Shown: in pieces, positions 1-64,000 of the stretch
Numbering within the stretch: the first letter of the stretch is position 1
How the letters are laid out: each line of letters starts with the position of its first letter
Origin: Reichenbachiella agarivorans
GTDB lineage: Bacteria > Bacteroidota > Bacteroidia > Cytophagales > Cyclobacteriaceae
Assembly (NCBI RefSeq): GCF_025502585.1
Contig: NZ_CP106679.1
Span: forward strand, 3,999,501 to 4,063,500
DNA: 64,000 bases
Direction: 5' to 3'
Program-made: the position numbers and the translations under genes
Notes under the pieces: model-generated
What the model was told of the DNA's origin: nothing
What the model saw: only the letters and a program-made list of their open reading frames with translations
Database searches by the model: none

Positions 1-2241
1 CGCCAGCACAACGCCCGTACTGGAGGTCTACCCGTGACTGGCATGGGTTGGTATCGCAAACACTTCGACGTACCAGCAGATATGAACAACAAACGTATCT
101 CCATCGAATTTGACGGAGCGATGAACGATGCCTACGTCTGGGTCAACGGCCAGTTGGTTGGCAATCGCCCATTTGGCTATATCGGTTTTGAATTTGACAT
201 CACGGATCATATCCGATTCGGAAAAGAAAACGTAATCGCCGTACGCCTCAACCCCAAAGATCTGAGCTCTAGATGGTATCCTGGAGCAGGTCTATACAGA
301 AATGTTAGGATCAAATACAACGAAACTACACATATCGCGCAGTGGGGTACCTACATCACCACGCCAGAGATCAGCGATGAGCAAGCACACATCAAGATTG
401 AAACCAAAATAAATGGCTCAAAAGCTACTGAGGCACAACTCAGAACTACGATCATCGACGCTCAAGATCAGACCATCGCCACACAAACTCAGGCTATCAC
501 AACAGCCATCATAGATACAGAATTGAGCGTCAAAAGCCCCAATCGCTGGCAGCCTGATGCCCCATATCTTTATACGCTAGTGTCTGAAGTGCTAGATGAT
601 GACCAGGTGATCGATCGATACGAGTCCCCATTCGGCATACGTACCATCGAAGTGACCGTCAATGACGGTCTGCTGGTCAACGGCGAGCGTCTGCAGCTCA
701 ACGGCGTGTGTATGCACCACGATCTCGGCCCACTGGGTGCTGCGGTCAACTACAGAGCAACCGAGCGACAAGTCGAAATCCTCCAAAATATGGGGGTCAA
801 TGCCATTCGTACTAGCCACAACCCTCCATCGCCTGAGCTACTCGATATCTGCGACAAAAAAGGTGTCGTGGTGATCGTGGAAGCCTTCGATGAGTGGCAG
901 ATGGGCAAAGTAGAAAATGGTTACAACCTCCTTTTCGACGAATGGCACGAACGTGATCTAAGAGATATGATCAAACGTGACCGCAACCACCCCTCTGTCG
1001 TCATGTGGAGCATTGGCAATGAAATCCTAGAGCAGTCGCAAAAAGACGGTTGGAAACTTACCAAGCACCTCTCAGATATTTGCCACGACGAAGACCCTAG
1101 TCGTAAAACCACCATAGGGTTCAACTACTATCCTGCACCCTACAAGAACCAGTTGGCGTTTCAAGTCGACGTAGTAGGGCTCAACTACTGGCCTCTACAG
1201 CTCAAAGAGTTAAGAGAACAGTACCCTGATATGATCCTATATGGCTCAGAAACCTCCTCCCAAACGAGTAGCCGAGGAATCTACCACCTACCTATCCAAG
1301 CTGATGTAGTCAAAGAAACAGGTCAAGTTTCCAGCTATGACGGGACCGTGGGACCTCCGTGGGCATACCCACCAGATGTAGAGTTTGAGCAACAAGAGCT
1401 CAATCCGCATTCGCTGGGCGAGTTTATGTGGACGGGTTTTGACTATCTGGGAGAGCCTACTCCCTATGGCGGTCGTGACAACTCTACCAATGGCTACTGG
1501 AATGACGACTGGCCGTCTCACTCGTCTTACTTTGCGCCGATAGATCTCACTGGCCTGCCCAAGGATCGCTACTATCTCTACCAGAGCCAGTGGACAGAAA
1601 CGCCGATGGTACATGTTTTGCCTCACTGGAACTGGGAAGGAAAAGAGGGAGAAGAAATTCCTATCTATGCCTACACCAATGCTCAGGAAGTAGAGCTCTT
1701 CGTCAACGGCAAGTCCATGGGTAAAAAAGTGAAAGGAAAAGACAAAACACCTATTCCCGCCGAATTTCACTTTTTTGAGAAAGGAACCTATATGAGTCCA
1801 TACAGACTGAGCTGGTCTGTTCCCTACGAGCCAGGCACATTGGAAGTAGTGGCTTACAAAGACGGCAAAGAAGTCGCCAGAAAGTCTGTCAACACGGCTG
1901 GAACCGCTGCCCAAATCCAGCTGAGTCCTGATCGCCAGGAGATCACAGCCGACGGCAAAGATTTGTCATTCATCACGGTGAGTGTTAGAGACGAAGAAGG
2001 CAATCTGGTACCAGATGCTTCTCACATGATCCACTTTGAAGTTGATGGTGCAGGCAAAATCGCCGCTGTAGGCAATGGAGACCCCAGATGTCTACTGAGC
2101 TTCAAAGGAGACAAGATGGAAGCCTTCAGCGGACAAATGATGCTGATCGTACAGTCTCAAAATGGTAAAAACGGAGAAATCAAAATCAAAGCCAGTGCAG
2201 AGGGCTTGCCAATGGCAGAAAGCACTATTCAATCGTTTTAA
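1..2241 (+). CDS. GH2 family beta-galactosidase, 5' truncated by window edge
   Basis: Glycoside hydrolase family 2 enzyme, expected to release terminal beta-galactose from galactan oligosaccharides, probably in the periplasm. The reading frame is open from base 1 and already shows the GH2 N-terminal sugar-binding motif (TGGLP...GWYRKHF), so the GTG at 34 is unlikely to be the true start and the N-terminus lies outside the window. Order seen: sugar-binding jelly-roll domain, Ig-like domain, TIM barrel, then C-terminal beta domains including an Ig-like module near the end (about 1910-2235). The acid/base Glu lies in WSIGNE (codon 1021-1023) and the likely nucleophile in YGSETS (codon 1249-1251). 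There is no T9SS tail. A strong terminator follows. The sulfatase and GH86 neighbours suggest an agar or porphyran oligosaccharide substrate; exact linkage specificity cannot be read from sequence. Confidence 0.9.
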   Translation, partial: RQHNARTGGLPVTGMGWYRKHFDVPADMNNKRISIEFDGAMNDAYVWVNGQLVGNRPFGYIGFEFDITDHIRFGKENVIAVRLNPKDLSSRWYPGAGLYRNVRIKYNETTHIAQWGTYITTPEISDEQAHIKIETKINGSKATEAQLRTTIIDAQDQTIATQTQAITTAIIDTELSVKSPNRWQPDAPYLYTLVSEVLDDDQVIDRYESPFGIRTIEVTVNDGLLVNGERLQLNGVCMHHDLGPLGAAVNYRATERQVEILQNMGVNAIRTSHNPPSPELLDICDKKGVVVIVEAFDEWQMGKVENGYNLLFDEWHERDLRDMIKRDRNHPSVVMWSIGNEILEQSQKDGWKLTKHLSDICHDEDPSRKTTIGFNYYPAPYKNQLAFQVDVVGLNYWPLQLKELREQYPDMILYGSETSSQTSSRGIYHLPIQADVVKETGQVSSYDGTVGPPWAYPPDVEFEQQELNPHSLGEFMWTGFDYLGEPTPYGGRDNSTNGYWNDDWPSHSSYFAPIDLTGLPKDRYYLYQSQWTETPMVHVLPHWNWEGKEGEEIPIYAYTNAQEVELFVNGKSMGKKVKGKDKTPIPAEFHFFEKGTYMSPYRLSWSVPYEPGTLEVVAYKDGKEVARKSVNTAGTAAQIQLSPDRQEITADGKDLSFITVSVRDEEGNLVPDASHMIHFEVDGAGKIAAVGNGDPRCLLSFKGDKMEAFSGQMMLIVQSQNGKNGEIKIKASAEGLPMAESTIQSF

Positions 2242-2260
2242 GAACTCACAATTATGCTTC

Positions 2261-2291
2261 AAAACCCACAACATTTATTGTTGTGGGTTTT
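2261..2291 (+). terminator. Rho-independent terminator after the GH2 gene
   Basis: A perfect 12-bp stem, AAAACCCACAAC (2261-2272) pairing with GTTGTGGGTTTT (2280-2291), encloses a 7-nt loop 20 nt downstream of the GH2 stop. The flanking A and T runs would let it work on both strands. The facing gene on the minus strand ends at 2465. Confidence 0.8.
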
Positions 2292-2464
2292 CCTCCTTAT
2301 CACTATTCAAATTACATCCCTTTTCTATTGGTCTTTCTGATCTCTGCCTCCCTTCATGTGCAAAATATGATCGCCACGAATATAAAACGGGCGTCTTCCA
2401 ACTTTACAACAATGATCAGACAGTCATTGGACCTTCTACCATCCAGAAATAAAATAGAGAATAT

Positions 2465-3478
2465 CTACTTTTTCAACCCAAGCACCTCCACACTATTCAA
2501 CTCTGGGCCACCGCCTCTGTTGCCACTGCCTGCGCCGATGTAGAGCTTGTCATCAACGATAGCAGCATTCGTACCATGTCGGCCTTGGTTGAGTTTTGGC
2601 AGTGCTTCCCAGCTTTCTTTCCTAGCATCCAGATAGTAGGCTTCATTTCTAGCTGGGTTATCTCCTGTTTCTCCACCTACATAGATCAACCCTTTTTTCC
2701 ATGCTGCTATCCCTGCTCCTGCAGATGGAATAGGCAGCTCAGTGGAGAGCGTCGACCATTGACCACTTTTTAGATCATACACATCCACCTCGGTGACTAC
2801 CGCCTGAAAGAAAGCCATAAAATTGCCTTCTTCATGATGGCTGGTATTTCTTCCTCCAAGCGCATAGAGTTTATGATTTACAATGGCTGCAGTACTATGA
2901 TCACGGATATGAGGCACATCGGGCAAGCTCTCCCAGGTATTGCTAGATACATGATATACATCCATCATGGCATTAGTTCCACTGGTATGACCATAGGTGA
3001 TTCCGTTGACCAAATAGATGTTATCTCCATCCACTACTACACCACCTGCGCCTCGCTGGCGTTCTTTGGGGATTTCGAATATTGTATTCCACTGATCTGT
3101 GACTGGGTCGTACACATACACCTGGCCGATTGGTTGCTCCTTAGGATATCCACCGGTAAGACCGCCGACAACATAGATTTTGTCTCCCACCACTACTGGT
3201 GTGATATGATGCATTTCGATAGGAGTAGGTTGCTTTTGTGTCCATTCATTGGTTTCTAAATCTAAAACCTCGACAGGCTTGACTCCTCGCCCACCTATCA
3301 AGTAGAGATTACCAGAAAAAATCACCAATCCTGACTCATGCCTTGGAGTAGCTTGACCGATAGTCTCTAGCGCATGCCACTGTCCAGCCGATGGATATGC
3401 AAGTGTACAAAAGGCAATGATTACCCCTACTCCAAACATCACTTTTCTATTCTTATTCATGAGATCAATATTAGACAT
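2465..3478 (-). CDS. Secreted Kelch-repeat beta-propeller protein
   Basis: About 337 residues with an N-terminal hydrophobic export signal (residues about 12-30, ending near SAGQ) followed by five to six Kelch blades. The blades carry the typical GG doublet and spaced Tyr/Trp pattern, for example LYLIGGRG, IYVVGGL, LYALGGRN and IYVGGET. Kelch propellers of this kind act in carbohydrate binding, as sugar-acid mutarotase/epimerase-like enzymes, or as oxidase scaffolds. I see no galactose-oxidase copper ligands, so I do not assign a reaction. It lies between the GH2 and GH86 genes and is divergent from the GH86 gene, so a role in the same galactan pathway is likely but inferred. The start may be Met1 or Met7 (3460); Met7 gives the more usual signal peptide. 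Confidence 0.75.
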   Translation of the reverse strand: MSNIDLMNKNRKVMFGVGVIIAFCTLAYPSAGQWHALETIGQATPRHESGLVIFSGNLYLIGGRGVKPVEVLDLETNEWTQKQPTPIEMHHITPVVVGDKIYVVGGLTGGYPKEQPIGQVYVYDPVTDQWNTIFEIPKERQRGAGGVVVDGDNIYLVNGITYGHTSGTNAMMDVYHVSSNTWESLPDVPHIRDHSTAAIVNHKLYALGGRNTSHHEEGNFMAFFQAVVTEVDVYDLKSGQWSTLSTELPIPSAGAGIAAWKKGLIYVGGETGDNPARNEAYYLDARKESWEALPKLNQGRHGTNAAIVDDKLYIGAGSGNRGGGPELNSVEVLGLKK

Positions 3479-3636
3479 TTAGGAACAAAAAAGTACTCCT
3501 GTATTCCCATACAACGATTTGTATCACACAGAAAACCATTTGGACAATAGATATTCTCAATTAAAAATCCTTCCCCTCAATCATCAACAGTACCACCCCC
3601 ACGAAATCTATCCACAAGTCCTAAATTAACATCATT

Positions 3637-3653
3637 CATCTGAATAACAGATG
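3637..3653. promoter_or_regulatory. Inverted repeat upstream of the first GH86 gene
   Basis: CATCTG (3637-3642), five bases, then CAGATG (3648-3653), a perfect short palindrome 14 nt before the annotated GH86 start. It could be an operator or a small mRNA hairpin. It is short enough to be chance. Confidence 0.25.
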
Positions 3654-3667
3654 GTTAACAAACAACT

Positions 3668-6586
3668 ATGATTATGAAACACGATTACATCAAAACACGG
3701 ATGGAAGGAATAATCCTATCCAAAAGAATGTGGGTCACTTTGACCTTGTTCTTCATCACCACACTATCATTTTCACAAACCAGCGTCAACATATCTCCCA
3801 AAGTACAACGCTACGTTGGCAATGTCTCTCAGCTGGATAGAACCAAATATTTCAATCTACACTCTATCAGTACAGATAGTGACCATAATACCTTTTACAG
3901 CAACTATAATGTAGGAAAAGGTCGTAGTTTTTGGGGACCTTTCTCCTACTCCAATAGCAAAGGCAATGCTGTAGGTAGCTATCCCGCCCCCAAATCTGGA
4001 GGATCTGGCACACGTAATGTCAGTCGCTATATAGCTACTGAACATCCAGCAGCAGTCTTCGTCGATGGTATCAATGTACAAACTGCGGCAGATTGGGCAG
4101 CAGAGTATTACTTGGATTTTGTAGATGCTTCGGGTCGACCTGAATTTTTCGAACCAATGAATGAGCCCTTTGTACACGCCAAGGACTTTTACAGTGGTCC
4201 ATGGAGCAACAGCGAGAACGATCGCATCAAACTGCAAATGGCACAACTCTTTGATGCGGTAGGTTCCAAGTTTCATGCTACACCAGAGCTGTCCAATATG
4301 AAAATTCTGGGTTACTCTTCCGCTTGGCCTTCCTTGGAGTTGAATAATTTCGGTCATTGGGACGAAAACATGAAGATGTTTATGGATGTAGCGGGTGCCA
4401 ATATGGACGCCTTTGCTACGCATCTGTATGATGGAGTCAATGTATCTGGTCAGGACAATAAGCGGTCGGGAAGCAACTCAGAGGCTATCCTCGACCTCAT
4501 AGAAACCTACAGCTACACCAAATGGGGTACCGTGAAACCTCACGCTATCTCCGAATATGGCGCCATCGAGCAGGGATATGGCGACAACTACTCCGATATA
4601 GCCAGCATACAAACTGTACGCTCGATCAATCATATCCTTTTCAATCTACTGGAGAGAGAAAATAAAATGGCAATTTCGATCCCATTCATCACAGGCAAAG
4701 CAGAATGGCACATCACGGCTGCCAATAACTACCAGCCCTACCAAGCAGCACTCTTCAAACCAACCAATATTGGACAACCTAATCCCGCTAGTTGGGAATA
4801 CACACCACGCATTCACTTCTACGAACTGTGGAAAGACGTAGCAGGTACACGCACATATGTATCCAGTAACAATCCCGATATCCAGGTACAAGGTTTTGTC
4901 AACGGCAACAAACTCTATGTGGCTCTCAACAATCTGGACGAAGGTCAGGAGACGATCAACCTCAACTTTGCACAACAAATCTCAGGTCTACAAAATGTCA
5001 AAATCAAAAGTCTGAAAATATACGACCAAAGCATGCCCAATATGAGCATCACCAATCAGGGCAATGCACCATCCAGTATGACCCTACTTGGAGGAGAAAC
5101 CGTCGTGTTGGAGTACAGCTACAGCAACAACATCAGCTTCGACAATGTGATTCGAAGCAAGAAATACTATACGAGCAAACATCTCCAAAGCATCAATGCC
5201 AATACTGCTATCAGCTTCACATTCAACAACGTGACAACAGGCACAGGCACTGCAGTGCTTCACATGGGGATTGGGCGCAAACACGACAAATCCAAAGCAC
5301 CTGAAGTAAAAGTCAACGGCACTACCGTAAGTGTACCGTCCAATTGGAAAGGCTATGACCAAGCCAATAGAGATGACTTCTTTGGAACTATTGACATCCC
5401 TGTGCCTATGAATTTGATTCAGAGCAACAACAGCATCACGGTCAAATTTCCTGACGGAGGTGGACATGTCAGTTCTATGATACTGGAGGTCAACAAGTAC
5501 GATCAAGCCGTAAGTGTCAATGACGATATCGGTTTCGTCAATCCTCCTAGCACTATCGAATCCAACACTTCCTTGAGTTTTGAGGTGAGCTACGCTGCAA
5601 GTACGACTCGTGATCTGATCGTAGAGTTTTGGTCATCTACTGGTTGGTTGGCCCAAGGCAAAACAGTAGTCAATGCTGGCAGTGGCATAACTGCGGTAAA
5701 TGTAAACCTGACTACTGCCCCTAGTCCTGGATCAGGCTATGTAATCAAAACCAGCATCAGACCGACCAACGGCAACTGGACCACTGCACTAGATACAGAT
5801 CAAGCCAACAACATCACGGTAACAGCTCCTGCCATTCAAACTCCCTACAGCGGTACTGCTGCTACTGTGCCTGGCACAGTACAAGCGGAGAACTATGATG
5901 TAGGAGGAGAAGGTGTTGCCTACCATGATACGGATGCAAGTAATCAAGGCAATCAGTACAGAACCGACGGTGTGGATATAGAAGCCTGCAGTGATACGGA
6001 CGGTGGGTACAACATCGGCTGGATGAATACTGGAGAATGGCTAGAATATACAGTCAACTTCACCGTGACTCAAAACTATGATTTCTTTCCACGTCTGGCA
6101 TCACTCAATGGTGGTGCACAATATCGACTCTTGATTGATGGAGTAGATGTAACAGGCACTAAAAACCTAACAGCAACAGGTGGCTGGCAAAGCTACACCA
6201 CCCATCATCTCAGAGACGTGCATGTGACCAGTGGACTGCATCTGGTTCGTTTTGAAGTGATCAGTGGAGGGATAAACCTCAACAGCTGGGCCGCCTGGCA
6301 AGCTCAAAATGGTACAAGAATAGCTATCGTATCAAAGGAAGATGAACCCAGAGATATCAGCGTGTATCCCAATCCGCTCGATGAAGATGTACTCAACATA
6401 CAACTCAACCACAACGAACCCAGTACGCTCAGCATCTATGACATAAACGGTCGTTTGGCATACAAACAAGAAATAGAAAATAATACCCTAAGCATACAGA
6501 GACAACTCCTTCCCCAACCTGGTCTCTATCTATTGCACATTCAAAGCAGCTATGGTTTGATCACTAGAAAACTAATCCTAGAATAA
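3668..6586 (+). CDS. GH86 beta-agarase/porphyranase with CBM6 and T9SS signal
   Basis: Secreted endo-enzyme of glycoside hydrolase family 86, which cleaves beta-1,4 links in agarose or porphyran. Residues about 20-37 form a signal peptide. The catalytic TIM-barrel region spans about 40-500, with acid/base candidate Glu166 (FEPMNEPFVH) and nucleophile candidate Glu296 (AISEYG), followed by beta domains. A CARDB-like beta domain (about 625-715) and a CBM6 (about 725-875, with NIGWMNTGEWLEY) follow. The T9SS type A signal begins at VYPNP near 898, so the protein is probably surface-anchored or released. The annotated start leaves about 20 residues before the hydrophobic segment; Met21 (3728) is an alternative. 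It is a clear paralogue of the enzyme at 8679-11021, and its CARDB-CBM6-T9SS tail is shared with the next gene. Agarase and porphyranase activity cannot be separated by eye. Confidence 0.9.
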   Translation: MIMKHDYIKTRMEGIILSKRMWVTLTLFFITTLSFSQTSVNISPKVQRYVGNVSQLDRTKYFNLHSISTDSDHNTFYSNYNVGKGRSFWGPFSYSNSKGNAVGSYPAPKSGGSGTRNVSRYIATEHPAAVFVDGINVQTAADWAAEYYLDFVDASGRPEFFEPMNEPFVHAKDFYSGPWSNSENDRIKLQMAQLFDAVGSKFHATPELSNMKILGYSSAWPSLELNNFGHWDENMKMFMDVAGANMDAFATHLYDGVNVSGQDNKRSGSNSEAILDLIETYSYTKWGTVKPHAISEYGAIEQGYGDNYSDIASIQTVRSINHILFNLLERENKMAISIPFITGKAEWHITAANNYQPYQAALFKPTNIGQPNPASWEYTPRIHFYELWKDVAGTRTYVSSNNPDIQVQGFVNGNKLYVALNNLDEGQETINLNFAQQISGLQNVKIKSLKIYDQSMPNMSITNQGNAPSSMTLLGGETVVLEYSYSNNISFDNVIRSKKYYTSKHLQSINANTAISFTFNNVTTGTGTAVLHMGIGRKHDKSKAPEVKVNGTTVSVPSNWKGYDQANRDDFFGTIDIPVPMNLIQSNNSITVKFPDGGGHVSSMILEVNKYDQAVSVNDDIGFVNPPSTIESNTSLSFEVSYAASTTRDLIVEFWSSTGWLAQGKTVVNAGSGITAVNVNLTTAPSPGSGYVIKTSIRPTNGNWTTALDTDQANNITVTAPAIQTPYSGTAATVPGTVQAENYDVGGEGVAYHDTDASNQGNQYRTDGVDIEACSDTDGGYNIGWMNTGEWLEYTVNFTVTQNYDFFPRLASLNGGAQYRLLIDGVDVTGTKNLTATGGWQSYTTHHLRDVHVTSGLHLVRFEVISGGINLNSWAAWQAQNGTRIAIVSKEDEPRDISVYPNPLDEDVLNIQLNHNEPSTLSIYDINGRLAYKQEIENNTLSIQRQLLPQPGLYLLHIQSSYGLITRKLILE

Positions 6587-6600
6587 CCCAGAAACTATCA

Positions 6601-6632
6601 GCCAACCCTTCACAGGGGTTGGCTATTTTTTT
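6601..6632 (+). terminator. Rho-independent terminator after the first GH86 gene
   Basis: GCCAACCC (6601-6608) pairs with GGGTTGGC (6616-6623), followed by TATTTTTTT. It lies 14 nt after the stop and separates this gene from the CBM6 protein that starts at 6669. Confidence 0.8.
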
Positions 6633-6668
6633 AGAAAAATCATTTTTTTCACATAAACCAATTTAATT

Positions 6669-8609
6669 ATGAATGTTAGACCCATTTCTATCTTTCTGCT
6701 TTTGGCAATGGTCATAAGCGTTAATCTCCAAGCCCGTCAGTTTTTTGACAAGAGCAAGGATTTACTACTAGCCAACTTTGATTTAAAACCAGATGAAGAT
6801 GACATCCATTCGGCAGCAGCCCTAGCCAGTATGCTCCAGCACCCAGATCTGGCAGGCATTGATTACTATGTAGTAGCTGGTGCATACGGACAGCAAGGCG
6901 GCACTTACATTACTTCTGCTGTACCTGGTTTTTACAACAGTTTATTTGGTACACAAAACCAAAAATGGACTGATGCACATAACAATTGGAGCGCTTCGGT
7001 GACAAGGGTGCGAGACAAAGTAAAATCCGTCCTCAATGCTGGAGGAAAGGTGTTTGTACAGGAAGCTGGGCAATCGGACTTTACCTACGACCTCTGTCAG
7101 GCACTCTTGAACGATGGAGTGACAGCTGCTACCATCCAGTCAAAAATCATCGTAGTTCAACACAGCCAATGGAATGAAGACCAAGCGACACAGTGGAAAC
7201 TAAACTGGGTCAAGAACAACACAGACTACAACAAGATCGACGATGGCAATAGCTCCAACAGCACACCAGGCTACAACACCTCCAATACTACCTGGATGAA
7301 CCAGGCCAAAGCGGCAAGTAACCCCAATGCAGCCTCCAAGAGCTATTGGACACAAGCTGACCAAATCTGTGACAACTGGAATGCCTCATGGGAAAATCCC
7401 AACATCGCTGGTGGCGGTGTTGATTTTTCAGATTGCTCCGAAAACTGGTGGATATTCAACATAGGCTCAGATGCCGACAACATCAGTAAATTCTGGAATC
7501 GCTATGTCGTCAATACCCCGTCAAGTGGTGGTACAGATGACATCAGCTGCAATTCCCTGCCTAGCAGTATTGCCTCATCGACCACTATCTCAGTCTCTGT
7601 TCCGTACATTGCCAGTCAATCCAGAGATGTGGTAGTAGAGTTTTGGAACAACAGCTGGATCGCTACAGGTAGTACTACTGTAGGTGCAGGTAGTGGTACG
7701 GCCACTGTCATCATCAATCTAAACAGTGCTCCTGCGGTCGGTAGCAACTATATATTGAAGACCAGCATCCGTCCCGTGGGAGCTACCTGGCAGCAGAATC
7801 TGGACTTTTGTCAGATCAACAATCTGACCGTAACCAATGGAGGAGGTAATCAAGCAGCCTATGGTGGTACTCCTTGGTCTATCCCAGGAAGAATAGAGGC
7901 TCAAGACTATGATATGGGAGGTGAAGGTGTTGCCTATCACGATACAGACGCTACCAACAATGGTGGTCAATATCGCACCGACGGTGTGGATATAGAAAAC
8001 AACGGAGATAGCAGTGGCAACTTCAATATAGGTTGGATGAACACTGGTGAATGGTTGGAATACACGACTAACGTCAATTCCACCATGAATTACCACTTCT
8101 ATGTCAGAGTGAGTTCCATCAACGGCAATGGCCAGTTCAAAATTCTGGTCGATGGCAATGATGTATCTAGCACCCAATCTGTACCCAATACGGGTGGCTG
8201 GCAAAGTTATACTACACTGACCATCCCCAACGTCAACCTCTCGTCAGGGCAGCATGTGGTACGCATAGAGGTAGTATCTGGAGGAATGAATCTCAATTTT
8301 TGGTCTGCATGGGCTTCTCCTAACGCTCGTATGCTAAGTGAAAATGAAACGAAACTCTCTGATGAACTCTCACAGGTCACAGTCTATCCTATGCCATTAA
8401 CTCATGGTGATCTGACAGTACAATTGCACCAAAATAGCAATCGTCAAACTCAGATCGCTCTCTTTTCCTTGGATGGAAGGGTACTCCCTATTCAATACCA
8501 TGAAGAGAATGCTAAAATCATCATCACCAATGCATCAATACCAAAAGGAATTTCATTACTTAGAATTGGCACAGACCAAAATACACAAACAATAAGAGTG
8601 AAAAAATAG
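6669..8609 (+). CDS. Secreted CBM6 protein with unrecognised N-terminal domain, T9SS signal
   Basis: 646 residues. A signal peptide (1-22, ending LQARQ) precedes a domain of about 260 residues that I do not recognise with certainty. It opens with NFDLKPDEDD followed by a helix with AAALASML, which loosely recalls the acidic N-terminal strand of nucleoside-hydrolase-like folds, and later has VVQHSQWNED and a Trp/Asn-rich stretch. Residues about 289-390 are a CARDB-like beta domain, about 396-545 a CBM6 (GGEGVAYHDTDATN, NIGWMNTGEWLEY), and about 571-646 a T9SS type A tail. The CARDB, CBM6 and tail modules closely match those of the GH86 enzyme upstream. The modules imply it binds the same galactan; catalytic function of the N-domain is open. 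Confidence 0.85.
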   Translation: MNVRPISIFLLLAMVISVNLQARQFFDKSKDLLLANFDLKPDEDDIHSAAALASMLQHPDLAGIDYYVVAGAYGQQGGTYITSAVPGFYNSLFGTQNQKWTDAHNNWSASVTRVRDKVKSVLNAGGKVFVQEAGQSDFTYDLCQALLNDGVTAATIQSKIIVVQHSQWNEDQATQWKLNWVKNNTDYNKIDDGNSSNSTPGYNTSNTTWMNQAKAASNPNAASKSYWTQADQICDNWNASWENPNIAGGGVDFSDCSENWWIFNIGSDADNISKFWNRYVVNTPSSGGTDDISCNSLPSSIASSTTISVSVPYIASQSRDVVVEFWNNSWIATGSTTVGAGSGTATVIINLNSAPAVGSNYILKTSIRPVGATWQQNLDFCQINNLTVTNGGGNQAAYGGTPWSIPGRIEAQDYDMGGEGVAYHDTDATNNGGQYRTDGVDIENNGDSSGNFNIGWMNTGEWLEYTTNVNSTMNYHFYVRVSSINGNGQFKILVDGNDVSSTQSVPNTGGWQSYTTLTIPNVNLSSGQHVVRIEVVSGGMNLNFWSAWASPNARMLSENETKLSDELSQVTVYPMPLTHGDLTVQLHQNSNRQTQIALFSLDGRVLPIQYHEENAKIIITNASIPKGISLLRIGTDQNTQTIRVKK

Positions 8610-8619
8610 GAGGATTAAA

Positions 8620-8653
8620 AAGTAAAAAAGCCAGAAAACTGGCTTTTTTACTT
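8620..8653. terminator. Bidirectional terminator between convergent genes
   Basis: AAGTAAAAAAGCCAG (8620-8634) and CTGGCTTTTTTACTT (8639-8653) form a perfect 15-bp stem with a 4-base loop. It sits between the CBM6 gene (stop 8609) and the convergent GH86 gene (stop 8679) and has T runs on both strands. Confidence 0.85.
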
Positions 8654-8678
8654 TGACTTAACCATTATAAACTATTAT

Positions 8679-11021
8679 TTATTTACTCACTACCTTGGTG
8701 AGAAGCACTCCTTTTTCGGTTCTAACTCTAACTAACAACAAAGCCTCAGATTGCGTAAATTGTGACAGTGGAATCTCTAATGTATCTCTTTGAGCATTGA
8801 TAGATCGAGCATACAACAACTGTCCTGTCAGATTAAGAACTTCTAGCTTTTGTACCTGCACTCCTTGGTTGAAACGAATGGATACATCTCCGCCATTGGC
8901 TGGGTTTGGATATAGAACCCATTCCGAATTATTTAGACCTCCATCAACAGAAAGTACCTCGTCTACTACATATACTGTGCTATAGGCAATCAATCCATCA
9001 GCAGTCTTGGCAGAGATCATACACCTGCCTTCGGCCAATGCAGTCACTACCCCATCTGCAGTTACTGTCGCTACTAATTGATTGGAACTAGCCCAAGTGA
9101 TATCTGAGGTACCATCCATAGATACTTCCATCTGTACCTCATCACCGATATCCATATTCATCTCAGCAGGGTTCAGACTGATCTCATCAGATGCCAGAGA
9201 AGCATTGTCTAGTGTAGATTGCAACACCACTGAACTGACCTGACCTCCACCATCTGGAAAAGTCAAAGAAACGATGTTGCGCCCTGTTACCAACAGATCA
9301 GCCGAAAATGGTACTTCGATCAATCCAAAAAAGTCCTCTCTATCTGCCTGGTCATAGCCCTTCCAATTGTCAGGCACTTCGACTTTGACTCCATTGATCA
9401 ACACTTCAGGCTGCTTGGTTCGGTCATGTTTGCGTCCGATTCCAAAATTGAGCTGTGCACGCCCCTGTCCTACCTCCACGTCTTTGAACTGATACAAGAT
9501 CGGTGCATTAGCCGATATCCCTTCTACCACACGACTGCTATAGTATCTGCGAGTAGTTACTGTTTTTTCGAATTGATCTACACTCTGGCTCAGTTCTACT
9601 ATCAAAACGGAGGTTTGCCCTTCTACCATGGAAATGGCAGCAGGCAATTCATCCAGCATTTCGTCCTTATACTCATGTGCTTGGTCGCTGTATATTTTGA
9701 TTGAACGATGGCTGATTTGAGCTACTTCAGGAAGTCCATTCAGGAATTCTAAATTCACTTCTTGTGTATTATCAGACAGGTTGTTTAGTCCCACGTAGAG
9801 TTTGTTTCCATCAAGATATGCTACGGTCTGGATGTCAAAATTATCAGATGTAATATCTACTCGCTTACCCTTCACATCCTTCCATAGCTGGAAGAAAGTA
9901 ATCCGTGGTGTATATTCCCAACCTGCAGGAGTAGGCTCACCGATATTCGTCGGCTTCCACAGTACCGCTCCATAAGGCTGGTAGTTGTTTTCTGCTGAGA
10001 TGTGCCATGTAGCCTTGCCCGTGATGAATGGTATCGACACCTCTACACGATCGTCACGATTCAGCAAGTTGAATAGGAGATGATTAATAGATCTGACAGT
10101 CTGCACAGAAGCCAAATCACTGTAGTCAGTTCCATATCCATTTTCGATACCACCGTATTCGGAGATGGCATGTGGCTTGACTACTCCCCATTTCGCAAAG
10201 CTGTAGCACTCAATCAGATCCAAGATTGCTTCAGAGTTGCTACCAGATCGTTTGTTATTCTGTCCTTCTACATTTATACCGTCGTAGAGGTGGGTAGAAA
10301 AAGCGTCCATGTGTTCACCTGCAATATCCATGAATGACTTCATGTTTTCTCCCCAGTGACTAAAATTATCGAGCTCCATCGATGGCCAAGCAGCGGAATA
10401 ACCGATCACCTTCATATTGACCAGCTCTGGTGTAGCATGAATCGCCTTCCCGATCTGTCCATACAGTTGGGACATTTGTTTTTTGATTCTGATATTTTCG
10501 GCGATATTCCATCCACCATCATAGAACTCCGAAGCATGAACAAAGGGCTCGTTCATTGGCTCGAAGTACATCGGACGCTCATCATCTTCAACCCAGTTTT
10601 TGTAGTACTCGGCTGCCCACTCACCCGCCGACACAGGATCCATCCCATCCAAAAAGGCATTACTAGGATGCTCGGTAGCGATTTGACGCTTTACACTACG
10701 CACACTGTTGTCATTATCTGGCTTAAATGCTGGGTATTTGGCCACTTCGCCTGTTTGATTCTTTGCATATCCGTATGGACTCCAAAACCTCCTGCCCTGA
10801 ACCACATCATAGGTGGTTTCGAACTCCTGCATCTCAGTATCGCTACCTGTATTGTGGTAGGCAAAGTACTTTTCTCTTTTTAGCTCATTGGATTCCCCTA
10901 GGTAGTTCAAGGTAGCAATATCCACCTTGACATGAGTCTGAGCATAGGTGATTTGACAAGCAATCACCCCTGATAAACACAACAAAACACTAACAATACA
11001 AAATCGTAATTTTTCTCTCAT
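8679..11021 (-). CDS. GH86 beta-agarase/porphyranase with Big_2 domain and T9SS signal
   Basis: Second GH86 enzyme, 780 residues, strongly similar through the catalytic region to the one at 3668-6586. Signal peptide 1-27 (ends ITYAQ). Acid/base candidate Glu158 (FEPMNEPFVH) and nucleophile candidate Glu288 (AISEYG). After the catalytic and beta domains there is a bacterial Ig-like group 2 module (about 610-690, with WASSNQLVATV and GRCMISAKTADG) where the paralogue has CARDB and CBM6. The T9SS type A tail starts at VLYPNPANGG. Loss of the CBM6 suggests a soluble-substrate or different cell-surface role. The sulfatase gene upstream ends at 11186 with its own terminator, so this gene probably has its own promoter. 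Confidence 0.9.
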   Translation of the reverse strand: MREKLRFCIVSVLLCLSGVIACQITYAQTHVKVDIATLNYLGESNELKREKYFAYHNTGSDTEMQEFETTYDVVQGRRFWSPYGYAKNQTGEVAKYPAFKPDNDNSVRSVKRQIATEHPSNAFLDGMDPVSAGEWAAEYYKNWVEDDERPMYFEPMNEPFVHASEFYDGGWNIAENIRIKKQMSQLYGQIGKAIHATPELVNMKVIGYSAAWPSMELDNFSHWGENMKSFMDIAGEHMDAFSTHLYDGINVEGQNNKRSGSNSEAILDLIECYSFAKWGVVKPHAISEYGGIENGYGTDYSDLASVQTVRSINHLLFNLLNRDDRVEVSIPFITGKATWHISAENNYQPYGAVLWKPTNIGEPTPAGWEYTPRITFFQLWKDVKGKRVDITSDNFDIQTVAYLDGNKLYVGLNNLSDNTQEVNLEFLNGLPEVAQISHRSIKIYSDQAHEYKDEMLDELPAAISMVEGQTSVLIVELSQSVDQFEKTVTTRRYYSSRVVEGISANAPILYQFKDVEVGQGRAQLNFGIGRKHDRTKQPEVLINGVKVEVPDNWKGYDQADREDFFGLIEVPFSADLLVTGRNIVSLTFPDGGGQVSSVVLQSTLDNASLASDEISLNPAEMNMDIGDEVQMEVSMDGTSDITWASSNQLVATVTADGVVTALAEGRCMISAKTADGLIAYSTVYVVDEVLSVDGGLNNSEWVLYPNPANGGDVSIRFNQGVQVQKLEVLNLTGQLLYARSINAQRDTLEIPLSQFTQSEALLLVRVRTEKGVLLTKVVSK

Positions 11022-11108
11022 ATGCTTTTAACTTTTACAGATAAATAACCAATTAGGTGGTCGAGTCTTGGATGCAAGTTAACAAGTAGTACAATCAAGG
11101 AGCAGTGG

Positions 11109-11119
11109 TAAATTCCCTC
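11109..11119 (-). promoter_or_regulatory. Candidate regulatory motif GAGGGAATTTA upstream of GH86
   Basis: On the minus strand GAGGGAATTTA ends 88 nt before the GH86 start at 11021. A matching GGGGGAATTTA lies 82 nt before the GH43 start at 18044. A looser relative (GAGGGGAAGGATTTTT) lies about 83 nt before the Kelch start. The shared distance suggests a common operator, but the motif is short and was found by eye. Confidence 0.25.
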
Positions 11120-11135
11120 GAAAATAGGGGGAGGA

Positions 11136-11167
11136 TAAAAAAGCCACCATAATCAGTTCATGGTGGC
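11136..11167 (-). terminator. Terminator at the end of the sulfatase run
   Basis: Read on the minus strand, GCCACCAT (11167-11160) pairs with ATGGTGGC (11150-11143) and is followed by a run of six T. It lies 19 nt after the last sulfatase stop (11186) and ends the four-gene sulfatase transcript before the GH86 gene. Confidence 0.75.
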
Positions 11168-11185
11168 CTAAAACTATTCTGTAAA

Positions 11186-12685
11186 TCATGGTTTCATCCA
11201 ACTGATATCCAGCGAATCTCGGAAATGCACCTGTAGCACCATGAGTTCATCGAAGAGTTCGCGAATCTTCCCTTTGTACTCAGGATTATCAGCTAAATTG
11301 GTAATCTCTTCTGGGTCGTTGTTGAGATCAAAAAGTAAGAGTTGCTCTGCCTTAGGGTAAACGATCAATTTAAATCCGTCCTTACGCACACTCCGCTGCG
11401 TATCGACATAAGCTCCATAAATGGCATCATATTGCTGCAGCTTCTCTCCTCTGATCAATGGCATCACGCTGTTGAATTCTACATAATCAGGCTTGTCCAC
11501 ACCAGCCAAATCCAATGCAGATGCCATCACATCCTGTAGATAAATGTCCGCGTCGATCTGTCTCCCATGTGGCACCTCTGGCCCTACAACCATAAATGGT
11601 GGACGCACACTGTGATCATAAAGACTCTGCTTGCCAATCAAGCCATGCCGACCCATCGCCAAGCCATGATCAGCGGTAAAGAAGATGTAGGTATTATCCA
11701 TCTGACCACTCTGCTCCAGCGCATCCAGAATTTGACCGATCTGATCATCAAGGTGGGTAATCAAGGCATAGTATTCTTTAATGTGCGTCTTAGTAGCAAA
11801 CTCCGTACGAGGAAAAGGCGCCAGTGCTTCGTCACGCAACGAAGGCCCGTTACCAATCAAGTCTTGGTAGGGATACTCAGCCACCCAGCTCTCTGGTAGG
11901 GAAATATCAACTGTATCATATATCTCCTGATAAGCTGCAGGAGCCTGTCTCGGATCATGAGGTGCATTGAAGGCCAAATACATAAAGAAAGGATTGTCTC
12001 TTTTCGATGCTTGATCGATAAAATCCAAGGCATCGTCTCTGAGAACTTCGCTCCAGTGCTGACCTCCTGCCCAGTAACCACCCATCGCTGGATCGTCTGG
12101 ACGCCAGGCTGTATCGGCTGGACTTTGGGGACGGTTATAACCTAGCGGCATAATCTCTTCTGACTTTTTCAAGCCAGTATCCACGAGCTCGGCAAACTGC
12201 CGTACCATAGTAGCATGATCCCAATAGTCCTGAGGCATACCAGGACGTATATGAGCAGTGCTATCAAATACTTTAGGCGCTGGGGCATCCACATGCCACT
12301 TGCCTGTCATATAGGTATCGTATCCAGCCTTTTTCATCAACTGTCCCCAGGTCTTGTCCAGCGAATCGCCTTTTTGCCAGTGCTTTCTAAACTGATTGAC
12401 ACGCCATACTGATCGCCCCGACACCATCTGGGCGCGGGAAGCAGCACAAACGGCACCATTCCATGCACCCATGTTGTAAGCATGGGTGAATGTTGTCCCC
12501 TCCTGCACCAATCTATCCATATTTGGTGTGATGATCTCTTCATTGCCCAAGGCATGGATCGCATCGTAGGTCTGATCATCAGTAAAGATGAAAACGATAT
12601 TGGGTTTTTGTTTGGTCTGTGGCTGGCACGCAGTGATCATTGTTGCGAGTAGGATTTGCCCCAGGTATAGTATTTGTTTTTTCAT
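11186..12685 (-). CDS. Type I sulfatase lipoprotein with CAASR active-site motif
   Basis: 499-residue formylglycine-dependent sulfatase that would remove sulfate esters from galactan oligosaccharides. Residues 1-20 form a lipoprotein signal (lipobox MITAC), so it is membrane-anchored. The metal-binding N-motif is FTDDQ, and the C-terminal half has TADHG and a conserved Lys (IGKQSLYDH). The active-site residue is Cys80 in CAASR, where the usual motif is CxPSR; Ala in place of Pro is tolerated in some sulfatases but is the exception in this cluster. It is the last of four sulfatase genes on this strand, 113 nt after the third. Sulfate position specificity is not readable from sequence. Confidence 0.88.
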   Translation of the reverse strand: MKKQILYLGQILLATMITACQPQTKQKPNIVFIFTDDQTYDAIHALGNEEIITPNMDRLVQEGTTFTHAYNMGAWNGAVCAASRAQMVSGRSVWRVNQFRKHWQKGDSLDKTWGQLMKKAGYDTYMTGKWHVDAPAPKVFDSTAHIRPGMPQDYWDHATMVRQFAELVDTGLKKSEEIMPLGYNRPQSPADTAWRPDDPAMGGYWAGGQHWSEVLRDDALDFIDQASKRDNPFFMYLAFNAPHDPRQAPAAYQEIYDTVDISLPESWVAEYPYQDLIGNGPSLRDEALAPFPRTEFATKTHIKEYYALITHLDDQIGQILDALEQSGQMDNTYIFFTADHGLAMGRHGLIGKQSLYDHSVRPPFMVVGPEVPHGRQIDADIYLQDVMASALDLAGVDKPDYVEFNSVMPLIRGEKLQQYDAIYGAYVDTQRSVRKDGFKLIVYPKAEQLLLFDLNNDPEEITNLADNPEYKGKIRELFDELMVLQVHFRDSLDISWMKP

Positions 12686-12798
12686 GTTTGTGACATTGAA
12701 TTTAGTCTTTCATTCCTCCCACTGTCTCCTTAGAGGGTGAGGGATTTTATCCAAATGGTTGCGACTTGGAGTCGTCAGACCAACCTTTACAACCGCTA

Positions 12799-14361
12799 TT
12801 ATTTCAATTCCAGAGGTGTGGTACTGCCATAACCTTTGCCTCTGATGGTTTCAAAATCTGCCAGCATCTGCTGGAGTTTCTCAGGTTTTTGCTGAGCCAG
12901 GTTGGTTTGTTGTCCCAGATCTTCCTTCAAGTTGTAAAGTTGAAACGCTGTATCATTGCCCAATTCAATATTGACCTGCGTATTCACTGGCTTGCCCTGA
13001 TAGGGAGGGATCATTGCCCAATCTCCTTGTCGGAATGCCGTACGTGAAGTCGCCTCTAACACCAGATTGTCACGCCCTTTTTGAACTTGACCCAGAAAGG
13101 CAGGTAGCAGATCTTGGCTATCAGCTGTGCTAAGGTCTCCTCCGACGAGCTGTGCCAGCGAGGAATACACATCCAATTGACACACCAGAGCATCTGAGAC
13201 ACGCGGCTGGATTTTTCCTTTCCAGTAAGTAATGAAAGGGACTCGCGTACCAGCCTCGAAGAGACTGTACTTGCCACCGCGCAATCCCCCTCGGGGATCA
13301 TGAGCCCCGAGCAATTCGTCAGACTGGTCATTGTAGCCATCGTTGAGTACTGGACCATTGTCGCTACTCAGGATAATGAGGGTATTTTCTAAGAGTCCCT
13401 CCTTCTTCAAAGTCTCGATGAACTGACCTACCATCCAATCAGCCTCTACAATCACATCTCCTCTTGGCCCCATACCTGACTTGCCCACAAAGCGCGGGTG
13501 TGGTGTACGCGGTACGTGTGGCTGCTGCAAGGCATAGTAGAGAAAGAATGACTCTTCCTTGTGCTGCTGTACATAGTGCTGTGCATGTGCTAGGAAGTTG
13601 TCCGCCATTTCTTCATCCTTCCACTTGGCGCTTTCTCCTCCTGTCATGTAGCCAATGCGGGGAATCCCATTTACAATACTATTGTTGTGACCATGGTGCC
13701 AGGTCATATTGAGCAACTCAGGATTATCCTTTCCAGTCGGCTCTCCTTCGAAATTCTCTTGGTAGCTGATCTGGATGGGATCGTTGGGATCAAGGTTCTC
13801 AACCTTTCCATTTTCGATATAGACGGTCGGCACCCTATCCTGCGTGGCTGCCATGATGTAGGCATAGTCAAAACCTACCTCATTGGGCCCAGGGCTGATG
13901 TGCTGATTCCAATCAACATTGCCGCTGCCCAACCCTAGATGCCATTTGCCTACAATTCCTGTATGATAACCTTGCTTTTTGAGCATTTTCGGAAGTGTTT
14001 CCTGTGCTGTGTCTATCAATAATGGAGCTGAGCCTGGCAGAATTTGCGCACCTTCTTTGCGCCAAGGATATTGTCCAGTAAGCAAGGCATAGCGACTAGG
14101 TGTGCAAGTAGCCGAAGTTGCATAGCCTTGAGTAAACCTCACTCCACCATTGGCCAGTTGGTCGATATTGGGTGTAGCGATTTCTGTAGCTCCATAAGCG
14201 CCTACGTCACCATAGCCCAAATCATCGAGGTAGATCACTACGATATTGGGTTTCGCATCAGGTGCGGCCGAGGATGATTCTATTTTTTGATTCTGACTCG
14301 TACACGAGACTATTCCTACTAAAAGAAATAGACCAAGAGCCAATTTGATTAGTTGTTTCAT
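12799..14361 (-). CDS. Type I sulfatase lipoprotein (arylsulfatase family)
   Basis: 520 residues from the start chosen here. The open frame extends to 14466, but that would overlap the preceding sulfatase gene by 98 nt. Met at 14361 gives a clean lipoprotein signal (MKQLIKLALG..., lipobox VGIVSC) and leaves only 7 nt after the upstream stop. Active-site Cys86 lies in CTPSR, the substrate for formylglycine conversion. Metal ligands are LDDLGYGD near the N-terminus and SSDNGP later; HHGH and GKWH motifs are present. The C-terminal region ends with the short alpha/beta subdomain usual for the family. It belongs to the sulfatase run and probably acts on sulfated agar or porphyran oligosaccharides. 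Confidence 0.88.
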   Translation of the reverse strand: MKQLIKLALGLFLLVGIVSCTSQNQKIESSSAAPDAKPNIVVIYLDDLGYGDVGAYGATEIATPNIDQLANGGVRFTQGYATSATCTPSRYALLTGQYPWRKEGAQILPGSAPLLIDTAQETLPKMLKKQGYHTGIVGKWHLGLGSGNVDWNQHISPGPNEVGFDYAYIMAATQDRVPTVYIENGKVENLDPNDPIQISYQENFEGEPTGKDNPELLNMTWHHGHNNSIVNGIPRIGYMTGGESAKWKDEEMADNFLAHAQHYVQQHKEESFFLYYALQQPHVPRTPHPRFVGKSGMGPRGDVIVEADWMVGQFIETLKKEGLLENTLIILSSDNGPVLNDGYNDQSDELLGAHDPRGGLRGGKYSLFEAGTRVPFITYWKGKIQPRVSDALVCQLDVYSSLAQLVGGDLSTADSQDLLPAFLGQVQKGRDNLVLEATSRTAFRQGDWAMIPPYQGKPVNTQVNIELGNDTAFQLYNLKEDLGQQTNLAQQKPEKLQQMLADFETIRGKGYGSTTPLELK

Positions 14362-14368
14362 TAACTGC

Positions 14369-16033
14369 TTATTTTGTTTTGATATTTTGTCCTGACTGCA
14401 ACTGGCTATCTGCCGTGTAGCGATAAACTGACGGATTCCCCTCTCCCCTTGCCTTTTTAATCTCATTCGTCCACGCCTCCTTCAGCATTTCCAGTTGACT
14501 TGAATACTGCTTAGTTGATATCAGATTGGTTGTTTCCATAGGGTCTTGACCAATATGGTAGAGTTCTTCATAGACTGGCTCTTCACCCTTGATAGGAGCT
14601 TCTACATATTGTCTGTACTGGGCTACATCCGTATCATGCACTGCATAAAGCATATCGTTTATATTCATGTCTAGCTCTTTGGCTGTCTGAACCTTGCGTG
14701 AGGCAGGGAGATTATGATTGGCGTAGTAGCGGATATATTTCCATTCTTTGGTCTGGACAGCCTCACACCTAGGATTACCAAAATGGGTAGACCACAGATT
14801 TTCGGTATAGAGGTAATCTCTGACCACCACCTGATCCCCTCGCAACACAGGACTCAAATCCACACCCTGAAACGTTTCAGGCTGCTCTATGCCTGCCATG
14901 GAAAGCATGGTCGGCGCTATATCTATACTTTGAGCTAAATGATCCAGTTCTTTTCCACGGTTTCTCCCTTTGACCCTTGGATCAAAAATGATTATGGGTA
15001 CCTTGGTCGTCTTTTCATAACACAACGCCTTTCCTCCCAGACCATACTCGCCCATGAATAAGCCATGATCGGAGGTAAAAATAATAACTGTATTCTTGTC
15101 CAACTTTAAATCCCGGAGCTTGGCTCGCAGTGCTCCCATCATACGGTCTATTCCTGTCATGGCTTGCATCTGACGAATGTACATTTCAAGCACCTCCTCA
15201 GGGATGTCTACATAGTCATACCCAGACTGTCTATCCTCCGCTCGGAGCAGATCGGCGGGCAATTTGGGGTTTGTGATATCCGCTTTGGCCACATAGTGCT
15301 CAGGCAGCGGAATATCCATGTCTCTGTATAAACTTTTATAAATATCATCATCGCTGTCCTTCATTTTCATACTCCTAGTACCAGCACCATGCGGCAGATT
15401 GAAGCAAATCGACAACATGAAAGGCTGATTTTTGGGACGTTTTTCGAGAAACTCTACGGCACCTTCTAGTCGCTTGGCATTGGGATCAAGAAAGTCCTCT
15501 ACCCCTTCTGCTACCACCTCCACCTGAGTATCTGACTGTGCATCTTCGAATATCTTGTGATGGTCTTTGGGATAGAAGCCCAGATGCCCGTGACCAGCAT
15601 ACCAGTAATCAAAGCTCTGCTCCATCACGCCACTTTCATAACCTCCTCTACCGATGGGTGCATGATTTTTACCCACCCAACCAGTGTAATATCCTGCTTC
15701 TCTCATGACCATCGGGTAGCTCTTGGCCCAGGCCTCATCAGAAACACTCGTGCCAGAGTTGAAATTGACCCCATGCTTGCGCTCGTACTGACTCAGCAAT
15801 ATGGACACCCTGCTTGGCGTACATATTGCACTGGTGATATGCGCATTGGTAAAGAGCATCCCTTCGTCTGCCAGACGATCGAGATGAGGCGTTTGTACAA
15901 TATCATTGCCTGTACACCCCATCATCCCGTACGGTTGATCATCTGTGAGTACAAAAACGAAATTGGGACGATTCTGTGCCTCTACTGATAGACCTAATAG
16001 TACAAAAGCTATTGCAAGTATTGGATTCTTCAT
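14369..16033 (-). CDS. Type I sulfatase, exported
   Basis: 554-residue sulfatase with a classical signal peptide (1-19, ending VEAQ) rather than a lipobox, so it is probably soluble in the periplasm. Active-site Cys71 lies in CTPSRVS. Metal ligands are LTDDQPYG and TSDHGLFMGEYG, with Lys in GGKALCYEKTTKVP. It starts 3 nt after the stop of the upstream sulfatase (16037), and the next gene starts 7 nt after its own stop, so at least three of the four sulfatases are one transcript. Sequence around the active site differs clearly from the other three, which suggests a different sulfate position or sugar. Confidence 0.88.
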   Translation of the reverse strand: MKNPILAIAFVLLGLSVEAQNRPNFVFVLTDDQPYGMMGCTGNDIVQTPHLDRLADEGMLFTNAHITSAICTPSRVSILLSQYERKHGVNFNSGTSVSDEAWAKSYPMVMREAGYYTGWVGKNHAPIGRGGYESGVMEQSFDYWYAGHGHLGFYPKDHHKIFEDAQSDTQVEVVAEGVEDFLDPNAKRLEGAVEFLEKRPKNQPFMLSICFNLPHGAGTRSMKMKDSDDDIYKSLYRDMDIPLPEHYVAKADITNPKLPADLLRAEDRQSGYDYVDIPEEVLEMYIRQMQAMTGIDRMMGALRAKLRDLKLDKNTVIIFTSDHGLFMGEYGLGGKALCYEKTTKVPIIIFDPRVKGRNRGKELDHLAQSIDIAPTMLSMAGIEQPETFQGVDLSPVLRGDQVVVRDYLYTENLWSTHFGNPRCEAVQTKEWKYIRYYANHNLPASRKVQTAKELDMNINDMLYAVHDTDVAQYRQYVEAPIKGEEPVYEELYHIGQDPMETTNLISTKQYSSQLEMLKEAWTNEIKKARGEGNPSVYRYTADSQLQSGQNIKTK

Positions 16034-16036
16034 GAA

Positions 16037-17854
16037 TTATACTTTGGAAACTCGAACATAAAAAGCCGCGTAAGGCTCTGCCTCTTCCTCAGCAAACTGA
16101 GCCTTGAGTTCGGTATCACCAGGTTCCAAAGTCAGTTCGAAAGATACGGACTCTGCCTGTGGATCCACGTCCTTTTCTGTCTGTTGACCTGCAATGTCAA
16201 TATAAGCCTTCTTGATCGGAAGAGCTATGCCTGCGGGCAACATCTCGACAGTAGTACCAGGTACGGCGGGTCGAGGAGCTACTTCGCCAGCCAAGGCGGC
16301 TTGTGCTTCAGGTGGCCAGCGAAAGAGTTCAAAACGGTACTTACCCGCTTCGGGTACAGTCACAGTATAAAACCCATCGGTTTTAAATCCCTCACGCATC
16401 AGCATGGAGTTCCAAGGTACGGAAGTTATGCCACGCTCCTCGTAAAGGTGCAAGTCGTGCGCATGTAGCAAAGTAACTGGTTCCTGATCCGTACAAAGTG
16501 GAAATCTAGGTGTTTTTCGAATATCATCTTGTATCCCGTTCCACCAGGCATCATAGGCCATGGTCAGTTCTTTGAATTTTTCGGGATAGTCGTTTTTCAC
16601 ATCGGTCTGCTGCCCTGGATCATCGTCCACCTTGTATAGGCTCTTGCCGTTGATCAAACGCCACTTGTCTTGCATGGTGGCACTATTTCGCCACTTTTCA
16701 GGAAATTCCTTGCGTTGAGAATCCGTGACGATCACGCGACCTGATGATGCGGTCTTTTGCCTACCTAGCAATAAGTCTTTCAAACTCACTCCGTCCCAAC
16801 TCAACTCTGGAGTAGACTTGGCACCTACCAATGCCAGCAGGGTTGGCATGATGTCAATATGGGATGTAAGGTCGTCGATATCCTTTCCTGCCTTGATCCC
16901 ACCTTGAGGCCATCGGATAAAGAAAGGCACACGGTGTCCCCCTTCATATTCAGTACCCTTGCCTCCGCGCATACCCGCATTGTAGCCTTGTGCGGCCAAG
17001 CCTCCCTTGCCATAATTGAACCCTGCGGCTGTACCATTGTCCGTCATAAAAATGAAAATCGTATTGTCACTTAGCTCATTTTCGTCCAAATAGTTCATCA
17101 ATCGTCCCAGATTGTCATCCAGATTATCAATCATCCCATAAAACGCTGGATTGACCACATCAGGATTGTTCTTGTAGCGTTCCATATATTCATCCGCTAC
17201 ATAATAAGGGCCGTGGGGTGCATTGGTGGAGATGTAGGTGAAGAAGGGTTCGTTGGCCTTGTGCTTAGCATCGATAAAATCAATGGCCTGCTCAAACCAA
17301 ATATCTGTGCAATATCCTTCATATCTCTTAGGCTTGCCATTGTGGTAATACACATCGTCGAAATAGTCATTGTTCCAGTAGTCAGGCTGCTGTCCAACAC
17401 CTCCACCCATATGTGCTACTACTTCCTCAAAACCATTGTCCTCTGGCCTGAAAGGAAAATTGTCTCCCAAATGCCACTTGCCAAACATGCCCGTAGCATA
17501 GCCGTTTTGTCTGAGCACCTCAGCCAGAGTCACCTCACTGTCGTGCAACAGTGAACGGCCAGCGATGGTATGCCACACCCCAGTACGGTTGGAATACCTG
17601 CCTGTCAATAGGGCGGCGCGGGTAGGTGCGCAAGTTGGGCTTACATGAAAGTCAGTAAGGCGTGTGCTCTGCCCATGCAGCTCGTCCATATTTGGAGTTT
17701 GGATGATAGGATTGCCATGCACCCCCACATCTCCATATCCCTGATCATCTGATATGACCAGCACGACATTTGGAAGACGGGTCTCCACTTCTACACATGA
17801 CCACATACCAATCCACATGCACAATCCAATGACTAACTTTGATAGTCCTCTCAT
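16037..17854 (-). CDS. Type I sulfatase with extra C-terminal beta domain
   Basis: First gene of the sulfatase run. The frame opens at 17935, but Met at 17854 gives a plausible exported N-terminus (MRGLSKLVIGLCMWIGMWSC), possibly a lipoprotein with an unusual Trp before Ser-Cys; the upstream 27 residues look like an artefact. Active-site Cys75 in CAPTR, metal motifs ISDDQGYGD and MTDNGT, and GKWHLGD are present. After the sulfatase fold (to about residue 450) there is an extra region of about 150 residues rich in beta strands (YTVTVPEAGKYRFELFRWP), probably an accessory beta-sandwich. It is divergent from the GH43 gene across 189 nt, so both may share control. Confidence 0.87.
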   Translation of the reverse strand: MRGLSKLVIGLCMWIGMWSCVEVETRLPNVVLVISDDQGYGDVGVHGNPIIQTPNMDELHGQSTRLTDFHVSPTCAPTRAALLTGRYSNRTGVWHTIAGRSLLHDSEVTLAEVLRQNGYATGMFGKWHLGDNFPFRPEDNGFEEVVAHMGGGVGQQPDYWNNDYFDDVYYHNGKPKRYEGYCTDIWFEQAIDFIDAKHKANEPFFTYISTNAPHGPYYVADEYMERYKNNPDVVNPAFYGMIDNLDDNLGRLMNYLDENELSDNTIFIFMTDNGTAAGFNYGKGGLAAQGYNAGMRGGKGTEYEGGHRVPFFIRWPQGGIKAGKDIDDLTSHIDIMPTLLALVGAKSTPELSWDGVSLKDLLLGRQKTASSGRVIVTDSQRKEFPEKWRNSATMQDKWRLINGKSLYKVDDDPGQQTDVKNDYPEKFKELTMAYDAWWNGIQDDIRKTPRFPLCTDQEPVTLLHAHDLHLYEERGITSVPWNSMLMREGFKTDGFYTVTVPEAGKYRFELFRWPPEAQAALAGEVAPRPAVPGTTVEMLPAGIALPIKKAYIDIAGQQTEKDVDPQAESVSFELTLEPGDTELKAQFAEEEAEPYAAFYVRVSKV

Positions 17855-17951
17855 CAATCTTTTTCTATTAAGTCCATAATATATTAAATACAGGATGCTA
17901 AAGTAAACAGTAGCGCAAGCAATGAGCATAGGCAAATACTCACCAAAAGGA

Positions 17952-17962
17952 GGGGGAATTTA
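17952..17962 (+). promoter_or_regulatory. Candidate regulatory motif GGGGGAATTTA in divergent promoter region
   Basis: This motif lies in the intergenic region between the divergent sulfatase run and the GH43 gene, 82 nt before the GH43 start. It resembles the element 88 nt before the second GH86 gene. The case rests on position and similarity only. Confidence 0.25.
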
Positions 17963-18043
17963 ATATGCAGTTATTTACCCCAGCCTTCATCATGTTTTTG
18001 AAACTAATATCGTGAAGCAAAAAATCAAACTCGCTTACAAAAG

Positions 18044-19381
18044 ATGAAAAAACTTCTACTTCTCTATTTGGCAATGACTATCTCATCCCTAGTGGTGAGT
18101 CAAAATCCTTTGGTCACACATATCTACACTGCCGACCCTACTGCTCGGGTATTTGATGGTCAGCTCTACCTCTACCCCTCGCATGATGTAGTGCCACCAG
18201 CCGATCTGAAAAATCCTCCGCGATTTTGCATGCCAGACTACCACATTTTCTCTCTAGAAAACGGCAATACTTGGCGAGATCACGGAGTAGTGCTCGATCA
18301 AAACGAAGTGCCATGGGGAGCCAAAAACTCCTATGGTATGTGGGCACCAGACTGCATCAAAAAAGGTAACAAGTACTACTATTATTACCCAGCCAGCCCA
18401 GAAGATGGGAGTGCTTTTAGAAGAATAGGTGTAGGTCTATCTAACAGCCCAACAGGGCCTTTCAAATGGGAGAAAAACTACATAGATGGAGTGAGTGGTA
18501 TCGATCCAGGCCTGTTACTAGATGACGATGACCATGCTTATCTATTCTTCGGTGGTGGACATGAGCTCTATGTTGCTCCTTTGGCAGAAAACATGAAAGC
18601 TATTACCCAAAAGCCCCTGCTGATTGAAGGCTTGCCAGCAGGATACAAAGAGGGTTCTTTTCCATTCAAAAAAGACAGCGTCTATTACCTGACCTTCGCT
18701 CATGTCTTCGCTGATGAGGGCTACACCATCGGCTATGCTACTAGTGATAGTCCTATGGGTCCCTACACCTATCAGGGCAAGATCATGGACAACATCGACA
18801 ATGGTACCAACCACCACTCTGTGGTCAAGTACAAGGATCGCTGGATACTGTTTTACCACTGGTGGGACATCAGTGGACAAAACAAACTTCGCTCTATGCG
18901 CGCTGACTATATGGAATTCAAACCTGATGGCACCATACGCAAGGTTACGCCCACACTGCGTGGCATCAACACGCCTACGCTTGGCGACACAATCCAAATC
19001 GATCGCTACAGCGAAATCAAAGGGGCAGAGACGGCCTTTGTGGGAGGCAATGAACCTAAAGGCTGGATGGTGTGCGAGACACACATGATGTCATACGTCG
19101 GATTCAATAGGGTCAACTTTGGATCAGGAGAAGCGCAAAAGATACATGCACGCGTCTCTTGTGGCCAACGCATAGGATCATACGAAGTAAGGATAGACAG
19201 CCCCAAAGGGCCCTTGGTTGCTACTTTTAACGCACAGTACACAGGAGGTTGGAACAAATGGATAACCCAAGAAGCTCCTGTGGAAAACAAAATTGAAGGC
19301 ATACACGACCTCTATGTCGTATTCAAAGCAGATTGGGGATCGACCAAGGTAGTTAATTTGAATTGGCTGGTAATAGAGTAG
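18044..19381 (+). CDS. GH43 family glycosidase with C-terminal CBM6
   Basis: Exported five-bladed-propeller glycosidase, 445 residues. Signal peptide 1-19 (ends LVVSQ). The three acidic residues expected of GH43 are seen: Asp31 (TADPTARV, general base), Asp154 (SGIDPGLLLDD, pKa modulator) and Glu203 (YKEGSFPFK, general acid). Residues about 330-445 form a CBM6-like domain (VNFGSGEAQKIHARVSC, GGWNKWIT, DLYVVFKA). GH43 members cleave arabinose, xylose or galactose links; in this galactan cluster an exo-acting role on agar or porphyran side groups or galactose is likely but inferred. There is no T9SS tail, so it is probably periplasmic. The ATG at 18044 directly precedes the signal peptide. Confidence 0.85.
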   Translation: MKKLLLLYLAMTISSLVVSQNPLVTHIYTADPTARVFDGQLYLYPSHDVVPPADLKNPPRFCMPDYHIFSLENGNTWRDHGVVLDQNEVPWGAKNSYGMWAPDCIKKGNKYYYYYPASPEDGSAFRRIGVGLSNSPTGPFKWEKNYIDGVSGIDPGLLLDDDDHAYLFFGGGHELYVAPLAENMKAITQKPLLIEGLPAGYKEGSFPFKKDSVYYLTFAHVFADEGYTIGYATSDSPMGPYTYQGKIMDNIDNGTNHHSVVKYKDRWILFYHWWDISGQNKLRSMRADYMEFKPDGTIRKVTPTLRGINTPTLGDTIQIDRYSEIKGAETAFVGGNEPKGWMVCETHMMSYVGFNRVNFGSGEAQKIHARVSCGQRIGSYEVRIDSPKGPLVATFNAQYTGGWNKWITQEAPVENKIEGIHDLYVVFKADWGSTKVVNLNWLVIE

Positions 19382-19391
19382 GATACCCAAA

Positions 19392-19440
19392 AATATAAAG
19401 AAAGCAGTCTTCCTTTTAAAAAAACTGCTTTCTTTATATT
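19392..19440. terminator. Bidirectional terminator between GH43 and the giant adhesin
   Basis: A perfect 17-bp stem, AATATAAAGAAAGCAGT (19392-19408) and ACTGCTTTCTTTATATT (19424-19440), with a 15-nt loop. It marks the boundary between the galactan cluster and the next region. The convergent adhesin gene stops at 19550. Confidence 0.8.
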
Positions 19441-19549
19441 AAAACTAAGCGGCTATTTTATAACGCACGCACCCAAAGGCAATTGGTTTCTCCCAAACAC
19501 TACTACCTTTTCATTGTCAGGGCTTTTGGTTAGTAGACTTAAATTCTCC

Positions 19550-22500
19550 TTAGTGATGAATCATCAATTTCTTGTAGTCAAATTTATATTGAGCTCCCTT
19601 TAAGGAAACATAGTACACTCCCGACGGATAGTTATGTGTAGATAATTGAAACTTATCCAATCCAGCAGACATCTGTCCATTCTCAAATACTCTGCCTGTT
19701 TGATCATATATCACCCATTGGATACCTTCTGGCATCACTGTATCAAACTGAATAGTTACCAATTGATCCGAAGGATTAGGATACATCTTAAAATCCACAA
19801 TAGAATTCACATCATCCTCTACATCCAAGATATTGTTAGCAACCGTTGCCTTACTAGAAATGAACGCAGATTCACTGGAAGCACCTCCTGCTCGCAAAAT
19901 TTTGGCCTGATAAATTTCCTTGGTTTGTCTATTTTGGATGAATAAAACTGCTGCCAATTGATTATCATCAGCTATGTTGGCAATATCCCACTGTACATTT
20001 AGTGTTGTCACATCTCCATCGGCATCAGTCGTAGAACCCAAAGCCAGTGATTCTCCATTTGCTACATCATTGGCCAACTTAATGTACTTACCTGAAGCAT
20101 CTGGCAACATCTTCCTTAGCACATTCTTATGAAAATCTATCCCTCCAATTGACTGAGCAACCTCCTGTTCGATAATGGCTACATAAGCAACCAATTCTTC
20201 TCCCGCAGCTAAACCTTCAGGTTTGTTGATAGTAAACTTGACGGCACCTTTGATCTGCCCCTCTGTGGCGCTTGGGTCTGGTATCACCTCGATCAAGAAA
20301 CCAGGGTCTTCCAAAGAACTCAATGTCAAATCAATTTCTGTCCACGTCAAAGGATTAGATGCTGTAGGTGTAGCGGTACCCTCGTCACCATCTATAAATG
20401 AACTCACATTGTCTACATTGTACCAGCTGCGCCTAGCGGCTGGATCTGACTTGTTTAAGGCATTGAAGGGATCCTTGAATTCATCATCGATACTAATATG
20501 ATAGGTAATAGTCAGTTGATCATCTATCAAACCAGAAGCTTGCAACAAGGATTGAATGTTAGTATCGAGCAATTGGGTAGCAGCATTGGTTGCTGTGGCT
20601 CCATCAGCTATGCTATAGAACTGCTCTACAAGTACATTCTTTGATCTTTCTTGGATCACAAAGTCATCAAAGGCAAACCCAAAAGGCTTAGGTGTAGAAG
20701 TCTCAGCCGTAGATGCAATTGCAAACCTAAACTGCACATGCTTTCTATCTCCTGGGATTACATTCAAGCTATGTCGTGCTGATGCCCAAGTCAATTGATC
20801 ACCAGCTCCAGACCATCCTACAGAAGTCAGTGTATTGTCATTTTGAGTCTCCTGCTGATTACCTGGATCAGCACCTACGTTATCCCAATTGTACCATTCT
20901 AGGCCAGACTTGATGCCATTGACTCCACCTTCGTTGCTTCCGAGTGCCTTCCAAGACTGTCCATTATCAATTGAATACTGAAACACAACTCCGTCCTTGG
21001 CATCTTCAAAATTGTACAGCACGTTGAAAGAAACCATTGGTTTTTCTAATCCTGACAAATCAAACGCTGGACTGTACAACCAAGAATCTTCTCCGCCGAG
21101 ATACCTATTATTTCCATTTTGGTTCAAAGTAGACCACCCATATAGACCTGAAGTTGGTTTTTCTGGATCACTGGCAATAATGGTCGAAAAATCAGTGGCA
21201 CTCCAAACCCAGCTCGACATTCTTAGTGCCATACTACCTGTTTCGTCAATGATATTGATTGCATCATCCTTGAGTGTTTCGATATACCAACCATCATTGT
21301 CTGGCTCAAAGCTTCCTTGCTCAAAAGCTTGGAAATAGGGCTGATCTGGTGTTACCTCGATCAAAGGAAGAATATTGACATCACGCTGCAAACTACTTTT
21401 ACAATTGTTTTCGGTAGACAAGGTGACGGACACTTTATGTTTTCCTACGCTGTTGTAGGTATAATAAATAGGTTCAAAATCCTCGTCGGCCAATATCGAA
21501 CTAGGGACAGAATACCAAACTGTATCTGTGAGGTAATCAAAATTCATCCCGATACGAGCTATTCTATTACTCTCTAGAAGCAATTCATTGACAAAGAAAC
21601 TAGTTTCTTGATTGACCGTCACAGAGTCCCAAACAAAAGCAACACTAGGACTAATGAGAACTTCAACTTCCTTAGAAGTAATTTCATCTACCAACAAGGA
21701 TGTACATTCATTCTGAGGGCTAGATGTAGAAAAAGTATGAGTGGCATAAAGGTTTGCTGTGAAAATTTCTTCAAAACTAGAGCCCGTGATTTCTAACTTC
21801 TTAGTCAGTTCTCTTAGATTGTTGACCTCCATGGTTCCGTCTATATTATAGAGTGGGACATCTCCCCCATTCGCACTTTTCCAGTTCCACAAGTAGCTCA
21901 GATCCGACTCATTATAACCTGAACCAGTCTCAACAAATGCACTAAACTTTACATTTGGATCCACACAACCACCCTCGACATCAAAATTTACCTCTGGTTG
22001 ATCATAAAGCGTGATCACCTTTTCAACCGAATTGCTACATCCTCGCTGATCCTTGTATTCAAACCTAACCGTATAGTCGGCATTGAAACCGCCACCTGAA
22101 AGTGTTTTGATGTCTTGACCTACTTCTTGCGAGCCCCATCTTAATGGATCAAATGTAGCTTTGTTGATTGTACCTGAAGTTACAGGGAGATTGACTCCAT
22201 TGATATAATATTTACCATCATCACCTACTACATCTGCGGTGGCTTCTATCACAAAATCATCATAAGACTCACAAATTACAAATTCAGGAAATGCAAGGTC
22301 TGTAAAACCAATTTCATTACTAACCAAAGCCAATTGAGCTAATGGGTTTACTTTAACCTCCTTAGAAACACTGTTGGAACAACTGCTACTTGCATCTGTA
22401 TAAGTAAGAGTAACCGTATGTACAGTAGGATCTCCACCTTCTTCTGTACCAACTATTCCATTGTCATCTGTCAAGTAATGTGCTATACTTGGCAGAAACC

Positions 22501-25500
22501 CACCAGTTCCATCACCATAATCATTGATAGCAGTCATTCCAGAACTAACTGTGTATGTTCCTGAATTAACCGGAGTCACACCAATATAGCCTGTCAGTAT
22601 CACTTCGTCTCTGCTCACACAATATTCACCCGCAGCACTTCTAGTCCCTGTCTCAATATTTGGGAGGTTGATCGTAATATTTGGCAGAGGATTGATACTC
22701 AACGTAACATCGGCTGCTAGGGTATTGTCAAACTGACTACTCTTACATCCTCCTTCGATTGCAATCGCATAGTATTTAAGATCAATATCTGTGGCCGAAG
22801 AAACTGTTGGAAATGATGGGTGATTGTTGGCCAAAATTTGTGATCCATCGATGCTTTGTGAACTAAAAATCTGACTACTCAATCCAGCATTTGTAAACCA
22901 TTGAAACGTGACACCTGCATTGTAATCTGACATATTGCCAATATCTAAGGTCGTTATCGTCTCATTGGCACAATATAAATAGGTATTATCACCACTGTTA
23001 CCTGTCACAATTGGTTTTACTGGTATGTTGTTAACCGTGAAATCAAAACTCAAGTACTCACTCTCACATCCCGCGAACGTAGATCCTCCAATGTTTTTAT
23101 CAGTCAACTGTGATACAAAATATGTGTACACGCCATCTGTGGTGTTTAGCGGAGTATAGCTAGAAGCAAAAGCTTCATTCACCTGAGGGGTATCATCGAT
23201 TATATCATTGTCATTCGCATCGTATATCCAAGTAAATCTCTGTCCTGCAGAATTCAAGACCTGAAAAGAAGGTATTGTCGCTCCTTCACATATTGTAGGG
23301 GCATTGTTCACCAGGATAGGAGTACTTGGCACTGATCTGACTGAAATAGTGATTCTTACAGGAGTACTCTCAGCTCCAATAAAATTCTGATCACTACCTG
23401 AAGTGCCAGAGTCCTTATTAACTGCTACATAGAAAGTATATTCTCCAACCTCTGGAGTTCCACTCAAGTTGGTTCCACCATCAGTACGAGTCTCATCAGT
23501 TATCAAATCTACTGGATTGATGTATTCCCCTTCCAAACCAGTCATATTAGTACTAGTGAGTGGGTTGGTTCTAGCCACTGCATCTGCTTCGGATCTGTAC
23601 CAAACAAATTTCAAGTTAGGTTCACCATCGTCCGATGCGTTATTTTTTACTCGTATTGCTTGCACTGCATCTTCAAAACAGTAATATATTTCAGTTCTGT
23701 TGTTGAATTCGGTCGGGGTTGAGGGTTCGTCCCAAGTATTGACCTGTAGTTTGGCATAGTCACTTTGACAACCCACAAAATCACCACTGGTCTCTATGAA
23801 AGTCGTCTGATTGATCAGAAAATAACTATTAACATCCGTAGGTATTCCTGTTAGCCCCAATTCATTGGCCTGTGCTGAAGCATCTCTACTGTATGCTATC
23901 GCTATCTGACCAAATTTAGCTCCCAAATCATTGGAAATAAACCAATTAAAATTCTGTTCAAAGGTGACATCAGGCACAAAAGTGGTAGATGCGGTAAAAG
24001 TATTGGTAGCAGACAATGCACCAGCTTCAAAATTGAGAACTTCATCAATTCCTCCAGTGTACGCACCATTGTCAGATGGACCTTTGACTACAGGCGCGGA
24101 TGCTAATGGATACATTGTAATATCCACCAAGGAACGTGTAGGACTTTCACATCCAGCAAAATCAGTTGTCAACTTACTTGACCCTAAATAATTAGTCGTT
24201 TGAGACAAATATGCCATAGCATGATAGGTGCTCGACAATTCATAATATCCGCTACCTCCATTGGTAGGTGTACTTCCAGTCTCAGCAGTTAAACTAGGTA
24301 CCACATCCGCATAAGTGACATCCGTACCATCTGCACTTGCAATCGCACTGCCTCCAGTGCTCGCATCATACCAAGAGTATCTAACCAAACTAGCATGAGG
24401 GGTTAATATCGGATCGGTAGGTGCGATTCTTGTATTGAGATTCAATTCTCCAGAGCAAACATTGATATCAGACAAAGCATCTGTCAATGTAGGAGCAGCA
24501 GGAATCGGATATATCACCACGTTGATTTGCTTTAACATACTAGAGCAACCATCAAAGACTCCATTAAGATTTCTATTTTCTCTTTTCGCAACATATAGGG
24601 TATAAGTCCCAGATGTTGGACTATTTGGATCTTCACCAAAATGACCAAAAAATTCACTCCCAGTAATTGACACATTACCAATTGAGCTGATCAAACCTTC
24701 TCCAAGCCCGTCACCAACACCATTGGCATCAAGGTCTCCTACGCCAAACCCATCAATAATCGAGATACCATCACTATCATACCAATCATAAAACTCTTCA
24801 CCTATTTGTGTAGATGGCGAGGAAATCACAATATCATCAATAGCTCCTTGGCAATATTCAAAAGTATATACACCCCCAACCACATCAGCACCTACTGCAC
24901 TGACATCCACTACTGGATCACTTGGTGTGGGGTATATCTCAACGGTGAGTGTAGAGAAATCACTCTCACAACCTGTAAAACCTGTAAGATCAGTATAATG
25001 AACCTGAGTAAAATAAAAAGTATGTGAACCTACTGCTGGATTAATGGTTCCAAAAAGTTCATAAACCGTGGTGGAAGAAGTGACTTCTTCATGAATGAGT
25101 GTTCCTAACCCGCCAAAACCATCATCTTCATACCAAATAACCTTGGTCGTGGCATCTTGACCCGACACTACAAAATCTACCGGATTGTCTAAGTCACAAT
25201 ATTCTACTACATAATCATTAGTCCCTTGATCATAACCTACTCCCATGGTAGCCATGTCTAAAACAGGTTTGTTCGGTACTTGATGTAAGGTGAAAATTGC
25301 CGTTGCAGTATTGGTGCAACTCAGGTTACTAGAATTCACTCCTGGATCCTGCGCTTCAATTGAAGCAACTTCTATTTGATAACTAGAACCTAGGCCTGAT
25401 AGCGCAAGAGATGCCCCCAAAGAACCGTCAGCAATCGCTGAAAAATCTAAGCTTCCAGAGGGAATAGTCACATAATTGGCAGTGTTAAAATTTTTCGAAC

Positions 25501-28500
25501 CTGGAGTTGTCTCTTTGACGATTCGGTATTGCGTAAAGGTAATATCGGTAGTTGTATTGACCCCATGTTTGATATCGGCCTTTAAAGCCACACCTGCATC
25601 ATCAACACAAAAATCATTAGCAAGTTTGTTTTCAATCTCCAAAACAGGAAGATCATAAACGGTGATGTCCACATTACCCAAAGGATTCTTTACACCTTCA
25701 GGAGAAAAAGCACCATTAGGAGCAAAAAATCTAACAATTCTAAAATTTCCTGGTCCACTCACAGAGGGGTTGAAGTTCCATCCATCCGTAGGCCAATCGG
25801 CTGTGATTGGAACTGATCCACCTCCTGGAGCTGTCAAAGGATCACCAGCGCCAACTAATTCTGTATAACCACCTCCACCATCAGACATGAAAGCTTCCAA
25901 CTCATAAAACCACACGTTTGCAGGCTCATTACTTGGATTTGCATCCACATCCATGTTTACACTGACTGTGGATTCGCAGAAGTACTGCTCAACGGTATTA
26001 GTAAATAAATTCTCATCCGCATCAGACACATACAAAAGTTGAGAGATCAGAAATTGCTTGGCATCAAAATTTCTAGTCAAGGTATAGGTGATGTTGTATG
26101 GGGAATCAACATCTCCTACAGCACTAGGCTTGAATCTCACACTGGCAGAGTTAGTAGCCGCGTTAATGTTTTCAGAAACTAACCCAGACCCATTGAAATC
26201 ACCACTATGACCCGCACTTGGAAAATCCATAGTAATCACAGTCCCTACATTATCATCATCGGTAAAAGCCGTGGTATTTGGATTCAAACTAATACCAAAA
26301 ACTGCAATATCAACATCGGAAATATCACTCACACAGCCATCGACAGTTTCAGTTACTTGGACAGTATATAGGCCAAATGTCGAAGCTGAAAAATTGTTTG
26401 GGAATGTACCTGCAACCCAGCCTGTTTCATCCACAGTTGCGGTACTACCAGACTGTGCCGCTGAACCATTCAAATAAGTCCAATCAAAAGTCCCTCCAGT
26501 GCCAGACGCTGTTAAGTCAAAAGTACCATTTGGGTCAATTCTAAATTGATCGTTGGTCACATCTCCTGTGCCTGCCAGATTAATCGTGGGAGCAGCAGGT
26601 CTTGCCTTGCTTGAAACAGTTCCCAATACAAATGCAGGATTTCCTATATTGGCTCCAAAAATATTAGCAGTTCCTCCAAATCGTGTAAAGTTTACAGAAG
26701 TAGTCACAGTATTTTTTGCTCTTATCTCTAACCCTGTGATAGTGATTGTATTCAACTCAAGTAAAGAAGCTGCAGAGGCTGTATATTCTATTTGAAGCAA
26801 ATTAGCAGCAGGATAACTCACACTATACCCTGTTATTTCTGTTGAACCATTCACATCTATCGCTCCAACCAATTCATTAAATTCAAAATTGGTGGGCAAC
26901 TTAATCAGATAGTTGACTGCCGTTCCTGCTTTGATATCATTGGCAATACCTTCGGCAATCACTACGTCGGTAAATCCAGCATTTCCAGCCTCGGCTACTC
27001 CGTCTAAACACAAGTCTGTCCACAAAGCTGTGGTAACTGTGACACCACCAGTGGTGACATTGTTGAAACTGGCAACTGCTGACTGGTTGAATAATACTTT
27101 GTCTTCCACTATATAATAGACATCATAAACTGTATTAGGACTAAGAATGGCTGTCCTCGTGTAGTCAGTCGTTATACTGGAGACATCTATTGTACCAGAG
27201 GCCAATGGAGCTCCTCCACCAGATGCCTGTTGTAATTTCACTTCTGCTGCGGTGGGTGCAGTCGATCCATCAGCAACAATTACATAGTATATATCTCCTG
27301 TTTCGTCTGTGTTGAAAGTCAACTTAATCGTTGCATCTTCTGCACTAGCTGTTTCTATATCAAACTTAGGAGCAAAAGTATCAATCACCAAGGAGGCACT
27401 TGGTGCTGGATTATTTCCATAGTCCATGACTTCATTATGGGCATTGTTATAGGATATAGTCAAATTGCTAATTCCACTACTCAAGCCTCCTCCACTCATA
27501 GAGATCACTATATCTGCGTCATAAGCTGTGCCATCAGATACAGCTGTCACTGGGTAGGATCCTTCTCCATCCACAACAGTAAAATCAGTTGGATTCAACC
27601 CCGCAACTTGAACAATGTCATCAAAAGAAATAGTAATATCTGTATCGCTACTCACTACCGCACTGAGCATACTTGGTGCTATCTGATCAGTATCAATAAT
27701 GTATGAACTAAAATCCCCCAAAAAATTAGCCGCATTTGCTTGGTCTTGTATTTCTGTTGTAGATTTGACAAAAGATAAACTAAGATCTCCCACGGCAGCA
27801 CTCAAATCAGCAACTGTTAATTTTACTTGACTGGCTGCATGAGTCGCAAGCGCGCTTGATACAAAATCACTTCCTGCACCCTTTGTATCTTTCACCAAAA
27901 AGTCAGTTTCTTCTGAACCTACTAGGTTAATATTCCTATTAAAAGTCAATATCAATTCAGTTGCACTCAACTTGCTCACACTAGTCAACGCTATTTCATC
28001 GGCAGTACTAAAGGCCCAACCATTGTTGGTTACAATCCCAGCAAAAGCATTTCCATTGGTATCTGTAATCACCCCGTTTGGTATCACCACATAGTAAGAA
28101 GAAGATGAATTAAACGCAGGTGGTGTAATGGTAAGTGTCGTGCCCGAAATATTAACCATAGAGGTATTGGTAATATTGATCACCGTATTGTTAGGTGGTA
28201 CAGATTGCTCCACTATCGTAATCGAACCTGAACCAGCCTGAATATTTTCATTGAAAGTAACCGTCAAAGTGCCATTGAGTGATACCGCGGTAGCATTATT
28301 TAATGGAGAGAGGGTATTTACTATTGGAGGATCGGTATCTAATATGGTAATGTTGTTTGCCACCACATCGGTAAATCCTACTCCTGAGAAAGTAAGTACA
28401 TTGCCAGTACCAGGTGAGTCAATATTGAGGTCAGAGAATGTTACTTCTCCATTGGTCATGGATGCAGAAGATGTTCCTGTAAACGTACCAGAACCAGTAG

Positions 28501-30826
28501 TATGAACCACTGAAATAGACGAGGTTTCATCTACGTCGTAGTTATTATTCGCATCTACAGCAATAATTGTAGCTGTGATGAAATCTGTCAGTTCAAAACT
28601 ACCTCCAGTAGGATCGTCACTTGCATCAAAAATGAGCTTAGTACCTACCACCTCTACGTCTATCTGATCTGAAGATGCAGTAGAATTATTATCCAAAGTG
28701 GATGAACTAGTAAATACTATATTGTCTCCAGACAATTCAAACTGCAATTTTAAAGAGGCATCATCCAGCGTTTCAGGATCAGCAACGGTAGATTTCAACC
28801 ATATTTTTAAATTGTAAGTTTTTGTAGAACCTCCTGCATCAATATCTCCCCAATTGCCATTGCCATTGTCAATACCTGTAAAGACAATACTGCTTGCTCC
28901 AATTGTCGTTTGGACAATAAAGTCATTGGTAGGGTCTCCATCATATTCCAATCTTGCTCCCGCAATTACATCATCCCAAGCAAAATCGTTGTCTGCCCCA
29001 GGAGTAAACGTCATTCCTGTAAATCGAAAATCTTGACTGCTCCCTCCTACAACTGGATTCGTAATACTAAACGAAAACACAATGGCATCTGAGGTAGTAC
29101 CAGGATCAGTATTCTGAATAGATGAAATCGTATTATTCGTGCCATTTTTAACAATAAAACTTTCATCAGGAGTTAAATTAATGGGACCAATCATCTGACC
29201 TGCAGACATAAAGACATCAGATGCATCTTTTACTACTGCTGCACTCAACACGGTTATACTTATGTCTTCACTCCCATCTGGAGTACCTGTCACGTTCAAA
29301 TTGAATCGAATCGTGGTTTCACCTCCAGCCAATGCTCCTCCTCCAGTTTTGGTTATACTTCCAACTGTTACATTCGAAGCTCCCCCTCCGTTGGCATTGA
29401 AATCAAAGGTAAACTCTGTTCCAATAGCAGCAGCCAAAGCTCCTCCACCTGAGGCATATACTGGTTCACTAAATTCTATATCGATGTATGAATTATCAAT
29501 AGCCAAAATATTTCCTACCATAATAGGAGCTTGACCATCTGAGATCGCAAAACCTAATGCATCTGCTGCACTGTTGCCATTCGCATCCTCTATGACATCT
29601 CCTGCATCCAAGGTGATATCCAAAGTTCCTGTATAATCTGTACCTCCCAAATCATCTACAGTCACGATCACCATAGAATTATCTGTATCTAAAGCGATGC
29701 TTGTGACTGCCACTCCTCCACTGATTACAATACCATCATCATGACCAAGACTCACTCCATCAATGTCTTCACTGTATTGTAAGGCAATCTCTGTATTGCT
29801 GATCGCTGTAGCACTCTGTAATACCGGTGCTTGACCATCTGAGATCGCAAAACCTGATGCATCTGCTGCACTGTTGCCATTCGCATCCTCTATGACATCT
29901 CCTGCATCCAAGGTGATATCCAAAGTTCCTGTATAGTCCGTGCCACCCAAATCATCTACAGTCACTATCACCACAGAATTATCTGTATCCAAAGCGATGC
30001 TTGTGACTGCCACTCCTCCACTGATAACCATGCCATCATCATGATCAAGACTCACTCCATCAATGTCTTCACTGTATTGTAAGGCAATCTCTGTATTGCT
30101 GATCGCTGTAGCACTCTGTAATACTGGTGCTTGACCATCTGAGATCGCAAAACCTGATGCATCTGCTGCACTGTTGCCATTCACATCCTCTATGACATCT
30201 CCTGCATCCAAGGTGATATCCAAAGTTCCTGTATAATCAGTACCTCCCAAATCATCTACAGTCACGATCACCACAGAATTATCTGTATCTAACGCGATGC
30301 CTGTGACTGTCACTCCTCCACTGATTGCAATACCATCATCATGATCAAGACTCACTCCATCAATGTCTTCACTGTATTGTAAGGCAATCTCTGTATTGCT
30401 GATCGCTGTAGCACTCTGTAATACCGGTGCTTGACCATCAGTGAGGTTTTGTCCAACGAAACCTATAATAGGCATACTCGTTGCAACATCTTCCACGGTA
30501 TTGTCAGCTATGGTAAATGAAGCATCCGTGATCTCAAAGTCAGTACCTGATAAAGCAATACTTAAAGTCACTGTAATAACATCATTACTAACTGTTGCGT
30601 CAGCACCTGACACATCCAAACCTGTCCCAGAAATGCCCGTTGCAAAATCCACAGACGACGATGTAAATACTACATCCTGATCAAAAGTTATATCTATGGT
30701 AGTTGTAGAGGTAGCTGTTACGCTCAATACAGTTGGTTGAGCCCATGCCTGTATTCCACCCAAAGTCAGGAATGCGACCAGTACGAATAATATATTAAAT
30801 CTTTTTTTGTTAGTAGAATTTCTCAT
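19550..30826 (-). CDS. Giant T9SS-secreted multidomain adhesin
   Basis: About 3758 residues from Met at 30826; the frame opens at 30862, but the chosen start directly precedes a signal peptide (MRNSTNKKRFNILFVLVAFL, ending AWAQ). N-terminal part: Big_5/SbsA-like Ig domains, including three 100-residue repeats (about 133-433) that are almost identical at DNA level. Middle: many beta-sandwich modules with recurring YCQG/YCDL/YCFED-type strands, each probably an Ig/PKD-like adhesive unit. About 3165-3330: a choice-of-anchor/MAM-like jelly-roll (FEQGSFEPDNDGWY). The C-terminus is a T9SS type A signal (FKMYPNPSDQ) ending in KKLMIHH. It is probably a cell-surface adhesin of SprB-like size, used for gliding, cell contact or substrate adhesion. 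It is the last gene of the STAND/TIR cluster, 184 nt after the lipoprotein gene. Confidence 0.85.
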   Translation of the reverse strand: MRNSTNKKRFNILFVLVAFLTLGGIQAWAQPTVLSVTATSTTTIDITFDQDVVFTSSSVDFATGISGTGLDVSGADATVSNDVITVTLSIALSGTDFEITDASFTIADNTVEDVATSMPIIGFVGQNLTDGQAPVLQSATAISNTEIALQYSEDIDGVSLDHDDGIAISGGVTVTGIALDTDNSVVIVTVDDLGGTDYTGTLDITLDAGDVIEDVNGNSAADASGFAISDGQAPVLQSATAISNTEIALQYSEDIDGVSLDHDDGMVISGGVAVTSIALDTDNSVVIVTVDDLGGTDYTGTLDITLDAGDVIEDANGNSAADASGFAISDGQAPVLQSATAISNTEIALQYSEDIDGVSLGHDDGIVISGGVAVTSIALDTDNSMVIVTVDDLGGTDYTGTLDITLDAGDVIEDANGNSAADALGFAISDGQAPIMVGNILAIDNSYIDIEFSEPVYASGGGALAAAIGTEFTFDFNANGGGASNVTVGSITKTGGGALAGGETTIRFNLNVTGTPDGSEDISITVLSAAVVKDASDVFMSAGQMIGPINLTPDESFIVKNGTNNTISSIQNTDPGTTSDAIVFSFSITNPVVGGSSQDFRFTGMTFTPGADNDFAWDDVIAGARLEYDGDPTNDFIVQTTIGASSIVFTGIDNGNGNWGDIDAGGSTKTYNLKIWLKSTVADPETLDDASLKLQFELSGDNIVFTSSSTLDNNSTASSDQIDVEVVGTKLIFDASDDPTGGSFELTDFITATIIAVDANNNYDVDETSSISVVHTTGSGTFTGTSSASMTNGEVTFSDLNIDSPGTGNVLTFSGVGFTDVVANNITILDTDPPIVNTLSPLNNATAVSLNGTLTVTFNENIQAGSGSITIVEQSVPPNNTVINITNTSMVNISGTTLTITPPAFNSSSSYYVVIPNGVITDTNGNAFAGIVTNNGWAFSTADEIALTSVSKLSATELILTFNRNINLVGSEETDFLVKDTKGAGSDFVSSALATHAASQVKLTVADLSAAVGDLSLSFVKSTTEIQDQANAANFLGDFSSYIIDTDQIAPSMLSAVVSSDTDITISFDDIVQVAGLNPTDFTVVDGEGSYPVTAVSDGTAYDADIVISMSGGGLSSGISNLTISYNNAHNEVMDYGNNPAPSASLVIDTFAPKFDIETASAEDATIKLTFNTDETGDIYYVIVADGSTAPTAAEVKLQQASGGGAPLASGTIDVSSITTDYTRTAILSPNTVYDVYYIVEDKVLFNQSAVASFNNVTTGGVTVTTALWTDLCLDGVAEAGNAGFTDVVIAEGIANDIKAGTAVNYLIKLPTNFEFNELVGAIDVNGSTEITGYSVSYPAANLLQIEYTASAASLLELNTITITGLEIRAKNTVTTSVNFTRFGGTANIFGANIGNPAFVLGTVSSKARPAAPTINLAGTGDVTNDQFRIDPNGTFDLTASGTGGTFDWTYLNGSAAQSGSTATVDETGWVAGTFPNNFSASTFGLYTVQVTETVDGCVSDISDVDIAVFGISLNPNTTAFTDDDNVGTVITMDFPSAGHSGDFNGSGLVSENINAATNSASVRFKPSAVGDVDSPYNITYTLTRNFDAKQFLISQLLYVSDADENLFTNTVEQYFCESTVSVNMDVDANPSNEPANVWFYELEAFMSDGGGGYTELVGAGDPLTAPGGGSVPITADWPTDGWNFNPSVSGPGNFRIVRFFAPNGAFSPEGVKNPLGNVDITVYDLPVLEIENKLANDFCVDDAGVALKADIKHGVNTTTDITFTQYRIVKETTPGSKNFNTANYVTIPSGSLDFSAIADGSLGASLALSGLGSSYQIEVASIEAQDPGVNSSNLSCTNTATAIFTLHQVPNKPVLDMATMGVGYDQGTNDYVVEYCDLDNPVDFVVSGQDATTKVIWYEDDGFGGLGTLIHEEVTSSTTVYELFGTINPAVGSHTFYFTQVHYTDLTGFTGCESDFSTLTVEIYPTPSDPVVDVSAVGADVVGGVYTFEYCQGAIDDIVISSPSTQIGEEFYDWYDSDGISIIDGFGVGDLDANGVGDGLGEGLISSIGNVSITGSEFFGHFGEDPNSPTSGTYTLYVAKRENRNLNGVFDGCSSMLKQINVVIYPIPAAPTLTDALSDINVCSGELNLNTRIAPTDPILTPHASLVRYSWYDASTGGSAIASADGTDVTYADVVPSLTAETGSTPTNGGSGYYELSSTYHAMAYLSQTTNYLGSSKLTTDFAGCESPTRSLVDITMYPLASAPVVKGPSDNGAYTGGIDEVLNFEAGALSATNTFTASTTFVPDVTFEQNFNWFISNDLGAKFGQIAIAYSRDASAQANELGLTGIPTDVNSYFLINQTTFIETSGDFVGCQSDYAKLQVNTWDEPSTPTEFNNRTEIYYCFEDAVQAIRVKNNASDDGEPNLKFVWYRSEADAVARTNPLTSTNMTGLEGEYINPVDLITDETRTDGGTNLSGTPEVGEYTFYVAVNKDSGTSGSDQNFIGAESTPVRITISVRSVPSTPILVNNAPTICEGATIPSFQVLNSAGQRFTWIYDANDNDIIDDTPQVNEAFASSYTPLNTTDGVYTYFVSQLTDKNIGGSTFAGCESEYLSFDFTVNNIPVKPIVTGNSGDNTYLYCANETITTLDIGNMSDYNAGVTFQWFTNAGLSSQIFSSQSIDGSQILANNHPSFPTVSSATDIDLKYYAIAIEGGCKSSQFDNTLAADVTLSINPLPNITINLPNIETGTRSAAGEYCVSRDEVILTGYIGVTPVNSGTYTVSSGMTAINDYGDGTGGFLPSIAHYLTDDNGIVGTEEGGDPTVHTVTLTYTDASSSCSNSVSKEVKVNPLAQLALVSNEIGFTDLAFPEFVICESYDDFVIEATADVVGDDGKYYINGVNLPVTSGTINKATFDPLRWGSQEVGQDIKTLSGGGFNADYTVRFEYKDQRGCSNSVEKVITLYDQPEVNFDVEGGCVDPNVKFSAFVETGSGYNESDLSYLWNWKSANGGDVPLYNIDGTMEVNNLRELTKKLEITGSSFEEIFTANLYATHTFSTSSPQNECTSLLVDEITSKEVEVLISPSVAFVWDSVTVNQETSFFVNELLLESNRIARIGMNFDYLTDTVWYSVPSSILADEDFEPIYYTYNSVGKHKVSVTLSTENNCKSSLQRDVNILPLIEVTPDQPYFQAFEQGSFEPDNDGWYIETLKDDAINIIDETGSMALRMSSWVWSATDFSTIIASDPEKPTSGLYGWSTLNQNGNNRYLGGEDSWLYSPAFDLSGLEKPMVSFNVLYNFEDAKDGVVFQYSIDNGQSWKALGSNEGGVNGIKSGLEWYNWDNVGADPGNQQETQNDNTLTSVGWSGAGDQLTWASARHSLNVIPGDRKHVQFRFAIASTAETSTPKPFGFAFDDFVIQERSKNVLVEQFYSIADGATATNAATQLLDTNIQSLLQASGLIDDQLTITYHISIDDEFKDPFNALNKSDPAARRSWYNVDNVSSFIDGDEGTATPTASNPLTWTEIDLTLSSLEDPGFLIEVIPDPSATEGQIKGAVKFTINKPEGLAAGEELVAYVAIIEQEVAQSIGGIDFHKNVLRKMLPDASGKYIKLANDVANGESLALGSTTDADGDVTTLNVQWDIANIADDNQLAAVLFIQNRQTKEIYQAKILRAGGASSESAFISSKATVANNILDVEDDVNSIVDFKMYPNPSDQLVTIQFDTVMPEGIQWVIYDQTGRVFENGQMSAGLDKFQLSTHNYPSGVYYVSLKGAQYKFDYKKLMIHH
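29529..30428 (-). repeat. Three exact-period 300-bp tandem repeats inside the adhesin gene
   Basis: Three units begin at 29529, 29829 and 30129 with exact 300-nt spacing, and the first bases of a fourth appear at 30429. Each unit encodes a 100-residue Ig-like module starting GQAPVLQSATAISNTEIALQ. Long stretches are identical between units and differences are scattered single bases, which points to recent duplication or ongoing gene conversion. Confidence 0.9.
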
Positions 30827-31010
30827 ATAAACGACCTTTAGCATGCAACAGAATATAAACAAATTTGACCTTTGTGTGAGGTATCCCTCATACGGTATGG
30901 TTTGGTGGTTAATTTTGATTTACCATTCAAATACTTCATCGTACTGTTCATTCTTAAATATTTTTCATCCCTATACAACACAATTATCGAATTGTGTCCC
31001 TCCTCACATT

Positions 31011-32339
31011 TTACTTAAACTCTCCCCAAACATTAGTCTTCAGTAATGACATCATGGATGTCGATCCAAAGTCGACTGTCGCACCAATGACTAACGTCCC
31101 ATCAGCCCTCAATATTATAGCATCTGCTTTGTCATTGTCTTCGCTACCATACACTCTAAAATTGTCTAAATCTAGACTTCCAAAGGCATCCACTCTAAAA
31201 ATACCAATTTCGTTTTCTTTGAATTCACCATCTTCAGTCCTGAATCCATTGATTTGCCCTGCTATGTACACATCACCATTGTTTAATCTTACCAAGTCCA
31301 ATCCCTGTGTACCAGTAGCAGTAAAATTAAAGTCACCATTAGTGACGTCAATGTTCACAAAATCTATGTTTTCTTCTGGCAAGCTTTTGGGGACTCTTAG
31401 AAAGAAAGCTTGCTCGGATTGAACATCACCAGAAGTTCCTGTCACAAACAGAAAATTATTGAATGAAACGATGTTGTTGGGTACATCCGCACCCGCAGTA
31501 CCGTAGTAGCCACTGTTGATGGCAACACCACTCGATGGATTAAACTCTACAACAAACACATCCTTATTGCCATAACCAGTCGGATTACCTACTGGAATGG
31601 TCACTGTTGAAATATAGAAGTATCTACCATTGTCTTCTATCAGCTTTACGCCAGCATCTTCACTTCGAAGGCCTGTCAAATCATGCCATTTGGGTGCAAA
31701 AGTCTTGGCATCCACACTCATCAAAAGTATACTTTGTGGATCACTGAGATAAAGATCTTTACTCCATGTCTCTACACTCCCCAAAATAATGAATTCATCA
31801 TTGGCTTCATTGTATAAAATATCGGCTCCACTGGTCGATTTAGCACCTATGTTGTCTATGGCTACATTTTGAATCCTATCATCATAATACTGATACGCAA
31901 ATGACTCTATGGCCTGTCCAGTTGCAACATCGATGTTTAACAAGAAAATCCTCAAAGTATCAGAAATATTGCTTGTACCAATTGCCAAGAGATTTTGATC
32001 ATTGTTGAATAAACGAGCAGATGCAGGTATGTCTTGGCTGGCAGAATTGCCGTCTATTCCATCATCATAATTGTAAGACTCCTGCCAGATCCCATTACCA
32101 GCAGAATCCGTTTTGACTATATAAAAGTCATTGTCACCATTGGGCGTATTGGTATATCCCAAAATTAGAATCTCCCCAGACATGGTTTCTACCATGTCTA
32201 CTACTCCTTCATTGCCAGTAGTACCAAAATATTTGATAAACCTAGCTGATTGATCCAGACTGCTAGGATGGTCATCTATGCATCCAAAAGTCAAGATCAA
32301 AACACAGAAAAGCATTATATTTTTCATCCTATCCATCAT
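31011..32339 (-). CDS. Propeller-like outer-membrane lipoprotein
   Basis: 442 residues with a lipoprotein signal (MKNIMLFCVLILTFGC, Cys about residue 20). The rest consists of repeated strand units of the kind GEILILGYTNTP, NLLAIGTSN, EFIILGSVET, FLFVTGTSG and DVYIAGQING, as in SBBP/delta-60-type beta propellers. Its start overlaps the stop of the preceding barrel gene as ATGATGA-type coupled reading (4 nt overlap), so the two are translated together. I infer an outer-membrane-associated partner of the barrel protein or of the adhesin that follows. No enzymatic motif is visible. Confidence 0.75.
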   Translation of the reverse strand: MMDRMKNIMLFCVLILTFGCIDDHPSSLDQSARFIKYFGTTGNEGVVDMVETMSGEILILGYTNTPNGDNDFYIVKTDSAGNGIWQESYNYDDGIDGNSASQDIPASARLFNNDQNLLAIGTSNISDTLRIFLLNIDVATGQAIESFAYQYYDDRIQNVAIDNIGAKSTSGADILYNEANDEFIILGSVETWSKDLYLSDPQSILLMSVDAKTFAPKWHDLTGLRSEDAGVKLIEDNGRYFYISTVTIPVGNPTGYGNKDVFVVEFNPSSGVAINSGYYGTAGADVPNNIVSFNNFLFVTGTSGDVQSEQAFFLRVPKSLPEENIDFVNIDVTNGDFNFTATGTQGLDLVRLNNGDVYIAGQINGFRTEDGEFKENEIGIFRVDAFGSLDLDNFRVYGSEDNDKADAIILRADGTLVIGATVDFGSTSMMSLLKTNVWGEFK

Positions 32340-33466
32340 TTCTTAGCTCGCTTCTGATTTACCTTTTGCAGTTTCTTATCCGAATACTTCTTAGGATTAT
32401 AGAATGACTTGATATAACCCACCTTGACAGCCAAACTATTGATGGCCATGTCGTCATCTATATGTCCCATATTATAATTCAACTGATCCGAAGCATACCT
32501 ATTGGCGGAGTTAACAAAATTCTGCGCACCTACGCTGTAAGTAGCTTCTATAAAAAAGGAGTCTGTCCGCTTAAAATTAACTTTCATTCCCACTCCTCCT
32601 AGATATGACCAATTCGTCCTATTTCGCATTTTTAAATCCACCAAATCTAAATCAGTCACAAATTTGGTTCCTAATCCTCCTCTGTTACCTGTCATTTTTG
32701 CACTCAACAACCAATCAAAGGATACTCCTCCCATTACATAGGGTGTCACTGTCCCAATAGGAATGTTGTACCGCAAAGCCAGTGGTGTTCTCAACCATTG
32801 TTGGGACTCAGTCAACAATACCTCAAAAGCATTGGTTGCTTCATAACTACCATTGCTAATCAAGTTGTAATTGACCTCATATACATTACTGGCATACGTT
32901 GCTCTTAATAAAATCTCTAGATTTTTGACCAACATATATTCTATTCCAATACCTGCTGAAAAACCCATTTTAGAGGAATATTGTTTGGAAATTGGACTCC
33001 CTACAGAATCAAAATCATTGGATGAGGTATTAAACACTGCATAGGTTTTCATTGAATGAATACCAGTTGCATTTCCTCCGATAAAAGTCCCAATTCTAAA
33101 GATGGGTTTGGAACGATACTTTGCAAAAAGATACTTTAGCTCCGCAGGATCATTTGGATCATTTTCCGGATGCTCTGGGTCTACCAATAGTAGGTTCACA
33201 ACAGCGTCTTCTGCGTCAGGTTCGTTATCCATAAATAAATAAACCAATGCCAACAAACGATACGCTTTGATCTTCTCCTCCTTCGTGAATCCATCCTTTC
33301 CTGATGACAAGCAGTTTCCTTCATTGATTTTTTTGGTCACTTCATAAAGCCTACCTGCATCATACAAATCTTCAGCTTCACTCAGTTTTTGGGTACAACT
33401 CACTTGCGAATAAGACTCCAAAGCCATTCCCAAAATAAGTACTAGTGGAATAAGTATTTTTTTCAA
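32336..33466 (-). CDS. Outer-membrane beta-barrel protein with N-terminal helical repeat region
   Basis: 376 residues. Signal peptide 1-20 (ends SYSQ). Residues about 22-115 look like a short TPR-type helical region (AEDLYDAGRLYEVTKKINEG, KAYRLLALVYLF), followed by GYF/aromatic-alternating strands typical of a small outer-membrane barrel (FSAGIGIEYMLVKNLEILLRATY, TPYVMGGVSFDW, SYLGGVGMKVNF, SLAVKVGYIKSF). The C-terminus is Lys-rich. It lies 15 nt after the STAND NTPase gene and overlaps the lipoprotein gene. It is not a recognisable PorP/SprF protein, but a similar role in presenting or anchoring the adhesin is possible. Confidence 0.78.
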   Translation of the reverse strand: MKKILIPLVLILGMALESYSQVSCTQKLSEAEDLYDAGRLYEVTKKINEGNCLSSGKDGFTKEEKIKAYRLLALVYLFMDNEPDAEDAVVNLLLVDPEHPENDPNDPAELKYLFAKYRSKPIFRIGTFIGGNATGIHSMKTYAVFNTSSNDFDSVGSPISKQYSSKMGFSAGIGIEYMLVKNLEILLRATYASNVYEVNYNLISNGSYEATNAFEVLLTESQQWLRTPLALRYNIPIGTVTPYVMGGVSFDWLLSAKMTGNRGGLGTKFVTDLDLVDLKMRNRTNWSYLGGVGMKVNFKRTDSFFIEATYSVGAQNFVNSANRYASDQLNYNMGHIDDDMAINSLAVKVGYIKSFYNPKKYSDKKLQKVNQKRAKK

Positions 33467-33481
33467 ACTCAGTCAGTTTAT

Positions 33482-36400
33482 TTATTCTAATTCTTCACGT
33501 TTAGGCATTCCCTCACAGGTGTACTCATATTCAATATCATCCCCTACATAGGCCTCCCATGTCGTTTGAGTCAAATTCTCATTGACAATGTCAAACTCAC
33601 AGATTGCCAATGCCATCTGATCAGGCTGAGTAGGCCACAACCTAATCACGCCATCGCCAGCTGCGGTGACCAAAGAATAACCATCTGGCGCAAACGATAC
33701 AGCCCAGACATAACTCTTATTGCCAATCTTGTCTAAACTTTGATGGTCATCAAGATCTATCGGTAGGTCATTCAGGTATTTCATCACCCATAGTTTGGCT
33801 GTACCATCCAAACTAGATGAAGCCAACAGTGAATTGTCGTTGTTAAAGTCCAATTCAGTAACCGTAGCGTTATGTGAACTCAGTTTTTTGATGGTACGGT
33901 TGTCTTCCAAATCCCATAAAACTATGTCACCCGTCTCATCTCCAAATGCTAGGATACGCCCGTCCCCACTGAAGGTCACTGCACTCACCGAAGCACCTTG
34001 TTGTACATAGAGAGAGGTTTCCTCGTAGTTGTTTTCCATATCCCAGAGGTAGACACTCCCAGAATCACTTCCTCCTGCCAAATACCTCCCATCAGGACTA
34101 ATTGCCAATGATTTGACTCTTGAAGCAACTCTTGCTATTTCCTTGCTCTGGTTAAAATCATAAAGCCTGATCACTTTGTCACTGGAAGTAAATATGAATC
34201 CTTTGTTGTTATTGAGGTAGACCAAATCATGTACCACCCCTTGGTGTCCTTTGATCTCCTTAGGAACGGCATCTTTGCTCTTCAAATTGTACAAAAGAAT
34301 CTGATCATTGTCACTACCTATTGCCAGCCAGTTTTCATCAGGACTGATATCGACTACACGGTTGACTTGGTAGTTGTTGAGCAATTGTGTGCTTTTTCTG
34401 GTATCCATATCCCATAGCAAAATCCTCCCGTCGCTACCTGTAGAGTACATGCGTTGGCCATCTTTGGAATACTTCACAGACCTAACTGCCTCAGTGTGAC
34501 CTATGTAGTGGTTAAAAGTAGATGAATCTCCACCTGTCAATGCTTTGGTTGCATAATACACCCCAGCATACACATCAGGGTTGTATTGCTTGGTTGAGTA
34601 CTGGTTATCAAACTTCCAAGCTTGGCGCGCGATCAACGCTTGCTGCTCCACATCATCATCTATATTGAGTGACTTGATTGCCATCGAATTGGCAATTGCC
34701 TGATACCGAAGTGCCAATGCAGCTAGCTTCTGCTCATTGGCAACTTGCGCACTTTTATCTGCCTCAATCTGTGCCAAACGTGCCTCTTCTGCACTTGCTC
34801 TGGCTTTATTAGCATTTCTAGTAGCGAGTGCTTGTGCAGCCTCTGCCTTTAGCCTCTGAGCATTGGCTGCTGCCTCTGCCTTCCTCGCATTTTCTGCTTC
34901 AGCTTGTGCCCTCAGCCTCTCTTCATCTGCTCTTTCCAGTGCCTTTCTAGCTTCTACCGTTTTTTCATTAGCCAGCTTCTCTTGCTCCAATGCTTTCGCC
35001 TCCTGAATCTTGGCCAATTCCAAATTGGCCTCTGCCTTCGCGGTTTGTTTTTTTGCTTCTCCAGCACGTATCTGAGCTAGTACCACAAAGAAAATACATA
35101 TCAGCATCGCTACCCCAAGCACTACAGCAATCAACCTAGATCGTCTCAGAGCTCGTTTTTGCAGCAATTCTTTGTTGCGCTGCTCAGTTTCATATGCCTT
35201 CTTGCTGGTTTCAAGAAAAACCATCGTACGTTCAAAGGCAGGCTCGTATCTCTGTCCCCAAACCAAAGTTGGTTTGTTTTCTTCCTGCCAGTTCAATGCC
35301 AATTGCAAATCTGGCATCTTCCACAGACCTGCTCTACCCATCTGGAATCTCTCAGCTGAGTCAGACAGTTTGAGATACATCTCTGCTGACCTAGATTCTT
35401 CGTCCAGCCAGGACTTGAGCCTTGTCCAGATTCTCATCAAACTTTCGTGAGAGATATCGATTACCGTATCTGAATCTAGTCTAACACCATGCGGCGGCAT
35501 CAGCAAGGTTCTACCTGGTTCGCGAAACTTGTCTACTACTCTGCCTACTTCGTCTTCTGTGACGCCAGATATTGCAGCAATAGTCCCTACTTTGGTAGGA
35601 CGTCTGATACCAGAGGATTCTGTCCCCCTCTCTGTCAGCGCCTTGAACATAGACTCACAAATCTGCTGTTCGCGTTTGGATAATGAATCAAAAGCTTCGT
35701 TGGCGTGTTGAGAGAGTGCTTCTCTCAAAGTACCTACTGCATTGTAGTGCTTTAAATCCATAGGCTCGTCTTCACGACGATGCTCTTTCCAAAATTGCCA
35801 TGTACGCATCAATGCATGTTGCAAAATTGGGAGTTGATCGGGATTATCTCCGACATCATTGAGCAATTGCTGAGACAAACGGGGCGCTATTTTACCTCCA
35901 CCTACAGCTACAGGTCCTTCGATAGCCAATCTTTTTTGATCCCTCGTCATTTGTGGAATCAAATAGTGACTGTCATTGATCATCTGCGTCAATTCTGGGA
36001 ATTGTGCACAATCACCAATAAAATCTGATCGCATCGTCAATGCTACATAAATCGGTGCATCATACTGATGAACTGCCTCCAACAAGAGGTTGACAAATGC
36101 AGAAGACTCGTCCAAATCTGAAGACAAGGTTTCTAATTTTTTGTACCTAAAAAGCTCTTCAAACTGATCGACCAGAATCAATACGTTTTCATGTTCTGAT
36201 GACTTGAGTTGCTTCACTGCCTCGATCAAGCCCAAAGAACTACTTCTCAATACTGTTGAAGTAATAGTTTTACGGATGAGCTTATCCTCTTCGTCTATGC
36301 TATTGTATTGCTCATCTTTGGATAGCAAAGACTCTGCAAGGTTGTCAATAGGACCTCCACCTGGTCTTGTCACGACAATTCTCCAATTGGATCCGGCTTG

Positions 36401-36655
36401 AGTCATGAACCCACCATATAGCGTAGGTATCAATCCACAATACATCAAAGATGATTTCCCACTACCTGATGCGCCTAAAACTCCAACAAACTTGTTCTCT
36501 GACAATTTCATCAAAACTTCGTCGCTCTGACCCTCACGTCCAAAGAACAGGTGACTTTCTTCTACACCAAAGGGTCTCAACCCCGGAAAGGGGTCTACGA
36601 ATTGGGTGATATCATCCAATCTGGTATCGCTAGTATGTAAGTCTTTTTCGGTCAT
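33482..36655 (-). CDS. nSTAND1 NTPase with membrane segment, coiled coil and WD40 propeller
   Basis: 1057 residues. The N-terminus has the nSTAND1 entry motif (PFPGLRPFGVEESHLFFGRE), Walker A GASGSGKSS (61-69) and Walker B ILVDQFEELFR; a winged-helix region follows to about 430. One membrane segment (about 506-525) is followed by a long Ala/Glu/Lys-rich coiled coil (about 526-660) and WD40 repeats (about 715-1030, for example SGDGRILAFGDETGDIVLWDL). STAND proteins are signal-activated NTPase switches that oligomerise; WD40 repeats usually form the sensor. The coiled coil plus membrane segment places sensor and NTPase on opposite sides of, or both tethered to, the inner membrane; topology is not certain. 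It starts 1 nt after the TIR-like gene. Confidence 0.9.
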   Translation of the reverse strand: MTEKDLHTSDTRLDDITQFVDPFPGLRPFGVEESHLFFGREGQSDEVLMKLSENKFVGVLGASGSGKSSLMYCGLIPTLYGGFMTQAGSNWRIVVTRPGGGPIDNLAESLLSKDEQYNSIDEEDKLIRKTITSTVLRSSSLGLIEAVKQLKSSEHENVLILVDQFEELFRYKKLETLSSDLDESSAFVNLLLEAVHQYDAPIYVALTMRSDFIGDCAQFPELTQMINDSHYLIPQMTRDQKRLAIEGPVAVGGGKIAPRLSQQLLNDVGDNPDQLPILQHALMRTWQFWKEHRREDEPMDLKHYNAVGTLREALSQHANEAFDSLSKREQQICESMFKALTERGTESSGIRRPTKVGTIAAISGVTEDEVGRVVDKFREPGRTLLMPPHGVRLDSDTVIDISHESLMRIWTRLKSWLDEESRSAEMYLKLSDSAERFQMGRAGLWKMPDLQLALNWQEENKPTLVWGQRYEPAFERTMVFLETSKKAYETEQRNKELLQKRALRRSRLIAVVLGVAMLICIFFVVLAQIRAGEAKKQTAKAEANLELAKIQEAKALEQEKLANEKTVEARKALERADEERLRAQAEAENARKAEAAANAQRLKAEAAQALATRNANKARASAEEARLAQIEADKSAQVANEQKLAALALRYQAIANSMAIKSLNIDDDVEQQALIARQAWKFDNQYSTKQYNPDVYAGVYYATKALTGGDSSTFNHYIGHTEAVRSVKYSKDGQRMYSTGSDGRILLWDMDTRKSTQLLNNYQVNRVVDISPDENWLAIGSDNDQILLYNLKSKDAVPKEIKGHQGVVHDLVYLNNNKGFIFTSSDKVIRLYDFNQSKEIARVASRVKSLAISPDGRYLAGGSDSGSVYLWDMENNYEETSLYVQQGASVSAVTFSGDGRILAFGDETGDIVLWDLEDNRTIKKLSSHNATVTELDFNNDNSLLASSSLDGTAKLWVMKYLNDLPIDLDDHQSLDKIGNKSYVWAVSFAPDGYSLVTAAGDGVIRLWPTQPDQMALAICEFDIVNENLTQTTWEAYVGDDIEYEYTCEGMPKREELE

Positions 36656-36656
36656 G

Positions 36657-38153
36657 TTAGTTTTCCAGTTTAGCTAAGAATGGATCTAATGATGTAGGTA
36701 CAAACGATGCTCCTCCCAATACCATTGTTCTGGTCATTTGTATATTTTGATTGTCGACTCTGGATTGATCCTCAGCAAATATCGCTGAAGCCTTCATCGG
36801 CTTGATTCTCCCAAAGCCTGGAGCTTTGAGCAAATCTTGAAGTTTGGTTCTAATCCAATCTTCAGAGGATTTTCCAAAATAGATCAGCGAAGCATCACAG
36901 CGTCTCAAATTTTCCTGGTGCAAATACCTCAAATCCATCAATTGTCCTTCAAACAAAGAAGTCACTACATTGTAACCCTTTTGTTTCAAATATTCAGATA
37001 TGGGCTTGGAAGATTCCAAATCGAGTTGGTCACAGATGAGGTAGATGATGTTGCCCTCATCAGGCAAAGAGTGATCGTGTTTATTTTCCTTTGATTTGAA
37101 TCGACCACCTGTGACCAATTCCTCTCTGATGATAGATTTTAATTCCTGAAGTGGAATTTGTAACACTTCTGCTTCATCAAGTGCCGCAGCGTCACTTTTT
37201 AGATCCTCTATGAATATTTTCTGTCTCTCGCTGATGTTTTTCAAATCTGGAGACAACCAAATCAATCTGCTGAATTTATCCGAAGTGATGCCTTTTTTGT
37301 TCTTTTCATTCAACTCAAAAGTATGTTTTGAAGCAATCTTGTTTTGAATATCGACCACTGACAATTCTGATCCTCGTGGTGCATATCCATAATCCTCTCC
37401 GATCAAATGAATAGACAAACAGCAACTCTCCAAGTCCTTCTTTACGACTGATTCTAGAGAGTGAATCTCTTTGGGTAGAGACTGGTCTGGCAACACACGG
37501 TATCCATGTCTGATCAATTCTCTCTTGACTATATCTCGCTGGATGATCATATCTACACCAGAGTTCGCCAAATAAATCGTCTTCTCTTTGTCTATTTCTT
37601 TAGGAATCGACTTTTGTGTAGAGACCTCCTCTAGTTTCCTTTGGATTTGATGAATATCATAGGCCATATCCACCATTTTCATCCAGTAGCTTCGCTCTGC
37701 CTCGTTACCAAAGAACCGTCTGAATTCCTGAGGCTCCCCTGTCAGTGGATCAATCTGATAAAAATCATAGGACAGTATGTCTGAGTAATCAGGCAAATAC
37801 TCATCTATATCAATGGGAAACTTGATGACTTTGAGCAATCTAGACAATCCTCCCAATTGTAATGAACCACTTTCTTTGGCTGTACTGGCAAAGAGATTCA
37901 CCCCATTGATCAAAATGGGATTATTGAGGAAGTTTTTAGAAAAAATTGAAATCAACAAGGCACTGTTGCTATACAAATCAAGGTGGCTATCGCTTTCGTT
38001 GACCATTTTGATCTTAGGCTTGACACCTGAAACTTGCTCTACAAGTGTGGAGAGAAACTTATAAAAATTCGTCACCCAACCTTTGCCATCACCACTGATA
38101 GGCTGATCATCCAAAGTATGATAAGCAAGTAATATATCGTGTTCAAATTTCAT
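36657..38153 (-). CDS. TIR/DUF4062-like multimodule signalling protein
   Basis: 498 residues without signal peptide or membrane segment, so cytoplasmic. Three flavodoxin-like modules can be seen. Residues 1-130 start FEHDILLAYHTLDD and include SALLISIFSKNFL, as in TIR domains. Residues about 190-280 have TIYLANSGVDMIIQRDIVKREL, GYRVLPD and IHLIGEDYGYAP, as in DUF4062. Residues about 370-460 (NIIYLICDQLD, GYNVVTSLFEGQ, CDASLIYFGKSSEDW) are again TIR-like. I cannot confirm a catalytic NADase Glu. In conflict and signalling systems such proteins are effectors or adaptors of STAND NTPases, and here the STAND gene starts one base after its stop. Confidence 0.75.
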   Translation of the reverse strand: MKFEHDILLAYHTLDDQPISGDGKGWVTNFYKFLSTLVEQVSGVKPKIKMVNESDSHLDLYSNSALLISIFSKNFLNNPILINGVNLFASTAKESGSLQLGGLSRLLKVIKFPIDIDEYLPDYSDILSYDFYQIDPLTGEPQEFRRFFGNEAERSYWMKMVDMAYDIHQIQRKLEEVSTQKSIPKEIDKEKTIYLANSGVDMIIQRDIVKRELIRHGYRVLPDQSLPKEIHSLESVVKKDLESCCLSIHLIGEDYGYAPRGSELSVVDIQNKIASKHTFELNEKNKKGITSDKFSRLIWLSPDLKNISERQKIFIEDLKSDAAALDEAEVLQIPLQELKSIIREELVTGGRFKSKENKHDHSLPDEGNIIYLICDQLDLESSKPISEYLKQKGYNVVTSLFEGQLMDLRYLHQENLRRCDASLIYFGKSSEDWIRTKLQDLLKAPGFGRIKPMKASAIFAEDQSRVDNQNIQMTRTMVLGGASFVPTSLDPFLAKLEN

Positions 38154-38180
38154 TCTCGGTTGCTTTACTGGTATATATCA

Positions 38181-41100
38181 TCAATTGAATAATGACTCAA
38201 CTTCTTCTTCTATCTCACTTTCGTTGACTATCGTAAGGATACCATCGACCATCTCTACATTGCGAGAAACTGCATCGTACAATTCGTCCTTACCTATTGT
38301 AAGCAACAAACACTCTGTCTCTGTAGTCAAGTTGTAGGGGTAAACGTCCGACATCAAGATTAACTTGTGTCCTACGATCCCTTTTTCCTCCAATATCTTG
38401 CTGGTGCCGTCCTCATAATCCACTCTGAGTGACCCCTTCAATACTATATAAACTGGTGCTGTACCATAATCGCCAATCTCGGCAATCGTAGTATTGGCTC
38501 CTACTTTGATCTCTTCAAATCTCTTGCAAAGTTCAAGCAAAATCACCCCTGGTATTCCTTTGAAAATCTCAATCTGCTTGAGCATAATCACCCTTTCTAT
38601 CACCAAAAGCTTTTGATGAACATCCTCCTGATTGATTTTGAAAACTGGAGGAACAATATCCTTGTCCAATCTCTTTTTCAAGGTAGTTTTTAATCGTTTG
38701 GTATGGTATTGATAGGCATCCGCATCTAGTTTGTACATCGTAGCTGCCGCCGTTTGTACCATCACATAATCTGGATTGAACAAATTGGCAATCAAATCAT
38801 CTGTCACCTTCTGACCTCTGATCAGAGATAGTTTATAGATCGCTAGGCACTTGGTGTACTTGTTGATATTGTTGTAATCTCGGTTGACTATCTGCAAGAG
38901 CAAATCCGAATAATCCTCAAAGTTCTCGGGAGGGAAATAATTGTTCAACCTTTTCAGCTTTTCTTCAGGAGTCACATCATCCAACACTGCAGATAGTTTG
39001 GGCTTGATGTTCTCATCCACAAAAATATCAAGCATCTCAATCCCAAATGACACACTGTCCGTAGTTCCTAAGTCAATATTGTCACGCACGAGTTTGATAC
39101 TCTGTGCATCATATATCATCGATAGCAACATGAAGATCAAATCAAAATTCTTCTTGTTTTCTTCCTCAAAAGCAGCAAAAATCAAGCGATCAAAGAAGTC
39201 TGTTCTAGGTATCTCTTGTACCGCTTTGATGTTCCAAGCCAAATCGCTGATGGTACTTTCAATCGCAATTTTAATCCTCGCCGCATAAAAATCCTTGGCA
39301 GAAAACCCAATGTAACTGAGTGACAACAGCATCTCAGAAACGATGGCCTTGTCAGGAAAATCAATCTTTTTCCAGAGCATTTCACTGGCGGTTTTTCCCC
39401 CAATCTTACCCATGATTTGAATAATCCGAACCATGGTATCCGTATGCTGTGCAGTTTTGTAAAATGCTGAATCTATGGCATAGAAAACCGTCTCTCCAGA
39501 AGCTATCAATGCTGAATCAGCATAATTGCTATACGCAGGTATGTGCAAATTTTCTATCAGGACATTCCAAAACTCTGGTCGCTTCAGCTTCCCTGCAGTG
39601 GTGATGGCCGCTCTGCGTACAGAAGGATTGATGTCACGCAACAGCTCGGTGAGGAACGGCACAAACTTATCATCCTCCAGCTTAACCAGCACTCGTGCCG
39701 CAAATATCCTATCTTTGGTTTCAGTAGACCGTACCAATTTCTTGATTCCTGCCTCGGTAAGCTGGTAATCTTCCAACTCCTGAAGTACCTCTATAGTATT
39801 GGCAGCTACCAAACGAACCTCTGGGTCTTCTTCCTTCTTAATCTCTCTCTCTAGTATATCCAGCGTATTGAAGCTCATCAAATACCCCAATCGGTAGTAG
39901 GCATATTGTCGAAGTGACTTATGCTGTGAGCGAATAAAATCTAGCAATGAAAAATCGAGCAGAATTGGCTCCATTTTTTCCATCAATTTGAGGGCATTTT
40001 GCGCTCTTCCCTCGTCCCTTCTCAAGAGTTCTTTTTTCAGAATATTGATGGTATTGTATTCATTTTTTGTTCCTGCACCATGAAGTTTAACCTTTTGATC
40101 TTCCAGAGTCAGTAGCAATTGTGACTTGTACTCAGTGTACAGTTTGCCTGCGTAGTAAATAATGAACCCTGCCAGTAAAAGGATAAAGTAGGCATAATGA
40201 ATGAGTTCAAAGAAGACAAACAAACCCATGACTATCTGCAAGCCTCCAGCAATCAAGATCGCAGTCTGATTGACTACTCCCTCTATTCTTGATTGGATAT
40301 CAAAGCGGATTTTTACATCAAAGGGCAAGAAAAACAATTTGAAGGCGGGATTCTCTAGCGCATCCTTGAGTGAAGAGGTAAACACCTTGCCTACAACCAA
40401 AAAGATAAAGAAAAAGAGGAACTCATCTGTTTTTTCTTCATAACCAAACATGTGTCCAGAAAAAATCGCACCAATCGTAAACAAACCAAGTACCAATGGC
40501 ATCACCATCAGTGATACCCTCAACCCAAAACGACCAATGATGATATCATTGATAAAACTTTGGATGATAAAACTCAATACCATGACCGCCGCATTGGCAA
40601 ACGATAGGAAATTCCTTAACTCTTCATCTCCCTTTTCTGGATTGGGATCAACAGGGTACATGATTTCTGTGGCAGAAATATAAACGTAATTGGCAAATAC
40701 CGCTGAACTCATAGAAAACACCATAAACAAGCACAGCATCCTCATGTATTTGTCCTTGAACAAGTCTCTATATGTTATTTGTCGGACAGTAACCTTCTCA
40801 TCCTTTCTGGTTTTAGTCGTGGCATCCAGGTTGTAATCTTTGACAATCCAAATCGTCACGATCAATATACCTAAGGCAGAAAATGCAGAGAAAAACAACA
40901 AGTCATACGTGTTGTCAATGATATCCAAACTAGTCAAAAGCGGAATAGAAAAGAAGGCAATCATGGTAGCCGTCAACTGTCCAGTATCGATTCCCCCTAT
41001 GGTTCGTTTGGCTTGCTTGAGATCGAATATCCGACCAAATATCCCCCAAAATCCCAATAGTGTGATAGCAGTCACAGGCCCTATCATTACAAACAAAATA

Positions 41101-41456
41101 AAAGGCAATATCTGAAACCCTTCATCTAGTTGATCATAGTCTGTGTACCAAAATGCCAGTCTCAACAGTGATATGAAAAGAAAAATCAGAAAAGCATTGG
41201 AAACAACCAATGTAGAAAAATTTGACCTTTTCTGGATATACACATACAAGGCTGTTGTGAATATTCCTAGAGCACCCGCTAAGAAAAATGCGACATCAAG
41301 ATAAGCCTCCCCTAAAGTGCCAATAAATAGCGTTTCTGCTCCTACTTGATAGGTAGCCAAAAAAACCCCCATAAAGAAACCCTTGCTTAGCAATAGAAGC
41401 ATAGTCTTTTCTTCACCAGGTTTTCCGCCTAGAAAGGATAAAAAGGATTGTAGCAC
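38181..41456 (-). CDS. MFS/nucleotide-transporter-like membrane protein with HEAT repeats and CNB-like domain
   Basis: 1091 residues. The first about 430 residues carry about 12 membrane segments and resemble the ATP/ADP-antiporter-like branch of MFS proteins (KGFFMGVFLATYQVG, FWGIFGRIFDLKQAKRTIGGID). Residues about 460-930 are helical HEAT-like repeats (EVRLVAANTIEVLQELED, DRIFAARVLVKLEDDKFVPFLTELL, PSVRRAAITTAGKL). The C-terminal 140 residues form a cyclic-nucleotide-binding-like beta roll (FKGIPGVILLELCKRFEEIKV, IVLKGSLRV). The phosphate-binding cassette Arg is not evident, so it may bind another ligand or act as a protein interface. It is the first gene of the cluster and ends 27 nt before the TIR-like gene. 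The transport substrate is unknown. Confidence 0.82.
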   Translation of the reverse strand: MLQSFLSFLGGKPGEEKTMLLLLSKGFFMGVFLATYQVGAETLFIGTLGEAYLDVAFFLAGALGIFTTALYVYIQKRSNFSTLVVSNAFLIFLFISLLRLAFWYTDYDQLDEGFQILPFILFVMIGPVTAITLLGFWGIFGRIFDLKQAKRTIGGIDTGQLTATMIAFFSIPLLTSLDIIDNTYDLLFFSAFSALGILIVTIWIVKDYNLDATTKTRKDEKVTVRQITYRDLFKDKYMRMLCLFMVFSMSSAVFANYVYISATEIMYPVDPNPEKGDEELRNFLSFANAAVMVLSFIIQSFINDIIIGRFGLRVSLMVMPLVLGLFTIGAIFSGHMFGYEEKTDEFLFFFIFLVVGKVFTSSLKDALENPAFKLFFLPFDVKIRFDIQSRIEGVVNQTAILIAGGLQIVMGLFVFFELIHYAYFILLLAGFIIYYAGKLYTEYKSQLLLTLEDQKVKLHGAGTKNEYNTINILKKELLRRDEGRAQNALKLMEKMEPILLDFSLLDFIRSQHKSLRQYAYYRLGYLMSFNTLDILEREIKKEEDPEVRLVAANTIEVLQELEDYQLTEAGIKKLVRSTETKDRIFAARVLVKLEDDKFVPFLTELLRDINPSVRRAAITTAGKLKRPEFWNVLIENLHIPAYSNYADSALIASGETVFYAIDSAFYKTAQHTDTMVRIIQIMGKIGGKTASEMLWKKIDFPDKAIVSEMLLSLSYIGFSAKDFYAARIKIAIESTISDLAWNIKAVQEIPRTDFFDRLIFAAFEEENKKNFDLIFMLLSMIYDAQSIKLVRDNIDLGTTDSVSFGIEMLDIFVDENIKPKLSAVLDDVTPEEKLKRLNNYFPPENFEDYSDLLLQIVNRDYNNINKYTKCLAIYKLSLIRGQKVTDDLIANLFNPDYVMVQTAAATMYKLDADAYQYHTKRLKTTLKKRLDKDIVPPVFKINQEDVHQKLLVIERVIMLKQIEIFKGIPGVILLELCKRFEEIKVGANTTIAEIGDYGTAPVYIVLKGSLRVDYEDGTSKILEEKGIVGHKLILMSDVYPYNLTTETECLLLTIGKDELYDAVSRNVEMVDGILTIVNESEIEEEVESLFN

Positions 41457-41867
41457 GGTTAAGCGTAAAAGTTCGTAATAGTCAAATATTTTCCTTAACT
41501 GAAAACAGAATTATTTCAAAATAAAATTGAACTATCCCAATATGACATCCACAGATTCACATAACCTTTCGCATAGCTGAATCCAATATCATCGTGGACG
41601 TAGTCTTTTATTCATCAATAGATTACATCTCCAACATTCAAACATAAGAAAAAAAAAGCGATTGAAACAATTTTCAACTAGGTAAGAATACTTATAGGAC
41701 TTATACGAATATAGAACAGGATCACATCTAAGAATGGTACAAAATACAACTACAATAATCCTATTCATTTGTACTTTAACAAGAAACTTAAAATGTTCTG
41801 CGTAAGCCCTTTGAATAAATCAAAGTCTTTACCTTTGATACAACATTAAACCCAAAAATTAGACTAA
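41457..41867. other. Intergenic region between divergent cluster and pckA
   Basis: About 410 bp of AT-rich DNA. It must contain the promoter for the minus-strand STAND/TIR cluster and the pckA promoter. I see no RNA gene, no long ORF and no clear hairpin other than the pckA promoter elements listed separately. Confidence 0.6.
41811..41837 (+). promoter_or_regulatory. Bacteroidota-type promoter of pckA
   Basis: TTG at 41811-41813 and TACCTTTG at 41830-41837 match the -33 TTG and -7 TAnnTTTG elements with a 16-nt spacer. The start codon is 30 nt downstream. The spacer is near the short end of the usual range. Confidence 0.55.
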
Positions 41868-43491
41868 ATGCAAGAATTCGGAATCATCCCTGAAACCCAC
41901 GGAATAGGGTACACTGGGATTCAAAAAGTAGCACAGGTACACTGGAATCTACCGCCTGCTTCATTGATCGAAGAAGCCATCCTCAACAAAGAAGGCACAC
42001 TCACGAGCACAGGTGCTTTGATGTGCGACACAGGTAAATTTACGGGTCGATCACCCAAGGATCGATTCATTGTCCGAGACGAAGAGAGCGCTCAACACAT
42101 CTGGTGGAATGACATCAACCTTCCATTCTCAGAAACCGATTTTGAGCTACTCCATCAAAAAATGCTCAATCACCTCGCAGACAAAAAAGTCTATATCCGA
42201 GATGCCTATGCTGGAGCTGATAAAACCTACCGTCTCAACCTCAGAGTCGTCAATACCCAGGCTTGGCACAACTTATTCTGCTACAACATGTTCCTCAGAC
42301 CTGAAGAATATAAATTGAGGGAGTTCAAACCGAATTTCACCATTATTTGTATCCCAGAATTTGAAGCCAATCCTGAGACAGATGGGACAAGGAGCAAGAA
42401 TTTTGCTATCATCAATCTCAAAAAGCGCATCATTCTCATAGGAGGTACTGCCTATGCTGGAGAGATGAAAAAAGGTATTTTTTCAGTCCTCAACTATCTG
42501 CTCCCAGTCCAGGAAAACATCTTATCGATGCATTGTTCGGCCAATATGGGGAGAGAAAAACATGACACAGCAATCTTCTTTGGTCTATCAGGCACGGGTA
42601 AGACTACTCTATCAGCCGACCCAAACAGAGATTTGATCGGCGATGACGAACACGGCTGGACTGACTCCAACATATTCAATTTTGAAGGCGGCTGCTATGC
42701 CAAGGTCATAGATCTAACAGAAGAAAATGAACCTGACATCTTCCGAGCCATCAAATTTGGTTCGATCGTAGAAAACACACGCTACCATGTGGGTACGCGT
42801 AGAGTGGATTATGAAAATATCTTCTGTCACTGAGAACACGAGGGCTGCCTATCCAATTCACCATATTGCCAATGCAGCCAATCCATCAGTTGGTGGCATC
42901 CCTCGCAACATCTTCTTTCTCACCTGTGATGCCTTTGGTGTACTCCCTCCTATCTCCAAGATGAGCAAGGGGCAGGCTATGTATCATTTTATCTCTGGCT
43001 ACACTGCCAAAGTAGCTGGTACAGAAGCGGGTGTCACAGAACCGCAAACAGTGTTTAGTGCTTGTTTTGGTGCACCTTTCCTTCCTTTGCACCCCACCAA
43101 ATATGCGGAATTGCTTGGTCAAAAGATGGAAGAAAACAAAGTCAATGTCTGGCTCATCAATACGGGATGGACGGGTGGTCCTTATGGCATTGGGTCGAGA
43201 ATGAAGCTAAAGTACACCAGGGCGATGATTTCTGCCGCACTCAATGGCACACTAAAAAACGTAGGCTATCGGACACACTCAATCTACGGTGTACAGATAC
43301 CAATGACTTGTCCAGATGTACCTTCTGTACTTTTGAGCCCTAGAGAAACTTGGAAAAACGACAAAGGATACTATGCCAAAGCCAATGATTTGGCATACAA
43401 ATTCATTGAAAACTTCAAGAAGTTCGAGGAGTTTGCAAGCGAAGAAATCATGGATGGGCAACCTACACCCAACCTCCAATATCAAGACTAA
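41868..43491 (+). pseudogene. pckA: ATP-dependent phosphoenolpyruvate carboxykinase, frameshifted
   Basis: PEP carboxykinase converts oxaloacetate and ATP to PEP in gluconeogenesis. The first part (41868-42833) carries DTGKFTGRSPKDRF, the kinase P-loop GLSGTGKTT and metal motif IGDDEHGW, and ends at TGA after VDYENIFCH. The rest (to 43491) continues in the +1-shifted frame with SVTENTRAAYPIHHI, FFLTCDAFGVLPPISK and the conserved C-terminal half. The two parts together have full family length (about 540 residues). The frame breaks around 42815-42826, where one extra base restores the expected NISVTENTR. There is no long homopolymer. This is either a real inactivating mutation, a sequencing error, or less likely a programmed shift. 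No other pckA is in the window. Confidence 0.85.
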
Positions 43492-43499
43492 CAGTCCCT

Positions 43500-43524
43500 G
43501 TAAGGCGGTCTCAGATCGCCTTAC
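43500..43524. terminator. Hairpin between convergent pckA and nupC
   Basis: GTAAGGCG (43500-43507) pairs with CGCCTTAC (43517-43524) around a 9-base loop, directly between the pckA stop (43491) and the nupC stop (43525). It lacks a strong T run, so it may be a weak terminator or an mRNA-stabilising hairpin. Confidence 0.55.
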
Positions 43525-45006
43525 TTACATGATCATTCCTACGATAGTTGCTGACAGCAAGGATGCTATCGTACCAGCGATCAAGGCTTTGAATCCCAAC
43601 TCAGACAACATTACTTTCTTGCTAGGAGCGATCCCTCCGATCCCTCCGATTTGAATACCTATGGAGGCGAAATTAGCAAAACCGCACAACATGTAGGTCG
43701 CCATGATAATAGACTTAGTCTGTGCAAAAGCTCCCTCTCCTTTGAGTCTTGCTAGACTCTCATATCCCACGAACTCACTCGCAATGATTTTCTCTCCCAA
43801 CAATCTACCTACAAGCGTGATATCCTCTACTCCCACACCAATCAACCACATCAAGGGTGCAAACAAATACCCTAGGATAAACTCCAAACTCAAGGAACTA
43901 TAATTGCCATTCGAAAATGACATGATGGTCTCGTTCCAGCCAGTAAAGGAGCCAATCTGAAACAGTACAAAATTCATCATGGAGAGAAAAGCAAAGAAAA
44001 CGAGCAGCATAGCTCCTACATTCATTGCCAATTTCAATCCTTCGGTCGTACCATTGGACAAAGCATCAAGAAAGTTTGAACCAACATTCATTTTACTGAT
44101 TTTCACCTCTCTATCTACTGCCTCTGTCTGGGGGAATATGATTTTGGAAACTATCACCGCACCAGGTGCCGCCATGATCGATGCTGCGAGCAAATGTTTT
44201 GCGAATAGCAATCTTTGGACAGGATCATCTCCGCCCAAGAAACCAATGTATGCAGCCAGTACACCTCCAGCCACAGTAGCCATTCCTCCCGTCATCACGA
44301 GTAAAATCTCTGAGCGATTCATGTTGTCAATGTAGCCTTTGATCAGCAAGGAAGCTTCGGTCTGCCCAAGAAAAATATTACCTGCGACACTGAGACTCTC
44401 TGCTCCACTTAGTTTCAACGCCTTACCTAGTAGCCATGCCAACAGATAAACCACCTTTTGAATGATCCCTAAATAGAAAAGCACACTGGTGATCGCAGAG
44501 AAAAATATAATAGTAGGCAAAATCTGCAACGCAAACACAAAACCATATGAATCTATGCTCATCAAGTTCCCAAACAAAAACTGGCTTCCAACCTTTGTAA
44601 ACTCTAGGACTTGTGTAAATAGCTTACCGACAAATTCAAAAACCATTCTCACTGCTGACAGGTGCAAAACACCTACTGCCAGTAACAACTGAATCCCCAA
44701 TCCTATCCCTACGATCTTCCAAGAGATAGCTTTCCTATTGCTGCTAAATAACCACGCAATCAAAAGCAACACAACGATACCCAACATCCCTCTGAGCACT
44801 GAAACAAAACCGTCTTCAGTAGAATCCTGTTCGTGGGTGATCAAGTCATGACCATGGGATACAGGCGCTGCAACCAAATGTATGGAATCAACAGAAATAC
44901 TGTCAACGGATACGCCTAGCAGCAAAGAATCTTGCGCACAAACGGGCGACAAAAAGAATGAGAAACAGAAAAAAAAGAGGAGAATGACACTTCTTACAAT
45001 CATCAA
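43525..45006 (-). CDS. nupC: Concentrative nucleoside transporter (NupC/CNT family)
   Basis: 493 residues. The CNT core has the family motifs GNLMSIDSYGFVFALQILP, SGAESLSVAGNIFLGQTEASLL and MTGGMATVAGGVLAAYIGF, and transports nucleosides with Na+ or H+ across the inner membrane. Unusually, a cleavable-looking signal peptide (1-24, ends VCAQ) and a hydrophilic stretch of about 45 residues with a repeated SVDSIS motif precede the first core membrane segment. This extension occurs in some Bacteroidota CNT proteins. It converges with pckA. About 10 membrane segments are expected. Confidence 0.88.
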   Translation of the reverse strand: MMIVRSVILLFFFCFSFFLSPVCAQDSLLLGVSVDSISVDSIHLVAAPVSHGHDLITHEQDSTEDGFVSVLRGMLGIVVLLLIAWLFSSNRKAISWKIVGIGLGIQLLLAVGVLHLSAVRMVFEFVGKLFTQVLEFTKVGSQFLFGNLMSIDSYGFVFALQILPTIIFFSAITSVLFYLGIIQKVVYLLAWLLGKALKLSGAESLSVAGNIFLGQTEASLLIKGYIDNMNRSEILLVMTGGMATVAGGVLAAYIGFLGGDDPVQRLLFAKHLLAASIMAAPGAVIVSKIIFPQTEAVDREVKISKMNVGSNFLDALSNGTTEGLKLAMNVGAMLLVFFAFLSMMNFVLFQIGSFTGWNETIMSFSNGNYSSLSLEFILGYLFAPLMWLIGVGVEDITLVGRLLGEKIIASEFVGYESLARLKGEGAFAQTKSIIMATYMLCGFANFASIGIQIGGIGGIAPSKKVMLSELGFKALIAGTIASLLSATIVGMIM

Positions 45007-45167
45007 GGAGCCAACGAGGGTTTTTAAGTTGCTATTAACTGCCTAAATTAACAGCCCTTGCTACTCAGTACAAAACCTTTTGAAGATAAGTTTTCCATTT
45101 GCTGCGAAAAGGTCTAGCGATTGATCTCTAAAATCCTATTCACAACTGCTCTCTCGACGAAAAACAA

Positions 45168-45344
45168 TCACTGAATCATCCCAAATTGGAAGAGAATAAA
45201 ATATCCAAACCCCACTCCTGTCAAAACCGCAAGGGTAATTTTGATCAAATGAAATGCTACATTTTTCAATTGAGGTCTAGGAGTAAGCTCCTCTTTTTGA
45301 TCGGAGTTTGCTTTGGGTAAATTGGAGTCTGTTGTATTCATCAT
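45168..45344 (-). CDS. Small single-span membrane protein, unknown function
   Basis: About 58 residues from the Met-Met pair at 45344; the frame extends 6 codons further to 45362. A polar N-terminal half (SNLPKANSDQKEELTPRP) is followed by one hydrophobic segment (LIKITLAVLTGVGFGYFILF) to the end. The layout fits a real small membrane protein with an N-in topology, but codon support is limited and I do not recognise the family. It lies 161 nt upstream of nupC on the same strand. Confidence 0.45.
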   Translation of the reverse strand: MMNTTDSNLPKANSDQKEELTPRPQLKNVAFHLIKITLAVLTGVGFGYFILFQFGMIQ

Positions 45345-45475
45345 ATTTTTCTGTGCACACATGCGGGGCGGCTGGACAAAATAATTACTGTTTTATTGAT
45401 TTCTCGTCAATGATATATGGATTTTTGCGTCCTATCTACAAAAGCTCAATATTCACGACAGAAATTGTCATTTGA

Positions 45476-46528
45476 ATGAAAATAATTTTCCAAAATACAA
45501 TCTACAGCCCTGATGAGCTGAATCAACTCTCCAAGACATACCTTGGTAGCCAACCTTTGTGTCAATTTATCTCCCATTGGCTCGAAGGTCATAGTGACTT
45601 CACTTTTCAGACTTCTGGATCTACAGGGATACCCAAAAACATATCAGTCCAGCGCAGACAAATAGAAGCCAGCGTACATGCCACCGCAGATTTCCTAAAT
45701 CTGAAGGCCTCTGATCAAGTACTGCTCTGCCTCAATCCTCAATACATAGCATCTATCATGATGGCGGCCAGGGCGCTTGTTCTAGACATGGATTTATATA
45801 TCCAGGCACCCAGTGCCAACCCACTCACCACACTGAATCACACCATTGATTTCGCATCATTTGTTCCTTTTCAGATTTATCAAATGATCCAAGAGAACTC
45901 CATTCTTCAATTAGAAGGAATCAAAAATGTCTTGATCGGTGGTGCGCCGCTTAATCAAGAAACTTTTGACATCCTATCCTCCCTCAACAACAATTGCTAT
46001 CTCACCTATGGCATGACAGAGACAGTCAGCCATATTGCACTGATGAAAATCTCAGGAGACTACCAACAAGCATGCTATGATGTATTGGATGGGATAAAAA
46101 TCGGAAATAACGATGAGCAATGCCTACAAATACAAGGGGTAGTCACTAATGATCAATGGATCCAAACAACAGATGTAGTAGAGCTCATATCAGAACGACA
46201 ATTTCGATGGCTCGGTAGAGCCGACCATGTCATCAACTCAGGTGGAATCAAAATTCACCCAGAACAACTCGAAAAATATTTGTCAAGCCTGATCACAACT
46301 GGTGAATTTTTCATCGGAGGGATTTCGGATTCAAAATTGAACGAAAGATGCGTATTGGTCACCGAATCACCAATGTCACCGGATAAGTTTGTACAAATTC
46401 AGGAATCAGTCGCAGAGCACTTTTCGAAACATCATGTCCCCAAGGCCTACTTCCATTTACCCACTTTCATCAAAACCGAGAGTGGAAAATTGAAGAGAAA
46501 AGAGATGCTTGTTCAAATAGAAAAGTAA
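45476..46528 (+). CDS. menE: o-Succinylbenzoate-CoA ligase (MenE-like AMP-binding enzyme)
   Basis: 350-residue acyl-adenylate-forming enzyme of the short form common in Bacteroidota. The AMP-binding P-loop is TSGSTGIPK. Motif YGMTETVSH, the hinge WLGRADHVINSGGIKIHPE, and the C-terminal catalytic Lys region (SGKLKRKEM) are present. Menaquinone synthesis uses it to activate o-succinylbenzoate with CoA. The length, the truncated N-terminal subdomain and the motif spelling favour MenE over other ligases, but no other men gene lies beside it, so the assignment is by sequence alone. Confidence 0.8.
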   Translation: MKIIFQNTIYSPDELNQLSKTYLGSQPLCQFISHWLEGHSDFTFQTSGSTGIPKNISVQRRQIEASVHATADFLNLKASDQVLLCLNPQYIASIMMAARALVLDMDLYIQAPSANPLTTLNHTIDFASFVPFQIYQMIQENSILQLEGIKNVLIGGAPLNQETFDILSSLNNNCYLTYGMTETVSHIALMKISGDYQQACYDVLDGIKIGNNDEQCLQIQGVVTNDQWIQTTDVVELISERQFRWLGRADHVINSGGIKIHPEQLEKYLSSLITTGEFFIGGISDSKLNERCVLVTESPMSPDKFVQIQESVAEHFSKHHVPKAYFHLPTFIKTESGKLKRKEMLVQIEK

Positions 46529-46605
46529 AAAATCCATAGACGATGGTCTACGGACTATGGTCTTGTTTGTCACAATACTCACATCTCATGTCTCATGTCG
46601 AAGAG

Positions 46606-47625
46606 CTATGACACCTTCACTACTACCTTACCTGTGGATTTGCCACTCTGGAAGAGCTTCACTGCATCGTGGAGTTGATCAAAGGCAAAAACAGATCCTA
46701 CATAGGGTCTTCCCAAATCCAATTTGCTCATGGCAGTTAAAAGCTCATCCATAATCTCTACTTTCTCATAAAGCCAGATCAAGTTGAAACCCATTACAGA
46801 CTTGTTGTCTTGGATCATCTCTTGCGGGTCTAACTTGGGTCGTGTCACAAACTTCCACAGCAACTTGAAATAATTCGGTTTAGAACCTGGTGAGGCGAAT
46901 TGAGATGCCCCCACTACCACCATTCTTCCCTGTGGTGCCATCGCCTTGTATCCAGCTTTGAATACCTCACCACCAATGGTTTCAATGATCAAATTGAGGT
47001 CTCTGTCTCCCAGAGCATTTTTTAGATCTGCTCCAAAATCCTTGCTACGCACAATCGACGCATCAAACCCCTCTCGCTGCAGCACATCCAACTTGCGGTC
47101 ACTACCGATGGTCCCGATCGTAAAGGCTTCATAGCATTTGGCAATCCTATTGGCCAAGATGCCCACACCACCTGCACCACTGTGGATGAGTACATTTTGT
47201 CCCTTTTTCAATCCCCCTAAATAAACCAGTGCGTAATAGGCCGTCAGACCCTGCACCAAGTAGGCTGCACCTTCCTCGTAGCTCCAATCAGGCGGCAATG
47301 CTACAATATGTTTGTCATCAATATTGATCTTGGTAGCATAGCCCCCAAAACGCGTCACACCCATGATCTTGTCTCCCTTTTTGTAGTCTGTGACCTCAGC
47401 ACCTACCTCCTCGACTACACCACAAAACTCCAACCCTGGTACAAAACTGCCTTTGGGAGTGGCACTGTATAATCCATGGATTGCAAAAACATCCGCAAAA
47501 TTGAGCCCTATCGTTTTGACCTCTACCTGTACCTCATTCGCATGTGGGGCGGATATTTCTTCTGTCACCAGTTTCAGGTTGGAGGTAGATCCTACTTTGT
47601 CAATTCTGTACGCTTGTCTTTGCAT
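46606..47625 (-). CDS. Zinc-independent quinone oxidoreductase/MDR family dehydrogenase
   Basis: 339 residues from Met at 47625 (MQRQAYRIDKVG); the open frame extends 18 codons further but the extra part is not family-like. GroES-like N-domain (GLNFADVFAIHGLY, PGLEFCGVVEEVG) and Rossmann NADPH-binding domain (HSGAGGVGILANRIAK). The catalytic-zinc ligands of alcohol dehydrogenases are missing, which places it with quinone oxidoreductase/VAT-1-like reductases. It ends FQSGKSTGKVVVKV as in that family. Substrate unknown; cytoplasmic. Confidence 0.85.
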   Translation of the reverse strand: MQRQAYRIDKVGSTSNLKLVTEEISAPHANEVQVEVKTIGLNFADVFAIHGLYSATPKGSFVPGLEFCGVVEEVGAEVTDYKKGDKIMGVTRFGGYATKINIDDKHIVALPPDWSYEEGAAYLVQGLTAYYALVYLGGLKKGQNVLIHSGAGGVGILANRIAKCYEAFTIGTIGSDRKLDVLQREGFDASIVRSKDFGADLKNALGDRDLNLIIETIGGEVFKAGYKAMAPQGRMVVVGASQFASPGSKPNYFKLLWKFVTRPKLDPQEMIQDNKSVMGFNLIWLYEKVEIMDELLTAMSKLDLGRPYVGSVFAFDQLHDAVKLFQSGKSTGKVVVKVS

Positions 47626-47718
47626 GATGAAATATGATTTTGCCTCAAAGATGCAGAAAAATAGAGGACTTTCGGTCAACTGGCGACAACCTACTTGTCA
47701 AAAAACAAGCAACATTAT

Positions 47719-48498
47719 TTAATTATTCAATGCGCCATCATCCACCCAGCAGGCCAGCATTTGGATCTCTTCGTCAGTGATCGAACCATCCTTAGGCATG
47801 GTTTTGTTCTGAGTATTGGTCTTGATCAATTGGGCGTAGGATTGGATGTTCTCAAACTCAGTAAATGGCACAATCGCATTGCCTGCCACATGACAACCTT
47901 CAATCGCACAATTGTTGGTGATGATGGGTTGGATTTCATCTTTGAAACTGATCCCTGATGGGATATAAAACGTGTCATCATTGTCACAACCCTCTATGTC
48001 CGTGATTGACAAGGTATGTGTACCCTTCTCCAAATTGGTGTAAGTAATTTGATCATTCATAGGGCTACCATCCAGAATATAGGTGTATGGACCACTTCCT
48101 CCAGTCACATTCACTGTGGCTTCACCCGTATTTCCATCACAACCAGCCGCCTGTATCTCCTCTACAACCACCGTAAACTCTGGGATCTCAGATGCTATCG
48201 CAAATGCCGTTTCTACCAAACAATTGTTGTCATCTCGGGTTAGGAGTACATAGTCTCCTGCGGATAAATTTTTAAAAACAGCCTCTTTCTGAAAGGAGAT
48301 TCCATTGACACTGTACTCATAGGGAGTATCCCCTCCAGAGGTCGAAAATTCTACTTGCCCACCTGTCTTGCAAGTCTCAGCAGACTGTGACACCACAGCA
48401 GTTGACAAATCACTCAGGTTGCAATCCACGGCCTTGTCTTCCTCACCACAAGAAATCGCAAGAACCAAAACAACTAAACTCCAAACGACCTTTTTCAT
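47719..48498 (-). CDS. Lipoprotein with SprB-type repeats and a CX4CH haem-like domain
   Basis: 259 residues from Met at 48498 (MKKVVWSLVVLVLAISC, lipobox Cys about residue 17). Two SprB-type modules follow (GGDTPYEYSVNG, GGSGPYTYILDG, each ending in a DxxxC-type strand). The C-terminal domain starts FKDEIQPIITNNC and carries CAIEGCH (Cys197, Cys202, His203), ending TMPKDG..DEEIQMLACWVDDGA. That domain matches the mono-haem cytochrome c fold of Bacteroidota secreted proteins, with CX4CH in place of CXXCH and a distal Met in TMPK. It may be a surface electron-transfer or haem-binding lipoprotein. It ends 93 nt before the oxidoreductase gene's upstream end. Confidence 0.78.
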   Translation of the reverse strand: MKKVVWSLVVLVLAISCGEEDKAVDCNLSDLSTAVVSQSAETCKTGGQVEFSTSGGDTPYEYSVNGISFQKEAVFKNLSAGDYVLLTRDDNNCLVETAFAIASEIPEFTVVVEEIQAAGCDGNTGEATVNVTGGSGPYTYILDGSPMNDQITYTNLEKGTHTLSITDIEGCDNDDTFYIPSGISFKDEIQPIITNNCAIEGCHVAGNAIVPFTEFENIQSYAQLIKTNTQNKTMPKDGSITDEEIQMLACWVDDGALNN

Positions 48499-48553
48499 AA
48501 CTTTTTCAATCAACCCACCACAATAAAAACTTTCAACTTTACAAACTTTCAAC

Positions 48554-49804
48554 TCAAACCCCAGCAGCCATCTGCATCAGTACGCCACAAATATACGCAG
48601 CATAAGTACCCAAAGCATAACCCAATACTGCCAGCAATACCCCAACAGGTGCAAGAGAGGGATGAAAAGCTGCTGCAACAATAGGTGCTGACGCTGCCCC
48701 ACCGACGTTGGCCTGACTACCCACAGATACAAAGAAAAAAGGTGCTTTGATCAACCTGGCTACCAAAAGCAACAAGCCAATATGTACCATCATCCATACG
48801 ATCCCAACTAAAAACAAGCCGGGAGAATCGATAATTGCCAGTACATCCATTTGCATGCCGACAGTAGCCACCAATATGTAGATAAACACACTGCCAATTT
48901 TAGAGGCTCCTGCTCCCTCCAAATTTCGCAATTTGGTGAAAGAAAGAACCAAGCCAACCGTGGTAGCTATGACCACCAGCCAAAAGAAACTGCTCGTCAG
49001 ACTATAATCTGCCAACACGGGATAATGAGTCCCGATGTACGGAGCGATGATATCAGCCAAAAAATGTGACAAACCCGTCACAGCGGATCCAATCGCCAAA
49101 ATCATCATCAAATCCCCCAATGAAGGAACTCTCGCAATGCTGAGTTGGTATTTTTCAATCTTATTTTTTACTTGCTCGATGGCTGACGCATCCGCTTTGA
49201 ACAAGGCATCTATCTGCTTTGATCTTCCTGCCCCGATCAAGAGTACTGCCAACCACACATTGGCCACCAAGATATCGACGGTCACCATTTTGGAAAACAG
49301 TTCGCCATCCACCTCAAAAACTTCTTTCATGGCAGCCTGGTTGGCACTACCTCCTATCCAGCTCCCAGCGATGGTGGTCATTCCCCTCCAGACATCGGAA
49401 AACTCTCCACCCACGATGCCTGGTGCTACCCATGAAAAAAACAGAATTGATACAGGCCCTCCAATCACGATCCCCAGTGTCCCAGTCAAAAACATAATGA
49501 TTGCCTTGCTACCAAGTTTTTTGATTTCCTTAAAATCCGTGCTTAGCGTCAACAACACCAAACTGGCAGGCAGCATGTATCGAGACGCTACAAAATACAG
49601 ATTAGACTTTTCACCTGAAATGATTCCGAGAGAATTGAGCACTGAGGGCAAAAAATAGCACACCAATACTGAGGGAACATAGGTGTAAAATTTTTGCCAA
49701 AAAGGATTTTCGGAAGTGCTCGTCTTGAACACCCAGCCAAGTATGAGCATCAGTAAGCCAAAAACTACTGCATCATTTGTGATCCACGCATCATTCATTT
49801 CCAT
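48554..49804 (-). CDS. DUF819 family integral membrane protein
   Basis: 416 residues with about 11 membrane segments. Family features include GSWIGGSANQAAMKEVF and SQANVGGAASAPIVAAAF, two glycine-rich inverted motifs typical of DUF819 (YjcL-like) proteins, which resemble keto-acid/Na+ symporter folds. Substrate is unknown. The start (49804, or Met3 at 49798) overlaps the end of the Nudix gene by up to 14 nt, so the two are probably coupled. It is followed by the lipoprotein gene after 55 nt. Confidence 0.85.
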   Translation of the reverse strand: MEMNDAWITNDAVVFGLLMLILGWVFKTSTSENPFWQKFYTYVPSVLVCYFLPSVLNSLGIISGEKSNLYFVASRYMLPASLVLLTLSTDFKEIKKLGSKAIIMFLTGTLGIVIGGPVSILFFSWVAPGIVGGEFSDVWRGMTTIAGSWIGGSANQAAMKEVFEVDGELFSKMVTVDILVANVWLAVLLIGAGRSKQIDALFKADASAIEQVKNKIEKYQLSIARVPSLGDLMMILAIGSAVTGLSHFLADIIAPYIGTHYPVLADYSLTSSFFWLVVIATTVGLVLSFTKLRNLEGAGASKIGSVFIYILVATVGMQMDVLAIIDSPGLFLVGIVWMMVHIGLLLLVARLIKAPFFFVSVGSQANVGGAASAPIVAAAFHPSLAPVGVLLAVLGYALGTYAAYICGVLMQMAAGV

Positions 49805-50435
49805 ATTGGGTTTGTTTAATTATTTCTGACAATTCACTCAAAATCATAGCTGTAGCTCCCCAAACGACACGATTTTGAATATCAAAGTACGGTGCTTCTA
49901 TTTTGACACCTTGATAAGGTTTGATCCAGGTTTTCTTCCTCAGATCAGGAGCGATGATGTCTGACACATTCACTTCCACGATTTGATCTACTTCCTTGGG
50001 GTCTTTGACAAAGACAGGTGTATGATCCAAATAGCCCAAGTAGGGTTGTATATTGAAATTGCTCGGAGGTACATAGTGGTGTGACAAAGCTCCAATCATC
50101 CTTACACTCTCTCTTGCGATTCCTATTTCCTCCTCAGTCTCTCTCAGTGCTGTCACGGACAGATCCTGATCTGACAACTCACGTTTTCCACCGGGGAGAG
50201 AAATCTGACCACTATGCACACCTACATACGTCTGTCTGACAGTGAGCGGAAACCGAATCTGATCCCCGACCTGATAAAACAGGATCAAAACAGCACTTTG
50301 TCTCGGAGGAATATCATGCCGAAAGGTACGCTTCAAATCCTCCATCCGCACGGGAGCCATGGCATGCTGTGCACGCACACCGGGCAACTCCTTTTTCAAC
50401 ACGCCCTTTAGCTCTGTGACAAACTCCTTGATCAA
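49791..50435 (-). CDS. Nudix hydrolase, CoA pyrophosphatase type
   Basis: 214 residues. Nudix box GGKRELSDQDLSVTALRETEEEIGI is preceded by LTVRQTYVGVHSGQISLPGGK, the UPF0035 motif of CoA diphosphatases, which hydrolyse CoA to 3',5'-ADP and 4'-phosphopantetheine. The start codon is TTG at 50435: an in-frame TAG lies two codons upstream, and no ATG is available before the conserved region. It overlaps the DUF819 gene downstream. Confidence 0.83.
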   Translation of the reverse strand: MIKEFVTELKGVLKKELPGVRAQHAMAPVRMEDLKRTFRHDIPPRQSAVLILFYQVGDQIRFPLTVRQTYVGVHSGQISLPGGKRELSDQDLSVTALRETEEEIGIARESVRMIGALSHHYVPPSNFNIQPYLGYLDHTPVFVKDPKEVDQIVEVNVSDIIAPDLRKKTWIKPYQGVKIEAPYFDIQNRVVWGATAMILSELSEIIKQTQYGNE

Positions 50436-50531
50436 TTTCTATTTTTCAAATGAATCCAATTCCTTTTTCTCTGCGTAGAGAACAAACATATCAATATAAT
50501 CATTAAATTGACCTGAACAAGCCTCAAAAAC

Positions 50532-51245
50532 ATGACAGACCAACTGCCCTATTATGTTTATGTCATCTTTCTATTGACAACACTTGCGACGTACGGATTT
50601 TTACATTTTGGCTTCAAAGGTGCTGAGACCAAAAATTCTAATACTGCCATGGTTGTTTCTGTCTGTATCGGTTCATGGCTCTTTACGATTGGCGTCCTTT
50701 CTCTGTACAACTTCTTCTTAGATTTCGAAACCTTACCCCCCAAATTTCTGATAGCCGTTTTACCACCGCTGATCACCGTGATTTTTGTTCTGTCTTACAC
50801 AAAATCAAGAAACTTCATCATGCGCATGCCCATCGCCACACTGACTTACCTCCACATAGTCAGAATCCCAGTCGAAATCGTCCTATGGTGGCTGGCCTTG
50901 CAAAGTTGGCTACCGATGATACTCACATTCGAGGGGACGAACTATGACATACTATCTGGTATTTCTGCTCCCTTTGTAGCCATCTTTATGGTCGGTCTGC
51001 GTAGCAAAGTCAAAATCGGCGCTATCATCTGGAACATCCTAGCACTGACTCTGTTGGTCAACATCGTAGTTCATGCCGTGCTTTCAGCTCCCTTTCCTTT
51101 TCAAAAATATGGTTTCGATCAACCCAACATTGCAGTCTTTCATTTTCCCTTTATCTGGCTACCAGGATTCATAGTACCTGCGGTTCTATTTTCTCACCTC
51201 ACTTCGCTACTGCAACTGTTTACTAAGAAAGAAGAAAACTTATAA
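50532..51245 (+). CDS. Hypothetical seven-span membrane protein
   Basis: 237 residues with about seven hydrophobic segments and a short charged C-terminus (TKKEENL). I do not recognise the family. Polar motifs that stand out are LHIVRIPVEIVLWWLALQ and GLRSKVKIGAIIWN. It is divergent from the Nudix gene and is followed after 15 nt by the XRE regulator, so the two are probably one operon and the regulator may control or sense it. Confidence 0.7.
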   Translation: MTDQLPYYVYVIFLLTTLATYGFLHFGFKGAETKNSNTAMVVSVCIGSWLFTIGVLSLYNFFLDFETLPPKFLIAVLPPLITVIFVLSYTKSRNFIMRMPIATLTYLHIVRIPVEIVLWWLALQSWLPMILTFEGTNYDILSGISAPFVAIFMVGLRSKVKIGAIIWNILALTLLVNIVVHAVLSAPFPFQKYGFDQPNIAVFHFPFIWLPGFIVPAVLFSHLTSLLQLFTKKEENL

Positions 51246-51260
51246 TGTACCCTCCTTTAC

Positions 51261-52754
51261 ATGGCTCTTGAGAAACAATACATCAAGTTAATATTCGGAA
51301 TCAAACTGAAACAATACAGACAGCGACTGAACCTATCGTTGCAAAGCCTATCCGATAGCTGCGGCATCTCCGTCTCCTATCTCAACGAGATCGAAAAAGG
51401 TAAAAAATACCCCAAGACCGAAAAGATCATTGCTTTGGCGCAAGCCCTGAAGGTGCATCCCATGGATCTCAAATCCGAGATGCTGGACAAAACCCTCGCA
51501 CCTATCACCCAACTGATGCACTCCGGGATTCTGTCAGAGCTGCCTTTGGAGCTATTCGGCCTAGAGGTGTCTCGATTGCTGGATCTGCTCTCCAATGCTC
51601 CGTCTAAGCTAAACGCCTTCATCGGTACTCTGCTAGAGGTGAGCAGAAACTACGACGTGAGAGTAGAGACTTTCTATTTCTCCGTGCTACGCTCCTATCA
51701 GGAAATCCACGAAAACTATTTTGATGAAATCGAAAAAAAGGCAGAAGAGTTCTTGCAAGAAATCAGTCTAATTCGTCACAAGCATATTTCTGCCCATCAG
51801 TTTGAGAAATACCTAGAGGATCACTATGATTACAAGATCATTGCCGATGATTTTTCATCCCATGACGCACTCCAAGACATGCGATCCCTGACTGTGGTCA
51901 AAAGGAGAAAACGACAACTGATCCTCAACAGCAGGCTCAGTTCGAGGCAACGGGCCTTTTATCTCGCCAAGGAAGTTGGGTACAACTACCTTGGCTACAA
52001 AGAACGCAACCATGCCATGCCATGGGTCAAGATTGATAGCTTTGACCAGGTCTTAAATGACTTCCGTGCATCTTATTTCGCATCAGCGGTTCTCATCAAC
52101 CGCAAGGATTTTACCAAGGACTTGAAAGTCTTCTTTCAAAGTGAAAAGTGGAATCAGAATATCCTCATCAATACCATGAGAGAATACAATGCCACACCCG
52201 AAATGGTATTGCAGCGCATGACCAACCTGTTGCCCGCATCCTTTGGACTCAAAGAGCTCTTCTTCTTCAAGTTCAACCACAAGCCTGGTAGTGATCACTA
52301 CGAACTGAGTAAGGAACTGCATCTCTCGCGACAACATCAGCCGAGAGGCACTGTACTCCAAGAACATTTTTGTAGACGATGGGGATTCATTGAGATGCTG
52401 GACACCTTGGCTGAAGTACACGAGGAGAAACCTGAGCAGATCATAGGAGGAGCACAAATCGCCCGATACTTCGATACCAAAGACGAGTTTCTTCTCCTCT
52501 CACTGGCCAAACCCTTTAGTCCTACTCAAGGAATCAACAACAGCCTTTCGCTGGGAATACGAATCAATGAAAAGACCAAAGAAACCATCCAGTTTCTCAA
52601 CGACCCTAGTATCAAGACACGACTGGTCAATGACACCTGCGAGAGATGCCCTGCAGCCAACTGCAACAAACGTGTAGCTCCTGCTACCCTGTTCGAGCGC
52701 AGCAAAAAAGAAAGTGAAAGGATCGAATTGCTCAGAGTGTATGGATTGAATTAG
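51261..52754 (+). CDS. XRE-family regulator with ImmA-like and short-chain-fatty-acyl regulator C-domain
   Basis: 497 residues. Residues about 10-65 form a Cro/CI helix-turn-helix (LNLSLQSLSDSCGISVSYLNEIEKG). A long helical linker is followed by an ImmA/IrrE-type domain around 180-260 (LSSRQRAFYLAKEVGYNYL), in which the zinc-protease HExxH is absent. The C-terminal part has a Cys cluster (Cys460-x2-Cys463-x4-Cys468) as in RamB/PrpC-regulator-like proteins that sense acyl-CoA metabolism. It starts 15 nt after the membrane protein gene. It probably represses or activates propionate, acetate or glyoxylate metabolism, but the target is not visible here. Confidence 0.82.
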   Translation: MALEKQYIKLIFGIKLKQYRQRLNLSLQSLSDSCGISVSYLNEIEKGKKYPKTEKIIALAQALKVHPMDLKSEMLDKTLAPITQLMHSGILSELPLELFGLEVSRLLDLLSNAPSKLNAFIGTLLEVSRNYDVRVETFYFSVLRSYQEIHENYFDEIEKKAEEFLQEISLIRHKHISAHQFEKYLEDHYDYKIIADDFSSHDALQDMRSLTVVKRRKRQLILNSRLSSRQRAFYLAKEVGYNYLGYKERNHAMPWVKIDSFDQVLNDFRASYFASAVLINRKDFTKDLKVFFQSEKWNQNILINTMREYNATPEMVLQRMTNLLPASFGLKELFFFKFNHKPGSDHYELSKELHLSRQHQPRGTVLQEHFCRRWGFIEMLDTLAEVHEEKPEQIIGGAQIARYFDTKDEFLLLSLAKPFSPTQGINNSLSLGIRINEKTKETIQFLNDPSIKTRLVNDTCERCPAANCNKRVAPATLFERSKKESERIELLRVYGLN

Positions 52755-52952
52755 ATTTTAGTATTTAGACACTAGACTTTTTCGTATTCCACCCGTCCTG
52801 ATCAGTACTTCTGACTTTTATCGGCAGATTTTAGCGCTTTTGATCAAAACTCATCCTAACTTCGCGCACTCAAAAACAGCTATCTACCTAATCGGATATT
52901 CAACTTGGCTAAAATTTAGTACTGAATAGACTTTCACAAAGACATAGCATAC

Positions 52953-53852
52953 ATGAAATACTCATCACTGAGAATCCTTTTCATCATTCTTCTTATTTGT
53001 TTTTTTCTACCTGAGTCGCCTATCAACTCGGCCAATCAGCGTATGGTCTCTGCTTCCCTTTTGACAGCTGGTTTGGGCACAGAGTCAAACACAGAGATCA
53101 CCAAGACTAAACACACAAGCAAGCTCCCTAGCAGCAAAAAAATTACTAACTACAGACTCAGAAAATACCGACACGTCACCCAGATGATGCATGATCTCAG
53201 TCCTGCCACCATCGAGCTGTGTGTCAAGAACAAGGTACCTCCTGCAGCTATATTGTCTATCATCTCCTTGGAGTCAGGATGGGGATCAGGCTATGTTGGT
53301 CAAATCACTGGCAACATCATGAGCTTGAATGCTGGTAAAAAAAGCACCAAACTGCCTCCGCTTTACCTTCCAGAAGTCATCGAAACAGGCAAAATACTCT
53401 TTGACGAAGTGGAGATAAAAAAATACGACCCAGAGCAACTGGAATACAAAATGAGAAGTGCAAGCATGAAGCGCGACTACCGCCCAAAAAGCATCGCAGG
53501 CACGAGCAAAGACCTCAATTATTTCAAATACCACCCAAAAGAAAGAGTCGATGCACAGATGCGCTGCATCAATGACTTCATCCAGCGATTTGTGAGCTAC
53601 CGCAGCAGCATCCCAGCTTACAGAGAGGCACGTGCCAACATGGATGCTTATGTAAAGACACATGGCGTCAGCATACTCTTTGACCCGACGGTCAATGTAG
53701 AATTCATTCACACCATTGGTGGACGACCCAATTCATTCAACTACCACGAAGAATGGCCACTCAAGGTAGAAAACATCATGAATGGAGTGGGACTGGTAGA
53801 ATTGTCACGAGACATGTACCTCAATCACAAGACATTTAATCAGTCTTGGTAG
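52953..53852 (+). CDS. Exported glucosaminidase-domain (GH73-like) protein
   Basis: 299 residues. N-terminal hydrophobic signal (8-25) and a polar linker. The core PPAAILSIISLESGWGSGYVGQITGNIMSL carries the GH73-type catalytic Glu107 in LESGWG. Such enzymes cleave the glycan of peptidoglycan in cell-wall remodelling. The C-terminal half (HPKERVDAQMRCINDFIQRF, VEFIHTIGGRPNSF) follows family spacing. Periplasmic or surface location is expected. It is followed by the MscS-type gene on the same strand. Confidence 0.75.
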   Translation: MKYSSLRILFIILLICFFLPESPINSANQRMVSASLLTAGLGTESNTEITKTKHTSKLPSSKKITNYRLRKYRHVTQMMHDLSPATIELCVKNKVPPAAILSIISLESGWGSGYVGQITGNIMSLNAGKKSTKLPPLYLPEVIETGKILFDEVEIKKYDPEQLEYKMRSASMKRDYRPKSIAGTSKDLNYFKYHPKERVDAQMRCINDFIQRFVSYRSSIPAYREARANMDAYVKTHGVSILFDPTVNVEFIHTIGGRPNSFNYHEEWPLKVENIMNGVGLVELSRDMYLNHKTFNQSW

Positions 53853-53974
53853 CACTCTCGTCTCTGCGGACAAAAACAATGCTCGGTGAGTTGACAATTC
53901 TTTCATAATCTAATTAATATTGAACCGTCAAACAGTCATTTGTATTTGATAGTACACTAGTAAACTTATTTCAT

Positions 53975-54502
53975 ATGCCTTCAGATTGGTTTGGAGAATC
54001 CCAAAAAGCCTACCACTTGTTTCAAATCCTAGGAACGATATTCATCATCATTCTTTACTTCTCGATCAAGTACATTTTCCAGAAGACCATCCTGAGGAGA
54101 GCCATTCAGCAAAACTTTGATCCCGCCAGATCGGTTTATGTAAGAAAACTGATCGGATTCATCATCTTCATGGTATGTTTGGTACTGGCTGGGATGGTAT
54201 GGGAAGTCTCCCTCAAAGGACTCTCAGTGTATATCGCTTCTGTCTTGACGATCGTAGGGGTCGGCCTATTTGCTACCTGGTCTATGGTCAGCAACATCAC
54301 TGCTTCACTGATTCTATTCTTCTTTTTCCCTCTCAAAATTGGTTCAAAGATCAAAATCGTAGATGGTAGCAACTCGATCGAAGGCGAAGTGCTCAACCTA
54401 TCACTCTTTTCCATCAAAATCTTGCTCCCCGATGGGCAACATGCCTACTATCCTAACAATCTAGCTGTACAGCGTTATATCATTCATTTGGAGGAAAATT
54501 AG
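53975..54502 (+). CDS. Small MscS-family mechanosensitive channel
   Basis: 175 residues, smaller than canonical MscS. Three hydrophobic segments are followed by the pore-lining helix and beta domain pattern GVGLFATWSMVSNITASLILFFFFPLKIGSKIKIV. The large cytoplasmic C-terminal cage is missing; the protein ends shortly after the beta domain (YYPNNLAVQRYIIHLEEN). It would open under membrane tension and release solutes during osmotic downshock. A terminator follows. Confidence 0.83.
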   Translation: MPSDWFGESQKAYHLFQILGTIFIIILYFSIKYIFQKTILRRAIQQNFDPARSVYVRKLIGFIIFMVCLVLAGMVWEVSLKGLSVYIASVLTIVGVGLFATWSMVSNITASLILFFFFPLKIGSKIKIVDGSNSIEGEVLNLSLFSIKILLPDGQHAYYPNNLAVQRYIIHLEEN

Positions 54503-54557
54503 ATATTAGATTTAAGAACCAAGAAAAAAAATCTTAACTCTTAGCTTAAAAAAACCA

Positions 54558-54592
54558 AAAAAGTCACCTCAATTTGATTGAAGTGACTTTTT
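54558..54592. terminator. Bidirectional terminator between MscS and IPT lipoprotein genes
   Basis: A 15-pair stem with one mismatch runs from AAAAAGTCAC (54558-54567) to GTGACTTTTT (54583-54592) around a TTG loop. A and T runs at both ends serve both convergent genes. Confidence 0.8.
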
Positions 54593-54664
54593 CAATATTT
54601 ATACTTCGCCCTAAAGATTACCTTAATAACGCAATTGCTATTCTTCGAGCCTAGTTATATTTCA

Positions 54665-56392
54665 CTAATTAATCACCTTGATATTATAAAAGAAATTTTC
54701 ACTGTACTCAAGCCCTGGCCATTGCAAATAGAATTCATAAGCTAAGTTAGAACTCAAGGTAGTTCTGTTTATGACAACTTCTATTTTTTCGCTAGACACT
54801 ACTATTCCTGTAAGATTTTTAGTTGGGCCATTGCCATCCAACCATCCTATAGTAACTCCACCTCCTACGTTTTTGAAGTTCTTACCATATATCTCTAATG
54901 TTTCTCCATTTCCTATTGTAGTCTTATTTACTCCTGTAATTACAGGCTCTATGGAAACACTCTGAGTTACGGACACAGTTGCGCTCGAAGTAAAAGTTCC
55001 TCCTAACGAAACAACTTTAATCTGGTAGTCTCCTGTTTCAATAAAAGGAGGAATAACTACGTACACACTAGTTAAACTTTCACTTTTGATGTTTGCCAAT
55101 TCTTCATTTGCACCTGATACGAAATACACTTCGTTTTTACCATTCACAAAATTGGTTCCTATGAGTCTTAGTATTTTATTTCCATCAGAAGTCGATTCTA
55201 CAAATTGATTAATTGAAGGTGCTGGAGGCAATATGCTAATAGTACCTAATACAAATTCTTGATCACGCACTTTAACTTTTAAAACAACATCCCCTACTGA
55301 AAAATTAAAAGAAGTTATTTCTATCTTAAAACTCGTACTAGTAATATCCGACACAATGCTTGATGTAGTAGTAGCACCGAGTATCACCCTACAATCTTTG
55401 GTAAAATTCTCTCCACTGATCGTAATGAAATCTCCTATTGAATATTCTGTAACTGTTAGAGCATCAATTGTCGCTTCTGGTGCAGTTTCCCTCTCCACGT
55501 TTATTGTATATAACTGTACATCTCCGTTTTCTGCAGTGACATTAAATGTTCTTTCATAATTAAAGTTTGCACTAACACCTGATGCTGGATCAACAGTCGC
55601 TCCTTCTGACACTACTACCGTTGGTATCAAAGAGAAAATATCATAATCAAAATCAAATTCGGCATCCCACGGTATAGTTACACTTACTGTCTTAGCCTCC
55701 TGATCTATCTCGCCTACCAAATCAGGAGTAAACTCCTCAAACTTGAACTCAGTAATAGCATTCTCATCATTTTTTTCAAACGATACCATTACACTATATT
55801 CTGCTTTGTCACCACTTTGAGATGTAACGGTATAGGTCACTTCTTCTGAAAAATTTGTAGCAACTCCTGATTCTGGAGAAACTGTAGCTTCATCAGAAAT
55901 ACTGATAGTAGGAACTATTTGTGTCAAATCAGTTCCTTTTGGTACAATTATGACAACTGTATTATTCACTAAATCTACTTCACCTATTACTGCTGGTGAA
56001 AGTTCATTTAAGTCAAAACTTAGTATTTCATTACCCTCTGAAGCCTCTACACTTGCGGTCACAGTATAGGTTTGCTGGCTTCCGTCTTCTGCAGTCACCT
56101 CATAAAGCACAGGATCAGTGAAATCTTGTACCACACCTGACTCAGGTGATACTAATGCCTCAGGTGAGACAGCAATAGTTGGTGTCAATGCTGTGATATC
56201 CGTCCCATATGGCAAACTGATGCTAATGGTCCTATTACTCTCGACAATTTCAGCAGACACGGTGGATACAGAGAATGCAGTGATTGATTTTGCGCTACTT
56301 TTTTCATCAACTGGATCATCATCTTTACCACAACTAACAATTAAAATGGTTGATAACAATACAATGGAGAATCGATAAAGAATCTTCTTCAT
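54665..56392 (-). CDS. Modular lipoprotein with DUF5018-like and IPT/TIG domains
   Basis: 575 residues. Lipoprotein signal MKKILYRFSIVLLSTILIVSC. Three DUF5018-like repeats (each with the pattern ITxFxV...VSPESGV..xFTxxVxYTVTAEDGSxxxYTVxV), then three IPT/TIG modules (DFITISGENFTKDCRV, KILRLIGTNFVNGKNEV, ETLEIYGKNFKNVGG). Proteins of this design are surface lipoproteins that bind glycans in other Bacteroidota, for example SusE/SusF-like positions, but there is no SusCD partner here. It has a lower G+C than its neighbours. Confidence 0.75.
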   Translation of the reverse strand: MKKILYRFSIVLLSTILIVSCGKDDDPVDEKSSAKSITAFSVSTVSAEIVESNRTISISLPYGTDITALTPTIAVSPEALVSPESGVVQDFTDPVLYEVTAEDGSQQTYTVTASVEASEGNEILSFDLNELSPAVIGEVDLVNNTVVIIVPKGTDLTQIVPTISISDEATVSPESGVATNFSEEVTYTVTSQSGDKAEYSVMVSFEKNDENAITEFKFEEFTPDLVGEIDQEAKTVSVTIPWDAEFDFDYDIFSLIPTVVVSEGATVDPASGVSANFNYERTFNVTAENGDVQLYTINVERETAPEATIDALTVTEYSIGDFITISGENFTKDCRVILGATTTSSIVSDITSTSFKIEITSFNFSVGDVVLKVKVRDQEFVLGTISILPPAPSINQFVESTSDGNKILRLIGTNFVNGKNEVYFVSGANEELANIKSESLTSVYVVIPPFIETGDYQIKVVSLGGTFTSSATVSVTQSVSIEPVITGVNKTTIGNGETLEIYGKNFKNVGGGVTIGWLDGNGPTKNLTGIVVSSEKIEVVINRTTLSSNLAYEFYLQWPGLEYSENFFYNIKVIN

Positions 56393-56592
56393 ATTAAATT
56401 TTAATTTAGAAATTGTCTACTCTGTTAAATGCTTTTCGACTACCGCATATTTCTTGGGACAAGTGGTATTAATTCACTTCAGATCAAATCTAGGAATGAA
56501 AACTAATCAGGAGAATTGAATCACCTAGAAGGGAACAGAAGGTTGGTATTGCAACAATAAATAAAAATCTACTGCTGCATTCATTATCCTCA

Positions 56593-57606
56593 CTATTTAT
56601 TGCAAGGATTTTCTACTTCCAATTGCTCTGCCTTCGTCTGATACAACTCACAAGCAAGCTGCTGATTGCCTAGGCGCAGATAAGTATCAATGAGCAATGG
56701 ATAACTCCCCAGTAGGGACGAATCCAGTTCAATCGCTTGGGAGAGTGAAGTGACAGCTTGATCCAGACTATCCATTTGGATGTAGAGCTTGCCTTGATTG
56801 AGATAGGCGTATGGGTTTTGTCTGTCTATCTTCATACTGCTGCGAATCAAAGAATCTGCTTGTGCATAATTGCCCATCAACATCTGCACATAGCCTGCAT
56901 TGTTGATAAAATACGCCTGCCCGCCTACCAGTGTCATGGCTATTTGGATCAGAGAATCCGCCTTCTGTAGCTGTCCCCTATCTGCAAGCACCAAGGCCAG
57001 AGAGTTGAGGGCATAAGGTTCATTTTGATGAATCACTAACGCCTGAGACAAATCCGCCGCTGCAGCCTCATAATCACCCAACTCGTACCGCGAAATCCCT
57101 CTGTTGGAATAGGCGTCAAAGTTGTCAGGATCCCTCTGCAGTGCCTCGGTGAAAGACACTATGGCTTGCTCATACTTCAGGTCATTCATCATCACCAAGC
57201 CCTCCACCACATCGATCAACGCAGTATCTGGATAGAGCATCCTGAGGTGATTCAAATCCTCCAGGGCATTGTCGGTGCGCCCTAGCTCCATATAGGCATA
57301 GGCGCGGTTGAAAAGCACCTCTTCATAATCAGGCTTGAGGCGGTACACCTCGTTGTAGTCCGCGAGTGCAGCCACATATTTGCCCATTTCGTAGTAGGCC
57401 ACTCCACGGTTGAGGTAGGCATCGGTGATCTGGTTGTCTTTTTCCAATACCTGAGTATATAGTGCCACTGCCTCAGCATAGTAGCCATCATTGAGTTTCT
57501 TGTTGGCGGTTTCAAAGGTGTATTTGATGCGGTTTTTGCGATTGGCAGGACTACAGGCAGTCAATATCACCACAAACAAGAGGAAAAGAGTCAATGATTT
57601 TTGCAT
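56593..57606 (-). CDS. TPR-repeat lipoprotein
   Basis: 337 residues from Met at 57606 (MQKSLTLFLLFVVILTAC, lipobox LTAC); the frame extends 11 codons further without signal-like sequence. Nine to ten TPR motifs follow, such as TDAYLNRGVAYYEMGKYVAALADY and FDAYSNRGISRYELGDYEAAAADL. TPR lipoproteins act as protein-binding scaffolds in the periplasm or outer membrane, often in secretion or gliding machinery. Partners are not visible. Divergent from the HU gene. Confidence 0.82.
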   Translation of the reverse strand: MQKSLTLFLLFVVILTACSPANRKNRIKYTFETANKKLNDGYYAEAVALYTQVLEKDNQITDAYLNRGVAYYEMGKYVAALADYNEVYRLKPDYEEVLFNRAYAYMELGRTDNALEDLNHLRMLYPDTALIDVVEGLVMMNDLKYEQAIVSFTEALQRDPDNFDAYSNRGISRYELGDYEAAAADLSQALVIHQNEPYALNSLALVLADRGQLQKADSLIQIAMTLVGGQAYFINNAGYVQMLMGNYAQADSLIRSSMKIDRQNPYAYLNQGKLYIQMDSLDQAVTSLSQAIELDSSLLGSYPLLIDTYLRLGNQQLACELYQTKAEQLEVENPCNK

Positions 57607-58079
57607 GGTGCAAATCTCATCAGACCCAAGCATAATCAAAAGAGAAAGTTAGAATTCTGATGGATGATAGATGTCAGGTTCTCGGATGAAATTGGGTTGG
57701 GTGCGTGCTTGAAAGTTTTATACCTTCCTCAGTGTGACTTAAAACCAATCGTGTAAAACTACTGTCTCCGACACAGATGGATTGCTATACATTTACCCTT
57801 TCTCCCTCACTTTCCTGCCGTTTGGTTTAGATCAGTAAAGGTTCTCTCAGCACAGTATTGCCTTTACTCTGCCCTCATTGTGCCTTTATTATGTCCTGTC
57901 GATAAGCAACCTTCACCTTCCTTGTGCTTATAATTAGTTAAAAAGATATATATCTTTTTAAAATAAGACTTATATCTTTTTATATAAACTCTATATATCA
58001 TTTTCAGAAAAGATATATATCTTTTTGATCAATTAACCGTTACAACAGAGTAATACAACCGCATCAAACCAGTAAAATC
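57607..58079. other. Divergent intergenic region upstream of HU
   Basis: About 470 bp between the TPR lipoprotein gene and the HU gene. The 3' 140 bp is very AT-rich and holds two palindromes and one half site listed separately. I see no ORF or RNA gene. Confidence 0.6.
57938..58026 (+). promoter_or_regulatory. Palindromic AT-rich operator-like sites upstream of HU
   Basis: A perfect 24-bp palindrome (57938-57961) has the core AAAAAGATATATATCTTTTT. A second perfect 18-bp copy lies at 58008-58025 (AAAAGATATATATCTTTT), and a TATATCTTTTTATA half site lies between at 57971-57984. The second copy ends 54 bp before the HU start. Three related sites in tandem look like an autoregulatory or nucleoid-protein binding array. 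Confidence 0.5.
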
Positions 58080-58457
58080 ATGGCAATCAAATACAAAGTA
58101 GTGACTAAGAAACCAGGTTTAAGTAGTCAAGTCCGTTATTATCCTGTGCTGACAGGGCGCAAAGTCGTAGACATCTATGAAGTGTGTGACTATATATCCA
58201 AGCAGTCTAGTTTTAATCATCCAGATGTCGTGGGTATCGTGGAGGCGCTGATAGATGCTGTCCCATATTTTGTATCCATGGGAGACAATGTCCGCCTCGA
58301 TGGCCTAGGGACATTCAGTGTGCATGCATCTAGCAAGGGTAAGGAATCTGCCGAGGAAGTCACCTCCAGAGACATCTCGGAGTTGAAGATGTCCTTCTTG
58401 CCTGACAAACGAATCAAGCGAGCGATCAAAGGCATGACTTTTACAAAAGTGAAATAG
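58080..58457 (+). CDS. HU-family DNA-binding protein, HU-HIG type
   Basis: 125 residues, longer than E. coli HU at about 90. N-terminal basic strand region (MAIKYKVVTKKPGLSSQVRYYP) is followed by the HU-like dimer and arm region (EALIDAVPYFVSMGDNVRLDGLGTFSVHASS). It belongs to the Bacteroidota HU-HIG family, which packs and bends DNA. The C-terminal basic end (KRIKRAIKGMTFTKVK) is typical. Its upstream region holds the AT-rich palindromes, so autoregulation is plausible. Confidence 0.85.
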   Translation: MAIKYKVVTKKPGLSSQVRYYPVLTGRKVVDIYEVCDYISKQSSFNHPDVVGIVEALIDAVPYFVSMGDNVRLDGLGTFSVHASSKGKESAEEVTSRDISELKMSFLPDKRIKRAIKGMTFTKVK

Positions 58458-58582
58458 AATATTCTTTGGAATTGAATCAAAGGTTAAGGTATCACATGAG
58501 TTGAATTCAAGTATCACAAAGTAATTGGGTTACAATGGAGTAGCAATGGTGTGAGTTCGGACTAGAGGAGTAAGTCAAAACT

Positions 58583-59263
58583 CTACTTGATACCTAGACG
58601 CTTGATGCTATCTTGTATCAATTCTGTTTTGATAGCAGCTTCTATATCCAAGAAATCTTCTTTGCCAGCACTTTGTTTGAAAGCGCCATTCTTGAGGAAA
58701 TGAATGTAGTCACAGCTCTCGTTGAGCGTAGAGAATATATGAGAGGAAACAATGACAGCCTTACCTGCAGACCGAAGTTCCTTCAATATCTCTATCAGTA
58801 GCAAACAACTTTGATAGTCCAGACCATTGAAAGGCTCATCGAGAACATAGAATGCATTGCCTTGTAGTATGACACCCAGCAAAGCCAATTTCTTTTGCAT
58901 CCCTGTGGAGTAGGTATCTGCATAACTATTCAAGGGCAAATCAAATATATTGGATCCATCAAAGTCGTCCCGATCAATCCCTCTTGCTAGTAGCACCAAC
59001 TTCAAATATTCACTCCCCGTTATTTTGGTAATCATCGGAGGGTTAGCGGGTAAAAAACCGATGGATTGCTGTACATCAGGCACATAGTCAACAGCCCCAC
59101 TGTACCCCTTTTTGAATCCTACCAAACTTTCAAAGAGTGTAGTTTTACCCGCGCCATTCTCTCCAACTATGCCATGAACCTCCCCAGGTTTCACTTCGAA
59201 ACTCAAGTGATCCAATACCTGTTTGCTCCCATAGCTGACCGACAAATTTTCTACTCTGACCAT
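58583..59263 (-). CDS. ABC transporter ATP-binding protein
   Basis: 226 residues. Walker A GENGAGKTT (34-42), signature STGMQKKLALLG, Walker B FYVLDEPFNGLD, and switch His in SSHIF. The signature is the degenerate STGMQ form found in export-type ABC ATPases. It starts inside the end of the upstream membrane gene (13-nt overlap), which is the presumed permease. Substrate unknown; the ATPase type is close to bacitracin/multidrug and gliding (GldA-like) exporters. Confidence 0.87.
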   Translation of the reverse strand: MVRVENLSVSYGSKQVLDHLSFEVKPGEVHGIVGENGAGKTTLFESLVGFKKGYSGAVDYVPDVQQSIGFLPANPPMITKITGSEYLKLVLLARGIDRDDFDGSNIFDLPLNSYADTYSTGMQKKLALLGVILQGNAFYVLDEPFNGLDYQSCLLLIEILKELRSAGKAVIVSSHIFSTLNESCDYIHFLKNGAFKQSAGKEDFLDIEAAIKTELIQDSIKRLGIK

Positions 59264-60180
59264 AGCGTACTTGTTACATTTTTGAGTGCTTTGATATACA
59301 TCAAAGGCATAATAGCCAACAATAACGGAGGCATCAATAGACTAAACGCAAGTAGCAATCCTTTAAGCACATCCATCCCACGATGCAAGTAGGCATATTT
59401 AATCAACATCACTTCTGCGATGTACAACAAACCAAGAACGATCACCGCCACAATGATCATATACATCTCAGGGTATCCGATGATCAAAACCAAACATAAA
59501 GGAGCGACAAGTGCCAAGGTATTGATCATCAAAAACTGCAGCTTTTGCGTTAAATAACGCTGAGCCGATCCATTGAAATTCCAGACATAAAAATTATGCT
59601 CGGAGAAAGAATAAAATCCAATAAGGGTCAACAGTATGACTACCAATGCGAATAGTCCAAGGTTAAAATTGGCGACATAAACCGAAATACAGGAAAGGGT
59701 AAAACATACGATCAACACAGGAAAAGACCTCCTAAACCCTAGTATAAACTCAAAGGGTCTTCGTCCAAAAGGGGTTGGAATGACTGTTGAGTTGACAATT
59801 GGATGAACCTGAACTATTGAAAGAAAAAACACTGATATGAGTAACAAACCTATTTCCCAATATCCCTGAAATACTATCAGAAAGACAACAAACGGAAGTA
59901 TCAGTGCAAGCTTGGTAAAAAACCGAATCCAAACAAATACACCTTTAGAAACCCAATTAATCAAGACACTCTCATCCAAGGAAATGATTCTTGCGACTCC
60001 AATTGCCATCCCTGCATATATTAAAGCCCCATGCTCTAATTGCCTCAGCAAGGCAAGAGATGCAAAACTAAATACAGCCATCAAAACTGTATAGATAATC
60101 AAGGGATGAATTCCAGCCTCGCGAATGTAGCGATTGGCTCTTTTGATTTGGAGCAGTAAGTAGTAGTTGAAGAAGCTCAA
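59251..60180 (-). CDS. ABC transporter membrane subunit (putative)
   Basis: 309 residues with about eight hydrophobic segments and no recognisable family signature. Its stop overlaps the ATPase gene, so it is probably the permease partner. The start codon is TTG at 60180: an in-frame TAA lies three codons upstream and no ATG occurs before residue 34, which is inside the first membrane segment. Function in lipid, peptide or drug export cannot be decided. Confidence 0.72.
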   Translation of the reverse strand: MSFFNYYLLLQIKRANRYIREAGIHPLIIYTVLMAVFSFASLALLRQLEHGALIYAGMAIGVARIISLDESVLINWVSKGVFVWIRFFTKLALILPFVVFLIVFQGYWEIGLLLISVFFLSIVQVHPIVNSTVIPTPFGRRPFEFILGFRRSFPVLIVCFTLSCISVYVANFNLGLFALVVILLTLIGFYSFSEHNFYVWNFNGSAQRYLTQKLQFLMINTLALVAPLCLVLIIGYPEMYMIIVAVIVLGLLYIAEVMLIKYAYLHRGMDVLKGLLLAFSLLMPPLLLAIMPLMYIKALKNVTSTLWSE

Positions 60181-60389
60181 TATATTTTAGAATCAGCTTC
60201 AAGATATGAAAAGTATTCAAGCTCCACAATCACATGTTATTTACTTATCACTATACTCTATAAACTTCAATGAAACAGCATGCTTTTTTTGAAAAAGATT
60301 GTATAGTCCTTCTCAAAAAAACATCTACGCCAATTCTGTATGGTTAAACTATTATACAAATGAGCGTTTAACAGAGCACATATATTGTA

Positions 60390-62180
60390 TTATTTTACAG
60401 AAAAGATAAATGAAATATCAAAGGAGTGAGATTTGAACAATTGGGGTATTGCATCTATACTATTTTGATCATTTACCCAAGAGATCTCGTTTTTTGGGTA
60501 ACTGTGCTTCTTTTTAAACAAATTCATAAACCCATACTTTTCCTGTAAATAATAGCTCTCTCCTACGTTCAATGAGACAAAGTTTTTGTAAGAAAGTGCA
60601 AGTTTCCAATTAGGATTAAGTCTAAACTCATACCCAATACCCAATTGTATTCCACGTTCTTTTTTTTCATAAATAGGAGTTGTTTGATTAATTTCTTCAT
60701 ACATGAGTAAGTTTTTGTAATCAGCATAAGCGATAGAAGTACTAATATATGAGGGGCGCGAAGTTTTCAAATCGAAAAGATATAATATTCCTAAATCCAT
60801 CGACTCATTCCTAACAACTTCATTTAAACTACCCGCAACATTAAAAGTCAACAAACAATTAGAAAGCAAACGATAACGGATAGTTGTCAATAGATTTAGA
60901 TATCCCTTTTTTATATCAAATGTATCTGTCACATTGAAGTTTTGCGAATTGTATGTCGTACTTCCAACTGAAGACAAGGTGTATGTGTTAAATAGATAAT
61001 ATTTCAACCCATAACCTACTTCGATCCTATCCAGCCAATTGAGTTTAGACGCTTTATCATAAACCACAGCCTCCATTTTAGTCTTACTCTTGCTATCACC
61101 AGGTTGCATTGCTATACCCTTTTGAACCAAGGTTTCACGAAAGAATAATTGTTGATCGTAAGTCCATCTGGACAACGTATCTTGGATCAAACCTGTGGTA
61201 CGAAAGTGCTGCTCTAATAGAAAATCATCCTCAAAAGACACTGCCTCGTCCCAAACATAGCTGAGGTACCATTTGCCATAGGCATCAGGAACATACTCGG
61301 TGATAAACATTCTTCTATCCGCCCATCGACTATTAAAATCTGTATAAAAACCTGCTGGCGAATAATAATACTCTGCTCTAACAAATACCTCCTCTAACAT
61401 GCCCAGATACAATTTACCCCTGTATTGACCACCAGTGACATGTTCACTTTTGGGATTAAATTGAATCACATCGAGTTTTCTTCCTCCTTGTTCCAACTCT
61501 CCTAGATATTGATAGTCATATTTGGACAGCGTCATGGGTGAGATAAAATCCGCACGCTGCATCACAAAGTCAAAACGATGTGAAATATGGCCTCCTGCTC
61601 CGATTAAATACTTGACTGAACTACTCCCATATACTTGTGACTGTATTGTATCCAACTTGACTTCCCCACCGCTGGACTTGTGCTCATAGGAGGATTTGGA
61701 CACCTCGATTTTCGCCTCTGTCTGGACCTGCGTGACGTAACTGGTGTCCTTGTAATACTCCACCAAATCGCCTATCAATACATGTTTCTGGTTTTGATAA
61801 TGCTCAGGGATTTTGGCATAAACCTGCTTGATTATATCCTCTAGGGAAAAGGGCGTGACCACTACTGTGTCCAGCACTTTTTGGTCAGCACGCATCGTTA
61901 GGACATTCTCCCCTTCCAGTTTCAGATTGTCAGCCGAAAAGTCGTACGGTTGATAACCGACACATGTGATCTGATAGGTCACGCCTGCTGTCACTACCAG
62001 ATGAAACTGACCTTTGTAGTTAGAGATGGCATCCAGCTGCCCATCATGACTGATGTGGGCGTAACTGATCGCTTCCAGCTGTGCATCTATTATTCGGAAG
62101 CTCGTTAGACTTGATTGAGCGGCAGCACTCCATGTATGGACAATGAGTAATATTAGCAGGCTGATTTGGTTGGTTTTCAT
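60390..62180 (-). CDS. Outer-membrane protein with carboxypeptidase-regulatory-like domain
   Basis: 596 residues. Signal peptide 1-21 (ends SAAAQ). Residues about 25-105 form a CarboxypepD_reg-like (CNA-B-type) domain (ISYAHISHDGQLDAISNYKGQF, YQITCVGYQPYDF). Residues about 115-400 resemble the DUF5686-like region that follows it in Bacteroidota proteins, and the last 200 show alternating aromatic strands of a beta barrel ending SFDISFIFSVK. It lacks a TonB box and plug, so it is not a SusC protein. Function unknown. Confidence 0.75.
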   Translation of the reverse strand: MKTNQISLLILLIVHTWSAAAQSSLTSFRIIDAQLEAISYAHISHDGQLDAISNYKGQFHLVVTAGVTYQITCVGYQPYDFSADNLKLEGENVLTMRADQKVLDTVVVTPFSLEDIIKQVYAKIPEHYQNQKHVLIGDLVEYYKDTSYVTQVQTEAKIEVSKSSYEHKSSGGEVKLDTIQSQVYGSSSVKYLIGAGGHISHRFDFVMQRADFISPMTLSKYDYQYLGELEQGGRKLDVIQFNPKSEHVTGGQYRGKLYLGMLEEVFVRAEYYYSPAGFYTDFNSRWADRRMFITEYVPDAYGKWYLSYVWDEAVSFEDDFLLEQHFRTTGLIQDTLSRWTYDQQLFFRETLVQKGIAMQPGDSKSKTKMEAVVYDKASKLNWLDRIEVGYGLKYYLFNTYTLSSVGSTTYNSQNFNVTDTFDIKKGYLNLLTTIRYRLLSNCLLTFNVAGSLNEVVRNESMDLGILYLFDLKTSRPSYISTSIAYADYKNLLMYEEINQTTPIYEKKERGIQLGIGYEFRLNPNWKLALSYKNFVSLNVGESYYLQEKYGFMNLFKKKHSYPKNEISWVNDQNSIDAIPQLFKSHSFDISFIFSVK

Positions 62181-62273
62181 AGAGGGAAAATAAAACTAAT
62201 TTTGATTAATCTCCTAACATGAAAACCCTCTGCCTGCATTATCAAAATCTTGTTCTAAAAACGAAGCGAATCA

Positions 62274-63203
62274 TCACTGAGACCCACGGAGTATTTGATC
62301 TGGGTTGACGTGGATCTTTTCGATTTGTCCTTGTTCATCAAATAATATCCCTTCAGCATAAGCATACAGATCAAATGCTCCGAAAAAGTCAGCATCTTCA
62401 GGAACTATTGCATGTTCATCAATCCCAAACCTGCTCAAAAATTGACGATTCCTTTCCACGGGAAGCCTTTGACCATGAGCCACAAATCTTACAGCCACAT
62501 CACCGCAAGATTCATTCAATTCTTTCAGTTTAGGAATCGCCTTTATACATGGTCGGCAAGTATTGGAATAGTGATAGATATAAGTCTTCTTTCCCGTGAC
62601 GACCAAGTCATTTCCTTCTATGATACTTTGTGTAAAGGTGTCTTTGAAGGTATATCTAGAAATATCAAATGAGAAGTCTATCACATCAACCAAAGTTGAT
62701 GGATCATCTACTGGGGTGACCTCTACTTCGAGACCATCTTCAGAGATTGCGGACAATCTAAAGACGCGCCCATCTACATTGACAGATATATCATTGCCCA
62801 TCATTCGTTCCAACCCAGTTATAATCGTCAGCAAGGAATCTGTATTCTGTGGGACAATAAATAATCTATCAACATCTACATCAGTGTATTTGCCATTGTT
62901 ATTGTAATCCAATAATGCAATCTTGAAATTAACTCCATACGGATTTTCAAATATACCACCCCGAAAACCCATGACATTCACCTTTGGCCTCTCTCCGTCT
63001 ATCAAGCCATTCATTTCAAAACTCAAGGTCTGACAATCCGACATAATCGAATCACTATCCCACCTGATACCAGCAGCCAACATAAAACTAGGCTTGAGTG
63101 TAATGTTTTTTAAACACTCATCCATCTCGACCTTGTACACTTCAGAGCGATCACAAGCAGTCATCGCAAAGACAATAAATAGTCCCAGAATTTTACACTT
63201 CAT
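62274..63203 (-). CDS. Thioredoxin-like lipoprotein
   Basis: 309 residues. Lipoprotein signal MKCKILGLFIVFAMTAC. The first 180 residues form a beta-rich domain (MLAAGIRWDSDS, VNVMGFRGGIFENPYGVNFKIALLDYNNNGKYTDVDVDR) common ahead of thioredoxin-fold modules in this phylum. The C-terminal 130 residues carry the redox motif Cys216-Arg-Pro-Cys219 (YSNTCRPC) and a thioredoxin-like core. It probably acts in periplasmic disulfide exchange. Its start lies only 31 nt from the end of the IS element, which may have displaced its native promoter. Confidence 0.78.
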   Translation of the reverse strand: MKCKILGLFIVFAMTACDRSEVYKVEMDECLKNITLKPSFMLAAGIRWDSDSIMSDCQTLSFEMNGLIDGERPKVNVMGFRGGIFENPYGVNFKIALLDYNNNGKYTDVDVDRLFIVPQNTDSLLTIITGLERMMGNDISVNVDGRVFRLSAISEDGLEVEVTPVDDPSTLVDVIDFSFDISRYTFKDTFTQSIIEGNDLVVTGKKTYIYHYSNTCRPCIKAIPKLKELNESCGDVAVRFVAHGQRLPVERNRQFLSRFGIDEHAIVPEDADFFGAFDLYAYAEGILFDEQGQIEKIHVNPDQILRGSQ

Positions 63204-63234
63204 ATTCAGTATTACTATTTAGTGTGAGGGTAGA

Positions 63235-64000
63235 TGGACTTGCAACAAAAAAGTGGACAAATAGTTAAGCGCATTTTGAATAATTATCTTCCCCAAATTC
63301 ATCGGGTGTTTTATAGCCTAGATAGGCATGTTTCCTTTTTCTATTGTACCAAACTTCAATGAATTCAAATATTTGAGTTTTAGCTTGAAGGATACTGTAG
63401 TAATTGACATGGCTGACCATTTCAGACTTGAGTATTTTGAAAAAGCTTTCAGCAACAGCATTGTCCCAACAATTCCCTTTTCTGCTCATGCTCTGCTTGA
63501 CTCCCTCTCGCTTGAGATGATCAGAAAAAGCATACGCAGCATATTGCACGCCTCGATCTGAATGAAATAACAAGGCTTTAGTAATAGGTCTGTTTTTGAT
63601 TGCCATTTTCCATGCAGCTAATACAGTAGCCTGTGTGGTCATCGTCGTGCTTAGTGACCAACCCACGATCTTTCGGTCGTACAAATCCATGACAATAGTG
63701 AGGTACAACCATCCTTGCTTTGTGGGAATGTAGGTGATGTCAGACACCCATTTTTGCCCTGGGCCTTCCGCATGAAAATCCCTATTCAAGTGGTTTTCAG
63801 CTAATGGGAATGAATGTTTAGAATCAGTAGTAACACCTCTGAATTTCTTGACCACAATACTTCTAATGCCTTCTGCACGCATGATTCTTGCCACTCTCTG
63901 CCTGGAAACTTTCCATCCCATATCCTGCAGGTCATCTGTGACTTTAGGGCTTCCATACCTTTGTTTACTGCTAAGATGAACCTTTTTGATGTCCTCCATG
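63235..64000 (-). mobile_element. IS3-family insertion sequence, right end in window, rest beyond edge
   Basis: The transposase orfB fills 63265-64000. The proposed element end is at about 63235, where TGGACTTGCAACAAAAAAGT begins; IS3 elements start with TG and often have such ends. The other end and target-site duplication lie outside the window, so the exact boundary is not confirmed. Confidence 0.65.
63265..64000 (-). CDS. IS3-family transposase OrfB (DDE integrase core), 5' truncated by window edge
   Basis: At least 244 residues. HTH_21 region (SKQRYGSPKVTDDLQ) and rve core with Asp in KWVSDITYI, Asp in LFHSDRGVQY and Glu in NAVAESFFKILKSE, the three DDE residues that cut and join DNA. 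A Met codon occurs at 63999, but IS3 OrfB proteins normally begin some 40 residues earlier, so the start probably lies beyond the edge. It is usually produced as an OrfAB fusion by -1 frameshifting; orfA would be to the right. Confidence 0.88.
   Translation of the reverse strand, partial: MEDIKKVHLSSKQRYGSPKVTDDLQDMGWKVSRQRVARIMRAEGIRSIVVKKFRGVTTDSKHSFPLAENHLNRDFHAEGPGQKWVSDITYIPTKQGWLYLTIVMDLYDRKIVGWSLSTTMTTQATVLAAWKMAIKNRPITKALLFHSDRGVQYAAYAFSDHLKREGVKQSMSRKGNCWDNAVAESFFKILKSEMVSHVNYYSILQAKTQIFEFIEVWYNRKRKHAYLGYKTPDEFGEDNYSKCA

Follow-up and report, generated by a model that had tools for sequence, protein, structure and literature searches.

How information passes from an adhesin to the cytoplasm in Bacteroidota has, to our knowledge, no settled account. 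A locus of Reichenbachiella agarivorans (Bacteria; Bacteroidota; Bacteroidia; Cytophagales; Cyclobacteriaceae), which encodes a STAND ATPase in one gene run with a giant adhesin, raises the question of whether the two belong to one trans-envelope system. We analyzed a stretch of 64,000 nt around this locus (GCF_025502585.1, NZ_CP106679.1, positions 3,999,501-4,063,500 of the forward strand), hereafter called the window. A previous interpretation drawn from the letters (the sequence-only reading) had described a six-gene run on the minus strand, and the ORF check of the window confirmed its positions, strand and gap sizes: all six ORFs lie on the minus strand within 19550..41456 (Table 1), and genes 1 to 5 are separated by gaps of 27, 1 and 15 nt followed by a 4-nt overlap. 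The last gap, given as 184 nt, holds for an ATG start of gene 6; the longest ORF starts at a TTG 12 codons upstream and leaves 148 nt. Scans of the window for promoter-like sites (26 versus a shuffle mean of 28.7) and terminator-like sites (9 versus 7.0) gave no excess and are not informative on the transcript. According to Pfam, the genes that flank the operon here have metabolic functions, and PEPCK is the same neighbor in four of the five relatives checked, none being found in L081.

Table 1. Features of the six-gene operon and their positions in the window
Feature	Position	Strand	Basis
Gene 1, NTT (TLC ADP/ATP-carrier fold)-HEAT-cNBD inner-membrane fusion, 1091 aa	38181..41456	-	Pfam and profile searches
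NTT-fold membrane domain, gene 1 aa 1-440	40137..41456	-	Profile A7 versus PDB
HEAT repeats, gene 1 about aa 451-912	38721..40106	-	HEAT_2 in 20/20 homologues
cNMP-binding-like domain, gene 1 aa 984-1066	38259..38507	-	Pfam; 17/20 homologues
Gene 2, accessory protein with three TIR/NDT-like alpha/beta domains, predicted to be cytoplasmic	36657..38153	-	Profile/homologue searches
Gene 3, nSTAND1-TM-coiled coil-WD40, 1057 aa	33482..36655	-	Pfam, coil and hydrophobicity analysis
nSTAND1 NTPase domain, gene 3 aa 22-439, predicted cytoplasmic	35339..36592	-	Pfam; motifs in 68/68
Membrane segment, gene 3 aa 508-526, more Lys/Arg on N side	35078..35134	-	Hydrophobicity/charge
Ala-rich heptad coiled coil, gene 3 about aa 527-660, predicted periplasm-crossing	34676..35077	-	Coil analysis
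WD40 propeller, gene 3 about aa 715-1015, predicted periplasmic	33611..34513	-	Pfam and topology prediction
Gene 4, outer-membrane barrel with an N-terminal TPR-like domain, 376 aa	32336..33466	-	Pfam and profile analysis
TPR-like helical adapter domain, gene 4 about aa 24-118, two conserved Cys	33113..33397	-	Also on TonB-dependent receptors
Gene 5, propeller lipoprotein, acid-rich residues after lipid Cys, 442 aa	31011..32339	-	Structure model
Gene 6, adhesin-like T9SS substrate, 3770 aa (TTG) / 3758 aa (ATG)	19550..30862	-	ORF and Pfam
Three near-identical 300-bp repeats, N-terminal head of gene 6	29529..30439	-	95% matches
Conserved C-terminal module, gene 6 about aa 3135-3690, candidate docking part	19793..21460	-	Homologue comparison, barrel linkage
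Por_Secre_tail, type A T9SS C-terminal sorting domain, gene 6 aa 3693-3768	19559..19786	-	Pfam

The order of the genes is not due to chance, since it recurs across many genera. The NTT, TIR-like, STAND and barrel genes are adjacent in 36 of the 40 fetched loci of the same family, and the TIR, STAND and barrel genes in 18 of the 20 loci taken from the order outside this family. The objection that the order might be unique to this strain is therefore not upheld, because the operon link between STAND ATPase and adhesin is conserved; an adhesin following the lipoprotein was unrecognized in 6 of the 36 family loci, some of them truncated by contig ends. In paralogous operons the TIR gene is missing, whereas all remaining genes are retained. 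Seven such whole operons form one clade (7/7) in each of the STAND, barrel and lipoprotein trees (support 1.0, 0.78 and 0.96, respectively), and with three NTT-only loci they form one clade in the NTT tree (support 1.0), indicating that the operon was duplicated as a unit and that TIR is dispensable for it. Six loci make up a second, remoter TIR-less group, five of which stand together in the STAND tree while the group is broken in the barrel and NTT trees. Correlations among the trees were computed without correction for descent.

Gene 3 is the nSTAND1-coiled-coil-WD40 NTPase that had been recognized in the sequence-only reading, with nSTAND1 (E=2.3e-98) and WD40 matches in Pfam and the one membrane segment listed in Table 1. 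The Walker A and DQFEE motifs are intact in all 68 STAND homologues, each of which has a membrane segment at residues 440-620 with more Lys/Arg on its N side; exactly one segment exceeds the threshold in 66 of them, and at least two Cys residues fall within the last 80 residues, again in 66/68. From charge and Cys only, the WD40 propeller is predicted to be periplasmic in 68/68, at the end of a coil about 19 nm long.

At the outer membrane, gene 4 was assigned by Pfam to small barrels, as had been proposed. Gene 5 matched no Pfam family at E 0.01, and it was the structure model that bore out the earlier call of a propeller lipoprotein by representing this protein as a beta-propeller. Gene 6 begins with a hydrophobic signal and ends with a sorting tail; its Pfam matches at E 0.01 are Big_5 and the type A tail only, which agrees with the T9SS adhesin of 3758 residues recognized before, counted from the ATG. 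A type A sorting tail was found in 5/5 complete relatives scanned. Adhesin reading frames are up to 6,775 codons long. The barrel and the C-terminal module of the adhesin are linked: in 17 single-contig genomes, a module lies no more than 22 kb from each of the 14 full-length barrels, a barrel accompanies 14 of the 16 modules, and the seven genomes without a full-length barrel also have no full module (7/7), where the full-length cut was chosen after inspecting the list and some tested loci also supplied profile rows. Two modules stand apart from any operon (G120 and G151).

The inner-membrane partner encoded by gene 1 had been labeled MFS/HEAT/CNB, of which the HEAT and cNMP-binding parts stand. 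We rejected the generic MFS part. Single-sequence Pfam searches were weak on the membrane domain (TLC in 1/20 and MFS_1 in 4/20 homologues), and profile A7 matched two NTT carriers, 9j3n (E=1.4e-15) and 9j3j (E=1.9e-14), the only distinct PDB sequences found at E up to 0.001. In an alignment whose numbering offset of 84 was inferred from the A7-PDB match and whose coverage excludes K155, the column of plant NTT1 E245 holds Pro in 19 and Ala in one of the 20 homologues, with no Glu, and that of K527 holds Lys in none and Arg in three. Both are charged residues that matter for transport in plant NTT1, although some import is retained by the K527R variant (PMC3306366). Plant NTT1-type ATP/ADP exchange by gene 1 was rejected because both residues are replaced, Arg standing at K527 in 3/20. 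A feature of cNMP-binding domains is the Arg of the phosphate-binding cassette; by eye, the R-x-A motif was found at its usual place in none of the 20 homologue rows.

Gene 2 itself gave a TIR/DUF4062 match below threshold in the single-protein Pfam search, and its aligned homologues matched DUF4062 in 33/33 and TIR_2 in 22/33 cases at E up to 1; the TIR fold and the TIR/DUF4062-like call are thereby upheld. No hydrophobic segment above threshold was found in gene 2. The catalytic motif of TIR NADases is W-x2-E. This motif occurs in 0/127 TIR rows from operon loci (109 distinct sequences), nine of which have Glu at the aligned column without the Trp; Glu stands at this column in the TIRs of L042, L067 and L071. 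The operon TIR was therefore rejected as an active NADase effector. The motif is kept in 5 of the 15 TIR-STAND pairs that do not belong to an operon of this type (L075, L076, L262, L264 and L265). The proposal that the STAND/TIR pair is the response module finds no support in these data, as paralogous operons lack TIR and the motif is absent from the operon loci.

In other Bacteroidota, a STAND protein of the same type precedes a TonB-dependent receptor carrying the same TPR-like domain as gene 4 (hhalign E=9.3e-14 for one receptor). Within a draw of 395 genomes, all 11 STAND proteins that have both a coil and WD40 precede a gene whose product opens with the TPR-like domain; this domain sits on a TonB-dependent receptor in four cases and on a small barrel in seven, the latter deriving from four genomes of one family. 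The Cys pair is absent in two of the four receptor-type STAND proteins. Some receptor-type operons also contain an NTT gene together with a sensor kinase. In both sister operons scanned, the gene after the NTT gene encodes a propeller histidine-kinase-like protein, and a response regulator-SpoIIE protein is encoded in the single sister operon in which that gene was scanned. The exchange for a TonB-dependent receptor, together with the sensor kinase in the two scanned cases, points to signaling from outside to inside.

We read the operon as an undescribed trans-envelope surface-sensing system, and give this reading an even chance. The adhesin has the N-terminal signal and the sorting tail for export via Sec and T9SS, and its C-terminal module, judging from the linkage, may dock at the lipoprotein or barrel. 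The TPR-like domain of the barrel, hanging in the periplasm, would meet the WD40 propeller at the end of the STAND coil. Engagement of the adhesin might then alter the TPR-WD40 contact, upon which the cytoplasmic ATPase would switch state as its family members do when their C-terminal repeats are engaged. The NTT-HEAT-cNBD protein, the usual inner-membrane partner, would be the likely output, along with the TIR-fold scaffold where present. No recognized enzyme output was found in the adhesin operons; the output would rest on scaffolds because the NTT domain has lost the two NTT1 residues and TIR the NADase motif. In the sister operons, the barrel, lipoprotein and adhesin would give way to a TonB-dependent receptor that also carries this TPR-like domain. 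The earlier idea of the adhesin as sensor survives by analogy only, with adhesin or receptor as sensor and STAND as transducer, and its assignment of TIR to the response does not.

A possible but rather unlikely alternative is control from the inside out, in which ATP switching by STAND acts through the coil to set the holding, presentation or release of the adhesin, as in Lap-type retention or gliding. A periplasm-spanning part attached to an ATPase whose Walker motifs are intact would suit this, as would the length of the adhesin frames and the presence of the operon in the gliding genera Reichenbachiella, Marinoscillum, Chryseolinea and Fulvivirga. However, the known STAND proteins are switches that are set off at the C-terminal repeats rather than motors, and the occurrence of the same STAND type beside a TonB-dependent receptor, accompanied by a sensor kinase in both sister operons scanned, fits sensing. 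Moreover, GldB is present in 142 of the 148 family genomes and the TIR gene in 82, so the distribution of GldB does not follow that of the operon. Lap-type retention uses a c-di-GMP receptor (GGDEF/EAL) and a periplasmic protease; Pfam revealed neither GGDEF/EAL nor a Lap-type protease in the operon proteins (for STAND, among the best 25 of 50 families). It is improbable that the lipoprotein, barrel and STAND coil merely fasten a large T9SS substrate without signaling: the dedicated C-terminal module linked with the barrel and the type A tail of the relatives are in keeping with such an anchor, but a purely structural role leaves unexplained the NTPase motifs intact in every homologue, the NTT-HEAT-cNBD partner, and the change to a TonB-dependent receptor accompanied by a sensor kinase. 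Contact-dependent defence was suggested by the sequence-only reading. Such a role, or one against phages, in which the surface part would detect an attacker and the STAND/TIR pair would then kill the cell or arrest its growth, draws on the nSTAND1 and TIR families described in conflict systems in the available parts of PMC8195603 and PMC10907252 and on the W-x2-E of five of the non-operon pairs, but is very improbable given the whole operons without TIR, the motif missing from operon TIRs, the metabolic neighbors including PEPCK, the strong conservation of amino acids in the cytoplasmic parts within the genus (pN 0.10-0.11), and a PADLOC search of the five operon proteins other than the adhesin, which returned HEAT-ARM_XIII and a short mad3 match only and thus nothing specific.

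Returning to surface sensing, we found no description of the operon in the open-access literature among the matches listed, and several known systems resemble its parts. TonB-dependent receptors of the Fec/Fpv type signal via an N-terminal periplasmic extension to an inner-membrane anti-sigma factor. The pre-plug domain of the sister operons is likewise a candidate link to an inner-membrane protein, but the partner here would be a STAND ATPase, the extension is TPR-like, and the operon in the window has a barrel, lipoprotein and adhesin in place of the receptor. No anti-sigma or sigma factor was found among the scanned proteins of the operon and the sister operons, the flanks of the latter having been scanned in part. 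SprB is a giant T9SS-exported gliding adhesin of Bacteroidota with a type B sorting tail. Gene 6 is also a giant T9SS-exported surface protein, but it has a type A tail, with no SprB-like type B tail in Pfam at E 0.01, as well as a C-terminal module of its own, and belongs to a dedicated operon that includes a STAND ATPase. PorE and the outer membrane-peptidoglycan tethers of Bacteroidetes likewise have TPR-like domains and propellers at the outer membrane, but PorE, in the available portion of PMC12204202, is a single lipoprotein that contains a peptidoglycan-binding domain, for which genes 4 and 5 gave no Pfam match.

Gene 1 shares its domain order and NTT fold with the NTT-HEAT-cNBD fusions (Major et al. 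2017, PMC5381601), which the accessible text of that paper proposes for ATP-related roles and leaves functionally uncharacterised; gene 1 differs from the fusions presented there in being tied to a STAND-envelope operon and in the replacement of two plant NTT1 residues. Neither TIR nor WD40 is mentioned in the main text of PMC5381601, and the word adhesin is absent from that of PMC7159879 and of PMC8195603. The nSTAND1 conflict ATPases, as far as the excerpts of PMC8195603 and PMC10907252 go, belong to the same NTPase clade, with C-terminal sensor-type repeats and some TIR neighbors, but the repeats of gene 3 are predicted to lie beyond the inner membrane at the end of a long coil, no effector is fused to the protein, and it would pair with an outer-membrane partner. 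The excerpts of PMC10907252 do mention STAND targets whose sensor is predicted to be periplasmic, but these have lectin domains, and no outer-membrane partner appears there.

The operon is thus a defined and conserved gene set that bears on signaling from adhesin to cytoplasm. The proteins may represent a class of signaling across the envelope of Bacteroidota that has not been described before, in which one NLR-like STAND ATPase of the inner membrane holds its sensor propeller out through the periplasm and reads interchangeable outer-membrane receptors (adhesin-lipoprotein-barrel or TonB-dependent) via a shared TPR-like adapter, with NTT-HEAT-cNBD as the usual inner-membrane partner, a proposal that we hold to be evenly balanced. 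If true, a STAND ATPase would serve in envelope sensing rather than immunity, with its sensor repeats outside the cytoplasm, and a role would be suggested for the NTT-HEAT-cNBD fusions.

The sequence-only reading had described six minus-strand ORFs, separated by gaps of 27, 1 and 15 nt, a 4-nt overlap and a gap of 184 nt, and this arrangement was borne out in the window. The TIR-like protein (gene 2) is 82, 75 and 73% identical to its counterparts in Reichenbachiella agariperforans, R. faecimaris and R. versicolor, respectively. It is present in 82 of 148 genomes of the family, 42 of 194 of the order Cytophagales and 14 of 395 of the phylum, the matches from other orders being weak or partial, with a best E of 8e-21. 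Forty of the 82 TIR-positive family genomes contributed a single locus apiece; the NTT, TIR, STAND and barrel genes (genes 1-4) are adjacent in 36 of these loci, of which 30 also carry the lipoprotein and adhesin genes (genes 5 and 6), and the other four are lone TIR genes (L069 and L073) and TIR-STAND pairs (L075 and L076). Of 20 loci sampled in 19 genomes belonging to the order's other families, 18 contain a TIR-STAND-barrel run, and in 15 the NTT gene immediately precedes it. Such a run also occurs in 70 of 80 named loci, nine of the other ten reaching the locus end and one lacking an anchor; named and unnamed sets share members and are not independent samples. Since all these loci were selected by a TIR match, the frequency of TIR absence is not readable from them. 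TIR-STAND pairs of another type were also seen (Table), and those retaining the NADase motif look like ordinary conflict systems.

In all 68 STAND proteins compared, each distinct, Walker A and DQFEE motifs are present and a membrane segment lies within residues 440-620; in 66 a single segment exceeds the threshold, and in all of them Lys/Arg are commoner in the 15 residues before this segment than after it. At least two Cys lie within the last 80 residues in 66/68. Topology and coil length are predicted: the distance from the membrane to the coil end is 122-134 residues in 36 of 47 measurable proteins (range 51-141), and the coil as a single helix would extend ~19 nm, by arithmetic from residue length. 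The width of the periplasm is near ~19 nm.

STAND proteins with both coil and WD40 number 11 in the 395 phylum genomes; in ten the match runs through to the end of the model, and the WD40 of the G513 protein was established by blastp. All 11 genes are followed by a gene beginning with the TPR-like domain, encoding seven small barrels, all from four genomes of the window's family, and four TonB-dependent receptors, in genomes G582, G352, G513 and G157 (loci L249, L278, L250 and L251, respectively). The G582 and G513 receptors were identified via Pfam, and those of G352 and G157 were assigned by C-terminal similarity, the G352 query being 58, 49 and 37% identical to G582, G513 and G157. Residues 16-114 of one receptor align to the barrel profile (E = 9.3e-14). 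The four receptor-paired STAND proteins all have the Walker motifs and membrane segment, and two lack the C-terminal Cys pair. A small acetyltransferase-like protein (by eye) and the NTT-HEAT-cNBD gene follow in G582, G513 and G157; the NTT gene of G352 is on a separate contig. In both sister operons scanned further (L235 and L238), a propeller histidine-kinase-like gene follows the NTT gene, without a HisKA match in the L238 protein and with a response regulator-SpoIIE protein also encoded in L235. From this gene content, the outer-membrane part is exchanged, and the TPR-like domain, STAND and mostly NTT are retained together.

The barrel and the adhesin are linked. For 11/11 complete adhesins, the best match to the window adhesin is its C-terminal 500-1000 residues, with additional shorter matches elsewhere in six; once the sorting tail is set aside, the module has a single occurrence in the window's genome. 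Linkage was scored in 17 single-contig genomes, nine picked for the operon and eight for absent or partial TIR, one of the latter (G156) turning out to bear the operon. As the barrel profile also matches unrelated barrels, hence giving some match in every genome, full-length barrels were defined by a cut-off of ~290 or more of 344 positions, chosen after inspecting the list. This left 14 sites in 10/17 genomes against 16 full adhesin modules: each of the 14 barrels has a module no more than 22 kb away, and two modules (G120 and G151) are solitary. None of the seven genomes without a full-length barrel has a full module, short partial matches being present in G085 and G091 (10/10 versus 0/7 genomes, Fisher's exact test, 5e-5, which ignores descent and includes loci that also supplied profile rows). 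Adhesins with this module but no adjoining STAND or barrel gene recognised were seen in two loci, and the inverted repeats upstream of the window adhesin are a possible processing or attenuation site (Table).

Between the window and L039, pN from gene 1 to gene 6 is 0.10, 0.11, 0.11, 0.22, 0.24 and 0.46 (for gene 6, over 511 aligned codons of the first 800). Among the tree-distance correlations across 49 loci with all five proteins, NTT-STAND ranks first (0.85), ahead of NTT-TIR (0.82), barrel-lipoprotein (0.80) and STAND-barrel (0.78), and TIR-lipoprotein is the weakest pair (0.30). Every correlation lies above its own 500 label permutations, a comparison that ignores descent.

A search through second or stray NTT copies yielded 19 loci: seven NTT-STAND-barrel-lipoprotein-adhesin operons without TIR, six partial operons without TIR, one with TIR and five NTT genes alone. 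The seven whole TIR-less operons form a single clade in the STAND, barrel and lipoprotein trees (support 1.0, 0.78 and 0.96) and cluster with three NTT-only loci in the NTT tree (1.0). Six more distant TIR-less loci form no clean clade: five group together in the STAND tree, and in the NTT tree the set is intermixed with loci that have TIR. These loci and their clades indicate that at least one operon lineage was duplicated as a whole and that TIR is an optional part. NTT-HEAT-cNBD genes without STAND genes, and with different genes downstream, occur in L198, L200, L204 and L246; in the NTT tree, the first three of these lie inside the TIR-less clade. ORFs of similar size to those upstream of the L197 operon (Table) precede TIR-less operons in several other genomes.

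Judged by sequence, the membrane part of gene 1 is a remote NTT (ADP/ATP carrier): its profile matched two distinct PDB sequences at E ≤ 0.001, both NTT carriers. Single-sequence Pfam matches among 20 homologues were weaker (TLC 1/20, MFS_1 4/20); HEAT was found in 20/20 and cNBD in 17/20. Such fusions are already described in PMC5381601. In plant NTT1, as reported in PMC3306366, altering E245 or K527 impairs transport or ATP binding, and K527R retained some activity. The E245 column is Pro/Ala in 20/20 homologues and the K527 column non-Lys in 20/20 (Arg in three), so plant-NTT1-type transport by gene 1 is doubtful.

Next to the operon, the split phosphoenolpyruvate carboxykinase gene reflects either a strain frameshift or a sequencing error; its counterpart adjoining the operon in each of L039, L040, L079 and L080 is a single 539-542-aa ORF, and none was found in L081. 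The region at the adhesin end is a polysaccharide-use neighbourhood.

Features of the window and of compared loci (L-numbers)
Location	Strand	Feature
Window 41456-19550	-	Six-gene operon
Window 30872-30895		Inverted repeat, lipoprotein-adhesin gap
Window ~30962-31000		Second inverted repeat, same gap (by eye)
Window 41868-43491	+	Phosphoenolpyruvate carboxykinase, broken across two frames, the two ORFs overlapping
Window 14369-19381		Two sulfatases and a GH43-CBM6 enzyme
Window 56414-56449	-	DUF805b cis-regulatory RNA, score above gathering threshold
L247:9493-12993		Adhesin with operon-type C-terminal module
L248:9894-20000		Adhesin with operon-type C-terminal module
L075:5495-9459		TIR-STAND pair of other type
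L076:5501-9429		TIR-STAND pair of other type
L260-L268, L274		TIR-STAND pairs of other type
L197:2178-4861		Hexapeptide transferase, small unknown, rhomboid protease and OmpH/Skp-like genes upstream of TIR-less operon NTT gene

No description of such an operon was found among the open-access papers listed. The domains, gene order, linkage and exchange of the outer-membrane module are observed directly. We give outside-in sensing an even chance of being its function. Inside-out control is a considerably less probable reading, mere anchoring is unlikely, and defence is slightly less likely still. In outside-in sensing, the TPR-like domain of the barrel would touch the WD40 propeller of the STAND protein and the C-terminal module of the adhesin would dock; the STAND ATPase would switch upon engagement, and the output may pass via the NTT-HEAT-cNBD protein and the TIR scaffold.
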